DNA from: Agrobacterium tumefaciens
GTDB lineage: Bacteria; Pseudomonadota; Alphaproteobacteria; Rhizobiales; Rhizobiaceae
Direction: 5' to 3'
DNA: 64,000 bases
Assembly: GCF_013337285.1 (NCBI RefSeq)
Contig: NZ_SUPW01000003.1
Location: forward strand, 62,001 to 126,000
Shown here: piece after piece, positions 1 through 64,000 of the stretch
How the letters are laid out: each line of letters opens with the position of its first letter
Position numbering within the stretch: position 1 is the first letter of the stretch
Position numbers and translations under genes: made by a program
Notes under the pieces: generated by a model
Databases searched by the model: none
The model's input: only the letters and a program-made list of their open reading frames with translations
What the model was told of the DNA's origin: nothing

Positions 1-690
1 GGGTGAACCGGAATTGATGCGTATCTTCGGATCGGGGTGAAAACCGAACTCCGCCACCTGCACCGCACCCACAAGATTCGCAGCGGCGATGCCGGCGGTT
101 CCCTTGACGAAAATCGCATCGACCTCGCCACGCAACAGCGCGATGATCTCCTCGCCGAAGGATTGCCGACGCTTCAGGCCGAAAAGCGATGGCCCCTCCT
201 GCGAGGCCAGCACCGAATCCTTGATGACGATATCCGTCAGCTGGATATCCTCGACCTTCAGCCCTTCCAGCGAAAGCGCCGAGGTGATGCCCTTCAGCGC
301 CGTTGCCCGCATGAAATCGACGATGCCTTCCGGCCGGCGCGGCACGCCGAAACGGCGGCCGACGAGATCGGCAAGCAAGCGGATACCGGTTTCCGGCAGG
401 GTGATGATCGCCTGAAACTCATCCGTCCAGGTAATGCCGATAAGACGCGTATTACGCCCTTCGGAACGGGCGCGGATGGGCGGCACATTGCCGCCGTGGC
501 GGAAGGACCATTCCAGCGTGTGGTTGAAATGGCTTTGCCGCACGGAACGATCCGGCGAATCGATGATGGATTTCAGCGCGATGCCGACCTCCTCGAAGGT
601 CTGCCCGAGATAACCGAGCTGCGCCGCCAGCCCGACTGGCGTGGGCACCGGGCAGCGTGTGTACCAGATTTCAGAAAGTGTCGTGCTCAT
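1..690 (-). CDS. DszB-like desulfinase / NMT1-SsuA-fold protein (3' end beyond window)
   Basis: The visible part is 230 residues from the ATG at 690; the C-terminus lies outside the window. It has the two-lobed binding-protein fold family usually annotated as a nitrate/sulfonate ABC binding protein. However, it starts directly with MSTTLSEIWYTRCPVPTP and has no signal peptide, so it should be cytoplasmic. From memory, the N-terminus aligns with DszB (2'-hydroxybiphenyl-2-sulfinate desulfinase): CPVP with C13, SHF with H54, and R64 just before HGGNVPP, matching DszB C27, H60 and R70. A full-length paralogue lies at 18743-19810. It is followed 67 bp downstream of its start region by the binding-protein gene at 758-2365 on the same strand, so the two are probably co-transcribed. 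I infer a C-S cleaving enzyme, substrate unknown. Confidence 0.7.
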   Translation of the reverse strand, partial: MSTTLSEIWYTRCPVPTPVGLAAQLGYLGQTFEEVGIALKSIIDSPDRSVRQSHFNHTLEWSFRHGGNVPPIRARSEGRNTRLIGITWTDEFQAIITLPETGIRLLADLVGRRFGVPRRPEGIVDFMRATALKGITSALSLEGLKVEDIQLTDIVIKDSVLASQEGPSLFGLKRRQSFGEEIIALLRGEVDAIFVKGTAGIAAANLVGAVQVAEFGFHPDPKIRINSGSP

Positions 691-757
691 GGCTTTGGCC
701 TCGATGAAAGGGAAAAGTCCCGGCCCCCTGCAAAGCGGGCCGGGGCTGGCGAGACGA

Positions 758-2365
758 TCAGGATGCGGCGATATGCGCGAAGGCGAGGCTTCCCGCCACC
801 CCTTCGGCACCGATGGTGTGATCGGCGATGCGCTTGTTGTAGATGGTGATTTCAGGGGCGGCGACGATGTCGATGGCAGGCACATCCTCGACGAGGATCT
901 GCTGGATTTCCTTCCATTGCGCGACGCGCTTGTCGGGATCGATCTCGATGGCGGCGGCTTCGAGAAGCGCATCGACCTTGGGGTTGCTGTAGGCCGCACC
1001 ATTGGAGAATGGCACGCCCTTCTTGAAGTTCTTCGACCAATAAAGCCGCTGCACGCCGACGGTCGGGTCGAAGAGATTGCTCATGCCCTCATAGGCAAAA
1101 TCGAAATCGCGATCCGTGTAGATGCGCTTGGTATAGGTGGCGAAATCCTGGGTGCGCACCGTCACGTCAACACCGACCTTGGCCAGCGCCTGACGAATAT
1201 AGTCAGCACCGCGCGGATAGGCCTCGGTACTCGGCACATAATCGAGATTGAGCTTGAAACGGATGCCATCCGCACCGCGCTTGTATCCGGCCTCATCCAG
1301 CAGCGCTTCCGCCGTCTTCAGGTCGATCGGATATGTCTTCAGATCGTTGACATACCATTTCGCAAGCTTCGGATTGATCGGCCCTGTTATCGTCGCGCCA
1401 TAACCGAAATTGACCGTGTTGAAGATGATATTGCGGTCAATCACATGCGCGAAGGCGCGGCGCACCCGCACGTCCTTGAAGACGTCCTTTTCAAGGTTGA
1501 ATTCCACGCGGCTGATGGAGTTGGTATATTGATAACCGTTCGTCTCGAAGCCGAGGCTCGGCAGCTCCTTCAGGCGGTCGAGATCGCTATAGGCGACCGG
1601 CGTGCTGGGGGCGAGATCGATCTCTCCGGTTTCGATGGCAATCGCCCGGGCAGAAGCATCCGGAATGAAGCGAACAATCAGCTTGTCGAGATAGGGGCGC
1701 GGCGCATCCCAATAATCGGCATTGCGCTCAAAAACGATATGGCTGCCGCGCACCCACTCTTTGAACTTGAACGGGCCGGTGCCGATGGGGGCGAGATTGA
1801 CCGGGTTTTCGGTGACTTTCGTACCCTCGTAGAGATGTTTGGGCACGATGGGCGTTTCAGCTGCGGCAAGCGCCGTTATCAGGTAAGGTGCAGGCTTGGA
1901 AAGAACCAGAACCGCCGTCAACTCATCCGGCGTCTCGACGCTGGTGAGGTTCAGGAAGGTATTGCGGCCGCGCGGATGCACTTCCTTGATGGTGGAGATG
2001 GAAAACGCCACATCGGCGGATGTGAACGGCTTGCCGTCATGCCACGTCACACCGGGCCGCAGATTGAAGGTGTACCGCAGGCCATCTGAGCTCACATCCC
2101 AGGATTTGGCCAGAAGCGGCTTGGGATTGAGGTCGAAATCATAGGTCAGCAGCCCTTCGGTGACCTTGGGCGATATATAGACGGAATTATAGGCCGTGTG
2201 CGCAATGGTCGTCAGCACCGGCGGTTCCGACGCGATCAGCAGGGTGGCCGTGCCGCCGCTTGTCGGCTCCGCCGCGAAAAGCTTCAGCCCCGGCAATGAC
2301 ACGACGCCGAGCGCCACGGACGCCAGCAGAAACCCACGCCGCGTCGTCTGGTTGAAAACAGTCAT
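758..2365 (-). CDS. Peptide-type (SBP family 5) ABC substrate-binding protein, copy 1
   Basis: This 535-residue periplasmic binding protein belongs to the DppA/OppA family. The start at 2365 is chosen because AAGGAGAGGG lies just upstream and because the protein then begins with a twin-arginine-like leader (TTRRGFLLAS followed by a hydrophobic stretch and an AxA-like site). It shares two signatures with the binding proteins at 11341 and 13766: HPRGRxTF near residue 135 and FDPTxGVQRxYWS in the C-terminal lobe. These mark a subfamily that probably binds related ligands. It is divergent from the permease/ATPase operon at 2636 and likely feeds it. The family includes importers for peptides, opines, glutathione and sugars, so the ligand cannot be named from sequence; the neighbours suggest an organosulfur compound. 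Confidence 0.88.
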   Translation of the reverse strand: MTVFNQTTRRGFLLASVALGVVSLPGLKLFAAEPTSGGTATLLIASEPPVLTTIAHTAYNSVYISPKVTEGLLTYDFDLNPKPLLAKSWDVSSDGLRYTFNLRPGVTWHDGKPFTSADVAFSISTIKEVHPRGRNTFLNLTSVETPDELTAVLVLSKPAPYLITALAAAETPIVPKHLYEGTKVTENPVNLAPIGTGPFKFKEWVRGSHIVFERNADYWDAPRPYLDKLIVRFIPDASARAIAIETGEIDLAPSTPVAYSDLDRLKELPSLGFETNGYQYTNSISRVEFNLEKDVFKDVRVRRAFAHVIDRNIIFNTVNFGYGATITGPINPKLAKWYVNDLKTYPIDLKTAEALLDEAGYKRGADGIRFKLNLDYVPSTEAYPRGADYIRQALAKVGVDVTVRTQDFATYTKRIYTDRDFDFAYEGMSNLFDPTVGVQRLYWSKNFKKGVPFSNGAAYSNPKVDALLEAAAIEIDPDKRVAQWKEIQQILVEDVPAIDIVAAPEITIYNKRIADHTIGAEGVAGSLAFAHIAAS

Positions 2366-2635
2366 GCGATACCCTCTCCTTGATATTGCCGGCAAAAACC
2401 GGTGAAACTGAATGGCCACGTTTTGAAAGAAGTTTGTTTCATGACTAAGAGCGATATTGGCATGAAACACCAACAACGCTTTTAATTAGGAATTTTCTTT
2501 TTTATAACGTGTTATTTTCCGTTAATTTCAGAAAATAATTCTATTACTCTTTGACAAATTCCATAAAATTAGTCAACTAATACTCATGCCTTAGAGAGGC
2601 TGATTTATGTTTTGCAAGATTGTGGACTGGAGCCG

Positions 2636-3625
2636 ATGTCGAATTCGAAGAGGATTTTATCCCAGGCAAAGCGGGTAGCCATTCAGGCCATTCCGACGGT
2701 GCTGGGCATCGTCATCCTGAACTTCTTCCTGCTGCAACTGGCGCCGGGTGATGCGGCGGATGTGCTGGCGGCGGAAGCGGGTTCGGCAACCGTCGAGACC
2801 ATGGCCGAAATGCGCTCGCGCTTCGGACTGGACCTGCCGATCGTGCATCAGCTCATGAACTATCTCGGCAATCTGGCCCAGTTCAGCCTCGGATTTTCGC
2901 CGCGTTATGGCATGCCGGTCGCCGATCTCATCGGCCAGCGCCTGCCCGGCACGCTGGCCCTGATGGGAGCAGCACTTGCCATTGCGATTTTCGTCGGCGT
3001 GTTCCTGGGCTCGATCATGGCGCTTTTTTCCGGCAAGCTGCCGGACCGGATCATTTCCATCGGCTCGCTGATCTTTTATTCCGTGCCGGGTTTCTGGATC
3101 GGCCTGATGCTCATCCTCACCTTTTCGGTCAAGCTCGGCTGGCTGCCCTCAGGCGGTGACAGCACCATCGGCAGCAGCCTCACCGGTTTCGCCGCCTTTC
3201 TCGACAGGCTGCGCTATATCGTTCTGCCCGCCCTTTCGCTGGCGCTTTATTTTCTGGCGATCTATGCCCGCCTTACCCGTGCGGCGATGCTGGAGGTAAA
3301 ATCCCAGGACTATGTGCGCACGGCGCGCGCCAAGGGCGTTTCGCCGCTCCGGCTCACCACACGCCATATTCTGCGCAATGCGCTCATCCCCATCACGACA
3401 ATGGCCGGCATGCATATTGGCGGCCTGCTGGGCGGCGCGGTCGTGGTCGAGACCGTGTTCAGCTGGCCCGGCCTTGGCCGCCTCGCTTTCGAGGCCGTTA
3501 TGGCGCGTGATTTCAGTGTGCTGCTCGGCATCCTGCTTCTTTCTTCCCTCGTCGTCATCATCGTCAATGCAGCCGTGGACCTGTTGCAGGCATGGCTCGA
3601 TCCCCGCATCGGAGAAAGCCGATGA
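2636..3625 (+). CDS. ABC transporter permease, DppB/OppB type
   Basis: This inner-membrane permease has about six hydrophobic segments and the N-terminal region typical of DppB proteins, with LAPGDAAD after the first membrane helix. The cytoplasmic coupling loop is EVKSQDYVRTARAKG near residues 222-236, followed by LRNALIPI. I chose the ATG at 2636 because TGGAG precedes it; a TTG at 2612 would add eight residues. It opens a tightly packed operon: the stop overlaps the next ATG, and the order permease, permease, ATPase, ATPase is the standard dipeptide-importer layout. No binding protein is in the operon itself; three candidates lie divergently or nearby on the other strand. Confidence 0.9.
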   Translation: MSNSKRILSQAKRVAIQAIPTVLGIVILNFFLLQLAPGDAADVLAAEAGSATVETMAEMRSRFGLDLPIVHQLMNYLGNLAQFSLGFSPRYGMPVADLIGQRLPGTLALMGAALAIAIFVGVFLGSIMALFSGKLPDRIISIGSLIFYSVPGFWIGLMLILTFSVKLGWLPSGGDSTIGSSLTGFAAFLDRLRYIVLPALSLALYFLAIYARLTRAAMLEVKSQDYVRTARAKGVSPLRLTTRHILRNALIPITTMAGMHIGGLLGGAVVVETVFSWPGLGRLAFEAVMARDFSVLLGILLLSSLVVIIVNAAVDLLQAWLDPRIGESR

Positions 3626-4617
3626 ATTCCTCCCCCATCACTGCGGTTCTCGACACGGCCGAACTCGACGCTGAAGAGACCAATCCAAAACCGAAAAAGC
3701 CCGAGGAAAAGCTCTGGCCCTATATTCATGCGCCGGATGCGCTTTCCGCCCGCTCTGTCTCCGTGCCCCGGCGTGGCCTACGGCGGGAACTGAAAATCTT
3801 CCTGACCAACCCCAACGCCATCGTCGGGCTGCTGTTTCTCGCCACCGTCCTCATCGCCGCTCTCACAGCCCCGCTGATCTATCCCGGCGACCCGCTTGAA
3901 ATGGTCGCCCGTCCCTTCCTCTGGCCCGGCCAGAACCCGGCCTATCCGCTCGGCACCGATAGCATGGGCCGGGATGTTCTGGCTGGCATCGTGCACGGCG
4001 CACGTATCTCGCTGACTGTCGGTGTCGTGGCGACGCTGATCGGCCTGACCATCGGCATCTCGGTCGGCGCTTTTGCCGGTTATTTCGGCGGCATCATCGA
4101 TGATATCCTCGTCAAGCTGATCGAAATCTTCCAGACCTTGCCGAATTTCGTGCTGCTGGTCGTGCTCGTCGCCATCGCCCAGCCCTCGGTCACCACGGTC
4201 ACATCGGCCATCGGCATCATCACCTGGCCGCTCGTCGCCCGCCTCACCCGCGCCGAATTCCGCGCCATCCGCGAGAAGGACTATGTGCTGGCGGCTCGAA
4301 GCCTCGGTTATGGCCATGCGCGGATCGTCTTTCAGGAAATTCTGCCCAATGCGCTGCCGCCGATCATCGTCACCTCCTCCGTCATGGTGGCAGGCGCGAT
4401 CCTCATGGAAGCAGCACTGTCCTTCATGGGGTTGGGCGACCCCAACCGTGTTTCCTGGGGGTCGATGATCGGTTCGGGCCGCGATGTCATCCGCACCGCC
4501 TGGTATCTGACCGCCCTTCCCGGCCTTGCCATCGTCTTCACCGTCATTTCGCTGAACCTCATCAGCGATGGCCTCAACGATGCGCTCAACCCGCGTTTTT
4601 CGGAGGAACGCCGATGA
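3622..4617 (+). CDS. ABC transporter permease, DppC/OppC type
   Basis: The second membrane subunit has 331 residues and starts at 3622, where ATGA overlaps the upstream stop. A longer than usual hydrophilic N-terminus of about 60 residues, rich in Glu/Pro/Lys, precedes the first membrane helix (NPNAIVGLLFLATVLIAAL). The DppC hallmark PLGTDSMGRDVLAGIVHGAR follows, and the EAA-like coupling loop is REKDYVLAARSLGYG. It pairs with the preceding permease to form the channel. The long N-terminal extension is the only unusual point; it has no recognisable motif. Confidence 0.9.
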   Translation: MNSSPITAVLDTAELDAEETNPKPKKPEEKLWPYIHAPDALSARSVSVPRRGLRRELKIFLTNPNAIVGLLFLATVLIAALTAPLIYPGDPLEMVARPFLWPGQNPAYPLGTDSMGRDVLAGIVHGARISLTVGVVATLIGLTIGISVGAFAGYFGGIIDDILVKLIEIFQTLPNFVLLVVLVAIAQPSVTTVTSAIGIITWPLVARLTRAEFRAIREKDYVLAARSLGYGHARIVFQEILPNALPPIIVTSSVMVAGAILMEAALSFMGLGDPNRVSWGSMIGSGRDVIRTAWYLTALPGLAIVFTVISLNLISDGLNDALNPRFSEERR

Positions 4618-5589
4618 GCAAACTGATCGAAGTCCACGATCTCTCCGTCAGCTTCGGCGCGGCCCAGCCGGTCAAGGGCGTCAGCTTTGACGTACAATCC
4701 GGTGAAATGCTGGCCATCGTCGGCGAAAGCGGTTCGGGAAAATCGCTGACCGCACTCGGCCTTATCGGCCTGCTTCCCTCCCACGCCAAGATCGGCGGCC
4801 GGGTTCTGCTTGAAGGGCGCGATCTCCTGCCGCTGTCCGAACGGCAATGGCGCGGCATTCGCGGCCGGGATATCGGCATGATCTTTCAGGAACCGATGAC
4901 CTCGCTGAACCCCGTCCTGACCATTGGCGAACAGATCATCGAAGTGCTGCGCATCCATGAAAAAATCGACCGGCGTCAGGCCCGCAAACGCGCCATCGAG
5001 CTTTTGGACCTCGTCAATATTCCCGATGCCGGCCGCCGTGTGGATGACTATCCGCACCAGCTTTCCGGCGGCATGCGCCAGCGCGTCATGATCGCTATCG
5101 GCGTCGCCTGCAATCCGAAACTCCTGATCGCCGACGAAGCGACGACCGCGCTCGACGTGACGATACAGGCGCAGATCCTGCAACTGCTCGACAATCTGCG
5201 CCGCGATCTCAACATGGCCGTCATTCTCATCACCCACGATCTCGGCATCGTGGCGCAATGGGCGGACCGGGTGATGGTCATGTATGCTGGCCGCAAGGTG
5301 GAAGAGGGTCTGCCGGAACCGGTCTTCTCCAACCCGTACCACCCCTATACGCGCGGCCTGCTCGCCGCCTCCCCGCGCGCCGAAGACGGCCAGCATTATC
5401 GTGACGGGCCGCTCATCGAAATACCCGGATCCATCGTTTCCGCCACTGGGGAACGTGGCTGCGCCTTCCGGCCGCGCTGTCCGAGCGCCCGTGGTTTCTG
5501 CGGGCAATTCGTGCCGCCGCTGCGGCCGATTTCGGAAGGCCGCTACGCCGCCTGCCCCTTCGTATTCCCGACATCACAGGAGGTATCCG

Positions 5590-5612
<23 letters not shown>
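4614..5612 (+). CDS. ABC transporter ATP-binding protein, DppD/OppD type
   Basis: This 332-residue nucleotide-binding subunit has Walker A GESGSGKS at residues 37-44, Q-loop [10 protein letters not shown], signature LSGGMRQR, Walker [13 protein letters not shown] and the H-loop ITHDLG. The C-terminal oligopeptide-transporter extension carries the Cys-containing motif [15 protein letters not shown], which in this family can bind an iron-sulfur cluster. It overlaps the preceding gene by ATGA and the next one by 23 bp, so translational coupling is likely. It works with the DppF-type subunit at 5590 as the heterodimeric ATPase of the importer. Confidence 0.9.
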
Positions 5613-6525
<913 letters not shown>

Positions 6526-6544
6526 ACTTAAAGGAGCAACCATA

Positions 6545-7600
6545 ATGGTCGACTATCGCTATCTCGGACGCAGCGCGCTGAAAGTTTCACCGCTGAGCCT
6601 CGGCACCATGATGTTCGGAGGCCCGACACCGGATGACGTGGCCTTCCGCATCATCGACAAGGCGCGCGAACAGGGCATCAACTTCATCGATACCGCCGAC
6701 GTCTATCACGACGGTAAGTCGGAAGAAGTCGTCGGTCGCGGCATCAAGGCCACGCGCGATCATTGGGTTCTGGCGACGAAATTCGTCAATTCCCATACCA
6801 AGGGTCCCAATCTCGGCGGGCATTCGCGCAAATGGGTGATCGAGACCGTCGAGAATTCGCTGCGCCGTCTCAACACCGATTATATCGATATCCTCTATTT
6901 CCACCGCGCCGTCTTCGATGCGCCGCTGGAAGAGCCGTTGCGCGCCATTGCCGATCTCATCCGTGCCGGCAAGCTGCGTTATTTCGGCGTTTCGAACTTC
7001 CGTGGCTGGCGCATTGCCGAAATTGCGCATCTGGCCGACCAGCTCGGCATCGACCGACCGGTTGCCAGCCAGCCGCTCTACAACATCGTCAACCGCACGG
7101 CGGAAGCCGAGCAGCTGCCGGCGGCCAATCACTATGGCCTTGGCGTCGTATCCTACTCCCCGCTGGCGCGCGGTGTGCTGACCGGCAAATACCAGCCGGG
7201 CGAACAGCCGGGCGCCGACACGCGCGTCGGGCGTGGCGACAAGCGCGTTCTGGAAACAGAATGGCGTCCGGAATCTATTGAAATTGCCCAGAAGGTTGCG
7301 GCGCACGCCGCATCGAAGGGCGTTTCGGCAGCAGATTTCGCGCTCGCCTGGGTGCTGAACAACAAGTTCGTCACCGCCGCCATCACCGGCCCGCGCACTG
7401 AAGAGCACTGGAACGGCTATATCCGCGCCCTCGATGTGAAAATCGATGCCGAAGATGAAGCACTGGTCGACAGCCTTGTGACGACAGGCCATCCCTCGAC
7501 ACCCGGCTTCAACGATCCGAGCCATCCCGTCGAAGGCCGCGTGCCGCGTAATCTCGAGGCCGCACACCGCCCGGCGCTTAAGCCCCGCGCGGTCGCCTGA
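6545..7600 (+). CDS. Aldo/keto reductase
   Basis: This 351-residue TIM-barrel NADPH-dependent oxidoreductase has the AKR tetrad visible as D49 and Y54 (FIDTADVY), K79 (LATKF) and H120 (ILYFHR). Other family features are the N-terminal LGRSALKVSPLSLGT and the late SPLARGVLTGKYQPG. The start at 6545 follows AAAGGAGC; the upstream open frame shadows the ATPase. It sits between the importer genes and the DszC-like flavoprotein on the same strand, so it may reduce an aldehyde or ketone left after C-S cleavage. That role is inference; related enzymes act on many carbonyls. Confidence 0.88.
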   Translation: MVDYRYLGRSALKVSPLSLGTMMFGGPTPDDVAFRIIDKAREQGINFIDTADVYHDGKSEEVVGRGIKATRDHWVLATKFVNSHTKGPNLGGHSRKWVIETVENSLRRLNTDYIDILYFHRAVFDAPLEEPLRAIADLIRAGKLRYFGVSNFRGWRIAEIAHLADQLGIDRPVASQPLYNIVNRTAEAEQLPAANHYGLGVVSYSPLARGVLTGKYQPGEQPGADTRVGRGDKRVLETEWRPESIEIAQKVAAHAASKGVSAADFALAWVLNNKFVTAAITGPRTEEHWNGYIRALDVKIDAEDEALVDSLVTTGHPSTPGFNDPSHPVEGRVPRNLEAAHRPALKPRAVA

Positions 7601-7670
7601 TCGTCCAGACGAATATGCTTGCGGCGCAATTGTGTCGCAGGCCCTCACATCCGCTCACGGGAAAACCGCA

Positions 7671-8909
7671 ATGTCCAATCTGAAACCACAGACAACCACC
7701 ACCGACAATTCCGGCGTGCCGAGCCGTGACGAGATTCTGGCCCGGGCTAAGGACATTGCGGCTATCGCGGCCAGGGATGCCGCCCGCCGCGAGCGCCAGC
7801 GTGACCTGCCCTTCGACATCTTCGCCCTTGTTAAAGAGGCGAAGATCGGCACGCTGCGTGTCCCCGAAGCCAAGGGCGGACCGGGCGGCTCGATTGCCGA
7901 TTATATTGAAGTGCTGATGATCCTCGGGGAAGCCGACAGCAATATTCCGCACGCACTTCGCAGCCATTTCAACTTCACCGAAAATCTCGCGCTGGCACCC
8001 ATCGAGCTGGAGGACCGGCGGCATCTCGAACAGGTCCTCGCCGGCAAACTTTTCGCGGGCGCCAGCACCGAACAAGGCACCAAACGCCCCGGCGAAATCA
8101 CCACGCGGCTGAGTGCGGATGGCGACCGCTACCGGCTGAACGGCCGCAAATGGTATGCGACCGGCACCGCCTTTGCCGATTTCGGCACCTTCAGCGCCAT
8201 TGGCGATGACGAGCAGCCGATCGGCGTGCTCATTCCGCTTGATCGTGCCGGCATCACCATTCTCGATGACTGGGACAGCATGGGCCAGCGGATGACCGCA
8301 AGCGGCGGCGTGCTGCTTGAGAATGTCGAGGTGCTGCCGCATGAGCTGACGACCCGCAAGCTCGGCACCCAGATCGGCCGCCACAGCTCGGCCATGCGGC
8401 AACTGCATCTCGCCGCATCTGCCGCCGGCGCGGTTCAGGGGGCGCTCAACGACGGTGTGGAGTATGTTCTGCGCCAAGCGCGCACCACGCTTCACAGCGC
8501 TGCGGAAACCGCCAATCAAGACCCCTTCGTGCAGAAGACGCTCGGCGAAATCAGCGCCGGCGCTTTCGCCGTCAAGACACTCATCCGCGAAGCGGCCAGA
8601 ACGCTGGACCGAACGGCTGTCGCCTTTGCGAATGGTGATGAAGAGGCGATAGAAGCGGCCTTGCTGGAAGGTTCGCTCGCCACCGCCCGCACCCAGATCA
8701 TTGCCTCGCAGCTTTCTTTGACGGTCGCCACCAATCTCTACGAACTTGGCGGCGGCTCGGCGACATCGAGCGATCGGAATTTCGACCGCCACTGGCGCAA
8801 CATCCGCACCGTCTACAATCACAATCCGCTGGCCCATAAGGCGCGGGTGATCGGCGACTATTACCTCAACGGCACCACGACCCACCTCAGGGAAGGCCGG
8901 GTGTTCTGA
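7671..8909 (+). CDS. DszC/SfnB-like acyl-CoA-dehydrogenase-fold flavin monooxygenase
   Basis: This 412-residue protein has the acyl-CoA dehydrogenase fold but lacks the YEGTSE-type catalytic Glu region. Its C-terminus instead reads RNIRTVYNHNP with H384, the arrangement of the DszC/SfnB oxygenase branch, which uses reduced flavin and O2 to oxidise sulfur compounds. N-terminal features are KGGPGGSIADY and the flavin-domain ASTEQGTKRPG. I chose the ATG at 7671 over a GTG/TTG-type extension at 7632; the ribosome site is weak (GGGAA). It ends the importer operon and is followed 38 bp later by the LysR gene. A reduced-flavin supply must come from elsewhere, since no flavin reductase is seen here. 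Confidence 0.82.
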   Translation: MSNLKPQTTTTDNSGVPSRDEILARAKDIAAIAARDAARRERQRDLPFDIFALVKEAKIGTLRVPEAKGGPGGSIADYIEVLMILGEADSNIPHALRSHFNFTENLALAPIELEDRRHLEQVLAGKLFAGASTEQGTKRPGEITTRLSADGDRYRLNGRKWYATGTAFADFGTFSAIGDDEQPIGVLIPLDRAGITILDDWDSMGQRMTASGGVLLENVEVLPHELTTRKLGTQIGRHSSAMRQLHLAASAAGAVQGALNDGVEYVLRQARTTLHSAAETANQDPFVQKTLGEISAGAFAVKTLIREAARTLDRTAVAFANGDEEAIEAALLEGSLATARTQIIASQLSLTVATNLYELGGGSATSSDRNFDRHWRNIRTVYNHNPLAHKARVIGDYYLNGTTTHLREGRVF

Positions 8910-8947
8910 CCATGCGGAAGATGGCAGGCGGCACAGGAGGAGCAGTA

Positions 8948-9919
8948 ATGAGAACGGAGTTTATCGCTCCCGCCGGGAGCCGGGCGGCTTTTCGCCTGCC
9001 GACACTTTCCCGGCTGCCGCCGCTGACGGCGCTGCGCGCCTTCGTTGTTGCCGCCCGCCATGCCAGCTTTTCGCGGGCAGCGGAGGAACTGCATGTCTCG
9101 ACCGCCGCCATCGGCCAGCAGGTCCGAATTCTCGAAACCCATCTCGGTCAGCCGCTTTTCAGCCGCCAGCGCGGCGAATTGCTGCTGACCGATGCCGGCA
9201 GCGCGCTTTATCCCGGCCTTGCCGATGCTTTCGAGACGATGATCGGCAGTCTTTCCGACCTGATGGTTTCGAACGCCCGGCCGCAGCTGAAGATTCTGGC
9301 GGAAGGTTGTTTTGCCGCCCGCTGGCTGGCGCCACGGCTGGGCAACATCGCATCTGCGCTTGCTGATATGGACCTTTCGATCTTATCCCTTGAGGGCGAC
9401 ACCATCGACCTCACTCATTTCGACGCCGATTGCGCCATTATCGCCACCCATGCGCACATCCCCGGTTTCATTCACGAGCCGCTTTTCAGCGACACCGTCA
9501 GCGCCGTCTGTACGCCTGATTTCGCCAGCCGCCACCGGCTTTGCGGCGAGCCTGACCGGCTGCGCGATCTCTCCTTTGCGATGTTGCGCGGCAATGGCGC
9601 GGACGCCGCTTTCGAATGGGCAAACTGGCTTCGCGCCTGCCGCATTCCGTTCAGGCTTTCAGCCACCGGCCCCCGTTTTTCACGCCAGACCGCGCTGATC
9701 GAAGCGATCTTATCTGGCCACGGCATCGGCCTTGCGCGCCACTCCCTGATTTCGGAAGAGCTGAAAAGCGGCCGCGTGATTGCACCTTTCGGCGCACCGC
9801 AGCCGACGGCCAGCCGTTATCACCTGCTGACCAGCCCCGACAGGCGGCGGCTGCCGGAGGTCGCATCTCTACTCGCTTTGTTGCGCGAGGATATACTCTC
9901 CCTAGAGACCGCCGCCTGA
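8948..9919 (+). CDS. LysR-family transcriptional regulator (GcvA-like)
   Basis: The 323-residue protein has an N-terminal winged helix-turn-helix at about 26-85 (PLTALRAFVVAARHASFSRA, then STAAIGQQVRILE) and a LysR effector domain. The internal ATG at 8948 is preferred because AGGAGGAGC stands just before it; an upstream start at 8912 lacks this. It is the only regulator inside the organosulfur-type island and is read in the same direction as the importer operon, so it is the obvious candidate to control it. Its effector could be a sulfur metabolite, by analogy with CysB/Cbl, but sequence alone does not show that. Confidence 0.88.
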   Translation: MRTEFIAPAGSRAAFRLPTLSRLPPLTALRAFVVAARHASFSRAAEELHVSTAAIGQQVRILETHLGQPLFSRQRGELLLTDAGSALYPGLADAFETMIGSLSDLMVSNARPQLKILAEGCFAARWLAPRLGNIASALADMDLSILSLEGDTIDLTHFDADCAIIATHAHIPGFIHEPLFSDTVSAVCTPDFASRHRLCGEPDRLRDLSFAMLRGNGADAAFEWANWLRACRIPFRLSATGPRFSRQTALIEAILSGHGIGLARHSLISEELKSGRVIAPFGAPQPTASRYHLLTSPDRRRLPEVASLLALLREDILSLETAA

Positions 9920-9935
9920 ACACGCCCGTCCCACC

Positions 9936-11288
9936 TCAGGCGCGTTCCCTTTGCAACTCTTTGGCCGCGTATATATTTTCGGGCCGTGGCAGACCATAAT
10001 GGTCGCGCAGCGTATCGCCCTCATAATCCTCGCGGAACAGGCCTCGCTGTTTCAAGATCGGCACCACCTCATCCACGAAAATATCGAACCCGCCAGTCAG
10101 CCATGGCGGCATGATGTTGAAGCCGTCGGCAGCACCCTGCCGGAACCAGGTCTCGATCCAGTCCGCCACCTGTTGCGGCGTTCCGGAAATCACCTTGTGG
10201 CCGCGCCCGCCGGCAAGCCGGTGCAGCAATTGCCGGATCGTAGGGTTTTCCCGGTCGATGACATCGAGAACCAGTTGATGACGGCTGCTATCCGCCTGCG
10301 CCCGCGTGGCTTCCACAGCCTCCTGCGGCAAGGGCTGATCGAGATCGGCCGATGAGAGGTCTATGCCGGTGATGCGCTGCAATTGCCCGAGCGAAAAGGC
10401 AGGCTGGATGAGATCGTTAAAGGAGGCCTCGAGTTTTCGTGCCTCCTCTTCGGTGGAGGCGATGAAGGGGCTGATACCCGGCAGGATTTTCACATGGGCG
10501 GGATTGCGCCCCGTGGCCGCCACGCGACGCTTGATATCGGAATAAAAAGACCGCGCACTCTCCAGAGTCTGATGCGCGGTAAAGATCGCCTCGGCATATT
10601 GGGCAGCAAAACCACGCCCCTCCTCCGAGGAGCCGGCCTGCACATAGACAGGCCTGCCCTGCGGTGAGCGCGGCAGGTTGAGAGCGCCCCGCACCCGGTA
10701 AAACTCACCTTCGTGATTGGCAGGATGAATGTGGTCGGTATCGGCGAAAAGCCCGCTCTCCTTGTCGGCGACGATGGCGTCGTCTTCCCAGCTGTCCCAG
10801 AGCTTCGTCACCACATCGACGAACTCGATGGCCTGCCGGTAACGGTCGGCATGGGGCGGATGCTGTTGCAGATTGAAGTTGCCGGCCGCCGCATCGGCCG
10901 AGGTCGTGACGATGTTCCAGCCCACCCGGCCACCGCTGATATGATCGACCGAGGCGAACAGCCGGGCGAGATTGTAAGGCTCGTAATAGGTGGTAGAGGC
11001 CGTGGCGATGAAGCCGATCTTTTCGGTGACGGCGGCAAGGGCCGCCAGCATGGTGATCGGCTCCAGCCGATGGCGGGCGGCATAGCGGATATTGGCATCC
11101 AGCACCGGCGCATCGGCAAAGAAGATCGCATCCAGCTTCGCCGCCTCGGCCTTGCGGGCAATATCCTGATAGAGCCTTATATCGGTGACGCGGTGCGGCT
11201 CCGACTCTGGATGCCGCCAGGCCGCCTCATGATGTCCGCCCGGATAGATGAAGGCATTGAGGACCAGCTTCTCGGATTTTCTGCTCAT
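9936..11288 (-). CDS. DszA/NtaA/SnaA-family FMN-dependent monooxygenase 1
   Basis: This 450-residue luciferase-like TIM-barrel enzyme belongs to the branch of DszA (dibenzothiophene sulfone monooxygenase), NtaA (nitrilotriacetate) and SnaA. Typical segments are LNAFIYPGGHHEAAWRHP at the N-terminus, FFADAP, FIATASTTYYEPYNLAR, the substrate-flavin strand GGRVGWNIVTT, and PVYVQAGSSEEGR. Members use FMNH2 from a separate reductase to insert oxygen and cleave C-S or C-N bonds. It is followed on the minus strand by nothing convergent except the LysR gene, 16 bp away. It lies 52 bp downstream of binding protein 2, so the two probably share a transcript. Confidence 0.88.
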   Translation of the reverse strand: MSRKSEKLVLNAFIYPGGHHEAAWRHPESEPHRVTDIRLYQDIARKAEAAKLDAIFFADAPVLDANIRYAARHRLEPITMLAALAAVTEKIGFIATASTTYYEPYNLARLFASVDHISGGRVGWNIVTTSADAAAGNFNLQQHPPHADRYRQAIEFVDVVTKLWDSWEDDAIVADKESGLFADTDHIHPANHEGEFYRVRGALNLPRSPQGRPVYVQAGSSEEGRGFAAQYAEAIFTAHQTLESARSFYSDIKRRVAATGRNPAHVKILPGISPFIASTEEEARKLEASFNDLIQPAFSLGQLQRITGIDLSSADLDQPLPQEAVEATRAQADSSRHQLVLDVIDRENPTIRQLLHRLAGGRGHKVISGTPQQVADWIETWFRQGAADGFNIMPPWLTGGFDIFVDEVVPILKQRGLFREDYEGDTLRDHYGLPRPENIYAAKELQRERA

Positions 11289-11340
11289 GGCGATGAACCC
11301 TTTTTAACTCTGACTCGGCTTCGAAAAAGGTGAGGAAACC

Positions 11341-12936
11341 TCACGCTTCCTTCGTCACCCATGCTTTGGCGAGATTGCCGCTGAGACCTTCCGCCCCCGT
11401 CGCATAATCCTTGATGCGCACGCTGCCGACGACCGGCTGGATGGGCGAGACGAGATTGATGACGGGGAGATCCCTGGCGACGACGGCCTGAAACTCCCTG
11501 AAGAACGCCGCGCGCTTTTCGATGTCAGGTTCCACCGCCGCCGCTTCCAGCAGCCGGTCCACGTCCGGGTTGGAATAGTGGCTGGCATTGGAGAACGGCA
11601 GACCGATCTTGAAGTTCTTGCTCCAGTAGACGCGCTGCACGCCGGCCGTCGGATCGAAGGTGTTGGAGAGGGATTCGACCGAAAGATCCCAAGCACGGTC
11701 GGTATAGACTACCTTCACATAGGTGCCGAAATCGAACTTCTGGATATCCGCCTCGATACCGATTTTCGACAGCGCCTGCGCGATGAAATCCGAATAGGTC
11801 TGTGGATTGAACGGGTTGGTGGTAACCCTGAGCTTGAAGCGCTTGCCGCCGTCCTTGCGCGGGAAGCCCGCCTCATCCAGCAGCTTTTCCGAAAGCGCTA
11901 TATCGAACTTGGCAAAACCAATGTCGGGATTGTGGAATTTCGCAAGGCCGGGGCTGATCGGCGTGGGCGACGGCACGGCATAACCGTAAAGCACGGTATC
12001 GATCAGCGCCGGAACATCGATGGCGTGGGCGATGGCCTGCCTGACCTTCAAGTCCTTGAGATAGTCGTTCTCCAGGTTGATCACCAGCTGGTTCTGCTGG
12101 CCGGCATAGGCATAGATGCGGTCATCCACCTTCAGCGTCGGGATGGATTTCAGCCGTTCCAGATCGGCAAGCGCCACCGGGTTGGGGCCGATATCGCCTT
12201 CCCCGGTTTCCAGTGCGGCCGCACGGGCGCCCGCATCGTTGATAAGGCGGATGATGACGCGGTCGAGATGGGCGCGCGGCGCATCCCAATAATCCGCATT
12301 TTTCTCCAGCAGGACGTGGCTGCCCGGCACCCATTCCTTCAGCACGAAGGGACCGCTGCCGATGATCTGGGCGGTTTTCGGATTTTCGGTCGGCTTGAAG
12401 GTTTCGAAAATATGCTTCGGCACGATTGGCGATTCCGACGAGGCGAGCGCGGTGATCAGGCCCGGTGCCGGTTTGGACAGCTTCACCTTTGCGACCAGCG
12501 GATCGGAGGTATCGACGCTTTCGACATGCGAGAACGTCGCCCGGCCGCGCGGATGGGCTTCCTTCAGCCGCAGGATCGAAAATTCCACATCCGCCGATGT
12601 CACCGGTTTGCCGTCATGGAATTTCGCTTTCGGCTGCAGATGGAAGACATATTCCAGCCCGTCGGCCGAAACGCTCCATTCCTTCGCAAGGCTGGGCTGC
12701 GGCGAAAGCTCATAATCATAGGTCAAAAGCCCGTCGTAAATCTTCGAGCCGATGAACTGCGGGCCACCCGCGCTGGTGTTGATGGCCACCAACTGGGTCG
12801 GCTCAGGGAAATATACGATCTTCAGCGTGCCGCCTGAAACGGGCTCTTCGGCGGCGGCAAAAGAACCGCCCGGCAGCGCCACGAAAGCGCCGGCGGCGAG
12901 GGCTATTTTATGAAACTGGCGTCTGGAAAAGGTCAT
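11341..12936 (-). CDS. Peptide-type (SBP family 5) ABC substrate-binding protein, copy 2
   Basis: This 531-residue protein begins MTFSRRQFHKIALAAGAF, a twin-arginine-like leader ending near AAAEE. It is clearly paralogous to the proteins at 758 and 13766, with HPRGRATF, EKNADYWDAPRAHLD and FDPTAGVQRVYWSKN. No permease is attached to it, so it probably serves the permease complex encoded at 2636-6525 and broadens its ligand range. The monooxygenase gene downstream (9936-11288) would act on what it captures. The likely export of a folded protein by Tat is an inference from the RR motif only. Confidence 0.88.
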   Translation of the reverse strand: MTFSRRQFHKIALAAGAFVALPGGSFAAAEEPVSGGTLKIVYFPEPTQLVAINTSAGGPQFIGSKIYDGLLTYDYELSPQPSLAKEWSVSADGLEYVFHLQPKAKFHDGKPVTSADVEFSILRLKEAHPRGRATFSHVESVDTSDPLVAKVKLSKPAPGLITALASSESPIVPKHIFETFKPTENPKTAQIIGSGPFVLKEWVPGSHVLLEKNADYWDAPRAHLDRVIIRLINDAGARAAALETGEGDIGPNPVALADLERLKSIPTLKVDDRIYAYAGQQNQLVINLENDYLKDLKVRQAIAHAIDVPALIDTVLYGYAVPSPTPISPGLAKFHNPDIGFAKFDIALSEKLLDEAGFPRKDGGKRFKLRVTTNPFNPQTYSDFIAQALSKIGIEADIQKFDFGTYVKVVYTDRAWDLSVESLSNTFDPTAGVQRVYWSKNFKIGLPFSNASHYSNPDVDRLLEAAAVEPDIEKRAAFFREFQAVVARDLPVINLVSPIQPVVGSVRIKDYATGAEGLSGNLAKAWVTKEA

Positions 12937-12975
12937 GTCTGTCTCCGAAAAAATCCGATGTGCGGGTGCGGCAAC

Positions 12976-13326
12976 TCAATGCAGCTGCGGGAACCCATGG
13001 CGCTCGGCAAGAATTTGCAAAATGCGTTTGGTGTCCTGAATGAAATGCGTGTCGCCCTTGGCCGTCGCGTCGCTGGGCACATCGCCGGCAAAGACGAACA
13101 GCGGCAGTGACTGGTTTTCTTCACCCACGACAGCAATGACCGCCTCACGCGGACGCTGAAAACCGACCCGGCGGATATCGATCTGCGCCGCAAGCTCTGG
13201 AAAGGCGGCAAGCAGGCCTTCGATCTGGTTACAATGCGGGCAGACGAACCGGACACCGGGGAGTTTCGGGTCCTCAAATCCGGGGGCGATCAGAAAAAGT
13301 GTGTCCTTGGCCATGGCATCCATCAT
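12976..13326 (-). CDS. DUF3088-like small thioredoxin-fold protein
   Basis: This short protein of about 116 residues starts MMDAMAKDTLFLIAPGFEDP, with AGGAAA upstream; starts at 13314 or 13365 are also possible. It resembles DUF3088 proteins, judged from memory. A CPHC motif follows GVRFV and precedes IEGLLAAFPELAAQIDIRRVGF, the layout of a thioredoxin-like strand with a CxxC redox site. No function is established for the family as far as I know. It is co-oriented with and 40 bp upstream of binding protein 2. A redox-active small protein inside a sulfur-metabolism cluster is suggestive but not proof of a link. Confidence 0.7.
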   Translation of the reverse strand: MMDAMAKDTLFLIAPGFEDPKLPGVRFVCPHCNQIEGLLAAFPELAAQIDIRRVGFQRPREAVIAVVGEENQSLPLFVFAGDVPSDATAKGDTHFIQDTKRILQILAERHGFPQLH

Positions 13327-13560
13327 TTGCAGGTGAGATTTCCTGCTCACAGTGCAGGTGGCCAAAGCGTGGGTCCAGAAAGCAATTCTTGCTTTAAAAC
13401 GAAGAATTACTTTGCGCTAAATTACTGATGAAACTGATTTTTTCGAAATTTCCGTTAGTAACATCGCTGTTTCGGCCGACATGTTTCATGCGCAAAGTTT
13501 TTCTCGAAAACGGGCGCGCGGCGCGAAGGTGCAAAAAGAATGGAGGGCAGATTTCGGCAA

Positions 13561-13587
13561 TAAAAAACCCGGCAGAATTGCCGGGTT
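13561..13587 (-). terminator. Rho-independent terminator of the 19.8-13.8 kb operon
   Basis: On the minus strand a 9-bp stem AACCCGGCA/TGCCGGGTT with a 4-base loop is followed by a run of T (positions 13567-13562). It lies 180 bp past the stop of binding protein 3 and before the divergent start region of DUF3088, so it should end the minus-strand operon. Confidence 0.85.
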
Positions 13588-13622
13588 CTGGTGAGAGGTC
13601 GTTGGCGCAAAACCTCTCCTTG

Positions 13623-13710
13623 GTCACGCTCGGGCCTATCCCGGGCATCTGCAATCTACAAGGCCAGGATGACTTGGCACATCCTCGGTACAAGACCGAG
13701 GACGACGTCG
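13623..13710 (-). repeat. Intergenic palindromic repeat, family A, degenerate copy 1
   Basis: Read on the minus strand this stretch starts CGACGTCGTCCTCGG, contains a GATTGCAGAT core and a second CCGGGATAGGCCCGAG hairpin. It matches the copies at 26669-26760 and 51348-51440 but with more mismatches. It sits between the operon end at 13766 and its terminator. The rest of the gap 13327-13765 shows no gene; an open frame across it runs through the repeat and has no protein features. Confidence 0.7.
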
Positions 13711-13765
13711 AATGTGGAGGAAGGTTCGTCATTACTCTCGCTCCACAGGATCGCCGGACTTGCCC

Positions 13766-15355
13766 TCAATCGCTCTTCCAGGCCGTCGCCAGATCGCCAT
13801 AGGCAATGTCGATGGTCGTCACGAGAGACTTCAGGCTGGTGTTGCGCAGAATGACGGTCGGTAAAGCGACGATCGAGAAATTCGGCAGGTCGTCACCGGT
13901 GATTTTCTGAATGTCGTGGAATTGCGCCGCCCGTTTTGTCTCATCCACCTCGGTTGCGGCAGCGCGGAAACGATCGTCCACCTTGGGATTGTTATAGTGG
14001 GCGGCGTTGACATAAGGCGCCGGGTTCTTGATGCCGTCCGACCAGTAGAGACGCTGCACGCCCGCCGTCGGGTCAAAAAGCCGGCTGATGCCGTTCACCG
14101 TCAGGTCGAAACCGCGCTCGGTATAAACGCGCTTGATGAAGGTGGCGAGATCGCCTTCAACGATGTCCACCTTCACACCGAGCTTGCCGAAGGAGGAACG
14201 CAGATATTCAGCTGTTTTGCGGAAGACGTCGGATGGCAGGAAGGCCAGCCGCAACGAAAAACGGGTGCCATCCGCGCCTTTCGGGTAACCGGCCTTGTCC
14301 AGCAACTCGTTTGCCCTGGCGAGATCGAAGGGATAGGTGAAGGGCTTTTCATCATTATAGGCGGTGAAGACGGCCGGAATGTTTGAACCAGCTGGTTTGG
14401 CTGTTCCGAAGAAGATTGCATCGTTGATGAAATCGCGGTCGATGGCATGGGCCAGCGCCTGCCGGACCTCTTTTTTCGCAAGGATCGGGTTCTCCAGATT
14501 GAACTCGAAGATGGCGGCATTGTTGAGATAGGCGTCGGTATAGACCTCCACCGCAAGTTTCGGATTCTGCCGCAGGCGCTCCAGATCGCTGTAGGAAACA
14601 TCGGCTGTGTAATCCGCCTCGCCGGTTTCCACCGAAATGGTGGTGGAGGCCGCATCGGCAACAAAGCGCGCCACGAAACCGTCGAGATAGGGCAGATCGG
14701 CCTGCCAGTAATTCGGGTTCTTCTTGAGCTTCACATAGCTGCCGCGTTTCCATTCCTCGAAAACGAAGGGGCCGGTGCCGATGGGCGCATTGCCGTTCGG
14801 GCTTTCATTGTAGTTTTCCGAAGCATAGGCATGGGCCGGCAGGATGGGCGTTTCGCCGCCCGTCAGCGCCCGCAGAAGGTAGGGTGCGGGTTTGGAAAGC
14901 ACCACCACAGCCGTCAGCGGATCGGGTGTTTCGATATCGGCAATATTGGCAAAGGTGATGCGCCCGCGCGGGCCGACCTTCTTGAAGGCCAGCAGCGAGA
15001 ATTTCACATCCTGCGACGTGAAATCCTTGCCGTCATGCCATTTGACGCCCTTGCGCAGCCTGAAAGTGTGGCGCAGTCCGTCGGCCGATGTTTCCCAGTT
15101 TTCGGCCAGAACCGGATGCGGTTTGAACTCGCCGTCGAACCGCACCAACCCTTCGAGGATTTTCGTGGAAATGGCGCGGGTGCGCGTGTTGGAATCGGAA
15201 AGCGGCACCAGCGTCGTCGGCTCGCCAAGACCCGCAAGAGTGACGATCCCGCCCTTTTTCGGCGCCTCCGCCGCCACTGCCGGCAATGATGGCAACAGGA
15301 CAGCCCCGCTCAGCGCAGCGGCCAGAAGCAATGTCTTACGTCTTGTAATATCCAT
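13766..15355 (-). CDS. Peptide-type (SBP family 5) ABC substrate-binding protein, copy 3
   Basis: This 529-residue periplasmic binding protein begins MDITRRKTLLLAAALSGAVL and has an RR leader ending near AVAAEAP. The start at 15355 is preceded by GAGGAAA. It keeps the subfamily signatures GPRGRITF and FDPTAGVQRLYWSDG but is more divergent than copies 1 and 2. It is the last gene of a five-gene minus-strand operon with the DszB-like protein, NmrA-like protein, luciferase-like monooxygenase and M20 amidohydrolase. Its ligand is therefore probably the substrate of those enzymes, perhaps an N-acylated or amide-linked sulfur compound. It lacks its own permease. Confidence 0.88.
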   Translation of the reverse strand: MDITRRKTLLLAAALSGAVLLPSLPAVAAEAPKKGGIVTLAGLGEPTTLVPLSDSNTRTRAISTKILEGLVRFDGEFKPHPVLAENWETSADGLRHTFRLRKGVKWHDGKDFTSQDVKFSLLAFKKVGPRGRITFANIADIETPDPLTAVVVLSKPAPYLLRALTGGETPILPAHAYASENYNESPNGNAPIGTGPFVFEEWKRGSYVKLKKNPNYWQADLPYLDGFVARFVADAASTTISVETGEADYTADVSYSDLERLRQNPKLAVEVYTDAYLNNAAIFEFNLENPILAKKEVRQALAHAIDRDFINDAIFFGTAKPAGSNIPAVFTAYNDEKPFTYPFDLARANELLDKAGYPKGADGTRFSLRLAFLPSDVFRKTAEYLRSSFGKLGVKVDIVEGDLATFIKRVYTERGFDLTVNGISRLFDPTAGVQRLYWSDGIKNPAPYVNAAHYNNPKVDDRFRAAATEVDETKRAAQFHDIQKITGDDLPNFSIVALPTVILRNTSLKSLVTTIDIAYGDLATAWKSD

Positions 15356-15389
15356 GGATGTTTCCTCTTGCAGACTCGTTTTCAAATTT

Positions 15390-16589
15390 TCAGACAGCCT
15401 TCAGCCGGGTTTCCACCAGCCGGGCAAACAGGGTGGCCCCAACCGGAAGAATGGCGTCGTCAACGATGAAACCGGGATTGTGGGCCGGCAGGGTGCCGGA
15501 ATGGCCAAGGGTGAAAAACGCGCCGGGCGCGTGTTTCAGGAGATCGGCGAAATCCTCGCTGCCCATGAAGCGGCCCGGTTCGGTGGAAACGCGCTCATCC
15601 CCGAGCACCTCGCGCGCCACGCCGGCAACGATGTCCACCGAAGCGTTGTCATTGGTCAAAACCGAGAATATGTCGCGAATATCCACCTCGGCAGTCAGGC
15701 CGTAAGCCGCGGCGATGTGATCCGAGATGGTGCGGATGCGGCCCCGAATGGTTTCGCGCACGCTGTCGGAGAAGGCCCGCACGGTTCCGGCAATCGAGGC
15801 CGTTTCGGGAATGACGTTATAGGCCGATCCCGCCTCGATGCGGGTGATCGACAGCACGGCGGGATCGGTGGGCGGTATGTTGCGGCTGACGATGGTCTGC
15901 AAGGCCTGAATGAGTTCCCCCGTGGCCGGCACCGGATCGCGCGCGACATCCGGATGGGCCGCATGCGCGCCCCTGCCCTTCAGCCGGATATCGAAGAAAT
16001 CCGCACCCGCCAGAATGGTGCCGGGCGAAACCTTGAGATGATTGGGGGCTGCATGGGAGGAATTGTGCAGCCCGTAAATCTCGTCAACGGGAAAATCTCT
16101 AAACAGCCCATCGGCGATCATGGCGCGCGCGCCGCCGAGACCCTCCTCGGCCGGCTGGAAAATGAAGACGACCGTGCCGGCGAAATCACGGGTTTCCGCC
16201 AGATAACGGGCGGTGCCGAGCAGGATGGTGGTGTGCACATCATGCCCGCAGCCGTGGAATTTGCCGGGATAGATTGACGCGTAAGGCAGGCCGGTTTCCT
16301 CCGGCATCGGCAGGGCGTCCATATCGGCCCTGAGCCCGATGGAGCGATTGCCCGCGTGGCGGCCGCGCAGCACACCGACCACGCCGGTCTTGCCACAACC
16401 ACGATGCACCTCGATGCCCCAGGAAGCGAGCTTTTCAGCGACGATGCCTGATGTGCGCACCTCCTCGAAACCGATTTCCGGGTGCTGGTGCAGATCGTGG
16501 CGGATGGAGACGAGTTCGGGAACATAGGTCCCGATCCGCTCCAGAATTTTCGGTGCTGATGTTTTGACGGGATCGGCGGCAATATTCAC
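15390..16589 (-). CDS. M20-family metallo-amidohydrolase (hippurate hydrolase-like)
   Basis: This 399-residue zinc peptidase-family enzyme has the metal-binding residues visible as C114, H116 and H119 in GCGHDVHTT, E148/E149 in FQPAEEG, and a late GSEDFADL. Its lid-domain signature GRGAHAAHPDVARDP is that of N-acyl-amino-acid deacylases such as hippurate hydrolase and IAA-amino acid hydrolases. It is cytoplasmic, with no leader. In Bacillus the ytm/yxe sulfur operons combine such a deacylase with a luciferase-like monooxygenase to degrade N-acetylated S-alkylcysteines. The same pairing here, one gene apart, suggests a comparable deacylation step. Confidence 0.88.
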   Translation of the reverse strand: MNIAADPVKTSAPKILERIGTYVPELVSIRHDLHQHPEIGFEEVRTSGIVAEKLASWGIEVHRGCGKTGVVGVLRGRHAGNRSIGLRADMDALPMPEETGLPYASIYPGKFHGCGHDVHTTILLGTARYLAETRDFAGTVVFIFQPAEEGLGGARAMIADGLFRDFPVDEIYGLHNSSHAAPNHLKVSPGTILAGADFFDIRLKGRGAHAAHPDVARDPVPATGELIQALQTIVSRNIPPTDPAVLSITRIEAGSAYNVIPETASIAGTVRAFSDSVRETIRGRIRTISDHIAAAYGLTAEVDIRDIFSVLTNDNASVDIVAGVAREVLGDERVSTEPGRFMGSEDFADLLKHAPGAFFTLGHSGTLPAHNPGFIVDDAILPVGATLFARLVETRLKAV

Positions 16590-16681
16590 GGTATCTCCTC
16601 AGGGCAAAAAATATCGTTGTCGCAATCTCGGCGATTGCGAGGTGCAAGCTTGGGAACTGGAAAATCGGGGCGGAAGAGGCG

Positions 16682-17851
16682 TCAGAGCCTCAGACCCGCC
16701 TCCTTCATCAACGGCAGAATGCGCTCGCCGAAATAATCAAGGTCTTCGCGGAAATCGTAGAAATTCAGCTGCACGCCATCGATGCCGGCCTTTTTCAGGC
16801 CGACAAGCTGCTCGACCACCTGTTCCGGCGAACCGATGATTTCGATATTGCCGCCGAGATTGCGCCCCTGTTTATGGCGCGCATCGCCGCGACCACGCCA
16901 GGCATGGGCGTCGCTGTCGTAATTATTGGTGGCGAAGGCGCGGGTGCCGGACTGCGGTTTTCCCGCCTCGATGGCATCGGCATAGGCAAAGGCCTCCCTC
17001 TCCGTGTCGCGGCTGACGATGATCGGATTGATGAGCGTCTTCGCCTGCCGGCCATAGGCCTTGGCGCGATTCTTGATGGTGGCGACATGATCGGGAAGCG
17101 TTTCCAGCGCGCTGTCTATATGCGATCCACCGGGTGAGGTGACGAAGACCAGATCGGAATGGCGGGCGGCGAAATCGATGCCTGCCGGCGACCCCGTCGC
17201 GGTGACCAACGGCGGGCGGCCAAAGGCGGGTTTCGGCGTTATCCAGCCATTATTGATCGCCCACGGATTGAGCTTACCCTCATAGGAGAAGTTTTCGGTT
17301 TCGCCCCACAGCCGGTGAAGCACATCGAACAATTCGCCCGCCATGTCGTAGCGCTTGTCGTGGTCGATGCGCTGCCAGCCGAACATTTCATGTTCAATGG
17401 CGCGGTGGCCGGTGACGATGTTGATGCCCCAGCGTCCTTTGGCGATATGATCCAGCGTCGCACCATATTTGGCGAGATGCAGCGGATGGAGAGGCCCGTA
17501 AAGCACATGGATGGTGGAGATCAGCAGAATGCTCTTGGTCACCGCTGCCATGGCGCCAAGCGCGATGAAACTGTCGAGCGAGGATTCGCCGTCATAACCG
17601 CCCTTGGGCAGCCATTGCGTGCGGCTGAAGGCGATCTCGAAACCAAGCTCTTCCGCCCGCTTCACCAGTTCGACATTGTAATCGAACGTCCAGCTGTTGC
17701 TGGTCGGCAGGCTGGAGAAATTGATGTCCTGCAGATTGAGGAACAAGCCCAGCATCAGCGGCTGTTTTACCGCCCGGCTGAGCGGGCTGTCTTCGAAATC
17801 GGCCGGACCTTTCAGTTCGTGGCCATCTTGCAATGGGGCAGTCAGCGCCAT
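16682..17851 (-). CDS. Luciferase-like FMNH2-dependent monooxygenase (SsuD/SfnG-like)
   Basis: This 389-residue enzyme of the alkanesulfonate/dimethylsulfone monooxygenase type contains FDYNVELVKRAEELGFE, the GRWGINIVTGHRAIEHEMFG strand-loop, HDKRYDMAGELFDVL and the C-terminal EDLDYFGERILPLMKEAG. These resemble SfnG and SsuD, which release sulfite or sulfinate from sulfones and sulfonates. The start overlaps the stop of the NmrA-like gene by 10 bp, showing coupling. A gap of 92 bp separates it from the amidohydrolase. The exact substrate is not deducible; the enzyme needs reduced flavin from a partner not found in the window. Confidence 0.85.
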   Translation of the reverse strand: MALTAPLQDGHELKGPADFEDSPLSRAVKQPLMLGLFLNLQDINFSSLPTSNSWTFDYNVELVKRAEELGFEIAFSRTQWLPKGGYDGESSLDSFIALGAMAAVTKSILLISTIHVLYGPLHPLHLAKYGATLDHIAKGRWGINIVTGHRAIEHEMFGWQRIDHDKRYDMAGELFDVLHRLWGETENFSYEGKLNPWAINNGWITPKPAFGRPPLVTATGSPAGIDFAARHSDLVFVTSPGGSHIDSALETLPDHVATIKNRAKAYGRQAKTLINPIIVSRDTEREAFAYADAIEAGKPQSGTRAFATNNYDSDAHAWRGRGDARHKQGRNLGGNIEIIGSPEQVVEQLVGLKKAGIDGVQLNFYDFREDLDYFGERILPLMKEAGLRL

Positions 17852-18735
17852 GTCTTTTCTCCCTCGGAATGATCGCCCTGCGGGGTGGGCGCAGCCAGCC
17901 GTGCGCGCAGATAACCTTCCACCCCACGGGGCAAGCGACCGGTAATCTGGTGAATATTATCGTTGACGGAAGCGGCGAGACCTTCGCGGATGAGCTGGCC
18001 GAATTCGCCTATCGCTTTCTGTTCGAACGCGCCGATATGGGGCGGAAAGGCCGGGACGTTGTGCGATACTCCGACCGGACGATGCAGGATACGAGCAGCG
18101 ATGCGGGCAATTTCCAGCGCCGTCAGCGCTTCGCCACCGGTGATCACCAGGGGGCCGGCAAGCGGTGCGCTGGCGGTCAGCGCATCAACAGCCACATCGG
18201 CAATATCATCGGCATCGATGAAGGAGACAGCCGCATTGCCGAAACGGGCGGGCACATCCTCTCCCCTGCGCAGCGCGACAACAACGGGCTCCAGCGCCAC
18301 CTGCATCCAGGCATTTGGCCGCAACACCGTGTGCGCGATGCCGCTCCCGGCCAGATGCGCTTCCACCTGCGCATGGGCCGCACCCGAGATGGAGCGCGCG
18401 GCGTGCTTAACGGTCCAGTCGGAGCCGGATATTTTCACGATCCGCGACACGCCGGCAAAGAGAGCCGCATCGATGACTGCATTCTGGTCTGTCGCCAGCG
18501 TTTCACCGATGGGCGAAAGCAGGAAGACCGTTTCTATGCCACGCAAGGCATTGTTCAGGCTGGCCGGATCAGAGAAGTTTCCTTCTGCAATATCCACCCT
18601 GTCGCCCCAGAGCTGGAGCGCTTCCTCACGCCGGCGGGTCAGCGCCCGTGCCTTCACCTGCTTTTGCAAAAGACGGCTGACGACACGTTGGCCCAGCTTG
18701 CCGGTTGCGCCGGTGACAAGAATGGTGGCTGTCAT
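17842..18735 (-). CDS. NmrA-like NAD(P)-binding protein / quinone reductase-like
   Basis: The 297-residue protein starts MTATILVTGATGKLGQRVVS, an N-terminal Rossmann GxTGxxG motif of the atypical short-chain dehydrogenase (NmrA/QOR2) group. Further segments are KISGSDW and VVALRRGEDVPARFGNAAVSFIDADDIADV. The start at 18735 follows GAGGGT; the longer frame to 18816 overlaps the upstream gene and is not preferred. It lies 7 bp after the DszB-like gene and overlaps the monooxygenase gene. It might reduce an oxidised product or supply reducing equivalents, but no catalytic role can be assigned. Confidence 0.83.
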   Translation of the reverse strand: MTATILVTGATGKLGQRVVSRLLQKQVKARALTRRREEALQLWGDRVDIAEGNFSDPASLNNALRGIETVFLLSPIGETLATDQNAVIDAALFAGVSRIVKISGSDWTVKHAARSISGAAHAQVEAHLAGSGIAHTVLRPNAWMQVALEPVVVALRRGEDVPARFGNAAVSFIDADDIADVAVDALTASAPLAGPLVITGGEALTALEIARIAARILHRPVGVSHNVPAFPPHIGAFEQKAIGEFGQLIREGLAASVNDNIHQITGRLPRGVEGYLRARLAAPTPQGDHSEGEKTWR

Positions 18736-18742
18736 GGCACCC

Positions 18743-19810
18743 TCACTTTCCCGCACGGCGTTGCGCAGCACCTTGCAATAAAGAGAGGGCGCGTGGATCG
18801 GCCCACTCCCGCACATCGAAATCGTCAGGGATGAATTTCCATTCCAGCAAGAAATCCTTGAAGTGGCTCAGCGCATCCAGCTCGGCCGGGTCAAGATCGA
18901 GCTGGAGATTGCGATACACATCCGCACCATTGGCGGCCAGAACCGCCTCCTCGCTGACGCCGATCTCGCGGGCGATGAAACGCACGGCTTCCGCCGGATT
19001 TTCATTCGCCCATTGGGCAACCCGCTGCACGGTGGCCACCAGTTCCGCCACCAGATCGGGCCGCTCGTCGGCAAAGGTGGCATCCACGGTCAAAGGGCGC
19101 GGCGTGCCATTGTTGATGCGGATTTTCGGATCAGGATGAAACCCCGTCGATACGACGACCTGCGCGCCGATGAGATTGGCGACGGTGACGCCTTCCGCAC
19201 CCTTCACGAAAAACGCATCGATATGGCCGCGGTGCAGTGCTGCGATTTCCTCGCCATAGGGAAGCCGTCGGCGCAGACCGTGGAACCTCTCATCCGTCGG
19301 CCCAAGCAGCACCGGTTCCCTTGCCGTCAGATCGATCAGCTCGACATCCGCAACAGAGAGGCCGGAAACGGTCAATGCCGAGACGATGCCCTTCAGGGAC
19401 GTCGCGCGCTGAAAATCGATGGTTTCGTTCGGTCGTTTCGGCAGGCCGACGCGCCGCCCCTTCAAATCTCCGCCCTTGCTAATTCCACTTGCCGGCAAGG
19501 CGATGACGGCCTGAAATTCGTCGGTTCTCGTCAGCCCTACCAGCCGCGTTTTCCGGCCACCGGATTTCGCCCAGATGGGGGGAATATTGCCGCCCTGACG
19601 GAAAGACCAGTCAAGCCGGTGATCGAAATGGCTCTGGCGGATGGCCGGATCAGCCGCATCGCGAATGGAGGAAACAGAGATGCCATGGCCGGCGAAACGT
19701 TCCTCGATCCAGCCAAGCTGCACCGCGATGGAAAGCGGCGTTGGCGCCGGGCAGCGTGTGTACCACAACGTCACGGGTTGGGTTGCTTGGCGAAGGGCGG
19801 CATCAGCCAT
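18743..19810 (-). CDS. DszB-like desulfinase (NMT1/SsuA-fold, no signal peptide)
   Basis: The protein has 355 residues, close to DszB length (about 365). It begins MADAALRQATQPVTLWYTRCPAPTP with no export signal, unlike a periplasmic binding protein. C20 in RCPAP, H61 in QSHFDH, R71 in SFRQGGNIPP and the GG pair align with the Cys27/His60/Arg70 set of DszB as I recall it. It is the first gene of a minus-strand operon with NmrA-like, monooxygenase, amidohydrolase and binding-protein genes. Its paralogue opens the window at 690. I infer hydrolysis of a sulfinate to sulfite; a cytoplasmic binding role cannot be excluded. Confidence 0.75.
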   Translation of the reverse strand: MADAALRQATQPVTLWYTRCPAPTPLSIAVQLGWIEERFAGHGISVSSIRDAADPAIRQSHFDHRLDWSFRQGGNIPPIWAKSGGRKTRLVGLTRTDEFQAVIALPASGISKGGDLKGRRVGLPKRPNETIDFQRATSLKGIVSALTVSGLSVADVELIDLTAREPVLLGPTDERFHGLRRRLPYGEEIAALHRGHIDAFFVKGAEGVTVANLIGAQVVVSTGFHPDPKIRINNGTPRPLTVDATFADERPDLVAELVATVQRVAQWANENPAEAVRFIAREIGVSEEAVLAANGADVYRNLQLDLDPAELDALSHFKDFLLEWKFIPDDFDVREWADPRALSLLQGAAQRRAGK

Positions 19811-20169
19811 GGCGTTCGTCCTCGAAATTGCGATCTGGACAGCACGCTACACGCCGCAGGATATTTTCTATAGATAAAGTGTACTATTTAGGGGGGCGTT
19901 AAGGAAATTCGTTTCCATATCGCGACCGTTCCGGAGGGAAGACAGAATATCCTTTCGATAACAGGAGCATTTTCGGTGAAATAATCGTCCGCGCCTCGAC
20001 CACCTCCCCCTTCAACTGCGGGCCGGATACGACGGCCCGCGAAAGTTTTTCTTCTCCGAGCGGCAAGGATTTTTAACTCGCGACCGCAACCCCGGCTGTT
20101 ACGCTTCCCGGCAATTGCACCGGCCGCAGGCCGGAAATCCAACACGGGCTGAAAAGAAAAAGTAAAAAC
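19811..20169. other. Divergent intergenic region between DszB-like operon and DszA-like gene 2
   Basis: This 359-bp stretch separates two divergent transcripts and so should contain both promoters. An AT-rich patch at 19858-19890 (TTTCTATAGATAAAGTG and TACTATTTAG) is the only obvious candidate for -10 elements. The reverse-strand open frame across 19888-20505 has no protein features. No clear operator was found. Confidence 0.5.
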
Positions 20170-21477
20170 ATGAGCAAGACCAAACGCCGGCTCAATCTCA
20201 ATGTCGGCATCAACACGACAGGATATCTTCCCAATGCCTGGAAATATCGCAGCGGCGACCGGCACGATATCAATGATATCGGCTATTATCGGCGGCTGAC
20301 GGAGCTGGCGCATAAAGGCCGGTTCGATGCCGTTTTCCTGTCCGATCATCCGGCATTGCTGACCGACCCGGCCAGCCGCCCGTTTCATACCATCGATCCG
20401 CTCATTCTCTCCACATCGCTTGCCGCGCAGGTGCCGGATATAGGTTTCGTGGCGACGGTTTCCTCCACCTATAATTCTCCCTATAATTTTGCGAGACGAA
20501 CGCAATCCATCGACGTCGTCACCGGCGGTCGGTTGATCGTCAACATCGTCTCTAACTTCAACCCCAGTGTCGCCGCCAATTTCGGTAACGACCCGCTGCC
20601 GCCGCGCAGCGAACGTTATGCCAAGGCCACCGAATTTCTCGATGTCGCGAAGAAACTCTGGTCAAGCTGGGACCCCCGCCGCGAAGGCGAGGTACCGGAA
20701 GACCGCTTCTGGGATGCGACGACCGCCGAGACGATCGATCATGAGGGGGCGTTCTTCCATGTCAAAGGCCCGCTCAACGTGCCGCGCGGGCCACAGGGAC
20801 ATCCCGTCATCGCCCAGGCTGGCGCTTCCGAAGGCGGCATCGATCTGGCGGCGCGCCACGGCGAGATCATTTATTGCAATATCCTGTCCCGACCGGCAGG
20901 TCAGGCCTTCGGTAAAAAGGTCCGCGACCGCGCCGTCTCTTTCGGCCGCGATCCCTCCGGCATCCGCATCGTGCCCGGCCTCGTCGTCATTCTCGGCGAG
21001 ACCCGTGACGAGGCGCTTCGCAAACACGAACTTTACAGCGGAACCGGCTCGGAAGACGGTCTTCTGGCACGCTTCGCAAGGGAAAACGGCATTGATCCGC
21101 GCGATTTCGATCCCGACGTAAAACTCGATGGCGAGCGCTTTATTCCCGACCAGAACCGGCAATGGGCAGTTGGTATGGGGCTTGGCCTTTCCGAGTTATT
21201 GACCCATGAAAAGCTCACCGCCCGTGAGGCCGTAAGGCGCTCGGAAGGACACCACCGGCTGCTGCTCGGCACGCCGGAAGAGGTGGCGGACGGCATTATC
21301 GACCTGTGGCAGGATGGCACGGTGGATGGCTACACCTTGCAGCCGCCGCGCGCACCGGACGATATTGCCGAATTCGTGGAAAAGGTCGTGCCGGTTCTGC
21401 AGGATCGCGGCGTTTACCCGCGCGAATACGAAGGTGCGACGATCCGCGACCGCTATGGTCTGCCCTATCCCGATTGA
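20170..21477 (+). CDS. DszA/NtaA/SnaA-family FMN-dependent monooxygenase 2
   Basis: This 435-residue luciferase-like enzyme belongs to the same branch as the gene at 9936 but is clearly distinct from it. Segments are LNVGINTTGYLPNAWKY, FLSDHPAL, FVATVSSTYNSPYNFARR, GGRLIVNIVSNF, PVIAQAGASEGG and a C-terminal REYEGATIRDRYGLP that both copies share. It stands alone on the plus strand, divergent from the DszB-like operon, and may share that control region. Members oxidise C-S or C-N bonds with FMNH2 and O2. With the first copy it gives the island two sulfone-monooxygenase-type activities. Confidence 0.87.
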   Translation: MSKTKRRLNLNVGINTTGYLPNAWKYRSGDRHDINDIGYYRRLTELAHKGRFDAVFLSDHPALLTDPASRPFHTIDPLILSTSLAAQVPDIGFVATVSSTYNSPYNFARRTQSIDVVTGGRLIVNIVSNFNPSVAANFGNDPLPPRSERYAKATEFLDVAKKLWSSWDPRREGEVPEDRFWDATTAETIDHEGAFFHVKGPLNVPRGPQGHPVIAQAGASEGGIDLAARHGEIIYCNILSRPAGQAFGKKVRDRAVSFGRDPSGIRIVPGLVVILGETRDEALRKHELYSGTGSEDGLLARFARENGIDPRDFDPDVKLDGERFIPDQNRQWAVGMGLGLSELLTHEKLTAREAVRRSEGHHRLLLGTPEEVADGIIDLWQDGTVDGYTLQPPRAPDDIAEFVEKVVPVLQDRGVYPREYEGATIRDRYGLPYPD

Positions 21478-21564
21478 ACGGCAGATGCGGCGCTGTTGAA
21501 GCGCCGCAGGTCCATCTCCAGCCGTCTCCCGCTGCAAGCGGGAGTGGCTGATGTCAGGGACATA

Positions 21565-22734
21565 TTATTGCCCCGCCGCCACTTTCAAAACGGCCTGCCC
21601 GCCGAAAAACTGCGGTACGACGGACGCGAAATCCGTGACGATCTGGCGATAATCTTCCGGCTGGAACTCATAGGGCAATTCCAGACGGAATTCCGTGACA
21701 TGCGGCAGCACGGGGTCGTGCGACAGCTTTTCCAGAATCTCCTCAGTCGTGCCAACGATATCGGGCAGGAAAAGTGTGCGGCGCGCACCATGCGGTGTGG
21801 TCGTGCGCTTGTCGCGCTCGGCAACAAATTCCGCATAACGGCGGCGTGTCGCGGGGCTTGCGCTATCGGTCGGCAGGATCACCCGTCCTAGCGCGACACG
21901 CGGCTGGCGCTCATGCGCCCATTCCTGCCGGAAGCGGGCAACGAGAGCCGCCTGCGCGGTCAGAAAATCATCGGTATTTTCACCGCTGACGATGTTGCCG
22001 GTCAGAAGATTGAAGCCTGCCTTGCCAGCCCAGCGTGCGGAATTCTGCGATCCGCCGCCATACCACAACCTGTCGGTCAAACCCCTGGCCAAGGGCCGAA
22101 GGCGCGGCACCTGCGCACCGGCGGCATTCCCAGCCTCCGTCTCGCTGGACAAAGGCTCCGATCTCAAGGCTCTGGCCAGCTTCTCGGCGCGGGCATGGCT
22201 GTAATCCGCATCAGGAGCCGCATCGACGTAGTCCGAAATCAGATGGGCAAAGGGCGGCGCGCCCACGGAAACGCCGACATTCAGCCGCCCGCGTGACAGG
22301 ATATCCACCGTGGCGAGATCTTCGGCCAGCCGGAACGGGTTTTCATAACCCAGTTGGATAACGGCGGTGCCAAGGCCGATCCGCTTGGTGCGCTGTGACG
22401 CCGCCGCGAGAAAGGTGGCCGCCGAGGATACGCCGCGTTCCAGATGGCGCTGACGCACCCAGGCGCTGTGATACCCCAGCGCCTCCCCGCCTTCTAAAAG
22501 CTGCAGCGTTTCCTCCAACCCCTGTGCGGGATCATCATCGTTATAATTGCCGGGAACCAGAAAGGCGAAATGGGAAATATGGGAAAGGGGCATAGTGTGC
22601 GTCCGGGAATAGTTGCTGAAGAAGATGGGCTCGGGCGGCATTGCTGCGGCCGTTCTTGCCCGCCGCGTATATTCAGCAGAATGCCCGATAACGGGCGCGG
22701 CTGGCACGGCATGGTCTTTTATAGTCCCGGTCAT
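21565..22734 (-). CDS. Luciferase-like flavin-dependent monooxygenase
   Basis: This bacterial luciferase-family TIM barrel has FAFLVPGNYNDDDPAQGLEE, YHSAWVRQRH, RIGLGTAVIQLGYENPFRLAEDLATVD and RGRLNVGVSVG. It is closer to the luciferase/LLM F420-FMN group than to the DszA branch. The longest frame starts at 22734; a start at 22593 (MPLSHISHFAF) fits the usual family N-terminus better, but neither has a strong ribosome site. It is the last member of the oxygenase-rich island and is divergent from the enolase-superfamily gene at 23015. The substrate is unknown. Confidence 0.83.
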   Translation of the reverse strand: MTGTIKDHAVPAAPVIGHSAEYTRRARTAAAMPPEPIFFSNYSRTHTMPLSHISHFAFLVPGNYNDDDPAQGLEETLQLLEGGEALGYHSAWVRQRHLERGVSSAATFLAAASQRTKRIGLGTAVIQLGYENPFRLAEDLATVDILSRGRLNVGVSVGAPPFAHLISDYVDAAPDADYSHARAEKLARALRSEPLSSETEAGNAAGAQVPRLRPLARGLTDRLWYGGGSQNSARWAGKAGFNLLTGNIVSGENTDDFLTAQAALVARFRQEWAHERQPRVALGRVILPTDSASPATRRRYAEFVAERDKRTTTPHGARRTLFLPDIVGTTEEILEKLSHDPVLPHVTEFRLELPYEFQPEDYRQIVTDFASVVPQFFGGQAVLKVAAGQ

Positions 22735-22915
22735 TATTGAAAGATCGTTGCGCGATTCAATAATCTACTAAAATTATAGATTTATTCACAACAACCCTGC
22801 CGCGCCCGGCTCTCCACGTCCGCTTTTTCTTTCGCAGCTCCTGTCAGCCACAAAGCCGGTCTGCCCATCACTCCAGATGCCAGCTTTCCGACAAAAAACT
22901 TGATTTCCCATCCAA

Positions 22916-22966
22916 ACATGTAATACAGATTATCATACATGTTGACAAATAACGCAGACATGTATG
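22916..22966. promoter_or_regulatory. Triple ACATGT operator-like array upstream of the enolase gene
   Basis: The palindrome ACATGT occurs at 22916, 22937 and 22958, exactly 21 bp apart, that is two helical turns. The second and third form a larger inverted pair, CATACATGT (22934-22942) and ACATGTATG (22958-22966). TTGACA lies between them at 22942-22947. This is the arrangement expected of a multi-dimer operator at the promoter of 23015; the GntR regulator at 30938 is a candidate ligand. Confidence 0.6.
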
Positions 22967-23014
22967 ACATTGCAGTAACCACGAACGCTGCGATACCTGC
23001 ATGAGGGAGGAATT

Positions 23015-24163
23015 ATGATCATCACCGACGTCGAGGTCCGTGTTTTTCGCACGACGACCCGTCGCCACTCGGACAGTGCCGGTCACGCACATCCGGGTCC
23101 GGCGCATCAGGTGGAACAGGCCATGCTGACCGTCCGCACGGAAGATGGGCAGGAAGGCCACTCCTTCACCGCACCGGAGATCGTTCGCCCGCATCTCATC
23201 GAAAAATTCGTCAAGAAAGTCCTGATCGGTGAAGACCATCGCGACCGCGAACGGCTGTGGCAGGATCTTGCCCACTGGCAGCGCGGTTCGGCCGCACAGC
23301 TGACGGACCGCACACTGGCGGTCGTGGACTGCGCATTGTGGGATCTTGCCGGCCGCTCGCTCAACCAACCTGTATACAAGTTGATCGGCGGTTATCGCGA
23401 CAAGGTGCTGGCCTATGGCTCCATCATGTGCGGTGACGAGCTGGAAGGCGGGCTGGCGACGCCGGAAGATTACGGCCGTTTTGCCGAAACGCTGGTGAAG
23501 CGCGGTTACAAGGGCATCAAGCTGCACACCTGGATGCCGCCTGTCAGCTGGGCGCCGGATGTGAAGATGGACCTCAAGGCCTGCGCCGCCGTGCGCGAGG
23601 CAGTCGGACCCGATATTCACCTGATGATCGACGCCTTCCACTGGTATTCCCGCACCGATGCGCTGGCACTGGGTCGGGGCCTGGAAAAGCTTGACTTCGA
23701 CTGGATCGAAGAGCCGATGGATGAGCAGTCGCTGTCTTCCTACAAATGGCTCTCCGACAATCTCGATATCCCCGTCGTCGGCCCGGAAAGTGCGGCCGGC
23801 AAGCACTGGCACCGCGCCGAGTGGATCAAGGCCGGCGCCTGCGATATCCTGCGCACCGGCGTCAACGATGTCGGCGGCATCACCCCGGCGCTGAAGACCA
23901 TGCATCTGGCCGAGGCTTTCGGCATGGAATGCGAAGTGCATGGCAACACGGCCATGAACCTGCATGTGGTGGCCGCCACCAAGAATTGCCGCTGGTATGA
24001 GCGCGGCCTGTTGCACCCCTTCCTCGAATATGATGATGGCCACGACTATCTGAAGTCGCTGTCGGACCCGATGGACCGTGACGGCTTCGTCCGCGTTCCC
24101 GACCGCCCGGGCCTTGGCGAGGACATTGATTTTACCTTCATCGATAACAACCGGGTGAGGTAA
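23015..24163 (+). CDS. Enolase-superfamily (mandelate racemase/muconate lactonizing-like) enzyme
   Basis: The 382-residue protein has the enolase-superfamily capping domain and barrel. Metal ligands are D206 (LMIDAFHW), E232 (WIEEPM) and E258 (VGPES), with D285 and H309 (EVHGN) as the usual His-Asp pair. The second-strand base motif reads KLH (K169, H171) rather than KxK. From memory it is nearly identical to an Agrobacterium protein with a solved structure (PDB 1RVK) and no assigned function. AGGGAGGAATT precedes the ATG. It heads a plus-strand operon with an SGNH hydrolase 6 bp later and a binding protein. Dehydration or epimerisation of a sugar acid is likely. Confidence 0.88.
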   Translation: MIITDVEVRVFRTTTRRHSDSAGHAHPGPAHQVEQAMLTVRTEDGQEGHSFTAPEIVRPHLIEKFVKKVLIGEDHRDRERLWQDLAHWQRGSAAQLTDRTLAVVDCALWDLAGRSLNQPVYKLIGGYRDKVLAYGSIMCGDELEGGLATPEDYGRFAETLVKRGYKGIKLHTWMPPVSWAPDVKMDLKACAAVREAVGPDIHLMIDAFHWYSRTDALALGRGLEKLDFDWIEEPMDEQSLSSYKWLSDNLDIPVVGPESAAGKHWHRAEWIKAGACDILRTGVNDVGGITPALKTMHLAEAFGMECEVHGNTAMNLHVVAATKNCRWYERGLLHPFLEYDDGHDYLKSLSDPMDRDGFVRVPDRPGLGEDIDFTFIDNNRVR

Positions 24164-24169
24164 CGGGCG

Positions 24170-24799
24170 ATGAAAACGGTGCTCGCCTTTGGAGACAGCC
24201 TCACCTGGGGCGCGGACCCGGCAACGGGTCTTCGCCACCCGGTCGAACATCGCTGGCCGGAGGTTCTGGAAACCGAGCTTGCCGGAAGGGTAAAGGTTCA
24301 TCCGGAAGGTCTTGGCGGGCGTACCACCTGTTATGACGACCATGCTGGCCCCGCCTGCCGCAACGGCGCGCGGGCGCTTGAGGTCGCGCTTTCGTGCCAC
24401 ATGCCGCTTGATCTCGTCATCGTCATGCTCGGCACCAACGACATCAAGCCGGTGCATGGCGGGCGGGCGGAAGCCGCCGTTTCCGGCATGCGACGGCTGG
24501 CGCAGATCGTCGAGACCTTCATCTACAAGCCACGAGAGGCCGTGCCGAAACTTCTGATCGTCGCACCGCCGCCCTGCGTGGAAGGCCCCGGCGGAGAACC
24601 TGCCGGCGGGCGCGATATCGAACAATCGCTGCGTCTTGCCCCGCTTTACCGCAAACTTGCGACCGAACTCGGACACGCCTTCTTCGATGCCGGATCGGTC
24701 GCCAGCGCCTCGCCGGTGGATGGCGTGCATCTGGAAGCGCTGGCAACGGCGGCAATCGGCCGGGCGCTTGTTGCACCCGTCAGAGACATTCTTGGCTGA
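24170..24799 (+). CDS. GDSL/SGNH-family esterase
   Basis: This 209-residue cytoplasmic hydrolase shows all SGNH blocks: nucleophile S10 in FGDSLTWG, G49 in GLGG, N90 in GTND, and D184/H187 in DGVHL. It resembles arylesterase-type enzymes and short acyl esterases. It starts 6 bp after the enolase-superfamily gene, so the two are surely co-transcribed. The pairing suggests that the imported compound is an ester or acylated sugar acid that is de-esterified before or after the enolase-family step. This reading is inference. Confidence 0.87.
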   Translation: MKTVLAFGDSLTWGADPATGLRHPVEHRWPEVLETELAGRVKVHPEGLGGRTTCYDDHAGPACRNGARALEVALSCHMPLDLVIVMLGTNDIKPVHGGRAEAAVSGMRRLAQIVETFIYKPREAVPKLLIVAPPPCVEGPGGEPAGGRDIEQSLRLAPLYRKLATELGHAFFDAGSVASASPVDGVHLEALATAAIGRALVAPVRDILG

Positions 24800-24881
24800 T
24801 CACGCAAAGCCTTTGGAGGAACCAGGCGCGCGTGGATCGAAACTTGGAAGGCCGTATGAACCGGCCGCATTGGGAGGAAAG

Positions 24882-26480
24882 ATGAAACATTTTCTTGCAA
24901 CCGCAGCGCTTGGCGCCTTGTTGATCGGCGCCATGCCGCTCAGTGTTTTCGCCGAAACGCCGAAAGACCAGCTTATCGTCGCCACGACCATGAGCAATAT
25001 CCTGACCCTCGATCCCGCCGCCATCACCGGCCGTGAGACCGTGCAGGTTTTGAACAACGTCTATGACACACTGGTCGTGCTTTCGCCTGAAGATCGCAGT
25101 GTTCAGCCTCGCCTTGCCGAACGCTGGGAAATTGCCGAGGACCGGAAATCGATCCGTTTCCATCTGCGCGCCGATGCCAAATTCGCTTCCGGTAATGCGG
25201 TGACGGCGAAGGACGTGGCTTGGAGCCTGAAGCGCCTGCTCGCCCGCAATCTGGCGCAATCATCCTTCCTGAAAACCCGTGGCTTCAAGCTGGAGGAGGC
25301 CGACAAGCTCTTCGTTGCCGAGAACGACCAGACCTTCGTGCTGAATATTCCGAAAGCGGACGACCCCAACCTGCTCTTGATGATCCTTGGACAAAATGGT
25401 CCCGGCTCGATCATCGACAGCAAGACGGCGCTTGAGAATGAAAAAGACGGCGATCTGGGCGGCGCATGGCTGACGCTGAATTCCGCCGGCTCCGGCCCTT
25501 TCAAGCTGACCCAGTGGAAATCCAACGAATATATCATCCTCACCCGCAATGACGATTATTGGGGTGAAAAAGCCAAGATGAAACGCATCCTGATGCGCCA
25601 TCTGCCGGAATCCCAGTCGCAGCGCCTGATGCTGGAAAAGGGCGATATCGACGTCGCCTACTCCTTGCAGGCCCCGGACCTGAAGTCGCTTGAGGCCGAC
25701 AAGACAATCACCATCGAATCCACGCCCGGCTCCGGTTTTTATTACCTCAGCGTTTCGATGAAGGATGAGAAATTCGCGAACAAGAAGGTGCGCGAAGCAC
25801 TGCGTTACCTGATCGATTACGAAGGCCTCGACAAGGCGGTGATGCCCTATTACGGCAAGCTGCATCAGCGCTCCCTCAGCACCGGCGTGATGGGTGCGCT
25901 GCCCGACGAGGGCTACAAGCTCGATATCGCAAAGGCCAAGACGCTTCTGGCTGAGGCCGGTTATCCAAATGGTTTCAAGACGACGCTGCGCGTGCTTTCG
26001 GAAGACCCGTTCATGAAGGCGGCAACGGCGATCCAGAACACGCTGGCGCAGGCCGGCATTCAGGCCGAACTGATCAGCGGCTCGGGCGACCAGATTTACG
26101 GCGCGATGCGCGAGCGTAACTTCGAACTGCTGCTCGGTCGCGGCGGCGGCGGCCAGCAGCCGCACCCGGACAACAACCTGCGCTCCATCGCCTATAATCC
26201 CAACAATGCCGACGACGCCAAGCTCACCAACTACCAGAGCTGGCGGACGAGCTTCTTCGATGAAAAGCTGAACAAGATGATCGAGACGGCGCTTGTCGAG
26301 CGCGACCCCACCAAACAGGCGAAACTCTATGAGGACCTGCAGGGCTATATGGACGAAATCGTCATGTCCATTCAGCCCTTCTCGGAAGTCATCGACACTG
26401 CCGCCTTCCGGAGCGACGTCAAGGGCATGATCGTCAGCCCCTGGCTCTCGCGGTTTGAAAGCGTCAGCAAGGAGCGGTAG
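24882..26480 (+). CDS. Peptide-type (SBP family 5) ABC substrate-binding protein
   Basis: The 532-residue periplasmic binding protein has a Sec-type leader (MKHFLATAALGALLIGAMPL, cleavage near VFA-ET). The start at 24882 follows GGGAGGAAAG; the open frame upstream to 24636 shadows the esterase. It lacks the PRGR and FDPTxGVQR signatures of the three binding proteins in region 1, so it belongs to another ligand class. It is convergent with the permease/ATPase operon at 27072-30580, which has no binding protein of its own, so the two form one importer split between opposite strands. Confidence 0.88.
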   Translation: MKHFLATAALGALLIGAMPLSVFAETPKDQLIVATTMSNILTLDPAAITGRETVQVLNNVYDTLVVLSPEDRSVQPRLAERWEIAEDRKSIRFHLRADAKFASGNAVTAKDVAWSLKRLLARNLAQSSFLKTRGFKLEEADKLFVAENDQTFVLNIPKADDPNLLLMILGQNGPGSIIDSKTALENEKDGDLGGAWLTLNSAGSGPFKLTQWKSNEYIILTRNDDYWGEKAKMKRILMRHLPESQSQRLMLEKGDIDVAYSLQAPDLKSLEADKTITIESTPGSGFYYLSVSMKDEKFANKKVREALRYLIDYEGLDKAVMPYYGKLHQRSLSTGVMGALPDEGYKLDIAKAKTLLAEAGYPNGFKTTLRVLSEDPFMKAATAIQNTLAQAGIQAELISGSGDQIYGAMRERNFELLLGRGGGGQQPHPDNNLRSIAYNPNNADDAKLTNYQSWRTSFFDEKLNKMIETALVERDPTKQAKLYEDLQGYMDEIVMSIQPFSEVIDTAAFRSDVKGMIVSPWLSRFESVSKER

Positions 26481-26502
26481 TCGGTCGACATATCGACGCA
26501 TG

Positions 26503-26532
26503 AAAAAGGCGCGGCTCACCCCGCGCCTTTTT
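26503..26532 (+). terminator. Rho-independent terminator after the binding-protein gene
   Basis: A 12-bp stem (AAAAAGGCGCGG paired with CCGCGCCTTTTT) with a 6-base loop ends in a T run, 22 bp past the stop at 26480. The A and T runs make it potentially bidirectional, but only the plus-strand operon needs it. Confidence 0.9.
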
Positions 26533-26600
26533 GCTGTTAACGAGGCCTCGCAAGCCCGAAGCGTTTGACGAAAGCGGAGCATCCCCCACGCCGTCACCAC

Positions 26601-26760
26601 TGTCCGGTTTAAAATTCTGGACACTTTATATGGCATAGAGGTTATTGGCGAACGTAGTGCGTTTTTCTCGACGTCATCCTTGGGCTTGTCCCAAAGATCT
26701 AAACACGCCAACAAAATCAAGCCGTTGCAGATCCTCGGGACAGGCCCGAGGATGACGTCG
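26601..26760 (+). repeat. Composite intergenic repeat: TGTCCGGTTTAA element plus family A palindromes, copy 2
   Basis: At 26601-26623 there is an imperfect palindrome of the form TGTCCGGTTTAA...TGGACA, and at 26669-26760 a family A unit of two hairpins (CGACGTCATCC... and CTCGGGACAGGCCCGAG) flanked by CGACGTCATCC/GGATGACGTCG. The same two-part arrangement recurs at 51290-51440. The rest of the gap, 26761-26981, holds no recognisable gene or motif. Confidence 0.85.
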
Positions 26761-26981
26761 GCGTGTTTGGCGAGGTTTGCCGACCATCGGATGACACCGC
26801 TACTTCATTCGTGCCCGAAAGCTCGTCACGATCCTCAACGCCATCGCAAGAACGGACCACATATTCGTGTGATCGTCCACACAAGTCCGGCATGACGGAA
26901 GAGAGGTTTTCGCTTTGCCAGCAGCCCGAGCCCAAGGCACAATCACTACCCAGTCTCTTCTATTTTCGGCCTGCCCCATCC

Positions 26982-27009
26982 AAAAAAATACCCGGCACAA
27001 AGGCCGGGC
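26982..27009 (-). terminator. Rho-independent terminator of the minus-strand ABC operon
   Basis: On the minus strand TGCCCGGCC, a TTTGT loop and GCCGGGTA form a strong hairpin followed by seven T residues (26988-26982). It lies 63 bp past the stop of the last ATPase gene. Confidence 0.88.
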
Positions 27010-27071
27010 AGGTAGGGAGGATGTTATTATGCGTGACGCCCCGGAGGAGGACGGTCACGGTTTTGGAGCCG

Positions 27072-27830
27072 TCATGCGCCTTCATATTCCAGTGAGGCGC
27101 CGATCAGTTCACGCGCATAGGGATGCGTCGCCCTATTGCCGGCGATAGCGTCGCGCGGCAGGATTTCGGTGATGTCGCCACGCAGCATCACGGCGAAACG
27201 GTCGCACATGTGATCGACGACGGCGAGATCGTGGGTCACCATGATATAGGTGAAGCCGCGTTCTTCGCGCAGGCGCTGCAACAGGTTGAGGATTTCCGCC
27301 TGCACCGAGACATCAAGCGCCGATGTCGGTTCATCGAGCAAAAGAAGCGACGGCTCGAGGATCAGCGCACGGGCAATCGCCACACGCTGCCGCTGGCCGC
27401 CGGAAAGCTGGTGCGGGAAACGATCGAGGAATGACACGGGCAGGCCGACATCGGTGATGACCTTGCGCATGCGCCCTTCACGGTCGCCGAGCTTGTGGAT
27501 CGATAGCGATTCCGAAAGCACGGTGCGCACCGATTGCCGGGGATGCAGCGAGCCATAGGGATCCTGAAACACCATCTGCAACGTGCGGCAGCGCTCGATC
27601 AGCGGCATGTCGCGAACCGACTTGCCATTGATCAAGATTTCGCCGCTCCAGAAATCGTTCAGCATGGAGACGCAGCGCAGCACGGTGGATTTGCCCGAGC
27701 CGCTTTCGCCGACCAGCCCGAAGCACTCGCCGGGTTCGACGCGGAAGGACACCGAAGGCAGCACTTTCAGCGCGGTATGACCGCTGCCGAAGCTGATGGA
27801 AAGATCGCGGGTTTCGACGGAAACGGCCAT
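27072..27830 (-). CDS. ABC transporter ATP-binding protein, DppF/OppF type
   Basis: This 252-residue ATPase has Walker [10 protein letters not shown] at 41-49, Q-loop FQDPYGSLHP, signature LSGGQRQR, Walker B LLLLDEPTSALD and H-loop VTHDLAVV. I set the start at 27830 (MAVSVETRDL), preceded by GGAGGAG; it overlaps the preceding stop by one base. It is shorter than most DppF proteins and ends soon after the RATHPYARELIGASLEY segment, so it lacks the Cys-rich C-terminal extension seen in the region 1 ATPases. It is the last gene of the four-gene import operon. Confidence 0.9.
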   Translation of the reverse strand: MAVSVETRDLSISFGSGHTALKVLPSVSFRVEPGECFGLVGESGSGKSTVLRCVSMLNDFWSGEILINGKSVRDMPLIERCRTLQMVFQDPYGSLHPRQSVRTVLSESLSIHKLGDREGRMRKVITDVGLPVSFLDRFPHQLSGGQRQRVAIARALILEPSLLLLDEPTSALDVSVQAEILNLLQRLREERGFTYIMVTHDLAVVDHMCDRFAVMLRGDITEILPRDAIAGNRATHPYARELIGASLEYEGA

Positions 27831-28666
27831 TATACGTTCTCCTCCAGCCATTCGGGACGGCGATCCAGCACCGCGAGCGGCGAGCGCGAGCCGCCGATGC
27901 GCGGCTGCGCCGCCAACAGGCCACGCGTATAGGGGTGCTGCGCCTGATCGAGATCGCGCGCGGCAAGCGTTTCCACCACACGGCCGGCATACATGATGAG
28001 AACCCGGTCGCAGAAATTGCGCACGAGATTGAGGTCATGGCTGATCATGATGAGGCCGATGCCGCGATCCCGCACCAGACCGTCGAGAATATTCAACACC
28101 TGCAACCGCACCGTCACATCCAGCGCCGAGGTCGGCTCGTCGGCAATGACCAGATCAGGATCGGCAAGCAGCATCATGGCGATCATGACGCGCTGGCCCA
28201 TGCCGCCGGAAATCTCGTGCGGATATTGCTCGTAGACGCGCGCGGCGTCGCGGATTTTTACCGCGTCGAGCATGGCGAGCGCCTTTTCCCGCGCTTCCGA
28301 CCTCGACGCCTTGAAGTGCCGTAGATAGGTCTCCGTCACCTGCTCACCGACCCGACGAATGGGATTGAGCGAAAATTTCGGATCCTGAAGGATCATCGAC
28401 ATGCGTCGTCCGCGAACCTTCAGCATCTCTTTTTCACTGAGCGCGAGAAGATCGAGACCTTCGAAATCCAGCTTGTCGGCAGTGATCGTCGCTGATGGCA
28501 GGAGGCGCAGCAAGGCCCGGCCCACGGTAGATTTGCCCGAGCCGCTTTCGCCGACGATGCCCAGCCGTTCCCGGCCAAGCGTGAAGGAGATGCCGCGCAC
28601 CGCCTCGGTCGGTGAACCACCGTAACGGATGCGGAGATTTTCGACGTCAAGGATTGGTTTTTCCAT
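27830..28666 (-). CDS. ABC transporter ATP-binding protein, DppD/OppD type
   Basis: This 278-residue ATPase starts with good GGAGAT spacing. Walker A is GESGSGKS at 39-46, the Q-loop FSLNP region follows LQDPK, and Walker B is DLVIADEPTSALD. The signature reads ISGGMGQR, with Gly where the DppD type usually has Arg (SGGMRQR); the catalytic core residues remain. It also lacks the long Cys-containing tail, ending after [24 protein letters not shown] sequence. It works as heterodimer partner of the ATPase at 27072. Confidence 0.9.
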   Translation of the reverse strand: MEKPILDVENLRIRYGGSPTEAVRGISFTLGRERLGIVGESGSGKSTVGRALLRLLPSATITADKLDFEGLDLLALSEKEMLKVRGRRMSMILQDPKFSLNPIRRVGEQVTETYLRHFKASRSEAREKALAMLDAVKIRDAARVYEQYPHEISGGMGQRVMIAMMLLADPDLVIADEPTSALDVTVRLQVLNILDGLVRDRGIGLIMISHDLNLVRNFCDRVLIMYAGRVVETLAARDLDQAQHPYTRGLLAAQPRIGGSRSPLAVLDRRPEWLEENV

Positions 28667-28670
28667 GGTC

Positions 28671-29558
28671 TTATCTCCGATTCATCTGTTTCGGATCGAG
28701 CGCATCCCGCAGGCCATCGCCTAAAAGGTTGAAGGCGAGGCTGACGGAGAGGATTGAAATGCCGGGGAAAGTCACCAGCCACCAGCTGTCAAGCATGTAG
28801 CGCCGGCCGGTGGCGATCATCGCCCCCCATTCCGGCAGCGGCGGCTGCGCGCCAAGACCGAGAAAGCCGAGGCCGGCAGCAGTCAGAATAACAGTCGCCA
28901 TATTCAGCGTCAGGCGGATAAGAACTGAGGGCAGACACATGGGCATGATCGACTTGACGATAATGCGCAGTGGCGAGGCGCCCTGAAGCCGTGCGGCGGC
29001 GATATAATCCGCTTTCCGAAACGTCATGGCCTCGGCGCGCGCAAGACGCGCGATCGGCGGCCACGAGGTGAGCGCAATCGCGATGATCGCATTATTGAGG
29101 CTCGGCCCCAGCGCCGCCACGAAGGCGAGCGACAGGATGAGGCTCGGAAACGACAGGAAGATATCCGTGATGCGCATCATCACCGTATCGAACTTGCCGC
29201 CGAGATAACCGGAGGCCGTACCGACCAGAAGGCCGACCGGACCGACGATGATCGACACCAGCGAAATGATGGTGAGCGTGATGCGTGCTCCCCACAGCAG
29301 GCGGCTGTAGATATCGCGTCCCAGTTCGTCCGTGCCGAAGAAATGGCCGTTGCCCGGCGGTTGCAGGGTCTTGGTCAGATCCTGCACGTAAGGATCGTGC
29401 GTCGCGAGCCACGGCGCGAAAACGGCCGAAACGACGAGAAGCAGCAATATCAGCAGACCGAAGGCTGATGTCGGGCTTTTCAGCAGGAAGATGACAATGT
29501 TCTTCAGCGCGTTCAACGGCACCGGAAGACGAGAGGATGTTTCTGCACGAGCCGTCAT
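28671..29558 (-). CDS. ABC transporter permease, DppC/OppC type
   Basis: This 295-residue inner-membrane subunit has the family landmark FFGTDELGRDIYSRLLWGAR, about six hydrophobic segments, and the coupling loop FRKADYIAAARLQGASPLRI. The first membrane helix follows a short basic N-terminus (SPTSAFGLLILLLLVVSAVF). It overlaps the upstream permease gene by one base and is 4 bp from the ATPase gene. Together with the DppB-type subunit it forms the channel for the ligand carried by the binding protein at 24882. Confidence 0.92.
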   Translation of the reverse strand: MTARAETSSRLPVPLNALKNIVIFLLKSPTSAFGLLILLLLVVSAVFAPWLATHDPYVQDLTKTLQPPGNGHFFGTDELGRDIYSRLLWGARITLTIISLVSIIVGPVGLLVGTASGYLGGKFDTVMMRITDIFLSFPSLILSLAFVAALGPSLNNAIIAIALTSWPPIARLARAEAMTFRKADYIAAARLQGASPLRIIVKSIMPMCLPSVLIRLTLNMATVILTAAGLGFLGLGAQPPLPEWGAMIATGRRYMLDSWWLVTFPGISILSVSLAFNLLGDGLRDALDPKQMNRR

Positions 29559-30580
29559 CAGCGGGTCCTCGGATCGAAAAAGCGATAAAGAATGTCGGAC
29601 AGGAGATTGAGCCCGATGAAGATGACGCCGACGATAAGCACGCAGGTCATCACGGCATTCATATCGCCGATGATAAGATTGCTAGTGAGATATTGCCCGA
29701 AACCCGGCCAGGCGAACACGGTCTCGATGAGCACCGCGCCTTCCAGCAGCGAGCCGTAAGCAAGGGCGATGATGGTGACCAGCTGCACGCGGATATTGCC
29801 GAAGGCATGCAGCCACACCGTCTGCCGCTGCGACAGGCCTTTGACGCGCGCGGTCGTCACATATTCCTGGCCCAGCTGATCCAGCATGAAGCTGCGCGTC
29901 ATGCGGGTGATATAGGCCGAGGAGGAATAACCGAGCAAAGCGGCGGGCAGGATGAGGTGGTTGATCGCCGACCAGAACACTTCCATGTCTCCCGCCAGCA
30001 GGCTGTCGATCAGCAGAAAGCCCGTCCGTTCTTCCACGAGACCAATATAGAACTGGTCCATGCGACCACCGCCGCCGACAAGACCGAGATGGGCGTAAAA
30101 AACGATCAGCGCGATCATGCCCGTCCAGAAAATCGGCATGGAATGGCCAAACAGGCTGAGAACGCGCACGAGATGGTCCTGCCAGCGGTCTTTCTTGACG
30201 GCGGCATAGACGCCCATGGGGATGCCGAGGCCCGCGCCGATCAGGATCGCGAAGGTCGCAAGCTCCATCGTCGCCGGCATGACCCGGATGATATCCTCGA
30301 TGACCGGGCGGCCCGTGCGGATCGAGGTTCCGAAATTGCCGGTGAACACGTCGCCGAGATAATAGATGAACTGCTGCCACAGCGGCCGGTCGAAGCCGAG
30401 CGCATGAAAAACCTGTTCATAGGTTTCGCGCGTCGCATCCTCGCCGACGATGGCCCGCACGGGATCGGCAGGCATCAGGCGGCCAATGAAAAAGGTCAGC
30501 AGCAACAATCCGAGCAGCGTGACCGCAATACTTCCGATCTGGCCGGACAGGCCATACAGCGAAAGACGTCTTTTTGACAT
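29558..30580 (-). CDS. ABC transporter permease, DppB/OppB type
   Basis: This 340-residue permease begins MSKRRLSLYGLSGQIGSIAV, carries the DppB feature RLMPADPVRAIVGEDATRE after its first helix and the coupling loop LGQEYVTTARVKGLSQRQTV. GGGAGGAACC precedes the start. It is the first gene of the operon, and a long 357-bp leader/promoter region upstream holds a near-perfect palindrome at 30637-30657. The gntR gene lies upstream on the same strand. Confidence 0.92.
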   Translation of the reverse strand: MSKRRLSLYGLSGQIGSIAVTLLGLLLLTFFIGRLMPADPVRAIVGEDATRETYEQVFHALGFDRPLWQQFIYYLGDVFTGNFGTSIRTGRPVIEDIIRVMPATMELATFAILIGAGLGIPMGVYAAVKKDRWQDHLVRVLSLFGHSMPIFWTGMIALIVFYAHLGLVGGGGRMDQFYIGLVEERTGFLLIDSLLAGDMEVFWSAINHLILPAALLGYSSSAYITRMTRSFMLDQLGQEYVTTARVKGLSQRQTVWLHAFGNIRVQLVTIIALAYGSLLEGAVLIETVFAWPGFGQYLTSNLIIGDMNAVMTCVLIVGVIFIGLNLLSDILYRFFDPRTR

Positions 30581-30636
30581 GGTTCCTCCCTTGCCAGAAG
30601 TCGACCGGCGCGAAGAACAAAGGCACGATCCTGTCT

Positions 30637-30657
30637 GACAACTATCGATAAGTTGTC
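30637..30657. promoter_or_regulatory. 21-bp palindromic operator candidate before the ABC operon
   Basis: Perfect 7-bp arms GACAACT (30637-30643) and AGTTGTC (30651-30657) flank the centre ATCGATA. It lies 57 bp upstream of the first permease start, where a repressor site would act. FadR-type GntR proteins often bind TTGT...ACAA palindromes, and the adjacent gntR gene makes it the prime candidate. The remaining gap 30658-30937 contains only the possible terminator below. Confidence 0.65.
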
Positions 30658-30862
30658 ACAGGTGTTGAAAGCTGTCAAGCAAGCAAGCTGTGAAATCTGT
30701 GCTGGGACTTATTTCGAAATAGGGAAAGGCCGTCAGGGGCGAAGCGACCCTGCTGGGTTGCTACCGGGTTGGCAGGCGGAGGATTCTTTGAAAGCACTTC
30801 CATTGGAGGTCATTCCACCCGAAACAAGCCGGGATCGAATCCAAATGGGATTTTAGGTGGGC

Positions 30863-30884
30863 ATAAAAGCGCGCTCACAGCGCG
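30863..30884 (-). terminator. Possible terminator after gntR
   Basis: On the minus strand CGCGCT, a 3-base loop and AGCGCG are followed by TTTTATG. The stem is only 6 bp and the T run short, so termination may be partial, allowing some read-through from gntR into the transporter operon. Confidence 0.5.
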
Positions 30885-30937
30885 GATGTACCACAACGTC
30901 AAACCCGTCCGTAACCACAGCAATGAAATAAGCTCAC

Positions 30938-31666
30938 TCACTCCGCTGCTGTGCGCGAGCGCAGAAGCACCTTGTAGCGTTCAAGACTGCCGCGCAGATG
31001 CGCCGCCATATATTGGCGCGCGGCATCGGCATCACCTTCGATGATGGCGTCGACAATCCTCGCATGCTCCTCCTGGAGATGCAGATTATAGTCCTTCGGA
31101 CGCGCGCCGGGTGCAGCACCCTGCAATTCCCCGCGAGGAATGATGCCGGAGCGGATCAGCTGAAGAAATTCCGGGAAACGCCGGTTCTGCGTCGCCTGAG
31201 CAATCGCCAGATGGAATTCGAAATCGGCATCGCGTGTTGGCAGCCCCGCGGCGAGACAATCACCAATCTGCCGATGCGCATCGACAATCGCCTCCACCTG
31301 CACGGCGGAACGGCGCGATGCCGCAAGCCCGGCGGATTCAACCTCGAAAACCGTGCGCAATTCCAGCAATTCGATCACCGAGGAAATCCGCCCGACAGCC
31401 AGATCGTTGAAAGGCAGTTCCTTGGCCGGTTTCGTTTCCACCGCAAAAACGCCCGCGCCCTTGCGGGCTTCAACGAGACCATCGGCGCGCAGAATGGCGA
31501 TGGCTTCGCGCACCACGGTGCGGCTGACGGAATATTCACGCGTGAGCGCGCTCTCGCTCGGAAGACGGTCACCGGGGAGGAACACGCCTTCCGACAAATC
31601 CCGTCTCAGTGCAGAACTGATTTTCGCCGCGAGCGATACCCCCTGCTTCGTGCTCTCAACGTCCAT
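30938..31666 (-). CDS. GntR/FadR-family transcriptional regulator
   Basis: The 242-residue regulator has an N-terminal winged helix-turn-helix (LPSESALTREYSVSRTVVRE at about 36-55, then GAGVF) and an all-helical FCD effector domain. Metal/ligand-site residues are typical of FadR members (FEFHLAIAQATQNRRF and EEHARIVDAIIEGD). Such regulators usually repress carboxylic acid or sugar acid catabolism and are released by the substrate. It lies directly upstream of the ABC operon on the same strand. Candidate sites are the palindrome at 30637 and the ACATGT array at 22916, which would let it control both halves of the system. Confidence 0.88.
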   Translation of the reverse strand: MDVESTKQGVSLAAKISSALRRDLSEGVFLPGDRLPSESALTREYSVSRTVVREAIAILRADGLVEARKGAGVFAVETKPAKELPFNDLAVGRISSVIELLELRTVFEVESAGLAASRRSAVQVEAIVDAHRQIGDCLAAGLPTRDADFEFHLAIAQATQNRRFPEFLQLIRSGIIPRGELQGAAPGARPKDYNLHLQEEHARIVDAIIEGDADAARQYMAAHLRGSLERYKVLLRSRTAAE

Positions 31667-31864
31667 TCCAGCCCACCTGTTTTTAACCTGTCTGGCATGT
31701 TAGCAAACACCCGCAACATTGCAAGGGCCGGGGCGCCTTGACGACTGGCTGCCTTGCCTGCTCCTCGCGGTCATCCATCTTGGGCGAAGCCTTGCGCCAG
31801 CCAGAATACCCTGTCACGAACGATATCAAATCAACCCAGACGCTCGATAAGAAATTTCCAACTC

Positions 31865-31902
31865 TTGCAAGAAAACGATATACATTATACAATAACATAT
31901 AT
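31865..31902 (+). promoter_or_regulatory. Promoter and BigR operator of the blh-bigR operon
   Basis: TTGCAA (31865-31870), a 17-bp spacer and TACAAT (31888-31893) form a sigma70-like promoter. An AT-rich inverted repeat, ATATACATTAT (31878-31888) and ATAACATATAT (31892-31902), overlaps the -10 with 9 of 11 positions symmetric. BigR is known to bind an AT-rich palindrome over the -10 of its own operon in Xylella and Agrobacterium, which fits. Confidence 0.75.
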
Positions 31903-31927
31903 TAATTTAGAACAACAGGAGATGCTG

Positions 31928-33223
31928 ATGAGCGCCGTCAAGATCAACGAGCGTCTAACCGTAGCCGGCCAGCCGGAGATCGCCGATTTCCCTTCACTCT
32001 CCGCTCAAGGCTATAGAGGCATCATCAACGCTCGACCGGATGGAGAAGACGCCGGCCAGCCGGGCAACATGCGGGAAAAAAGCGCCGCCGGTACGGCAGG
32101 TCTGACTTACAGCTTCATTCCGGTGACCGGACCGACCATGACCGAGGCCGATATTCGGGCCTTCCAGCAGGCGATGGCCGCGGCCGACGGCCCTGTTTTT
32201 GCCCATTGCAAAGGCGGTACCCGCGCGTTGACACTCTACGTGCTCGGCGAAGCGCTTGACGCGCGTATACAGCAAAGCGAAATCGAGGCTTTCGGCAGGA
32301 CGCATGGTTTTGACCTGTCCGGCGCGGTTCGCTGGCTGGAACGGCGGACTTTGGCGACGCCGCACGTCAAGGCATTCTTCGATCCACGTACATCCAGCCT
32401 GCAATACGTCGTCTCGGACCCAGCGACCGGACGCTGCGCCATTATCGACCCCGTCTATGATTTTGATGAGAAATCCGGCGCGACGGGCACGATGAATGCC
32501 GATGCCATTCTGGCCTATGTCGAAAGCGAGGGCCTTTCGGTAGAATGGATACTCGATACCCATCCGCATGCCGACCATTTTTCTGCCTCCCATTATCTGA
32601 AACAGAAAACCGGCGCGCAGACCGCCATCGGCGCAAAAGTTACCGGCGTGCAAAAGCTCTGGCAGGCGAAATACAATTGGCTCGACCTTGAGACCGATGG
32701 CTCGCAATGGGACCGGCTGTTTGAAGCAGGTGACAGGTTCAACATCGGTTCGCTGGAAGCCCGCGTGCTGTTTTCCCCCGGCCACACGCTGGCTTCCGTC
32801 ACCTATGTGGTGGGCGACGCCGCCTTTGTGCATGATACGGTTTTCATGCCGGATTCCGGCACCGCGCGCGCCGATTTTCCAGGCGGCAGCGCCAGGGAGC
32901 TTTGGACTTCCATTCAGGATATCCTTGCCCTTCCTGACGAAACACGGCTTTTTACCGGTCATGACTACCAACCCGGCGGTCGCGCGCCGAAATGGGAAAG
33001 CACGGTCGGAGAACAGAAACGCAACAATCCGCATCTGGCCGACATGACGGAAGAAGGCTTCATCCGTCTGCGCGAAGCTCGGGATCGCACCTTGCCGATG
33101 CCCAAGCTCATTCTGCACGCATTGCAGGTCAATATCCGAGGCGGCCGTCTGCCGGAACCGGAGGCCAACGGCAAACGCTACCTCAAATTCCCGCTCGATG
33201 GGCTGGAGGGCAGCACATGGTGA
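31928..33223 (+). CDS. blh: Blh: DUF442 phosphatase-like domain fused to ETHE1-type persulfide dioxygenase
   Basis: The 431-residue protein starts at 31928 after AGGAGAT. Residues 1-140 are a DUF442 (beta-lactamase hydrolase-like) domain with the CX4R loop HCKGGTRA (C94). Residues from about 145 are a metallo-beta-lactamase fold with THPHADH (H212, H214, D216, H217), SPGHTLAS and FTGHDYQPGG, the mononuclear-iron persulfide dioxygenase type. It oxidises glutathione persulfide to sulfite and so detoxifies hydrogen sulfide. It is the first gene of the BigR operon and is repressed by the next gene product. The operon identity rests on family knowledge from Xylella fastidiosa and A. tumefaciens. 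Confidence 0.92.
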   Translation: MSAVKINERLTVAGQPEIADFPSLSAQGYRGIINARPDGEDAGQPGNMREKSAAGTAGLTYSFIPVTGPTMTEADIRAFQQAMAAADGPVFAHCKGGTRALTLYVLGEALDARIQQSEIEAFGRTHGFDLSGAVRWLERRTLATPHVKAFFDPRTSSLQYVVSDPATGRCAIIDPVYDFDEKSGATGTMNADAILAYVESEGLSVEWILDTHPHADHFSASHYLKQKTGAQTAIGAKVTGVQKLWQAKYNWLDLETDGSQWDRLFEAGDRFNIGSLEARVLFSPGHTLASVTYVVGDAAFVHDTVFMPDSGTARADFPGGSARELWTSIQDILALPDETRLFTGHDYQPGGRAPKWESTVGEQKRNNPHLADMTEEGFIRLREARDRTLPMPKLILHALQVNIRGGRLPEPEANGKRYLKFPLDGLEGSTW

Positions 33224-33570
33224 AGGACAATATATGGCAACAGGCTCCGCGCATCACCGAAATCCCCCTGCCCGCCATGGAAGAACGCGCCGTCGAAGTT
33301 GCGCTGCTTTTAAAGACACTCGCCCATCCCGCCCGGCTGATGCTGGCCTGCACACTGGCGCAGGCAGAATTTTCCGTCGGCGAACTGGAGGCGAAGCTTG
33401 ATATTCACCAGCCCACGCTTTCCCAGCAGCTTGGCGTGCTGCGGGAAGCGGGTGTTGTCGAAACCCGGCGCGAAGCCAAGCAGATTTTCTACCGGATGAG
33501 CGAGACGAAAGCGGCCCAGCTTATCGAAGCTCTCTACGCCATATTCTGTGCGCCGGAGGCGGCCGCGTGA
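33217..33570 (+). CDS. bigR: BigR, ArsR-family persulfide-sensing repressor
   Basis: This 117-residue winged helix-turn-helix repressor has a recognition region HQPTLSQQLGVLREAGVVETRREAKQ split around residues 64-90. It keeps two cysteines, C45 (LACTLA) and C111 (IFCAPE), which match the redox pair whose disulfide or polysulfide bond releases BigR from DNA. The ATG at 33217 overlaps the blh stop by 7 bp, and the next gene starts at GTGA overlapping its stop. It autoregulates the operon from the AT-rich palindrome at 31878-31902. Confidence 0.92.
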   Translation: MVKDNIWQQAPRITEIPLPAMEERAVEVALLLKTLAHPARLMLACTLAQAEFSVGELEAKLDIHQPTLSQQLGVLREAGVVETRREAKQIFYRMSETKAAQLIEALYAIFCAPEAAA

Positions 33571-33974
33571 GCCCCTATTGGCCCTCGCTTTTCGGCGGCA
33601 TGCTTCTCGGTCTTGCATGCATCCTTCTGTTTCTGTTCAACGGCCGCATCGCCGGCATCAGCGGTATCATGGGCAGGATGCTCGGCCGGGAGCGGCGTCT
33701 CGCCGATCTGGCGTTCGTGGCCGGCCTGCTGGCCGGGCCTTATCTTTACGCCGCCGCATTTGGCCGACTTCCCGCAGTAACCATAGTCGCACCGTGGCCA
33801 CTGATCATCATTGCCGGCCTGCTGGTGGGTTTCGGCACGCGCATGGGCTCCGGCTGCACCTCCGGCCACGGCATCATGGGGCTGGCGCGATTTTCCCGGC
33901 GCTCCATCGCCGCAACCGCAACCTTCCTGATGAGCGGCATTCTTGCTGCAACAATAACGGGAGCCCTGTCATGA
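33567..33974 (+). CDS. YeeE/YedE-family sulfur transporter, N-terminal-half subunit
   Basis: This 135-residue membrane protein with about four hydrophobic segments starts at a GTG that overlaps the bigR stop. The hallmark GSGCTSGHG (C97) is the conserved cysteine motif of thiosulfate transporter TsuA and the YeeE/YedE (DUF395) family. Only half of the full-length family is encoded; the second half is the next gene. In the BigR operon these proteins are thought to move sulfur species (sulfite or thiosulfate) across the inner membrane. Confidence 0.88.
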   Translation: MSPYWPSLFGGMLLGLACILLFLFNGRIAGISGIMGRMLGRERRLADLAFVAGLLAGPYLYAAAFGRLPAVTIVAPWPLIIIAGLLVGFGTRMGSGCTSGHGIMGLARFSRRSIAATATFLMSGILAATITGALS

Positions 33975-34408
33975 AAAATCAAGCCATGGCGCGTGTGGCG
34001 CTTGCATTGGTCGCAGGAGCACTGTTCGGTTTCGGCCTGTCGCTCTCCGGCATGGTCGATCCGGCCCGTGTTTCAGGTTTTCTCGACATGGCGAGCGACC
34101 ATTGGGACCCCAGCCTGATGTTTGTTCTTGGCGGCGCAGTCTCGGTCGCCGTGCCGGGTGTTCTGCTCAGCCGTTTTATTGCCAGGCCGGTTCTTGCTGA
34201 AGACTTCAGCCTTCCGGCAAAAACCCGCATCGACCGGCCCCTCATCCTTGGTTCAGCCATTTTCGGCATCGGTTGGGGGCTTGCCGGTTTCTGCCCCGGC
34301 CCGGCATTGTCGGCTTTCGCTCTCGGGCTTTTGCCGGTCATTCTTTTCGTCTGCGCCATGATTGCAGGCATGTTGGCGCATGATCGCCTCCTGGCAAAAG
34401 AGCCGTAG
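33971..34408 (+). CDS. YeeE/YedE-family sulfur transporter, C-terminal-half subunit
   Basis: This 145-residue membrane protein overlaps the previous gene by ATGA. It has the second family motif GWGLAGFCPGPAL (C108), the inverted-repeat partner of the GSGCTSGHG motif in the first subunit, plus FGFGLSLSGMVDPARV near the N-terminus. The two small proteins probably pair to form one channel like single-chain TsuA. It is the last gene of the operon and is convergent with gpmI. Confidence 0.88.
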   Translation: MKNQAMARVALALVAGALFGFGLSLSGMVDPARVSGFLDMASDHWDPSLMFVLGGAVSVAVPGVLLSRFIARPVLAEDFSLPAKTRIDRPLILGSAIFGIGWGLAGFCPGPALSAFALGLLPVILFVCAMIAGMLAHDRLLAKEP

Positions 34409-34453
34409 CTCAACCGGTCAACGTTCATACGACAAGCATGATAAAGATGGCCT

Positions 34454-34477
34454 GCGCGGGTGGCAAAGCACCCGCGC
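34454..34477. terminator. Strong hairpin between convergent bigR operon and gpmI
   Basis: A perfect 9-bp GC-rich stem GCGCGGGTG/CACCCGCGC with a 6-base loop lies in the 81-bp gap between two convergent stops. It has no T run, so it may act as a bidirectional transcript end by structure alone or with Rho. Confidence 0.55.
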
Positions 34478-34489
34478 GAAGACCTTCGA

Positions 34490-36007
34490 CTACAGGTCGA
34501 TCAGGCTCTTGCCCGTCATTTCCGGGGGCAGCTGCACGTTCATCAGTTGCAGCAAGGTGGGCGCAACATCGGCAAGAATGCCGTCATGCAGCTTTGCACC
34601 CTGCGGGCCGCCAAACAGGATCACCGGCACCGGATTGGTGGTATGCGCCGTGTGCGGGCCGCCGGTCACAGGGTCAACCATGGTTTCGCAATTACCATGG
34701 TCGGCAATCACCAGCATCGCGCCGCCGACTTTTTCCAGAGCAGCAACGACCGCGGCAAGTCCGCGATCCACAGCTTCGCAGGCCTTGATCGCCGCTTGCA
34801 GATCACCTGTATGGCCGACCATGTCCGGATTGGCGAAATTGGTGACGATCAGATCATAACCCTTGCCGATCGCCTCGACGAATTTCTCCGTCACTTCAGG
34901 CGCACTCATTTCCGGCTGCAGATCATAAGTCGCGACCTTCGGAGACTTCGGCATGAAGCGGTCTTCGCCCACCTCCGGCTCTTCCTTGCCGCCATTCAGG
35001 AAGAAGGTAACATGCGGATATTTTTCGGTTTCGGCGAGACGGAACTGCGTCAGCCCTTGTTTTGCAACCCATGCGCCCAGCGTATTGGCGATATCGCGCT
35101 TCGGATAGGCCGTCGTCATGAAAGCAGCGTGCCGGGTGGAATATTCCACCATGCCAAGCAATGCCGAAAGCACCGGCTTTTCACGGGCAAAACCATCAAA
35201 ATCATCCGCACCGATGGCAAGCAGGATTTCACGGGCGCGGTCGGCGCGGAAATTCAGGCAGAACAACCCGTCGCCGGCCTTGAAACCCTCATAACCATCG
35301 ATCACCGTCGGCAGGATGAATTCATCTGTCACATTGTTCTTGTAGCTCTGCGCGACCGCGCTCACCGCATCCGACGCATGTTCGCCCTTGCCGAGAACCA
35401 TGGCGTCATAGGCCTTTTCAACGCGCTCCCAGCGGTTGTCGCGATCCATCGCATAATAACGGCCAATCACGGTGCCGATGCTGGCGCCTTGCGGCAGGCT
35501 CGCCACGAGCGCTGCCACAAAATCTTCTGCCGATTGCGGCGCAACATCGCGGCCATCGGTGATGGCATGCACGACGACCTTCACACCGTGGCTGATCATC
35601 AGCTTCACCGCCGCCTGGCCGTGGAGAATATGGCCATGGACGCCGCCATCGGAAACGACGCACATCAGATGCGCTACGCCGCCCGCGGTCTTTACCTTGG
35701 CGGCGAAATCAAGCATCGCCGCATTGCGGAAAAAGCTGCCATCTTCGATCGCCAGATCGATCTGGCCGAGATCCATGGCAACGATGCGGCCGGCACCGAT
35801 ATTGGTATGGCCGACTTCGGAATTGCCCATCTGCCCGGTGGGCAGGCCGACATTCGGGCCGAAAGTGGTCAGCGTCGCATTCGGACAGGTGGCGAAAAGC
35901 CGGTCCATGGTGGGCGTGTTCGCCAGAACAGGCGCATTGCTGGATTTGTCCTCGCTTAAGCCCCAGCCATCGAGAATAGTCAGGACAACGGGTTTGGGAG
36001 TGCGCAT
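34490..36007 (-). CDS. gpmI: 2,3-bisphosphoglycerate-independent phosphoglycerate mutase
   Basis: This 505-residue alkaline-phosphatase-superfamily enzyme interconverts 3- and 2-phosphoglycerate using two manganese ions. Visible are LDGWG with metal ligand D13, the phosphoserine motif GQMGNSEVGHTN with S63, ITDGRD, the late NFANPDMVGHTG and IADHGN. Length matches the usual 505-515 residues. The start at 36007 gives the canonical N-terminus; the frame extends to 36148 without homology. It is a lone central-metabolism gene between a sulfide-stress operon and the branched-chain operon, with no operon partner. Confidence 0.95.
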   Translation of the reverse strand: MRTPKPVVLTILDGWGLSEDKSSNAPVLANTPTMDRLFATCPNATLTTFGPNVGLPTGQMGNSEVGHTNIGAGRIVAMDLGQIDLAIEDGSFFRNAAMLDFAAKVKTAGGVAHLMCVVSDGGVHGHILHGQAAVKLMISHGVKVVVHAITDGRDVAPQSAEDFVAALVASLPQGASIGTVIGRYYAMDRDNRWERVEKAYDAMVLGKGEHASDAVSAVAQSYKNNVTDEFILPTVIDGYEGFKAGDGLFCLNFRADRAREILLAIGADDFDGFAREKPVLSALLGMVEYSTRHAAFMTTAYPKRDIANTLGAWVAKQGLTQFRLAETEKYPHVTFFLNGGKEEPEVGEDRFMPKSPKVATYDLQPEMSAPEVTEKFVEAIGKGYDLIVTNFANPDMVGHTGDLQAAIKACEAVDRGLAAVVAALEKVGGAMLVIADHGNCETMVDPVTGGPHTAHTTNPVPVILFGGPQGAKLHDGILADVAPTLLQLMNVQLPPEMTGKSLIDL

Positions 36008-36170
36008 GGGAGGACCTTCTTCTTCATTCGGTTGCCGGCGGACAGCGAAGCGTTGGGCACCGGAGCGCCCCCGTCCGCCACTATGATCATGATGAGAAAA
36101 CACGGCTTCTCGTTCTTTCTCTTCTATACCCGAAGATCGCGAACGCAAGCCTATACCGACACCGAAACAG

Positions 36171-36198
36171 TTCCGTGAAGCCGGAGTGCTTCACGGAA
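36171..36198. terminator. 11-bp perfect hairpin downstream of the bkd operon
   Basis: TTCCGTGAAGC and GCTTCACGGAA pair perfectly around a 6-base loop just past the E2 stop at 36208. On the minus strand the T run precedes rather than follows the stem, so it is not a textbook terminator. It is nevertheless the only candidate for the end of the bkd transcript ahead of gpmI. Confidence 0.5.
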
Positions 36199-36207
36199 AA
36201 AAAGCTT

Positions 36208-37461
36208 TCAGCCGTCGATGAAGATCAGAGCCGGCTTTTCCAACAGCGCTTTGATGGCCTGGATGAAGACGGCGGCATCCCAGCCGTCGACAACCCGGTG
36301 ATCGAAGCTGGACGACAGGTTCATCATCTTGCGCGGCACGAAGCGCGTTCCATCCCAGACTGGCCGCATCATGATCTTGTTGACGCCGATGATCGCCACT
36401 TCAGGATGGTTGATGATGGGTGTCGAAACCACGCCGCCCAATGCCCCGAGCGAACTGATGGTGATGGTGGAGCCCATCAGTTCTTCCCGATGCGCCGTGC
36501 CGGTACGGGCAGCTTCGGCAACGCGTGCGACTTCGTCTGCACATTGCCAAAGGCCGAGCGTTTCGCTGTGGCGCACAACCGGAACGGTGAGGCCGGACGG
36601 TGTCTGCGTGGCGATGCCGATATGGACGGCTTCGTAATGACGGACGACACCGTTCTCATCATCGAAAGTGGCATTCATGCCGGGATGATCGGCCACTGCT
36701 TTCACCAGAGCGCACATCAGAAACGGGAGGATCGTCAGTTTCGGCTGTCCGGAACGACGATTGCCGTTCATGGTCGCGCGCAAATCCTCCAGATCGGTCA
36801 CGTCGACTTCCTCGACATAGGTGATGTGCGGAATACGGGAGGCGGAGAGCACCATCTTCTCGGCGATCTTGCGCCGCAGCCCCGTGACCTTCACTTCCTC
36901 GACGGCGCTGTCGTGGGGCGCTACGTGTTCGGGGCGTTCCGGCCGTCCCCGCACGGTTAAGAACCCATCGAGATCGGCATGGGTGATATGCCCGTCCGGC
37001 CCAGTTCCCTTGACCTTTGTGAGATCAATATCGAGATCGTCGGCACGCTGACGAACAGCGGGAGACGCCAGCGGTTTATGATGCGGTTCGGCTGGAAGTG
37101 GCGGCGGCGAATCCTCGGCGGGACGCGCAGCCGGCTGGGTTTCAACTGGTGGCGGTGCTTCCGTCATATCCGCCGGCGCTTCCGCTTCCGGCGCGTTGCC
37201 CTCGGGAGCGGCAGCAGAGACATCGGTTTCGATGCGGACGAGTGGTGCTTTCACCGGCACGGTGTTTCCGACCGTCACGGCCAGCCAGGTGACGATGCCC
37301 GCCACCGGCGACGGAATTTCGACCGTCGCCTTGTCAGTCATCACGGCGGCCAGCACCATGTCCTCATGCACCGGATCGCCCGGTTTGACGTTCCATTCCA
37401 CCAGTTCGGCTTCAGCAACGCCTTCGCCGACATCGGGCATTGTAATGGTATATTCCGCCAT
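36208..37461 (-). CDS. bkdB: Branched-chain 2-oxoacid dehydrogenase E2 (dihydrolipoamide acyltransferase)
   Basis: The 417-residue core enzyme has an N-terminal lipoyl domain with K44 in VMTDKATVEIP, a Pro/Ala/Glu-rich linker, a peripheral-subunit-binding domain (ASPAVRQRADDLDIDLTKVK), and the catalytic domain ending in FDHRVVDGWDAAVFIQ. It transfers the acyl group from the E1-bound intermediate to CoA. The start at 37461 follows GGAGG; upstream codons overlap the E1beta gene's end region. The order thiolase, acyl-CoA dehydrogenase, E1alpha, E1beta, E2 on one strand identifies it as the branched-chain rather than pyruvate complex. Confidence 0.92.
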   Translation of the reverse strand: MAEYTITMPDVGEGVAEAELVEWNVKPGDPVHEDMVLAAVMTDKATVEIPSPVAGIVTWLAVTVGNTVPVKAPLVRIETDVSAAAPEGNAPEAEAPADMTEAPPPVETQPAARPAEDSPPPLPAEPHHKPLASPAVRQRADDLDIDLTKVKGTGPDGHITHADLDGFLTVRGRPERPEHVAPHDSAVEEVKVTGLRRKIAEKMVLSASRIPHITYVEEVDVTDLEDLRATMNGNRRSGQPKLTILPFLMCALVKAVADHPGMNATFDDENGVVRHYEAVHIGIATQTPSGLTVPVVRHSETLGLWQCADEVARVAEAARTGTAHREELMGSTITISSLGALGGVVSTPIINHPEVAIIGVNKIMMRPVWDGTRFVPRKMMNLSSSFDHRVVDGWDAAVFIQAIKALLEKPALIFIDG

Positions 37462-37463
37462 AA

Positions 37464-38477
37464 TCAGGCCTCCATGACTTCGACAAGTGCGCGCCCGACG
37501 CGGGCGGGTCCGGGAAAATAGTCCCATTCCTGCGCATGCGGGTAAGGCGTATCCCAACCGGCGACACGAACGACGGGAGCCTCCAGATGATAGAAACAAT
37601 GTTCCTGCACCAGTGACACCACCTCTGCCCCGAAGCCGGAGGTCAGCGTCGCCTCATGCACCATGACGCAGCGGCCGGTCTTGGAGACGGATTTGACGAT
37701 ACTATCGAGATCAAGCGGCAGCAGGCTCCGCAGATCGATGATCTCGGCATCCACACCGGTTTCTTCCGCTGCCGCCAGCGCCACATGCACCATGGTGCCA
37801 TAAGCGATGACGGTGACAGCGTTTCCGGGGCGGCGGATTTCGGCCTTGCCGATGGGGATGGTGTAGTGCCCTTCCGGCACCTCGCTCATCTCGTGCTTGG
37901 ACCACGGTGTTACCGGCCGGTCGTGATGACCGTCGAAGGGACCGTTATAGAGTCGCTTCGGCTCCAGAAACATCACGGGATCGGGGTCTTCGATCGAGGC
38001 GATCAACAGCCCCTTGGCATCATAAGGGTTGGAGGGAACAACCACCTTCAGCCCGCAGACATGGGTGAAAAGCGCTTCCGGGCTCTGGCTATGCGTCTGC
38101 CCGCCGAAAATACCGCCGCCAGTCGGCATTCTGAGCACGATCGGGCAGGTGAAATCGCCATTGGAGCGATAACGAATGCGCGCCGCCTCCTGGGTGATCT
38201 GATCATAGGCGGGATACATGTAATCGGCGAACTGGATTTCGACACAGGGCCGCAAGCCATAAGCGGCCATGCCGATGGCCGTGCCGACAATGCCGGATTC
38301 GCTGATTGGTGCGTCGAAACAGCGGGTTTTTCCGTATTTCCCCTGCAGTCCCTGCGTGGCGCGGAAGACGCCGCCGAAATAACCCACATCTTCGCCGAAC
38401 ACCACGACATCGTCGCTGCGCTCCATGGACACATCCATGGCGCTGCGGACGGCTTCAATCATCGTCATTCTTGCCAT
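37464..38477 (-). CDS. bkdA2: Branched-chain 2-oxoacid dehydrogenase E1 beta subunit
   Basis: The 337-residue transketolase-like subunit contains FGEDVGYFGGVFRATQGL, DAPISESGIVGTAIGMA, the pyrimidine-binding strand and a C-terminal transketolase domain (HEATLTSGFGAEV). With the alpha subunit it forms the thiamine-diphosphate active site that decarboxylates the keto acids of valine, leucine and isoleucine. Spacing is 3 bp from E1alpha and 2 bp to E2, so all three are one transcript. Confidence 0.93.
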   Translation of the reverse strand: MARMTMIEAVRSAMDVSMERSDDVVVFGEDVGYFGGVFRATQGLQGKYGKTRCFDAPISESGIVGTAIGMAAYGLRPCVEIQFADYMYPAYDQITQEAARIRYRSNGDFTCPIVLRMPTGGGIFGGQTHSQSPEALFTHVCGLKVVVPSNPYDAKGLLIASIEDPDPVMFLEPKRLYNGPFDGHHDRPVTPWSKHEMSEVPEGHYTIPIGKAEIRRPGNAVTVIAYGTMVHVALAAAEETGVDAEIIDLRSLLPLDLDSIVKSVSKTGRCVMVHEATLTSGFGAEVVSLVQEHCFYHLEAPVVRVAGWDTPYPHAQEWDYFPGPARVGRALVEVMEA

Positions 38478-38480
38478 GTC

Positions 38481-40891
<2,411 letters not shown>

Positions 40892-40902
40892 CGCCGCCTC
40901 CC

Positions 40903-42072
40903 TTAATGCCGCTCAATGCCGAGCGCAGTTGCTTCACCGCCGCCGATACAGACTGCGGCCACGCCGCGCTTCAACCCGTGACGCTGCAGGGCGGCCAGCA
41001 GGGTGACAACGATCCTCGCGCCGGAAGCGCCGATCGGATGGCCGAGCGCGCAGGCCCCTCCATGCACATTCACCTTCTCATGCGGCAGATCGAGATCGCG
41101 CATCGCCGCCATCGCCACCACGGCAAAGGCCTCGTTGATTTCGAACAGATCGACATCCTTCGCCGTCCAGCCGGTTTTATCGAACAGCGTTTTCATCGCG
41201 CCGATGGGAGCTGTTGGATATCCGGCAGGGGCATCCGCATGGGAGGCCTGACCGATAATGGTCGCCAGCGGCGAAAGGCCCCGCCTTTCCGCTTCGGAGC
41301 GACGCATGAGAACGAGAGCGGCCGCACCATCGGAAATAGAACTGGAATTGGCCGCCGTCACCGTTCCGCCATCGCGAAAGGCGGGCTTCAGCTGCGGAAT
41401 TTTTTCCGGCCTTGCCTTGCCCGGTTGCTCGTCAACAATAACATCACCGACAGGCGCTATTTCCGCCTCGAACGCTCCCTCCGCGATGGCACGACGCGCC
41501 CGTTCCAGCGAGGCGAGCGCATAATCATCCTGCATGGCGCGGGTAAATTGGTAAGCTTCAGCGCAATCTTCCGCAAAAGTGCCCATCAGCCGACCCTTGT
41601 CATAGGCGTCTTCGAGACCGTCGAGAAACATATGGTCGATGACCTTGCCGTGGCCGAGACGATAACCATTTCGGGCACGATCCAGCAGATAGGGCGCATT
41701 GCTCATGCTTTCCATGCCGCCCGCAAGCACGATGGAAGAGCTTCCCGCCGCGATCTGGTCATGGCCCAGCATGATCGCCTTCATGCCCGAGCCGCACATC
41801 TTGTTGATGGTCGTTGCGCCAATCGAATTGGGAATGCCGGCGGCAATGGCTGCCTGTCTGGCGGGCGCCTGCCCCTGCCCGGCCGTAAGCACACAGCCCA
41901 TCAATACATCGTCAATATCAGAAACCGAAACAGCAGCCCGTTCGACGGCCGCACGGATCGCCGCGGCCCCAAGATCGGGTGCCGCCACCGATTTGAATTC
42001 GCCCTGGAACCCACCCATAGCAGTACGGGCGGCCCCGACGATCACGACAGGGTCATGCACAGCCAAATTCAC
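40903..42072 (-). CDS. Acetyl-CoA acetyltransferase-type thiolase
   Basis: The 389-residue thiolase has nucleophile C93 in [11 protein letters not shown]345 in GHPIGASG and C375 in AVCIGGGEA, all in the positions of Zoogloea thiolase (C89, H348, C378). It is the first gene of the bkd operon. It can cleave 2-methylacetoacetyl-CoA from isoleucine and could also act on acetoacetyl-CoA released by HMG-CoA lyase in the divergent leucine operon, linking both clusters to acetyl-CoA. Confidence 0.92.
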
Positions 42073-42140
42073 CTCCCTTGGGCATTCTCTCGCTTGAGAA
42101 AACGACCGTCATCGCGATCTCCTCCAGACCTCGACAAAAG

Positions 42141-42219
42141 CATCGGACCGAAAAGTGTGCCGCGGTTTTCGGATAATCCGATACCAAGCAAAAACCTAGA
42201 GCGGTCCATCGCTCTAGGT
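42141..42219. repeat. Rhizobial palindromic repeat in the thiolase-bkdR divergent region
   Basis: A long imperfect inverted repeat (GCATCGGACCGAAAA ... TTTTCGGATAATCCGAT) with the GTGTGCCGCGG loop is followed by a perfect 9-bp hairpin CCTAGAGCG/CGCTCTAGG at 42196-42219. From memory, this AAAGTGTG...GCGGTTTT plus CTAGAGCG layout recurs in many rhizobial intergenic regions. It lies in the leader of the thiolase operon. Confidence 0.65.
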
Positions 42220-42255
42220 GAACGCTATCACCAACTCGAATTCATTTCAAAGCTA

Positions 42256-42289
42256 TTTTGATTGACAGTTTTTTGATTGACGATATCTT
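42256..42289 (+). promoter_or_regulatory. Promoter of the Lrp-type regulator with an 11-bp direct repeat
   Basis: TTGACA at 42262-42267, a 16-bp spacer and TATCTT at 42284-42289 give a sigma70-like promoter 39 bp before the ATG. The 11-mer TTTTGATTGAC occurs twice, at 42256-42266 and 42271-42281, 15 bp apart, so the repeat overlaps the -35 and could be an autoregulatory site. Confidence 0.65.
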
Positions 42290-42327
42290 TGATCCAACAA
42301 TTAGTCATATCATAGAGCAAATGATCC

Positions 42328-42801
42328 ATGATTGAGCTCGACAGTTTCGACCGCAAGATTCTGCATGTGCTCGGCGATGACGGGCGGGTGAGCTGGCGCG
42401 ATCTGGCAGCCCGCATCGGCCTCTCCTTCACGCCAACGCTGCGCCGCGTGCGCAAGCTGGAAGAGGAAGGCATCATTCGTGGCTATACCGCCGTGTTCGA
42501 TGAGAACCGGCTGCTCGGTAATATGGGCGTCTTCATCTCCGTCACGCTGGAACGGCAGATCAAGGAAGCGCTGACGACCTTCGAACACCATGTCGCCTCC
42601 ATTCCCGAGGTCGTGGGCGGTTACCAGACCAGCGGCAGTTCCGATTATCTGATCCACGCTATGGTGCGGGACCTGCCGCATTATCAGGAGCTACTGGATT
42701 TCCTGACCACGGTTCCCGGCGTGTCGCGCATCCAGTCCAATTTCGCCATCAAGACATTCGTGCGCCGTTCCGCCGCCTTCACCGGAGGTGACGCGCAGTA
42801 A
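42328..42801 (+). CDS. Lrp/AsnC-family regulator (BkdR-like)
   Basis: This 157-residue protein has an N-terminal helix-turn-helix (LDSFDRKILHVLGDDGRVSW, then ARIGLSFTPTLRRVRKLEEEG) and a C-terminal RAM ligand-binding domain. It is divergent from the thiolase-bkd operon and 79 bp upstream of the leucine operon. In Pseudomonas and Agrobacterium an Lrp homologue called BkdR activates bkd genes in response to branched-chain amino acids, so the same role is likely here. The gene name is not certain from sequence alone. Confidence 0.9.
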   Translation: MIELDSFDRKILHVLGDDGRVSWRDLAARIGLSFTPTLRRVRKLEEEGIIRGYTAVFDENRLLGNMGVFISVTLERQIKEALTTFEHHVASIPEVVGGYQTSGSSDYLIHAMVRDLPHYQELLDFLTTVPGVSRIQSNFAIKTFVRRSAAFTGGDAQ

Positions 42802-42880
42802 AAATGAGGGTTGCCGGCGCGGAGGAGGTGCCGGCAACTGACAAAAGGGACGGCAAACACCGTCCGGAGGAGGAGACGCG

Positions 42881-44053
42881 ATGAGTTTGAACCTCGCCGC
42901 CATTTTCGATGCCGATCTCGGCCCGGAAATCGCAGCATTGCGTGACAGCGCAAGTGCATTCGCAGACGATAAAATCGCCCCGCTGGCGGCAGAAATAGAC
43001 CGCGACGACCGTTTTCCACGCAAGCTCTGGCCAGAGATGGGTGAGCTCGGTCTGCACGGCATCACCGTTTCGGAAGAATTCGGCGGTGCCGACATGGGTT
43101 ATCTCGCCCATTGCGTGGCGATGGAGGAAATAAGCCGGGCTTCGGCTTCCATCGGCCTTTCCTATGGCGCTCATTCCAACCTCTGCATCAACCAGATCCA
43201 CCGCTGGGGAACGCAAGAGCAAAAGCACAGATATCTGCCGAAGCTGGTCTCGGGCGAACATGTCGGTTCACTCGCCATGAGCGAGACGGAAGCCGGCTCG
43301 GATGTCGTGTCGATGCGGCTGAAGGCGGAACGCAGAGACGATCGCTATGTGCTGAACGGCGCAAAAATGTGGATTACCAATGGTCACGAGGCCGATACGC
43401 TGGTGGTTTACGCCAAGACGGATATGTCCGCCGGCCCGCGCGGCATCACGGCCTTCCTGATCGAAAAGGGATTCAAGGGGTTTCGCCCGGCCCAGAAACT
43501 CGACAAACTCGGCATGCGCGGCTCACCCACATCAGAACTGGTGTTCGAGGATTGCGAGGTGCCGGAAGAAAACATTCTCGGCCGCCTCAATGACGGCGTG
43601 ACGGTGCTGATGAGCGGGCTGGATTACGAGCGGGCCGTGCTGGCCGCCGGTCCGGTCGGCATCATGCAGGCGGCCATCGACCTAGTGCTGCCCTATGCCC
43701 GCGAGCGCAAACAATTCGGCAAACCCATCGGCGAATTCCAGCTGGTGCAGGGCAAGATCGCCGATATCTACTCGTCCATGAATGCGTCGCGTGCCTATGT
43801 CTACGCCGTGGCCCGTGCCTGCGACAATGGCCGCATCACAAGGCAGGACGCGGCCGGCGCTATCCTCTTTGCCGCCGAGCGGGCGACACAGGTGGCGCTG
43901 GATGCGATCCAGCTTCTCGGCGGTTCCGGCTATGTCAATGAAAGTCCGGCCGGACGGCTGCTGCGCGACGCCAAGCTTTACGAGATCGGTGCCGGCACCA
44001 GCGAAATCCGCCGGATGCTGATCGGCCGCGAACTGGTTAAGGGCAACGGGTGA
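42881..44053 (+). CDS. liuA: Isovaleryl-CoA dehydrogenase
   Basis: The 390-residue FAD enzyme oxidises isovaleryl-CoA to 3-methylcrotonyl-CoA in leucine breakdown. Its catalytic Glu sits early, E250 in [15 protein letters not shown], while the usual late position is Gly in [12 protein letters not shown]; this relocation is diagnostic of isovaleryl-CoA dehydrogenase. GGAGGAGG precedes the start. It opens the five-gene leucine operon that ends at 49358, with the carboxylase beta gene 7 bp later. Confidence 0.95.
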
Positions 44054-44060
44054 GAACGCG

Positions 44061-45662
44061 ATGAAGCTTACTTCCAACCTGAACCGCGATCCCGCCTTTG
44101 CCGCCAATGTAGAGTTCATGTCGGGTCTCGTAGGCGACCTGCGACAGCACGTCGAAAAAATCTCGAAAGGCGCCGGCGAAAAGGCCCGCGAACGGCATCT
44201 TTCCCGCGGCAAATTGCTGGCGCGAGACCGCATCGAAGCGCTTCTCGATCCCGGCAGTCCATTCCTCGAATTTTCGCAATTTGCAGCTTACGAGGTCTAT
44301 GACGAACCCGTTCCCGCCGCCGGCATCATCACCGGTATCGGCCGGGTCTCAGGTCGCGAATGTGTGATCGTCGCCAATGACGCGACGGTAAAAGGCGGCA
44401 CCTATTATCCGCTGACAGTGAAAAAACATCTGCGCGCGCAGGAAATCGCCACGGAGAACCGCCTGCCCTGCATTTACCTCGTGGATTCCGGCGGCGCGAA
44501 CCTGCCCAATCAGGACGAGGTGTTTCCCGACCGCGACCATTTCGGCCGTATCTTCTACAATCAGGCCAATATGTCGGCGCAGGGCATTGCCCAGATTGCC
44601 GTGGTGATGGGCAGCTGCACGGCGGGTGGGGCCTATGTGCCAGCCATGAGCGACCAGTCCGTGATCGTCAAAAATCAGGGTACGATCTTTCTCGGCGGCC
44701 CGCCGCTGGTGAAGGCGGCAACCGGCGAGGTGGTGAGCGCGGAGGACCTCGGCGGCGCGGATGTGCATTCCCGGCAATCCGGCGTTACCGATCATTACGC
44801 CCATGACGATCGCCATGCGCTGGCGCTCACCCGGCGGATCGTCTCCACCCTCAATCGCCGCAAACAGGTAGAATTGGACATGCGCGAACCGGCGGAGCCG
44901 CTTTATCCAACCGAAGAACTTTACGGCATCGTTCCCGCCGATACGCGAAAACCCTTTGAGGTGCGCGAGATCATCGCCCGTCTGGTGGATGGTTCTGAAT
45001 TCGATGAGTTCAAGGCGCTTTACGGCACGACGCTGGTGTGCGGTTTCGCCCATATCCATGGCTATCCCGTCGGCATCATCGCTAATAACGGCATATTGTT
45101 TTCGGAATCTGCGCTGAAGGGCGCGCATTTCATCGAACTCTGCTGCCAGCGTGGCATCCCGCTGGTTTTCCTGCAGAACATCACCGGCTTCATGGTCGGC
45201 AAGGCCTATGAGGCGGGCGGTATCGCCAAGGATGGTGCCAAGCTCGTGACAGCCGTCGCCTCCGCCAAGGTGCCAAAATTCACCGTCATCATCGGCGGAT
45301 CCTTCGGGGCCGGCAATTATGGCATGTGCGGGCGGGCCTATTCACCACGCTTTCTGTGGATGTGGCCGAATGCGCGTATTTCGGTGATGGGCGGCGAACA
45401 GGCGGCTTCCGTGCTGGCGCAAATCCGGCGCGACGGCATCGAGGCCGATGGCCGCCACTGGTCGAAGGAAGGCGAAGAGGCGTTCAAGCAGCCGATCCGG
45501 GAAAAATACGAACGGGAAGGCCATCCCTATTATGCCAGTGCAAGGCTGTGGGACGACGGCATCATCGATCCGAAGGATACCCGCCTCGTACTTGGCCTCG
45601 GACTGTCGGCCGCGCTTAACGCACCGATAGAACCCACCCGTTTTGGCATATTCAGGATGTGA
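44061..45662 (+). CDS. liuB: 3-Methylcrotonyl-CoA carboxylase beta subunit (carboxyltransferase)
   Basis: This 533-residue carboxyltransferase of the biotin-dependent acyl-CoA carboxylase family contains [40 protein letters not shown], the oxyanion-hole [10 protein letters not shown] and the late [24 protein letters not shown]. This sequence set and the length fit MccB rather than propionyl-CoA carboxylase. It transfers CO2 from biotin on the alpha subunit to 3-methylcrotonyl-CoA. The alpha gene follows after 7 bp. Confidence 0.94.
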
Positions 45663-45669
45663 GGCGACG

Positions 45670-47664
45670 ATGTTCTCGAAAATACTGATCGCCAACAGGG
45701 GCGAAATCGCCTGCCGCATCATCCGCACCGCCGCCAGGATGGGCATCCGCACCGTCGCGGTCTATTCGGATGCCGACCGAAACGCCATGCATGTGGCGCT
45801 TGCCGACGAAGCCGTCGCCATCGGCCCCGCACCGGCGCGCGCCTCCTATCTCGATGCGGAAAAAATCATCGCAGCCGCAAAAGCAACCGGTGCGGAAGCG
45901 ATCCATCCGGGTTACGGCTTTCTGTCCGAAAATGCCGCCTTCGCCGAAGCCTGCGCCGCCGCTGACCTCATTTTCATCGGCCCGCCGCCGCAAGCAATCC
46001 GCGCCATGGGCGGCAAGAGCGAAGCGAAGGCGCTGATGGCGAAAGCCGGCGTTCCCATTGTTCCCGGCTATCACGGCGATGAGCAGGCCGAGAAACGGCT
46101 GGCGAGCGAGGCGGATAAGATCGGTTATCCGGTGTTGCTCAAGGCCTCTGCCGGCGGCGGCGGCAAGGGCATGCGCGTGGTTAGGCAAAAGCTCGACTTC
46201 GCAGCCGAGCTTGCCGGTGCCAAACGCGAAGCGCTGGCCGCCTTCGGCAATGACCGCATGCTGATCGAAAAATACCTGGAGCGTCCACGCCATGTGGAAG
46301 TGCAGGTCTTCGCCGATGGCCATGGCAATTGTGTTTCGCTTTTCGAGCGCGATTGCTCGATCCAACGTCGGCACCAGAAGGTCATAGAGGAAGCCCCTGC
46401 CCCCGGCCTGCCCGACGAGCTGCGCCAACGCATGTATGATGCGGCAACCGCTGCCGCCCGCGCCATAGACTATCGCGGTGCGGGAACCGTGGAGTTTTTG
46501 CTCGACCCTTCCGGCGAGTTCTATTTCATGGAAATGAACACCAGGCTTCAGGTCGAACATCCGGTCACGGAGTATATTACCGGCCTCGATCTGGTCGAAT
46601 GGCAGATCCGCGTCGCGAACGGCGAGGCCCTGCCGGAAGGCTGGGCCGATCTCCGTATCAACGGCCATGCCATCGAGGCGCGGATTTATGCCGAAGACCC
46701 GGCAAATGATTTCCTGCCGTCGATCGGCACGGTCAGCCGTCTGATCTTTCCTGATGACGGCCCGCACCTCCGGATCGACAGCGGCATCCGCGCCGGCGAT
46801 GCCATCACCGTGCATTATGATCCGATGATCGCCAAACTGATCGTCTGGGATCACGACCGAGCCGCCGCCGTGCGGCGGCTGCGGCTAGCGCTGGAAAAAC
46901 TGGCGATCTGCGGCGTCACCAGCAATGTTGCGTTTCTGGCGCGGCTTGCAGGGCTCGAGGCTTTTGCCACCGCCGATCTCGATACCGGCTTCATCCCCCG
47001 CAACGAGGCAGCGCTTTTCGCCCCCGCAGTCACCGGCGAGAGCGAAATCGCCATAGCTGCGCTCGGCCTCCTTCTGTCACGACAGAAAGCGGCCGGGACC
47101 AGTTCCCCATCATCGGCCGATCCCCATAGCCCATGGAACAACACCAACGCTTTCCGCCTGAATGCACCGACGCGGGAAACCCTGAATTTCACTCTCGACC
47201 ACCAGCCGCTCGCGGTTGCTGTTACGCATGAGGACGGGTTTTCGCTGGAAATCGGCGGAGGGATGATCCGTGTCAGTGGTAATCTCGCAGAGAATGGCAA
47301 GCTGCGTGCGGTCATGGATGGAAGGCAGAGGCAGGGCTATTTCTTCGCCGAGGACAGCAGCCATACGCTTTTTCTGGACGGCGAGCATTATCGCATCAGC
47401 CAGCCAGACCCCGTCGATATCGCGGATGCCACCACCCATACCGGCGGTCTGGAAGCACCCATGCCGGGCGTTATCCGCGCCGTACTCAGCCAGAAAGGTA
47501 CGCTCGTTGAAGCCGGCGAGGCGCTGGTGGTGATGGAGGCGATGAAAATGGAACACACGATCCGTGCCCCGACAAAAGGCACCGTTACCGCTATCAATTG
47601 CGCAGAAGGCGATATGGTGGCGGCCGGTGCGGTGCTGGTGGATTTCGAGCCGGAGGGCACCTGA
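45670..47664 (+). CDS. liuD: 3-Methylcrotonyl-CoA carboxylase alpha subunit (biotin carboxylase and carrier)
   Basis: The 664-residue subunit has a biotin carboxylase part (MFSKILIANRGEIACRIIRT, GGGGKGMRVV, EMNTRLQVEHPVTE) and a C-terminal biotinyl domain with K626 in VMEAMKMEH. Between them is the weakly conserved BT region typical of MccA. I start it at 45670 because this restores the universal N-terminus; the longer frame overlaps the beta gene. Stop and the next ATG are 1 bp apart, so translation is coupled. Confidence 0.95.
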   Translation: MFSKILIANRGEIACRIIRTAARMGIRTVAVYSDADRNAMHVALADEAVAIGPAPARASYLDAEKIIAAAKATGAEAIHPGYGFLSENAAFAEACAAADLIFIGPPPQAIRAMGGKSEAKALMAKAGVPIVPGYHGDEQAEKRLASEADKIGYPVLLKASAGGGGKGMRVVRQKLDFAAELAGAKREALAAFGNDRMLIEKYLERPRHVEVQVFADGHGNCVSLFERDCSIQRRHQKVIEEAPAPGLPDELRQRMYDAATAAARAIDYRGAGTVEFLLDPSGEFYFMEMNTRLQVEHPVTEYITGLDLVEWQIRVANGEALPEGWADLRINGHAIEARIYAEDPANDFLPSIGTVSRLIFPDDGPHLRIDSGIRAGDAITVHYDPMIAKLIVWDHDRAAAVRRLRLALEKLAICGVTSNVAFLARLAGLEAFATADLDTGFIPRNEAALFAPAVTGESEIAIAALGLLLSRQKAAGTSSPSSADPHSPWNNTNAFRLNAPTRETLNFTLDHQPLAVAVTHEDGFSLEIGGGMIRVSGNLAENGKLRAVMDGRQRQGYFFAEDSSHTLFLDGEHYRISQPDPVDIADATTHTGGLEAPMPGVIRAVLSQKGTLVEAGEALVVMEAMKMEHTIRAPTKGTVTAINCAEGDMVAAGAVLVDFEPEGT

Positions 47665-47665
47665 C

Positions 47666-48592
47666 ATGGGTTTTCCGCAAGCGGCAAAGATTGTCGAAGT
47701 CGGCGCGCGTGACGGTCTTCAAAATGAAAGTGCGGAGGTTTCCACCGCCATCAAGATCGAACTCATCGAGCGGCTGGCCGCAGCCGGGTTGGCAGCCATC
47801 GAGGCGGGAGCCTTCGTTTCACCCAAAAAAGTGCCGCAAATGGCAGGTTCGAAAGAGGTGTTTCAGGGCCTTAGACGGCGACCCGGCACGGCCTATCCGG
47901 CGCTTGTTCCCAATATGAAAGGTTTCGAGGCGGCCATCGAAGCCGGTGTGACGGAAATCGCCGTTTTCGTTTCCGCATCAGAAGGCTTCAGCCAGCACAA
48001 TATCGGCTGCTCGCGCGCTGAAAGCCTTAAGCGGCTGCACGATGTCGCGCAGGCGGCCGCCGACCGAAATATCCACATGCGAGGTTACGTCTCCTGCATT
48101 GCCGGCTGCCCCTATGACGGAGCGGTTGCGCCCGATGAGGTCGCCGCGATGGCCGAGGCGCTTGTCGCGCTTGGCTGCCATGAGATTTCGCTCGGCGATA
48201 CGATCGGCATCGGCACGGCCAACCGGATTCGCAATGTCATCGAGCGGGTGTCGACCCGTATCCCGCGCGAAAAAATCGCCATGCATTTCCATGACACCTA
48301 TGGGCAGGGCGTCGCCAATGTGCTGGCCTCGCTGGAGGAAAGCATAGCCGTTTTCGACAGTTCCGTTGCCGGGCTGGGCGGCTGCCCCTTTGCGCCGGGG
48401 GCGAGCGGCAATGTCGCCACCGAAGATGTCGTTTATCTGCTGCAGGGGCTTGGCATCGAAACCGGTATCGACCTGATGGCCGTGGCGAAGATCGGAGACC
48501 GGATCAGCCGGTATCTCGGCAGGCCGAACGCGGCACGTGCCGGAAAAGCGCTGCTTGCCGCAAAACAGGAGGGTGACCTGCATGGCGGATGA
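47666..48592 (+). CDS. liuE: Hydroxymethylglutaryl-CoA lyase
   Basis: This 308-residue TIM-barrel enzyme splits HMG-CoA into acetyl-CoA and acetoacetate, the last step of leucine degradation. Features are VGARDGLQNE with the metal-binding and catalytic Arg/Asp, SCIAGCPYDG, HFHDTYGQG with the metal His pair, and the active-site loop GLGGCPFAPGASGNVATED with its catalytic Cys. The start at 47666 follows the alpha gene stop by 1 bp. The next gene overlaps its end by 11 bp. Confidence 0.95.
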   Translation: MGFPQAAKIVEVGARDGLQNESAEVSTAIKIELIERLAAAGLAAIEAGAFVSPKKVPQMAGSKEVFQGLRRRPGTAYPALVPNMKGFEAAIEAGVTEIAVFVSASEGFSQHNIGCSRAESLKRLHDVAQAAADRNIHMRGYVSCIAGCPYDGAVAPDEVAAMAEALVALGCHEISLGDTIGIGTANRIRNVIERVSTRIPREKIAMHFHDTYGQGVANVLASLEESIAVFDSSVAGLGGCPFAPGASGNVATEDVVYLLQGLGIETGIDLMAVAKIGDRISRYLGRPNAARAGKALLAAKQEGDLHGG

Positions 48593-49358
48593 GTTGTTGC
48601 GTGAGAGACGCACGGATGTTCTGTGGCTGACGCTTAACAGGCCCGAGGTGCACAATGCCCTCAACGCCGCCATGACGGATGCGCTTGCCGATGCCATCCG
48701 CGCGGCATCCGGTGACCGTGGTCTGCGCGCCGTGGTCATAACGGCAGCGGGAGACCGCAGTTTCTGTTCGGGGGCCGATCTCAAGGAGAGCGCCGGCGGC
48801 ATGTTCCTCTCACGGGATGGAACAAACCCCATTGCCGATGTGATGCGCGCCATTGAAACCTGCGACAAGATCGTCATCGCCCGCATCAACGGCCGGGTCT
48901 TGGCCGGTGGGCTCGGCCTCATTGCTGCCTGCGATCTTGCCTATGCCGCCGATCACGCCGAATTTGGTCTGCCGGAAGTGCGGGTCGGGCTTTTCCCGGC
49001 CATGGTGGCGGCGAAGCTTCTGGCGAAAATACCCTTGGGCGGGCTTCAGGAAATGGCTTATCTCGGCCAGCCAGTCAGCGCCCCGGAGGCAACAGGTCTC
49101 GGCCTTGTCAATCGCACCGCGCCTGCGGCCGAACTCGATGGCTTGATCGAGGATGTTCTTGCGAAGCTGCGACAGAATGCGCCGGGCGCCATCGCAGCCG
49201 GAAAGGCAGCCTTGCTGGCGATGCGCGACATGTCACCCGATGAGCGGCTTGCCTTTGCCGAAGGCGCCATCGCCGCCATCAGCAGCAGCGATGAAGCGCG
49301 CGAAGGGCGGCAGGCTTTTGCAGAAAAGCGGCCTCCTATATGGACCGGCAGGTCCTGA
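48582..49358 (+). CDS. liuC: Enoyl-CoA hydratase family, likely 3-methylglutaconyl-CoA hydratase
   Basis: This 258-residue crotonase-fold protein has the CoA-binding and oxyanion segments SGADLKESAGG and GGLGLIAACDLAYAADHAEFGLPEVRVGLFP. The start at 48582 overlaps the lyase gene, with AGGAGGG upstream. Its place in the isovaleryl-CoA/carboxylase/lyase operon supplies the missing hydration of 3-methylglutaconyl-CoA. It is the last gene of the operon; no terminator hairpin is seen before panC. Confidence 0.9.
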   Translation: MADELLRERRTDVLWLTLNRPEVHNALNAAMTDALADAIRAASGDRGLRAVVITAAGDRSFCSGADLKESAGGMFLSRDGTNPIADVMRAIETCDKIVIARINGRVLAGGLGLIAACDLAYAADHAEFGLPEVRVGLFPAMVAAKLLAKIPLGGLQEMAYLGQPVSAPEATGLGLVNRTAPAAELDGLIEDVLAKLRQNAPGAIAAGKAALLAMRDMSPDERLAFAEGAIAAISSSDEAREGRQAFAEKRPPIWTGRS

Positions 49359-49499
49359 ACCGCAGCACTTTCACCGCAGTCGTCGTCTCTTGAGGCGCTA
49401 ATCGATATAATGCCCGCAGCCGCGTTGACCCCGTTCGGCAAATCGCGTTTTATCCAGCACCTTTCGCCGGACGGTGATCGGGCAGCCGGAGGAGACCCC

Positions 49500-50378
49500 A
49501 TGCGCCTTGTAAAAACCGTCGCCGAATTGCGGGATGCGATTTCCGCCTTTCGCCGCGAAGGCAAGAGTGTCGGCTTCGTGCCGACCATGGGTTTTCTCCA
49601 TATCGGCCACCTCACACTCGTTGCCCAAGCCAAGGCAGAAAACGACGTGACGGTGGTTTCCATCTTCGTCAATCCGCTGCAATTCGGCGCGAATGAGGAT
49701 CTGGCGCGTTACCCGCGTGACCTCGCCCGCGACAGCGCGCTGCTGGAAGAGGCCAGCGTCGATATTCTTTTCGCACCCGAGGTAACGGAGATGTATCCGC
49801 GCCCGATGTCGACCATCGTGGATGTGCTGGAACTGGGCAGCCAGCTGGAAGGTGCGGTGCGGCCGGGGCATTTTGCCGGCGTGACCACCGTCGTGACCAA
49901 GCTTTTTAATCTCGTCCAGCCGGATGCCGCCTATTTCGGCGAGAAAGACTATCAGCAGGTGACGCTGATCCGCCGCATGGTGGAAGACCTTGCCCAGCCG
50001 GTGCGGGTCGTTCCCGTCGCTACGGTGCGCGAGGCAGATGGGCTGGCCTGTTCTTCGCGCAACGTCTATCTAAGCCCTGAGCAACGCGCCGCCGCCGTGA
50101 TCGTGCCGCGAGCGCTTGAGGAAGCCAACCGGCTTTATGACCAAGGCCTCGACGATCCGGCCACCTTCGAAGCGGCAATAGAAAAGTTCATCGCCTCTGA
50201 GCCGCTGGCTTCGCCGGAGGTCGTTGCGGTGCGCGATCCCGATACGCTGGCGCCGGTTGCCTCCGTGCAGGCAGGCCCCGTGCTGGTGGCGCTGTTCGTT
50301 CGCTTCGGCAGCACGCGGCTCCTCGATAACCGCGTCATCGGCCGCGACAGAACTGAAAAAAGAGAGGCTGCCCAATGA
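49500..50378 (+). CDS. panC: Pantothenate synthetase
   Basis: The 292-residue ligase joins pantoate and beta-alanine with ATP. Motifs are [15 protein letters not shown] (HIGH-like signature), [38 protein letters not shown] and the late SSRNVYLS. The ATG at 49500 follows CCGGAGGAGA and gives the normal N-terminus; the frame is open back to 49410 without homology. It overlaps panB by ATGA, so both steps of pantothenate synthesis are coupled. Confidence 0.95.
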
Positions 50379-51214
50379 GCACCCATGGAAAACTGAAGCG
50401 GCTGACGACAGCCTCCATCCGGCAGATGAAAGGTGAGGCGCGCATCGTCTGTCTCACCGCCTATACGACGCCGATCGCCCGCCTGCTCGATCCGCATTGC
50501 GATCTGCTGCTGGTAGGAGATTCCCTCGGCATGGTGCTTTACGGCATGGACACGACGGTTGGCGTCACACTGGATATGATGATCGCCCATGGCAGCGCCG
50601 TCATGCGCGGCGTCGAGCATGCCTGCGTCATCGTCGATCTTCCCTTCGGCACCTATCAGGAATCCAAGGAACAGGCCTTTCGCAACGCGGTGCGGGTGAT
50701 GCAGGAAACCGGCTGCGACGGCGTGAAGCTGGAAGGCGGCGAAGAAATGGCCGAAACCATCGCCTTTCTGGTAGCGCGCGGCATTCCCGTGTTCGGCCAT
50801 GTCGGGCTGATGCCGCAACTGGTCCACACCGCCGGCGGCTTCCGCTCGCTCGGACATTCGGAGGCGGAAACGCAGAAAATCTGGCGCGATGCAATTGCGG
50901 TCGATCAGGCCGGCGCCTTCGCCATCGTCGTGGAGGGCACCGTCGAGCCGCTTGCCCGCGAGCTGACCGAGAAACTTTCCGTCCCCACCATCGGCATCGG
51001 CGCATCGCCGGCCTGCGACGGGCAGGTCTTGGTGTCCGACGACATGCTCGGCCTCTTCACCGACTTCAAACCGAAATTCGTCAAGCGATTTGCCGATCTT
51101 GGTTCGACGGTTTCGGGTGCGGCAAGGGACTATGCCGATGAGGTGCGTTCCGGCGCGTTTCCTGGGCCGGAGCACACGTTTCAGGTGCGCAAGCAACCGC
51201 CTTCGGGGGAGTGA
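50375..51214 (+). CDS. panB: 3-Methyl-2-oxobutanoate hydroxymethyltransferase
   Basis: This 279-residue TIM-barrel enzyme uses methylene-tetrahydrofolate to convert 2-oxoisovalerate to ketopantoate. Motifs are [26 protein letters not shown] (metal Asp), [19 protein letters not shown], and GHVGLMPQ. Its substrate is also the valine-derived substrate of the Bkd complex encoded about 10 kb away on the other strand. The gene is followed by a repeat-containing gap and the convergent end of rhaI. Confidence 0.95.
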
Positions 51215-51289
51215 CGGGCCAAGGTATAGAGCGGGCGAGGTCCGTGACCAACGCCTTCGCCTCCGTCATGCTCGGGCCAAGCCCACTCC

Positions 51290-51440
51290 TGTCCGGTTTA
51301 AGTTTTTGGACAGGCTGCCGCCCCTTGCAGTGAAGGGTGCATTCTCTCGACGTCATCCTCGGTCCTGTGCCGAGGATCTAATCATGTTGAATAAAACCAA
51401 TATGTTGCAGATCCTCGGGACAGGCCCGAGGATGACGTCG
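51290..51440 (+). repeat. Composite intergenic repeat: TGTCCGGTTTAA element plus family A palindromes, copy 3
   Basis: At 51290-51312 the imperfect palindrome TGTCCGGTTTAA...TGGACA appears, and at 51348-51440 a family A unit with two hairpins and terminal CGACGTCATCC/GGATGACGTCG. Order and spacing match the copy at 26601-26760. It lies between the convergent ends of panB and rhaI, in a 286-bp gap without other features. Confidence 0.87.
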
Positions 51441-51500
51441 TGTTTGAGGCAAGCTTGTCGATAACGCTTGGAACCAGCGCTTATCCCTGCAACATCAACC

Positions 51501-52793
51501 CTACACAATACCGCCGCTACCGCCAACCGAAGCCGGCCGTTCCGCCGCAACGAGGCTGCGATAACCACTCGCACGGTAGGTCGCGATTGGATCGATCGCA
51601 CCGCCAGCCAATTGCCGGGCCTGCGCAAGGATCGGTTCTACATCCGTGCGATAAGCCCGTTTCAGCATATCGGAAGCCATCAGCGCATCATTATCCTGCT
51701 GGTAGCCGTCGAGAGCGGCGCGATCCACCAGCAGAGCCTGCGCATAGGCGCGGCGGATTTCATTGGCGCTGGAGATCAGGCTTTCGATCGGGTCCGTCAC
51801 ATTATGCGACTGGTCGATCATGTGGGCCGGATGGAAACCCTTTACGCCGCGATATTCCGCATCCACCAGCTCGTTAAAAACGAGGAACAGGCGGTATGGC
51901 TCTATCGAACCGGCATCCAGATCGTCATCGCCATATTTGCTGTCGTTGAAGTGGAAACCGCCGAGCTTGCCGAACTGGATAAGCCGGGCGACGATCATCT
52001 CGATATTGGTATTGGGCGCATGGTGGCCGAGATCGACGAGGCAGAAGGCCTTTTCGCCGAGCGTATTGGCGATGAGGTAATTGGTGCCCCAATCCTGCAC
52101 GACGGTCGAATAAAACGCCGGCTCATACATCTTGTGTTCGGAAAAGATGCGCCAGTCATCCGGCAGCGCCTTGTAGATATCGGCCATGCCGGCAAGATAA
52201 CGCTCGAAACTTCTGGTGAAATTGCTCTGGCCGGGGAAGTTCGAACCATCGCCCACCCACACCGTCAGCGCCTTGGAGCCGATGGCCTTGCCGATTTCGA
52301 TGCATTCGATGTTGTGCTCAACAGCCTGCCGGCGCGTGGCGGCGTCGGTGTGGCTGAGCGAACCATATTTGTAGGAATGGCTCTGGCCCGGCGCATCCGA
52401 AAACGTGTTGGAATTCATGGCGTCGAAGCCGAGACCCAGCGCATCGGCATGGGCCTTCAACCGCTTCGGATCTTCCTTGTCCCACGGGATATGCAGGGAG
52501 ACATTCGGTGTGGCGCGCGTCAGCTGGTTGATGACGGCGCAATCATCGAGCTTGTCGAAAATGCCGCGTGGCTCTCCCGTGCCGGGAAAACGGGCAAAAC
52601 GGGTACCGCCGGTGCCCACGCCCCAGGAAGGCACGGCGACGAAAAATTCCGCAACTTTCGCGGTGACAGCATCGATATCGATGTTGCGACGCGCAAGCTG
52701 GTTGCCGAGCGCGTCGTAGTCTTCCTTATGCGCGGCTGCGCGCTTGCCATTTTCAACCGCGATCAAATCGGCGGTGATTTTCGTCTCGGTCAT
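51501..52793 (-). CDS. rhaI: L-rhamnose isomerase (Pseudomonas stutzeri/rhizobial type)
   Basis: This 430-residue metal-dependent TIM-barrel isomerase converts L-rhamnose to L-rhamnulose; length equals that of the P. stutzeri enzyme. Segments are SWGVGTGGTRFARFPG, LTVWVGDGSNFPGQ, FSEHKMYEPAFYSTVVQDWG with the metal Glu, LVDLGHHAPNTNIEM with metal Asp/His, and GGFHFNDSKYGDDDLDAGS. The start at 52793 follows GGGGAGGAAA. It lies downstream of rhaD on the same strand but 187 bp away, with a palindromic repeat between. Confidence 0.95.
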   Translation of the reverse strand: MTETKITADLIAVENGKRAAAHKEDYDALGNQLARRNIDIDAVTAKVAEFFVAVPSWGVGTGGTRFARFPGTGEPRGIFDKLDDCAVINQLTRATPNVSLHIPWDKEDPKRLKAHADALGLGFDAMNSNTFSDAPGQSHSYKYGSLSHTDAATRRQAVEHNIECIEIGKAIGSKALTVWVGDGSNFPGQSNFTRSFERYLAGMADIYKALPDDWRIFSEHKMYEPAFYSTVVQDWGTNYLIANTLGEKAFCLVDLGHHAPNTNIEMIVARLIQFGKLGGFHFNDSKYGDDDLDAGSIEPYRLFLVFNELVDAEYRGVKGFHPAHMIDQSHNVTDPIESLISSANEIRRAYAQALLVDRAALDGYQQDNDALMASDMLKRAYRTDVEPILAQARQLAGGAIDPIATYRASGYRSLVAAERPASVGGSGGIV

Positions 52794-52844
52794 TTTTTCC
52801 TCCCCGGAAATCAATCCGTACATGCTAGTTGATCACGCTCAATC

Positions 52845-52957
52845 CGTCATACCGGCCCTGAGCCGGTATCCAGCCAGCCCAAATCCTTGGGCTGAAAAGA
52901 CCCTTCTCGCCGCGCAAACGCGCGTCGGCTGTATTCCGGCTCAAGGCCGGAATGACG
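52845..52957. repeat. Palindromic intergenic repeat (family B) between rhaD and rhaI
   Basis: GTCATACCGGCCCTGAG and the later CTCAAGGCCGGAATGAC form a long inverted pair, each arm also a hairpin of its own (CCGGCCCTGAGCCGG, CCGGCTCAAGGCCGG). CAGCCC.. and CGCGCAAACGCGCG form inner hairpins. It may process or stabilise the rhaDI transcript, and is unlike family A. Confidence 0.75.
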
Positions 52958-52980
52958 AAAGTAAGAACGCGCCAAACGCC

Positions 52981-55077
52981 TTATCGCGTAAAACTCTGCG
53001 CATTACCGGCATCGACATTGATGATGTTGCCGGTCGACTTGGCCGAAACATCGGATGCCAGGAAGTAGATCGCCTCTGCAATATCTTCCGGCAACACGTT
53101 GAGCTTCAGCAGCGAGCGCTTGCGATAATGTTCCTCCAGATCGGTTACTTCGATCTTGGAAGAAGCAGCACGCTGCTCGCGCCACTCGCCGTTCCAGATC
53201 TTCGAACCGCGCAGTACCGCATCGGGATTGACGGTATTGACTCGAATGCCGGCTTCAGCGCCTTCGAGAGCAAGGCAACGGGCCAGATGGATTTCCGCTG
53301 CTTTGGCCGTGCAATAGGCCGAAGCGTTAGGCGAGGATGCGAGACCGTTCTTCGAGGCGACGAACACGACGTTGCCACCGAGATTTTGCCGTCGCAGCAG
53401 CCGGAATGCTTCGCGCGACACGAGGAAATAACCGGTGGCGAGAATGTCGATATTCTTGTTCCACATGGCGAGCGTGGTTTCTTCCACCGGCGCGGAGGAA
53501 GCGATGCCGGCGTTGGAAACGAGAATATCCACGCCGCCGAATTCCACACTCGCTTGTGCGAAAGCGGAAATGACGGCGTCTTCCTGCGTCACATCCAGCT
53601 TGACGCTGCGTACCGCGTCCGCGCTGTAGCGCTTGGCGAAATCGCCCTTTGCGGCTTCCAGCGCCGCCTCGTCAATATCGGCGAGCACAACGCAGGCGCC
53701 CTCGGCCACCAGCCGTTCCGCCGTTGCCCGGCCGATGCCGCCAGCGCCGCCGGTGACGAAGGCCACGCGGCCGGCAAGGCTTTTGGGCTTCGGCATGCGC
53801 TGCAGCTTTGCCTCTTCCAGCAGCCAATATTCGATATCGAAAGCTTCCTGCTCGGGAAGACCCTGATATTCGGACACGGTGGAAGCACCGCGCATGACAT
53901 TGATGGCGTTGACATAAAATTCACCGGCGATACGAGCGGTGGCCTTGTCCTTGGCAAAGGACAACATGCCCACACCGGGGATCAGGAAGATCACCGGGTT
54001 CGGGTCGCGTATTTTAGGCGAATTGTCGTGGCGGCAGGCTTCGTAATAACGTGTGTAATCGGCCCGGTAAGCCTCGAGCGCCTTGTCCAGACCGGCCATC
54101 AGCGCATCCACATCGGGATTTGCCGTATCGAGGTCGAGGATCAATGGGCGGATTTTGGTGCGCAGGAAATGATCCGGGCAGGACGTGCCGAGATTACCGA
54201 GCGGCTTCAGGTCATTCGAATTGACGAATTCGAGAACCGCATCCTGATCATCGAAATGACCGAGCTTGCGCTCCTCGCGGCCAATGCGGCCACGGATTTC
54301 CGGCATCAGCCGGGCAGCGATGGCGCGACGCTCAGTCTCAGGCAGGCTCTTGGCCACGGCACCACCAAAGATCGTCTTGCCTTCAGTCTGCCCCGCAAAC
54401 CATTCGATCGCCTTGTTGATGATGGCGAGCGTCAGTTCGTAACAGGCCTTGGCGTCGTTATCCCAGGTGAACAGGCCGTGGCTTTCCAGCACCACGCCCT
54501 TGGCCTTCGGATTGGCCTTGACGAAAGCTTCCAGATCGAGACCGAGCTGGAAACCGGGACGACGCCAAGGCAGCCAGCCGATTTCATCGCCAAAGATCTG
54601 CTGCGTCAGTTCTTTCGAATTCTTCGACGCTGCAATCGCGATGATCGCGTCCGGATGCATATGATCGACGTGATCATAAGGCACGAAACCATGCAGCGGC
54701 GTATCGATGGAGGCGGCGCGCGGGTTGAGGTTGAAGGTGCAATGCGGCAGGAAACCGACCATGCGGTCCTCGTCAGCAACACCCTTGTAGATGCCCTTCA
54801 GCGCTTCCAGCTTGTCGAGATAGAGTGTCGAAAAGCCATCGATCTTGATGGTGCCAACATCGCCACCGGAGCCTTTGACCCACATGACGCGGACCTTCTC
54901 GCCAGTCAGCGGATCGGTTTCCAGCACTTTTGCGGAGGTGTTTCCGCCGCCGTAATTGGTGATGCGCTTGTCAGCACCCAGCAGATTGGAACGATAAAGC
55001 AGCTTGCCGGGCTCATCGAGCGTTCTGGCGTAAGCGTCGTCCCAACGGCTTTCGAGAAGGCGGGATGTTCCCGTCAT
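52981..55077 (-). CDS. rhaD: Bifunctional rhamnulose-1-phosphate aldolase / short-chain dehydrogenase
   Basis: The 698-residue fusion has an N-terminal class II aldolase part (NYGGGNTSAKV, and the zinc-site PYDHVDHMHPDA) and a short-chain dehydrogenase from about residue 430 (VAFVTGGAGGIG, then the NAG strand, with Ser, Tyr and Lys in SKNG...SAYCTAKAAE). The first splits rhamnulose-1-phosphate into DHAP and lactaldehyde; the second is believed to oxidise lactaldehyde. The start at 55077 follows GGGAGGAAG; frame extension to 55173 lies in the promoter. This fusion is the rhizobial form. Confidence 0.94.
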   Translation of the reverse strand: MTGTSRLLESRWDDAYARTLDEPGKLLYRSNLLGADKRITNYGGGNTSAKVLETDPLTGEKVRVMWVKGSGGDVGTIKIDGFSTLYLDKLEALKGIYKGVADEDRMVGFLPHCTFNLNPRAASIDTPLHGFVPYDHVDHMHPDAIIAIAASKNSKELTQQIFGDEIGWLPWRRPGFQLGLDLEAFVKANPKAKGVVLESHGLFTWDNDAKACYELTLAIINKAIEWFAGQTEGKTIFGGAVAKSLPETERRAIAARLMPEIRGRIGREERKLGHFDDQDAVLEFVNSNDLKPLGNLGTSCPDHFLRTKIRPLILDLDTANPDVDALMAGLDKALEAYRADYTRYYEACRHDNSPKIRDPNPVIFLIPGVGMLSFAKDKATARIAGEFYVNAINVMRGASTVSEYQGLPEQEAFDIEYWLLEEAKLQRMPKPKSLAGRVAFVTGGAGGIGRATAERLVAEGACVVLADIDEAALEAAKGDFAKRYSADAVRSVKLDVTQEDAVISAFAQASVEFGGVDILVSNAGIASSAPVEETTLAMWNKNIDILATGYFLVSREAFRLLRRQNLGGNVVFVASKNGLASSPNASAYCTAKAAEIHLARCLALEGAEAGIRVNTVNPDAVLRGSKIWNGEWREQRAASSKIEVTDLEEHYRKRSLLKLNVLPEDIAEAIYFLASDVSAKSTGNIINVDAGNAQSFTR

Positions 55078-55165
55078 GTCTTCCTCCCATATCGGTCTGC
55101 ATTGGCGGCACCGGCATCGGCCCGCATCCATTGATCGCAGGTATCGCGCATGCAAAAGCACAATG

Positions 55166-55234
55166 TCAATCAAAAACGATCATAAATTTTCATGTTGCAC
55201 CGCGAAATTGTTTAATTTGATCGTTCTTGATTGA
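55166..55234. promoter_or_regulatory. Paired operators in the rhaD-rhaR divergent promoter
   Basis: TCAATCAAAAACGATCA at 55166-55182 and the complement of TCAATCAAGAACGATCA at 55218-55234 form a 17-bp inverted pair with one mismatch. Centres are 52 bp apart, about five helical turns. Each arm runs into an outward-facing TTGACA (minus strand 55164-55169; plus strand 55231-55236). A DeoR-type repressor such as RhaR could bind both and loop the DNA. Confidence 0.75.
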
Positions 55235-55258
55235 CAAGTTAAAGAGATTGCGAATAAT
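55231..55258 (+). promoter_or_regulatory. Promoter of rhaRSTPQUK
   Basis: TTGACA (55231-55236), 16 bp, and AATAAT (55253-55258) lie just upstream of the CAGGAGG ribosome site of rhaR. The -35 overlaps the right operator arm, so repressor binding would block polymerase. Confidence 0.65.
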
Positions 55259-55276
55259 CACAATCAGGAGGACCCC

Positions 55277-56107
55277 ATGCACGAACGCGAACGCCATCGC
55301 ATCATCTTGAGCGCCACGCAGGAAAAAGCTGTCGTGACGGTGCAGGATATTGCTGAACTGACGGATGCGTCGGAAGCGACGATCCGCAGGGATATCGCGT
55401 CTTTGCATGTTCAGGGCAAGTTGCGGCGTGTGCGCGGGGGGGCGGAGGCGGTGCATCCGCCGCAGCTCGGCAATCTCGCCGCCCGCCCCTTCCGTGTGTC
55501 CGAATCAGTCAACATCGACAAGAAACGCGCAATTGCGCGCAAAGCGGTCGATCTCTGCCATGAGGGTGACGCGATCATCCTGAATGGCGGCACGACGACA
55601 TTCCAGATGGTGCATTACATGGCGGCGCGCAGGCTGCAGGTGATGACCAATTCCTTCGCGATTGCCGAGCATCTGGTCAAGCATTCCAAATGCAGCGTCA
55701 GCGTACCGGGCGGCGCGATCTATCGCGACCAAAGCCTTATCCTGTCGCCCTTCGAAAACGATGCGATCCGCAATTTTTATGCGCGGCGGATTTTTCTCGG
55801 CGCGCAGGGCGTCGGCGCACTTGGCATCATGGAATCGGACGCGCTGGTCATCCAGAGCGAACAGAAGCTGATGCGACAGGCGGAAGAATTGATCGTCATG
55901 GTCGATTCCTCGAAATTCAGAAAACGGTCCAGCCTCATTCTTTGCCCGCTCGAAAACGTCTCGACCATCATCACCGATGACGGGATTTCGGATGAAGCGG
56001 CGAGGATGGTGGAAAATGCCGGCGTCGAATTGCTGATTGCCGGCGCGGTGGCGGCGGATAAAACAGCCGGTCCGCCGGATGAGGAGAATTCTTCTTCGGT
56101 CGCTTGA
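55277..56107 (+). CDS. rhaR: RhaR, DeoR-family repressor of the rhamnose locus
   Basis: This 276-residue regulator has the DeoR N-terminal helix-turn-helix (VVTVQDIAELTDASEATIRRDIASLHVQGKL, split over residues 18-50, followed by RRVRGGAE) and a sugar-phosphate-sensing DeoRC domain with the NGGTTT and VPGG segments. CAGGAGGACC precedes the ATG. In R. leguminosarum the homologue is the negative regulator of the rha genes. It is the first gene of the transport/kinase operon and divergent from rhaD. Confidence 0.93.
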   Translation: MHERERHRIILSATQEKAVVTVQDIAELTDASEATIRRDIASLHVQGKLRRVRGGAEAVHPPQLGNLAARPFRVSESVNIDKKRAIARKAVDLCHEGDAIILNGGTTTFQMVHYMAARRLQVMTNSFAIAEHLVKHSKCSVSVPGGAIYRDQSLILSPFENDAIRNFYARRIFLGAQGVGALGIMESDALVIQSEQKLMRQAEELIVMVDSSKFRKRSSLILCPLENVSTIITDDGISDEAARMVENAGVELLIAGAVAADKTAGPPDEENSSSVA

Positions 56108-56156
56108 GGAGCACCGATCAAGGAAAAACAAGGTTCAAAACGGGAGGAAAAGGGAC

Positions 56157-57167
56157 ATGAAACTTACACGCAGAACATTGACGAGCGTTTTGGCGCTGAG
56201 CGCAGCACTCTCTGTCGCCGGCTTTGGCAGCGTTGCGCAGGCCGCCGACGTGAAGATCGCGCTGGTGGTCAAATCGCTCGGCAACGGCTTTTTCGAAGCC
56301 GCCAACAAGGGCGCGCAGGAGGCCGCAAAGGACCTCGGCGGCGTCGAGATCATCTATACCGGTCCGACCAGCACCACGGCGGAAGGCCAGATCGAAGTCA
56401 TCAATTCGCTGATCGCGCAGGGTGTCGATGCCATCGCCATTTCCGCCAACGACCCCGACGCGGTTGTTCCAGCACTGAAAAAGGCGGCGCAGCGCGGCAT
56501 CAAGGTCATCTCCTGGGATTCCGGCGTGGCGCCTGAAGGCCGCATTCTCCAGCTCAACCCCTCGTCCAACGCGCTGATCGGCAAGATGTGCCTGCAGCTC
56601 GCCGCATCGCATCTGGAAGGCGGCAAGGGCGATTTCGCCATCCTGTCGGCCACCACCACCTCCACGAACCAGAATATCTGGATCGACGAGATGAAAAAGC
56701 AGCTGAAGGACTTCCCCGGCCTCAACCTCGTCACGACAGTTTACGGTGACGACCTTGCCGACAAGAGCTACCGCGAAGCGCAGGGCCTGCTCTCCTCGCA
56801 GCCGAATGTGAAGGTCATCGTCGCACCGACGACGGTTGGCGTTCTCGCCGCCTCGCAGGCCGTGAAGGATGCCGGCAAGATCGGTCAGGTCTTCGTGACC
56901 GGCCTTGGCCTGCCCTCCGAAATGGCGGGCGCGATCAAGTCGGGCGCCACCAAGGAATTCGCCATCTGGAACCCGATCGACCTCGGTTACTCCGCCACCC
57001 AGATCGCCTATCACCTTGTGAAGGGTGAAGCAGACGGCAAGCCGGGCTCGGAAATCGAAGCTGGCCGCATGGGCAAAATCAAGGTCGGCGAAAACAGCGA
57101 AGCGGCGATGGCTGATCCGTTCATTTATGATGCGAAGAATATCGATCAGTTTTCGAAGATTTTCTGA
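56157..57167 (+). CDS. rhaS: RhaS, rhamnose ABC substrate-binding protein
   Basis: This 336-residue periplasmic sugar-binding protein (ribose-binding family) has a Sec leader MKLTRRTLTSVLALSAALSV ending near AQAAD. GGGAGGAAAAGG precedes the start at 56157; the open frame upstream only shadows rhaR. Typical strands are IALVVKSLGNGFFEAANKGA and VISWDSGVAPEGR. It captures rhamnose for RhaT/RhaP/RhaQ. A 256-bp gap with a RIME-like repeat separates it from rhaT, so it can be expressed at a higher level than the membrane genes. Confidence 0.94.
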   Translation: MKLTRRTLTSVLALSAALSVAGFGSVAQAADVKIALVVKSLGNGFFEAANKGAQEAAKDLGGVEIIYTGPTSTTAEGQIEVINSLIAQGVDAIAISANDPDAVVPALKKAAQRGIKVISWDSGVAPEGRILQLNPSSNALIGKMCLQLAASHLEGGKGDFAILSATTTSTNQNIWIDEMKKQLKDFPGLNLVTTVYGDDLADKSYREAQGLLSSQPNVKVIVAPTTVGVLAASQAVKDAGKIGQVFVTGLGLPSEMAGAIKSGATKEFAIWNPIDLGYSATQIAYHLVKGEADGKPGSEIEAGRMGKIKVGENSEAAMADPFIYDAKNIDQFSKIF

Positions 57168-57199
57168 TCTGAGAAGTTGCTGACGGCGGGCGGAGGGCA

Positions 57200-57352
57200 C
57201 CCCCCTCTGTCCTGCCGGACATCTCCCCCTCAAGGGGGGAGGTCGACTCGCGGATAAGTCTCGCCCATCTCGACATTTGCGAATGAAGTGGTGGTAGCGC
57301 CTCCTGCCGATCTCCCCCCTTGAGGGGGAGATGCCCGGCAGGGCAGAGGGGG
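57200..57352. repeat. RIME1-like palindromic element between rhaS and rhaT
   Basis: Two large inverted arms, CCCCTCTGTCCTGCCGGAC plus ATCTCCCCCTCAAGGGGG at 57201-57240 and the mirrored set at 57311-57352, enclose a 70-bp centre. Each arm contains its own CCCCCTCAAGGGGG hairpin. The sequence matches what I remember of the Rhizobium-specific intergenic mosaic element. It can fold into strong RNA structure at the rhaS 3' end. Confidence 0.85.
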
Positions 57353-57423
57353 GTATCCCTCGCCGCTTCACTCAAAACTGACCGGTATGACAGAAGATGC
57401 GTGCTGAACCCCAAACTTTACCA

Positions 57424-58929
57424 ATGACAGAAACCTCCAGCGCCACGCCCATTCTGGAAATGCGCGGCATCAGCCAGATATTCCCCGGCGTCAAAGCGCT
57501 GGATGGCGTCGATATCGCGCTGTACCCCGGTAAAGTCACCGCACTGATCGGCGAAAACGGCGCGGGCAAATCCACGCTCGTCAAGATCCTCACCGGCATC
57601 TACCGCCCCAACGAAGGCGAAATCCTGATGGATGGCCAGCCCATCACGTTTCACGGCGCGCAGGATGCCATCGATGCCGGCGTGACCGCCATTCATCAGG
57701 AAACCGTGCTGTTCGACGAGCTTTCGGTCGGCGAAAACATTTTCCTCGGCCATGCGCCGAAAGGCCGTTTCGGCCTCATTGACTGGAAGACCATCAATGC
57801 CCGCGCAAGCGTGCTGCTGGAACAGCTCGAAAGCACCATCGATCCTACCATCCGGCTGAAGGACCTTTCGATCGCCCAGCGCCATCTGGTCGCGATCGCG
57901 AGAGCGCTGTCCGTCGAGGCGCGCATCGTCATCATGGACGAACCGACCGCCGCCTTGTCACGCAAGGAAATCGACGATCTGTTCCGCATCGTTGAAAACC
58001 TCAAGCGGCAGGGCAAGGCGATCCTTTTCATCAGCCACAAGTTCGATGAAGTCTATGAAATCGCCGAAAATTACGCCGTGTTCCGCGATGGCAAGATGGT
58101 CGGCACGGGTAATCTTGCAGCTACACCGCAGGACGAAATCGTTCGCCTGATGGTCGGCCGCGACGTGACGAACGCCTTCCCCAAACAGGCCGTCAGCCTC
58201 GGCCCGACGGTTCTGTCAGTCCGCGATTATTCGCACCAGACGGAATTCCGCGATATTTCGCTCGATCTGCGCAAGGGCGAGATTCTTGGCCTTTATGGGC
58301 TGATCGGCGCGGGGCGATCCGAACTCTGCCAGTCGCTGTTTGGCATCACCCGCCCGGCTTCAGGTGAAGTGACGTTGAACGGCCAGCCGCTCACCATCCG
58401 CTCGCCTGAAGATGCGATCCGCGCCGGCATCGTTTATGTGCCGGAAGAGCGCGGCCGCCACGGTCTGGCGCTGGACATGCCGATCTATCAGAACATGTCG
58501 CTGCCATCGCTGACGCGCACCTCGCGCAAGGGTTTTCTGGCGGCGGCCAATGAATTCGCGCTGGCGCGCAAATATGCCTCGCGGCTCGATCTGCGCGCCG
58601 CCGCCCTCTCCGTGCCAGTCGGCACGCTGTCGGGCGGCAACCAGCAGAAGGTGGTGATTGGCAAATGGCTCGCCACCCAGCCCAAGGTCATCATTCTCGA
58701 CGAACCCACCAAGGGCATCGATATCGGCTCCAAGGCCGCCGTGCACGGCTTCATCAGCGAGCTTGCGGCCGAAGGCCTGTCCATCATCATGATTTCATCC
58801 GAACTTCCCGAAATCCTCGGCATGTCCGACCGCGCCATCGTCATGCGCGAAGGCCTGATGGCGGGCTTGTTCGAACGCGCCGATTTTTCTCCGGAAAAGC
58901 TGGTGCGCGCCGCTACCGGCAACGCCTGA
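57424..58929 (+). CDS. rhaT: RhaT, rhamnose ABC transporter ATP-binding protein
   Basis: This 501-residue double ATPase of the ribose type has an N-terminal domain with Walker A GENGAGKST and Walker B RIVIMDEPTAAL, and a second domain with degenerate Walker A (GLIGAGRSE), signature LSGGNQQK and Walker B VIILDEPTKGID. The start at 57424 (MTETSSATPILEMRG) gives the usual N-terminus, but the ribosome site is weak; a start at 57397 would add nine residues. rhaP follows after 13 bp. Confidence 0.92.
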   Translation: MTETSSATPILEMRGISQIFPGVKALDGVDIALYPGKVTALIGENGAGKSTLVKILTGIYRPNEGEILMDGQPITFHGAQDAIDAGVTAIHQETVLFDELSVGENIFLGHAPKGRFGLIDWKTINARASVLLEQLESTIDPTIRLKDLSIAQRHLVAIARALSVEARIVIMDEPTAALSRKEIDDLFRIVENLKRQGKAILFISHKFDEVYEIAENYAVFRDGKMVGTGNLAATPQDEIVRLMVGRDVTNAFPKQAVSLGPTVLSVRDYSHQTEFRDISLDLRKGEILGLYGLIGAGRSELCQSLFGITRPASGEVTLNGQPLTIRSPEDAIRAGIVYVPEERGRHGLALDMPIYQNMSLPSLTRTSRKGFLAAANEFALARKYASRLDLRAAALSVPVGTLSGGNQQKVVIGKWLATQPKVIILDEPTKGIDIGSKAAVHGFISELAAEGLSIIMISSELPEILGMSDRAIVMREGLMAGLFERADFSPEKLVRAATGNA

Positions 58930-58942
58930 GAGGGGCAAAACC

Positions 58943-59944
58943 ATGCAACGTTTCCTCAAAAATCGCGAATGGCTGCTGGCAGGCATCATCGTCATCATGA
59001 TCGCCGGTTTTGCGCTGCGCGCGCCCGGTTTCAGCCGACCGGGTAATCTGGTCAACATCTTCAACGATACCTCCATCCTCATCATTCTGGCGCTCGGCCA
59101 GATGGCGGTCATTCTCACCAAATCCATCGATCTTTCGGTTGCCGCCAATCTCGCCTTCACCGGCATGGCGGTGGCGATGACCAATGCCGCCTTTCCCGGC
59201 ATTCCGCTGCCGCTTCTCATCGCCATGGCGGTCGGCATCGGCGCGTTTCTCGGGTCGCTCAACGGCGTGCTGGTCTGGTGGCTCGGCATTCCGCCCATCG
59301 TCGTCACGCTCGGCACGCTTACCATCTATCGCGGCATGGCCTTCGTGCTGTCGGGCGGCGGTTGGGTGAACGCGCACCAGTTTTCACCCACCTTCCTCAA
59401 CGTGCCGCGCACCATGATTCTCGGCATGCCGGTTCTTTCATGGGTGGCCATCCTCATCATCGCCGGGGCTTGGCTGGTGCTCAGCCGCACTTCCTTCGGC
59501 CGTTCGGCCTATGCGTCAGGCGGAAATCCCGGTGCTGCGGTCTATGCGGGCATCGATGTCGGCCGCACGCGCTTCTTTGCCTTCGTTTTATCCGGCGCAC
59601 TGGCCGGTCTCGCCAGCTATCTCTGGGTGTCGCGTTATGCCGTTGCCTATGTGGATATCGCCGCCGGTTTCGAATTGGATAGCGTCGCAGCCAATGTCAT
59701 CGGCGGCATCTCGATTGCCGGCGGTATCGGCTCGGTGGCAGGGGCAGTACTTGGCGCGCTCTTCCTCGGCGTCATCAAGAACGCGCTGCCCGTCATCGGC
59801 ATCTCCCCCTTCGCGCAGATGGCGATTTCCGGCGTGGTCATCGTGCTTGCCGTCGTCTTCAACGCCCGCGCTGAAGCTCGAAAAGGCCGCATCATCCTGC
59901 GTGACCGGGCCGCAGCCGATCAGGCCAAGGAGGCCGCAGCATGA
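58943..59944 (+). CDS. rhaP: RhaP, rhamnose ABC transporter permease
   Basis: This 333-residue permease of the ribose/AraH family (BPD_transp_2) has about nine hydrophobic segments, the loop PPIVVTLGTLTIYRGMAFVLSGGGWV, and the conserved GGISIAGGIGSVAGAVLGALFLG near the C-terminus. AGGGGCAAAACC precedes the start. It overlaps rhaQ by ATGA. Two different permeases with one double ATPase is the known rhizobial rhamnose transporter layout. Confidence 0.93.
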   Translation: MQRFLKNREWLLAGIIVIMIAGFALRAPGFSRPGNLVNIFNDTSILIILALGQMAVILTKSIDLSVAANLAFTGMAVAMTNAAFPGIPLPLLIAMAVGIGAFLGSLNGVLVWWLGIPPIVVTLGTLTIYRGMAFVLSGGGWVNAHQFSPTFLNVPRTMILGMPVLSWVAILIIAGAWLVLSRTSFGRSAYASGGNPGAAVYAGIDVGRTRFFAFVLSGALAGLASYLWVSRYAVAYVDIAAGFELDSVAANVIGGISIAGGIGSVAGAVLGALFLGVIKNALPVIGISPFAQMAISGVVIVLAVVFNARAEARKGRIILRDRAAADQAKEAAA

Positions 59945-60945
59945 CCTCGCAACCGACACAGACCCCGCGCATCATCCCGGACAAGCTCGGCACGCCGCTG
60001 CGGCGCGTCTTGGCCAGCTGGGAAGTGCTGCTGCTAGGCGTCGCCATCCTCATCTTCATCGCCAATTCGCTCGCCTCGCCCTATTTCCTCAATGCCTGGA
60101 ACCTGTCGGACGCGACCTTCAACTTCACCGAAAAGGCGATCATCGCCTTTGCCATGGCGCTTTTGATCATCGCCGGCGAAATCGATCTTTCGGTCGCCGC
60201 CATCATCGCACTCGCCTCCACCGCCATGGGTGCGGCGGTGCAGATGGGTGTCGGCACGCCCGGCCTCGTCGCCATCGGCATCGGCACCGGACTTTTGTGC
60301 GGAGCTTTCAACGGCTTTCTCGTTGCGGGGCTGAAACTGCCGTCCATCGTCGTCACCATCGGCACCATGAGCCTGTTTCGCGGCATCTCCTATATGGTGC
60401 TGGGCGATCAGGCCTATGGCAAATATCCGGCGGATTTCGCCTATTTCGGGCAAGGCTACGTCTTCTCCGTCATCTCCTTCGAATTCGTGCTGTTCATCGT
60501 CATGGCCGTCCTCTTCGCCATTTTGCTGCACGCCACCAATTTCGGCCGGCAGGTCTATGTCATCGGCACCAATCCCTTTGCCGCCCGCTTCTCCGGCATT
60601 CCCGTCGAGCGCGTGAAGTTCATCCTCTTCCTGCTCACCGGCCTGATGAGCGGCATCGCCGCCGTCTGCCTCACCTCGCGGCTCGGCTCCACCCGCCCGT
60701 CGATCGCTCAAGGCTGGGAGCTTGAGGTGGTGACCATGGTGGTGCTGGGCGGCATTTCCATTCTCGGCGGTTCCGGCACCATTGCCGGCGTGGTCATCGC
60801 CGCCTTCGTCATGGGCCTCGTCACCTTTGGTCTCGGGCTGCTGAACGTGCCGGGTATCGTCATGTCGATCTTCGTCGGCCTGTTGCTGATCATCACCATC
60901 GCCATCCCCATCGTCGTTCGTCGCCTTAGAGCCATGAGAGGCTGA
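59941..60945 (+). CDS. rhaQ: RhaQ, rhamnose ABC transporter permease
   Basis: This 334-residue second permease has the same fold, with IIAGEIDLSVAAIIALASTAMG, LPSIVVTIGTMSLFRGISYMV split around residue 135, and GGISILGGSGTIAGVVIAAFVMG. ATGA overlap with rhaP and a 3-bp gap to rhaU indicate tight coupling. It forms the heterodimeric channel with RhaP. Confidence 0.93.
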   Translation: MTSQPTQTPRIIPDKLGTPLRRVLASWEVLLLGVAILIFIANSLASPYFLNAWNLSDATFNFTEKAIIAFAMALLIIAGEIDLSVAAIIALASTAMGAAVQMGVGTPGLVAIGIGTGLLCGAFNGFLVAGLKLPSIVVTIGTMSLFRGISYMVLGDQAYGKYPADFAYFGQGYVFSVISFEFVLFIVMAVLFAILLHATNFGRQVYVIGTNPFAARFSGIPVERVKFILFLLTGLMSGIAAVCLTSRLGSTRPSIAQGWELEVVTMVVLGGISILGGSGTIAGVVIAAFVMGLVTFGLGLLNVPGIVMSIFVGLLLIITIAIPIVVRRLRAMRG

Positions 60946-60948
60946 GCC

Positions 60949-61272
60949 ATGCCGGAATTCGAAAAACACGCCTTCAAGATGAAACTCTTTCCCGGTAAAC
61001 AGGCGGAATATCAAAAACGCCATGACGAAATATGGCCGGAACTGGTGACGCTGCTGCATGAGGCGGGCGTGAGCGATTACTCCATCCATCTCGACCCGGA
61101 AACCAACATCCTGTTCGGCGTGCTGACCCGCCCGAAGAACCACGGCATGGCGGCATTGCCCGAACATGCGGTGATGAAAAAATGGTGGGCGCATATGGCC
61201 GATATCATGGAAAGTAACCCCGACAATTCGCCCGTCGCAAAAGACCTGGTGCCGGTGTTCCATCTGCCATGA
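60949..61272 (+). CDS. rhaU: L-rhamnose mutarotase
   Basis: This 107-residue ferredoxin-fold protein of the RhaM/YiiL family has the proton-relay His H25 in [12 protein letters not shown], the [15 protein letters not shown] strand and the WW pair in [11 protein letters not shown]. It speeds interconversion of alpha and beta L-rhamnose so that the isomerase receives the form it uses. In R. leguminosarum the gene is named rhaU and is needed for normal rhamnose use. It overlaps rhaK by ATGA. Confidence 0.94.
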
Positions 61273-62651
61273 GCGACAGTATCAAGCCCCGCCACATCGC
61301 GGTCATCGATATCGGCAAGACCAACGCCAAGGTCGTGGTCATCGACACCGAAAGCGGCGACGAAATTGCCAGCGACAGGCGCTCCAACCCCGTTCTTCGC
61401 GACGGCATCTATCCGCATTACGATGTGGAGATGCTGTGGAGCTTCATTCTCGCCGCTCTTCGGCGATTTGGCAAAGAGGTGGGTTTCAACGCCATTTCCA
61501 TCACCACCCATGGTGCGGCAGCGGCGCTTCTCGATGAGAACGGCGAGCTTGCCATGCCGGTGCTCGATTATGAGCACGCCTATCCCGCTGCTGTTCAGGA
61601 GGCCTATCTAGACATACGGCCTGTTTTTACTGAGACCGGCTCGCCGCAGCTTCCCGTCGGCCTGAACCTTGGCGCGCAGATCCATTTCCAGAAAACCGCG
61701 TTTCCGCGGGAATTCTCCAGGGTTCACAGCATCGTCACCTATCCGCAATATTGGGCGGGGCGGCTCACCGGCGTTCACGCAACCGAAACGACGTCCCTCG
61801 GTTGCCATACGGACCTCTGGAACCCTCGGCGGAAAGCTTTCTCCACGCTGGTCCAGCGTCTCGGCATCGCGCAATTGATGGCGCCGGTGCGTTCCGCTTT
61901 CGATGTGCTCGGGCCCATCCGCAAGTCAATGGCGCAGGAAATGGGGCTTTCGCCAGATATTCCGGTCTATTGCGGCATCCATGATTCCAATGCGTCGCTG
62001 CTGCCGCATCTCTTGCGCCGGGAGGGCGATTTTTCCGTCGTCTCGACCGGCACATGGGTGGTGAATTTCGCCATAGGCGGCACGGCGGAGGCGCTGGATC
62101 CTGCCCGCGATACATTGTTGAATGTCGATGCTCTCGGACGTTCCGTTCCCTCCTCCCGCTTCATGGGCGGCAGGGAATATGAAATGCTGACGCAGCAATT
62201 CGGGTCTGCTCAACACGAAGAGATCGAAGCCGCGCTCGGAAAGGTGCTGGCCAAAGGCATGATGCTGTTGCCCAGCGTCGTCAGCGGCTCGGGCCCCTTC
62301 CCGGACAAAACGGCTCGCTGGATCGCCGACGACAATGCCACAGTCGCGGAGCGCCACGCGGCGGCAGCACTTTATCTTGCTTTGATGACGGAGTTCAGTC
62401 TTTCGCTGATCGGCCGGAAAGGCTCGATACTGGTGGAAGGCCCCTTTGCCAGCAATGCACTTTATCTCAAGGCGTTGGCCGGTTTTGCCGATACGGAGGT
62501 GATAGCCGTCGGCGGCTCCACCGGCACCAGCGCGGGCGCCGCACTCCTCACCGGCATCAAACCACTTGCCGGCCGGGAGCGTCATTTCACTCCTGATACC
62601 ATTGCCGGGCTTCATCCCTACCGCACCGACTGGCTCGCTCATCTGGCTTGA
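61269..62651 (+). CDS. rhaK: Rhamnulokinase (FGGY family)
   Basis: This 460-residue sugar kinase starts with the nucleotide-binding phosphate-1 motif [16 protein letters not shown] and contains [13 protein letters not shown] with the catalytic Asp and the adenosine motif [16 protein letters not shown]. It phosphorylates L-rhamnulose at O1 for the aldolase RhaD. In R. leguminosarum RhaK is also required for rhamnose transport, so the kinase is thought to act with the importer. A hairpin terminator follows 23 bp after the stop. Confidence 0.93.
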
Positions 62652-62673
62652 CGCAACACCCGCAAAACACGAA

Positions 62674-62699
62674 ATGCGGCCGCATAGGGGGCCGCATTC
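62674..62699. terminator. Bidirectional hairpin between rhaK and the alpha/beta hydrolase gene
   Basis: AATGCGGCC (62674-62682) and GGCCGCATT (62691-62699) pair around an 8-base loop between convergent stops at 62651 and 62715. Flanking A and T residues are few, so efficiency is uncertain. Confidence 0.7.
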
Positions 62700-62714
62700 C
62701 ATTTCGCCTGAAGA

Positions 62715-63551
62715 TCAACCCTTGATGAAGGCCAGAAGATCGGCGTTCAGCACATCGGCATTGACGGTCAGCATGCCGTGCGAGAAGCCAGGATAGGTCG
62801 TCAGCGTGCCGTTTTTCAGCAGCTTCACCGATTTCAGTGCGGAGTCGGCAATCGGCACGATCTGGTCGTCTTCACCATGCAGCACCAGCGTCGGAACGCT
62901 GATCGCCTTCAGGTCTTCGGTCTGGTCGGTTTCAGAAAAAGCCTTGATACCGTCATAATGGGCTTTCGCGCCACCCATCATGCCCTGCCGCCACCAGTTC
63001 TGGATCACGCCTTCCTGAGCGGTCGCCCCGTCACGATTGAAACCGTAGAACGGGCCGGACGGCACATCGCGGAAGAACTGCGCGCGGTTTGCGGCCAGCG
63101 CCGAGCGGAAGCCGTCAAAAACCTCTATCGGCAGGCCTTCGGGGTTTGCCGCCGTCTTGAGCATCAGCGGCGGCACGGCGGAAACGAGCACGGCCTTGGC
63201 GACGCGGCCTGAGGGTTCGCCATGTTTGGCGACATAACGGGCAACTTCACCGCCGCCGGTGGAGTGGCCGATATGCACGGCATTTTTCAGATCGAGCGCC
63301 TCGACGACGGCAAAGGCGTCGGCGGCGTAATGATCCATGTCGTGACCTTCGGCAACCTGGGCAGACCGGCCATGGCCACGGCGGTCATGGGCGACGACGC
63401 GAAACCCCTTGGAGAGGAAGAACAGCATCTGCGCGTCCCAGTCATCGGAAGAGAGCGGCCAGCCGTGATGGAAGACGATGGGCTGGGCATCCTTGGGGCC
63501 CCAGTCCTTGTAGAAGATTTCGGTTCCGTCCGTCGTTGTCACAAAGCCCAT
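62715..63551 (-). CDS. Alpha/beta hydrolase (cofactor-free haloperoxidase/esterase type)
   Basis: The 278-residue protein has the oxyanion motif [22 protein letters not shown], nucleophile S97 in GHSTGGGE, an acid in GEDDQIVP and H in GFSHGM near the C-terminus. This is the cofactor-free chloroperoxidase family, whose members also act as esterases or perhydrolases. The start at 63551 ([18 protein letters not shown]) follows AAGGAGAAAC; the frame continues to 63773 without homology. It stands alone, convergent with the rhamnose operon; the substrate is unknown. Confidence 0.92.
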
Positions 63552-63813
63552 GATCGTTTCTCCTTCGGTTGCGTTGGCATCTTCCGATACGCTGTCAGTT
63601 GTGCGCCGGTTTGATGGAGGGATGATGACGCAGGACAACGGTTGCGACAATTGCAACAATAGTTGGCATTGAATTGCTGTTAGTGAAATTATCTTTTCGA
63701 TCCGCGTGGATGCACACGCATCGAACCGCTCCGCGCCCCTCACTATGGAGTGAGAACGAGAGGATAGGCACACGGTTACGTGAATTCAATCACCTGTTGG
63801 GCGACTGTTATCT

Positions 63814-64000
63814 TCAATCCACGTCGGGATCGTATTCCCTCGGGCTGTCATCCCTAGAGAACAACACGCAGGGTCCGCGGGAACCGCGCGGATCATAGGC
63901 ATAACCCTTGGCCGTCAGCGCCTGCATGATATCACGGACCCCGGCGAGGCCATAAAGATGGTCGTGCAACTCGACGAATATGCGCTCCACACCGGTCAGA
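63814..64000 (-). CDS. C-terminal end of a possible FkbM-family methyltransferase gene (5' part outside window)
   Basis: The last 61 codons are visible, reading from LTGVERIFVELHDHLYGLAG to a TGA at 63814-63816. The phrase VERIFVELHDHLYG followed by a region like ALTAKGYAYDP and VLFSRDD resembles the end of FkbM-type SAM-dependent methyltransferases. The evidence is short and from memory only. The 262-bp gap between it and the hydrolase gene at 63551 contains nothing recognisable. Confidence 0.45.
   Translation of the reverse strand, partial: LTGVERIFVELHDHLYGLAGVRDIMQALTAKGYAYDPRGSRGPCVLFSRDDSPREYDPDVD

Follow-up and report, generated by a model that had tools for sequence, protein, structure and literature searches.

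What is the function of a cluster in Agrobacterium tumefaciens in which flavin oxygenases, DszB-like proteins and a peptide-type importer lie side by side? The first-pass annotation of a 64,000-nucleotide stretch (contig NZ_SUPW01000003.1, positions 62,001 to 126,000; hereafter the window) described a 22-kb organosulfur island at its left end. Here, we addressed whether these genes are likely to release sulfur from organic compounds, and whether the two DszB-like proteins are sulfinate desulfinases. We consider it probable that the locus is a sulfur-scavenging island around two DszB-family sulfinate desulfinases, combining import, oxidative C–S cleavage and desulfination.

Gene content and extent of the island

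Family-profile searches of the window located every gene class that had been named within positions 1–22,734 (Table 1), including the importer, aldo-keto reductase, M20 hydrolase, NmrA-like protein and two further luciferase-like oxygenases, while scanning the window for Rfam families and tRNAs gave no matches. The 22-kb extent was an underestimate: the gene set is there, but the window cuts the island, which crosses the left edge and continues for ~17 kb more, to approximately contig position 45 kb (locus L010). The leftward extension encodes a second DszC-like flavoprotein, a flavin reductase, a sulfur transporter and a rhodanese, and an Rrf2 protein is encoded at L010:10268-10753. It also holds a cluster for cysteine salvage of the CmoJ kind. 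By gene content this cluster is of the CmoO/CmoJ type, with a putative acetyltransferase, an MsnO8-type oxygenase, a YtnJ/CmoJ homolog (YtnJ match of 560 bits), a deacylase and an adjoining importer; model scores in this cluster are 330.2 bits for TIGR03558 (cut-off 166.95) and 350.7 bits for TIGR01891 (cut-off 153.75). A DAO-family oxidase is located left of the island (L009:17553-18878).

Because seven of the 17 Bac_luciferase matches in the genome lie inside 34 kb (0.11 expected; binomial 1e-11), and because the gene set is found again beside DszB relatives of other genera, we regard the island as more than a chance assembly. The first-pass annotation had proposed this neighborhood comparison, and the synteny with nitrogen or carbon pathways that it had named as contrary evidence was not observed in the compared loci. 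Since the neighbors include a rhodanese, a sulfur transporter, a flavin reductase and the CmoJ-type cluster, the island may be read as one for organosulfur release, as originally suggested; at the level of sequence, DszB-type active sites and a dedicated importer point the same way.

The importer (2612–6525) is of the Opp/Dpp type, with two permeases, two ATPases carrying oligo_HPY and a family-5 binding protein. Three family-5 binding proteins are encoded in the window, and the PDB neighbors of SBP5a were too mixed to indicate a substrate. The fold match of the DUF3088 protein was weak (best E 1.3e-3).

Both NtaA1 and NtaA2 exceed the TIGR03860 cut-off of 279.7 bits, which places them in the NtaA/DmoA subfamily. 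They had been described as DszA-family monooxygenases, and while the subfamily stands, their nearest solved relatives are not DszA or BdsA: YtnJ and EmoA outscore BdsA for NtaA1 and NtaA2 (EDTA monooxygenase, 309 bits, for NtaA2). Similarly, a DszC/SfnB-like flavoprotein is present as a homolog, but falls below the curated scores (TIGR04022, 294.6 of 430.9 bits; DszC model, 124.7 of 850), and the SfnG-like oxygenase is also below its cut-off. Judged by these scores, the DszA-, DszC/SfnB- and SfnG-like proteins are homologs outside or below the curated families, and since the oxygenases fall short of the SfnB, DszC and SfnG cut-offs, their reactions are guesses.

Table 1. Features of the island within the window (window coordinates)
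Feature	Position	Strand	Evidence
DszB2, DszB-family desulfinase (predicted), cut by window edge	1..690; whole gene L010:18659-19690	-	family profile, residue comparison
SBP5a, family-5 solute-binding protein	758..2365 (longest reading frame to 2476)	-	PF00496 307 bits
Opp-type permease BPDb	2612..3625	+	family profile
Opp-type permease BPDc	3592..4617	+	PF00528 + OppC_N
Opp-type ATPase ABCd	4614..5612	+	ABC_tran + oligo_HPY
Opp-type ATPase ABCf	5590..6525 (start picked by eye within ORF 5284-6525)	+	ABC_tran + oligo_HPY
Aldo-keto reductase	6545..7600	+	PF00248
SfnB/DszC-like flavoprotein, acyl-CoA dehydrogenase fold	7632..8909	+	TIGR04022, DszC model, both below cut-off
LysR-type regulator	8912..9919	+	family profiles
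NtaA1, NtaA/DmoA-family oxygenase, nearest YtnJ	9936..11288	-	TIGR03860 587.9 bits
SBP5b, family-5 solute-binding protein	11341..12936	-	family profile
DUF3088 protein, invariant CPxC, thioredoxin/GST-like model	12976..13365	-	profile; weak fold match
SBP5c, family-5 solute-binding protein	13766..15385	-	best NCBIfam model GsiB, below cut-off
M20 amidohydrolase	15390..16589	-	TIGR01891 415.2 bits, cut-off 153.75
SfnG-like luciferase-fold oxygenase	16682..17851	-	TIGR04021 186.1 bits, cut-off 382.95
NmrA-like NAD(P)-binding protein	17842..18735	-	PF05368
DszB1, DszB-family desulfinase (predicted), Cys20/His61/Arg71	18743..19810	-	PDB sequence match, catalytic residues, fold
Palindrome copy, candidate operator, common to two promoters left of window	19862..19879	.	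promoter comparison
NtaA2, NtaA/DmoA-family oxygenase, nearest EmoA	20170..21477	+	TIGR03860 376.5 bits
Further luciferase-fold oxygenase, TIGR04027-like, below cut-off	21565..22734	-	family profiles

The two DszB-family proteins

The two DszB-like proteins reported earlier are both present with DszB active sites, although one of them is cut by the window edge (1–690). DszB1 and DszB2 are 54% identical and represent two deep paralog clades in the homolog set, with paralogs occurring in agrobacteria, rhizobia, Devosia, and Comamonadaceae. In PDB sequence searches, DszB was the sole match (E 3e-12; E 5e-21 in the profile version) and is the closest solved relative by sequence, and SsuA was absent from the matches at E 0.001. 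The top three matches in a fold search were DszB (TM 0.69–0.73, rmsd about 5 Å), with an identity to DszB of about 23–24% in the fold alignment; SsuA came next. Active-site residues of DszB are given as Cys27, His60, Arg70 and Gly73 in PMC12168087, and the catalytic Cys, His, Arg and Gly are retained in both island proteins, matching that active site. Among 101 homologs, the catalytic Cys, His and Arg are present in 99, 99 and 100, respectively. An ATG lies at most 20 residues from the motif in 88 of 96 homologs, and 61 of the 96 are without an in-frame start further out; judged from these start-codon positions, there is little or no space for a signal peptide in either protein, and the fold comparison and short N-termini together fit a cytoplasmic, DszB-like protein. 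Because DszB is the sole PDB sequence match, the catalytic residues are kept and the N-termini are short, the two desulfinase labels hold up, and sulfite release from a sulfinate is predicted.

Conservation, regulation and a counterpart in Sinorhizobium meliloti

The order DszB2, acyl-CoA-dehydrogenase-like protein (ACAD), DszB1 is found in all 16 loci with both desulfinase genes (from Devosia, Ensifer, Neorhizobium, Chelatococcus and others), with an NtaA-type oxygenase downstream. DszB, the aldo-keto reductase and the importer permease occur in an identical set of 26 of the 39 genus genomes; we refer to this core as the DszB module. NtaA2 follows DszB1 in 33 of 35 DszB1-type loci and is near 4 of 45 DszB2-only loci, while SBP5a is near 43 of those 45. 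Across 80 DszB loci, the aldo-keto reductase is near 50 and the further luciferase-fold oxygenase (21565..22734) near 11.

Three island promoters, two of them left of the window, have a palindrome in common, which was picked after the promoters were read and which, as a candidate operator, hints at co-regulation of the island. The genome has five such sites, two of them outside the island: one lies in a gap that adjoins a PPK2-type gene, the other in the interior of a long reading frame. These positions do not support a genome-wide sulfur regulon. When three mismatches are allowed, the palindrome also turns up in 12 of the 13 genomes of the genus that lack the island.

By position, SMa2077–SMa2101 of S. 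meliloti, described as the operons SMa2077–SMa2085 and SMa2087–SMa2101 (PMC5940162), corresponds to the DszB module. The importer and aldo-keto reductase are shared, divergent from DszB2-ACAD-DszB1-NmrA-FAD-NAD-NtaA2, but unlike in the Agrobacterium island, M20, SfnG-like and LysR genes were not seen in this locus. The next gene in S. meliloti encodes a SorA/SorT-like sulfite dehydrogenase, which is one reason for the sulfur-scavenging reading; with such a neighbor at 0 of 80 other loci, it is ruled out as a general island neighbor. Reporter fusions of sma2085 and sma2087 have been published (PMC5940162), making function and regulation directly testable in this copy. In the open-licence literature, as far as its text was available, we found no paper assigning a function to these desulfinases or to SMa2077–SMa2101.

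Proposed pathway and alternative explanations

We infer a route that would respond to sulfur supply and begin with uptake of a polar organosulfur compound by the peptide-type ABC importer. The SfnB/DszC-like enzymes (acyl-CoA-dehydrogenase fold), and then the SfnG-like and NtaA/EmoA-like enzymes (luciferase fold), would oxidize the sulfur with reduced flavin from the island-encoded reductase, and the oxygenases would break one C–S bond, leaving a carbonyl compound alongside a sulfinate. Processing of the carbonyl or of other side products may fall to the aldo-keto reductase, perhaps together with the NmrA-like protein, while the desulfinases would strip sulfur from the sulfinate via Cys20/His61/Arg71 and so supply cysteine synthesis with sulfite. 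The M20 hydrolase of the Agrobacterium-type island may act as a deacylase, in the manner of N-acylcysteine salvage.

On one hand, the DszB-like proteins could be SsuA/NMT1 sulfonate-type binding proteins, the island then consisting of organosulfur transporters and oxygenases. Both carry the NMT1 Pfam domain of the same fold family, SsuA comes second in the fold search, and among the entries seen, named database relatives are mostly called ABC transporter binding protein. However, their SsuA model scores (TIGR01728, 78.3 and 68.1 bits) are far from the 163.5 required, the PDB sequence searches returned no SsuA at E 0.001, and the adjoining importer is Opp-type with family-5 binding proteins of its own; with the DszB catalytic residues retained and the N-termini short, we set this reading aside as highly improbable. 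Equally little credence is given to aminopolycarboxylate (EDTA/NTA-like) or other nitrogen or carbon catabolism through an EmoA/NtaA-type oxygenase and a peptide-type importer. NtaA2 is nearest to EDTA monooxygenase, in EDTA clusters EmoA is accompanied by an importer of the peptide type, and a DAO-family oxidase is found to the left, but desulfinase active sites and sulfur neighbors would have no role there, and NtaA2 is tied to DszB1 across loci.

A composite of separate sulfur modules, with common regulation but different substrates, is a more serious alternative that we still judge unlikely. The modules would be S-alkylcysteine salvage (NtaA1, M20, CmoJ-type), sulfone/sulfonate use (SfnG- and SsuD-like) and the DszB module, and these submodules are indeed found apart: DszB2 is without DszB1 within 10 kb in 45 of 80 loci, M20 is near 15 of 19 DszB1-only loci and none of the remaining 61, and the DszB genes are 37–59 kb apart in two genomes and on separate contigs in three. 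The single DszB2-ACAD-DszB1 order and the shared genome set of the three tested parts argue against it, although both concern the core module and are compatible with a composite around that core. As an extension of the sulfur-scavenging reading, one may speculate about a widespread 4S-like pathway in plant-associated bacteria, taking sulfur from imported (hetero)aromatic S-conjugates of the glutathione, cysteine or N-acylcysteine type, as plants make from foreign compounds. Two non-redundant desulfinases would then be served by two oxygenase arms, an ACAD/SfnG-type arm feeding DszB2 and an NtaA/EmoA-type arm feeding DszB1; taken jointly, we would not expect all of this to be correct.

DszB is studied chiefly as a slow step in fuel desulfurization. 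If the desulfinase reading is true, the island proteins indicate a natural substrate class for DszB-type enzymes, and many ABC-transporter binding-protein annotations need correcting. For biocatalysis, too, new desulfinases are of interest.

Comparison with known sulfur systems

The classic dsz operon has the order dszA-dszB-dszC and a single desulfinase. Like the dsz/4S pathway, the island has all three fold classes (DszC, DszA, DszB), the DszB active site, and luciferase-fold and acyl-CoA-dehydrogenase-fold flavoenzymes partnered by a flavin reductase. In contrast to dsz, it has two DszB paralogs with about 23–24% identity to DszB, a peptide-type importer of its own and an aldo-keto reductase. 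Its gene order, its two desulfinases and the nearest relatives of its DszA-like proteins (YtnJ and EmoA) lead us to reject a classic dibenzothiophene operon, in agreement with the earlier annotation.

The yxe and ytm operons of B. subtilis belong with CmoO/CmoJ-type salvage. The island resembles this S-alkylcysteine pathway (PMC10863075) in having two YtnJ/CmoJ-like proteins, NtaA1 and the homolog in L010, with M20 hydrolases, a putative acetyltransferase and an MsnO8-type oxygenase nearby; however, the pathway as described in that paper is without a desulfinase, and the DszB-module importer is Opp-type. SfnG-like and SfnB-like flavoenzymes, both below curated cut-offs, are a likeness to the Sfn system. 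To our knowledge, SfnG chemistry requires no DszB. Use of dimethylsulfone through SfnG/SfnB in Pseudomonas is cited in PMC11852219, which also describes the bds desulfurization genes of Gordonia terrae C-6 (the subject of PMC3868597), a desulfinase and two flavin oxygenases with low similarity to dsz. Likened by description, the island shares with bds this combination of a desulfinase plus two flavin oxygenases.

Extent and content of the island

The first-pass annotation proposed a Dsz-like organosulfur island with its own importer at window 1–22,734 (window, C13:62001-126000 of a 5.0 Mb genome). Gene content, clustering of luciferase-family genes, and recurrence across loci show that the island as such is real, and every gene class listed for it was found in the window. 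Only part of its extent was described: one DszB-like gene is cut by the window edge, more genes lie leftward in L010 (the stretch including DNA left of the window), and the island exceeds the size first described. Seven of the 17 luciferase-family matches of the whole genome fall within 34 kb, where 0.11 would be expected (binomial 1e-11).

Three neighboring gene sets were also observed. Left of the window lies a putative CmoO/CmoJ-like S-alkylcysteine salvage cluster, comprising a cystine-type importer, GNAT, M20 amidohydrolase, YtnJ homolog, MsnO8-type oxygenase, Rrf2 regulator, and flavin reductase. To the right of the island, inside the window, a set made up of an MR_MLE protein of the enolase superfamily, a GDSL hydrolase, and a second peptide-type importer adjoins it in 9 of 21 loci of the genus and in no other sampled group, and is probably a separate system. 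Beyond it, a protein with BLH_phosphatase and metallo-beta-lactamase domains is followed by a Sulf_transp protein, a pair that we take to resemble bacterial sulfide-response loci.

Features of the island and its surroundings
Feature	Position	Remark
DszB1	window 18743-19810	NMT1 domain match (of binding proteins)
DszB2	window 1-690 and beyond edge	NMT1 domain match (of binding proteins)
ACAD (acyl-CoA-dehydrogenase-like)	L010, left of window	overlaps DszB2
SsuD-like oxygenase	L010, left of window	
Serine hydrolase	L010, left of window	
Rhodanese	L010, left of window	
Sulf_transp-type transporter	L010, left of window	
Flavin reductase	L010, left of window	
Short acyl-CoA-dehydrogenase-like protein	L010, left of window	
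Rrf2 regulator	L010, left of window	
MsnO8-type oxygenase	L010, left of window	
YtnJ/CmoJ homolog	L010, left of window	
M20, second copy	L010, left of window	outside window
GNAT	L010, left of window	
Fused permease-ATPase	L010, left of window	
Family-3 binding protein	L010, left of window	
Palindrome copy	L010:15195	0 mismatches; before rhodanese
Palindrome copy	L010:16158	2 mismatches; between serine hydrolase and SsuD-like gene
Palindrome copy	window 19862	3 mismatches; 51 bp before DszB1
Palindrome copy	L115:1501-1518 (C14:352642)	3 mismatches
Putative salvage cluster	L010:1950-12291 (C13:44950-55291)	
MR_MLE/GDSL/importer set	window 23015-30580	
BLH_phosphatase/Sulf_transp pair	window 31754-33974	
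DUF3088 protein	window 12976-13365	

Desulfinases and oxygenases

Named entries among the 120 best DszB relatives are mostly called "substrate-binding protein," and a few carry the name dibenzothiophene desulfurization enzyme, desulfurase, or desulfinase; the closest named relatives are from Agrobacterium, which makes the source organism probably an Agrobacterium. When DszB1 was searched against the PDB, DszB was the sole match (E 3e-12), and it was again the sole match for a 30-sequence profile (E 5e-21). The DszB active site is reported as Cys27, His60, Arg70, and Gly73 (PMC12168087), with which Cys20, His61, Arg71, and a Gly73-Gly74 pair align here. The Cys, His, and Arg show no variation in two alignments (14/14 and 30/30 proteins) and are conserved in 99, 99, and 100, respectively, of 101 homologs (two from the window and 99 extracted from the best 80 of 208 loci), with L047 (a piece of 206 residues) and L046 (a more distantly related protein) as the exceptions. 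Because an ATG sits at most 20 residues before the WYxRCP motif in 88 of 96 homologs tested, with no in-frame start of whatever kind further out in 61 of the 96, space for a signal peptide would be minimal or absent. In a fold search with the AlphaFold model of the desulfinase (mean pLDDT 83), three DszB chains ranked top (23–24% identity, TM about 0.7, rmsd about 5 Å), directly followed by SsuA.

Among the NtaA/DmoA-family oxygenases, NtaA1 reaches 358 bits against YtnJ vs. 320 against BdsA, and NtaA2 309 bits against EmoA vs. 193 against BdsA; the scores of the YtnJ/CmoJ homolog in L010 are 644 bits against 3sdo (a solved "nitrilotriacetate monooxygenase"), 560 against YtnJ, and 257 against BdsA. 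The protein at 7632-8909 falls under the curated cut-offs for SfnB (294.6/430.9 bits) and DszC (124.7/850), that at 16682-17851 under the SfnG cut-off (186.1/382.95 bits), and the ACAD beside DszB2 scores 178 bits with other acyl-CoA-dehydrogenase-like proteins vs. 61 with DszC. Since the oxygenases and ACAD score nearer other families or below cut-offs, the Dsz names first given stand for the two desulfinases and apply to the other proteins only in a loose sense.

Paralogs, gene order, and co-occurrence

A tree of 98 homologs (three of the 101 dropped; midpoint root for drawing only) separates a DszB1 clade (n = 36) from a DszB2 clade (n = 62), each with 100/100 support, and on this phylogeny the two are old paralogs. 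Gene order was compared in the best 80 of 208 loci found, with at most 10 kb of flank per side and some pairs sharing one genome. A search for the same neighborhood elsewhere, as the first-pass annotation advised, recovered it, including in other genera: all 16 loci with both paralogs have the order DszB2-ACAD-DszB1 on one strand, and NtaA2 lies downstream in each, separated from the rest by two other genes in L056; 12 of the 16 also carry NmrA. NtaA2 (at least 70% identity) is near 33/35 DszB1-type loci vs. 4/45 DszB2-alone loci; the permease BPDb is near 15/16 both-paralog and 39/45 DszB2-alone loci; the binding protein SBP5a is near 43/45 DszB2-only, 7/16 both-paralog, and 2/19 DszB1-alone loci; and M20 is near 15/19 DszB1-only loci and none of the remaining 61. 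The Comamonas, Variovorax, and relatives group (15 loci) has SfnG-like genes in 14, SBP5a in 15, NmrA in 13, BPDb in 11, ACAD in 8, aldo-keto reductase in 5, and NtaA2 in none.

Of 39 genomes of the genus, 26 carry one or more near-full-length DszB relatives (at least 50% identity); G011, with a fragment only, is counted outside them. The aldo-keto reductase and the permease (each at least 94%) occur in the identical 26 and in 0/13 others; one such perfect overlap would have a chance of 1.2e-10 with genomes taken as independent, which related genomes are not. In 23 of the 26, each paralog gives one near-full-length match; G021 has a DszB2 fragment, G013 lacks DszB1, and the DszB2 of G005 may be broken, as its match falls in two adjoining pieces (G005:C4:496133-497142). 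In 62 sampled genomes outside the genus, this DszB gave only weak matches (E above 1e-6), the aldo-keto reductase occurred in seven (48–61%), and the permease in two (56–58%). Co-occurrence within the genus is thus shown by the genome sample, and for other genera the evidence of a link comes from the best 80 of 208 loci.

A candidate operator

A palindrome near TATTTTCTRTAGAAAATA is common to three island promoters, and TATTTTCTATAGGAATKA is present in two Rhizobium loci. Allowing up to three mismatches, a whole-genome scan found five sites, three of them in the island, and one for the reversed control pattern; the figure of 5e-6 for the palindrome is overstated because the pattern was picked after reading these promoters. 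Across the genus, 11 of 12 sites with at most one mismatch among the matches listed lie within 3.6 kb of DszB2, and at three mismatches a match also occurs in 12 of 13 genus genomes without the island. An Rrf2 gene is near 11 of the best 80 loci, and our guess is that the Rrf2 protein binds the palindrome. The L115 copy occupies a gap next to a polyphosphate kinase 2-type gene, where no sulfur link was seen.

Proposed route and comparison with known systems

In the proposed route, the substrate would be imported and its sulfur oxidised, C–S cleavage would yield a sulfinate and a carbonyl, and desulfination would release sulfite. DszB chemistry prefers aryl or otherwise conjugated sulfinates. 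This preference, together with M20, a GsiB-like binding protein (under the GsiB model cut-off), a DUF3088 CPxC protein weakly matching omega-class glutathione transferases and thioredoxins, and the CmoJ-type cluster, leads us to speculate that thioether conjugates of the cysteine or glutathione kind are the substrate. The DUF3088 protein, whose CPxC motif is invariant and whose predicted fold is thioredoxin/omega-GST-like, is near 19 of the best 80 loci.

On S. meliloti 1021 pSymA (L111), the genes for the importer and the aldo-keto reductase make up a single run of five, and a divergent run holds seven genes by our count: DszB2, a shorter ACAD, DszB1, NmrA, an FAD protein, a second NAD-binding protein, and NtaA2. 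The available text of PMC5940162 on these operons does not give a sulfur role. The FAD_binding_3 monooxygenase-like and NAD-binding pair (L111:17564-19483), absent from the window, also occurs in DszB operons of Devosia, Neorhizobium, and Chelatococcus, with relatives in 15 and 17, respectively, of the best 80 loci. Next to the L111 DszB run is a SorA/SorT-like gene (under curated cut-offs), by position SMa2103, described as a sulfite-oxidising enzyme whose gene is up with taurine (PMC3511301); such a neighbor was found in 0 of the best 80 loci. In soil bacteria, S-alkylcysteines are described as salvaged by CmoO and CmoJ (PMC10863075). A sulfolane-degrading Rhodoferax, by contrast, is reported with a DszA homolog and without DszB (PMC6395730). 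The island would be best called a new variant of 4S logic, with two putative desulfinases and an importer.
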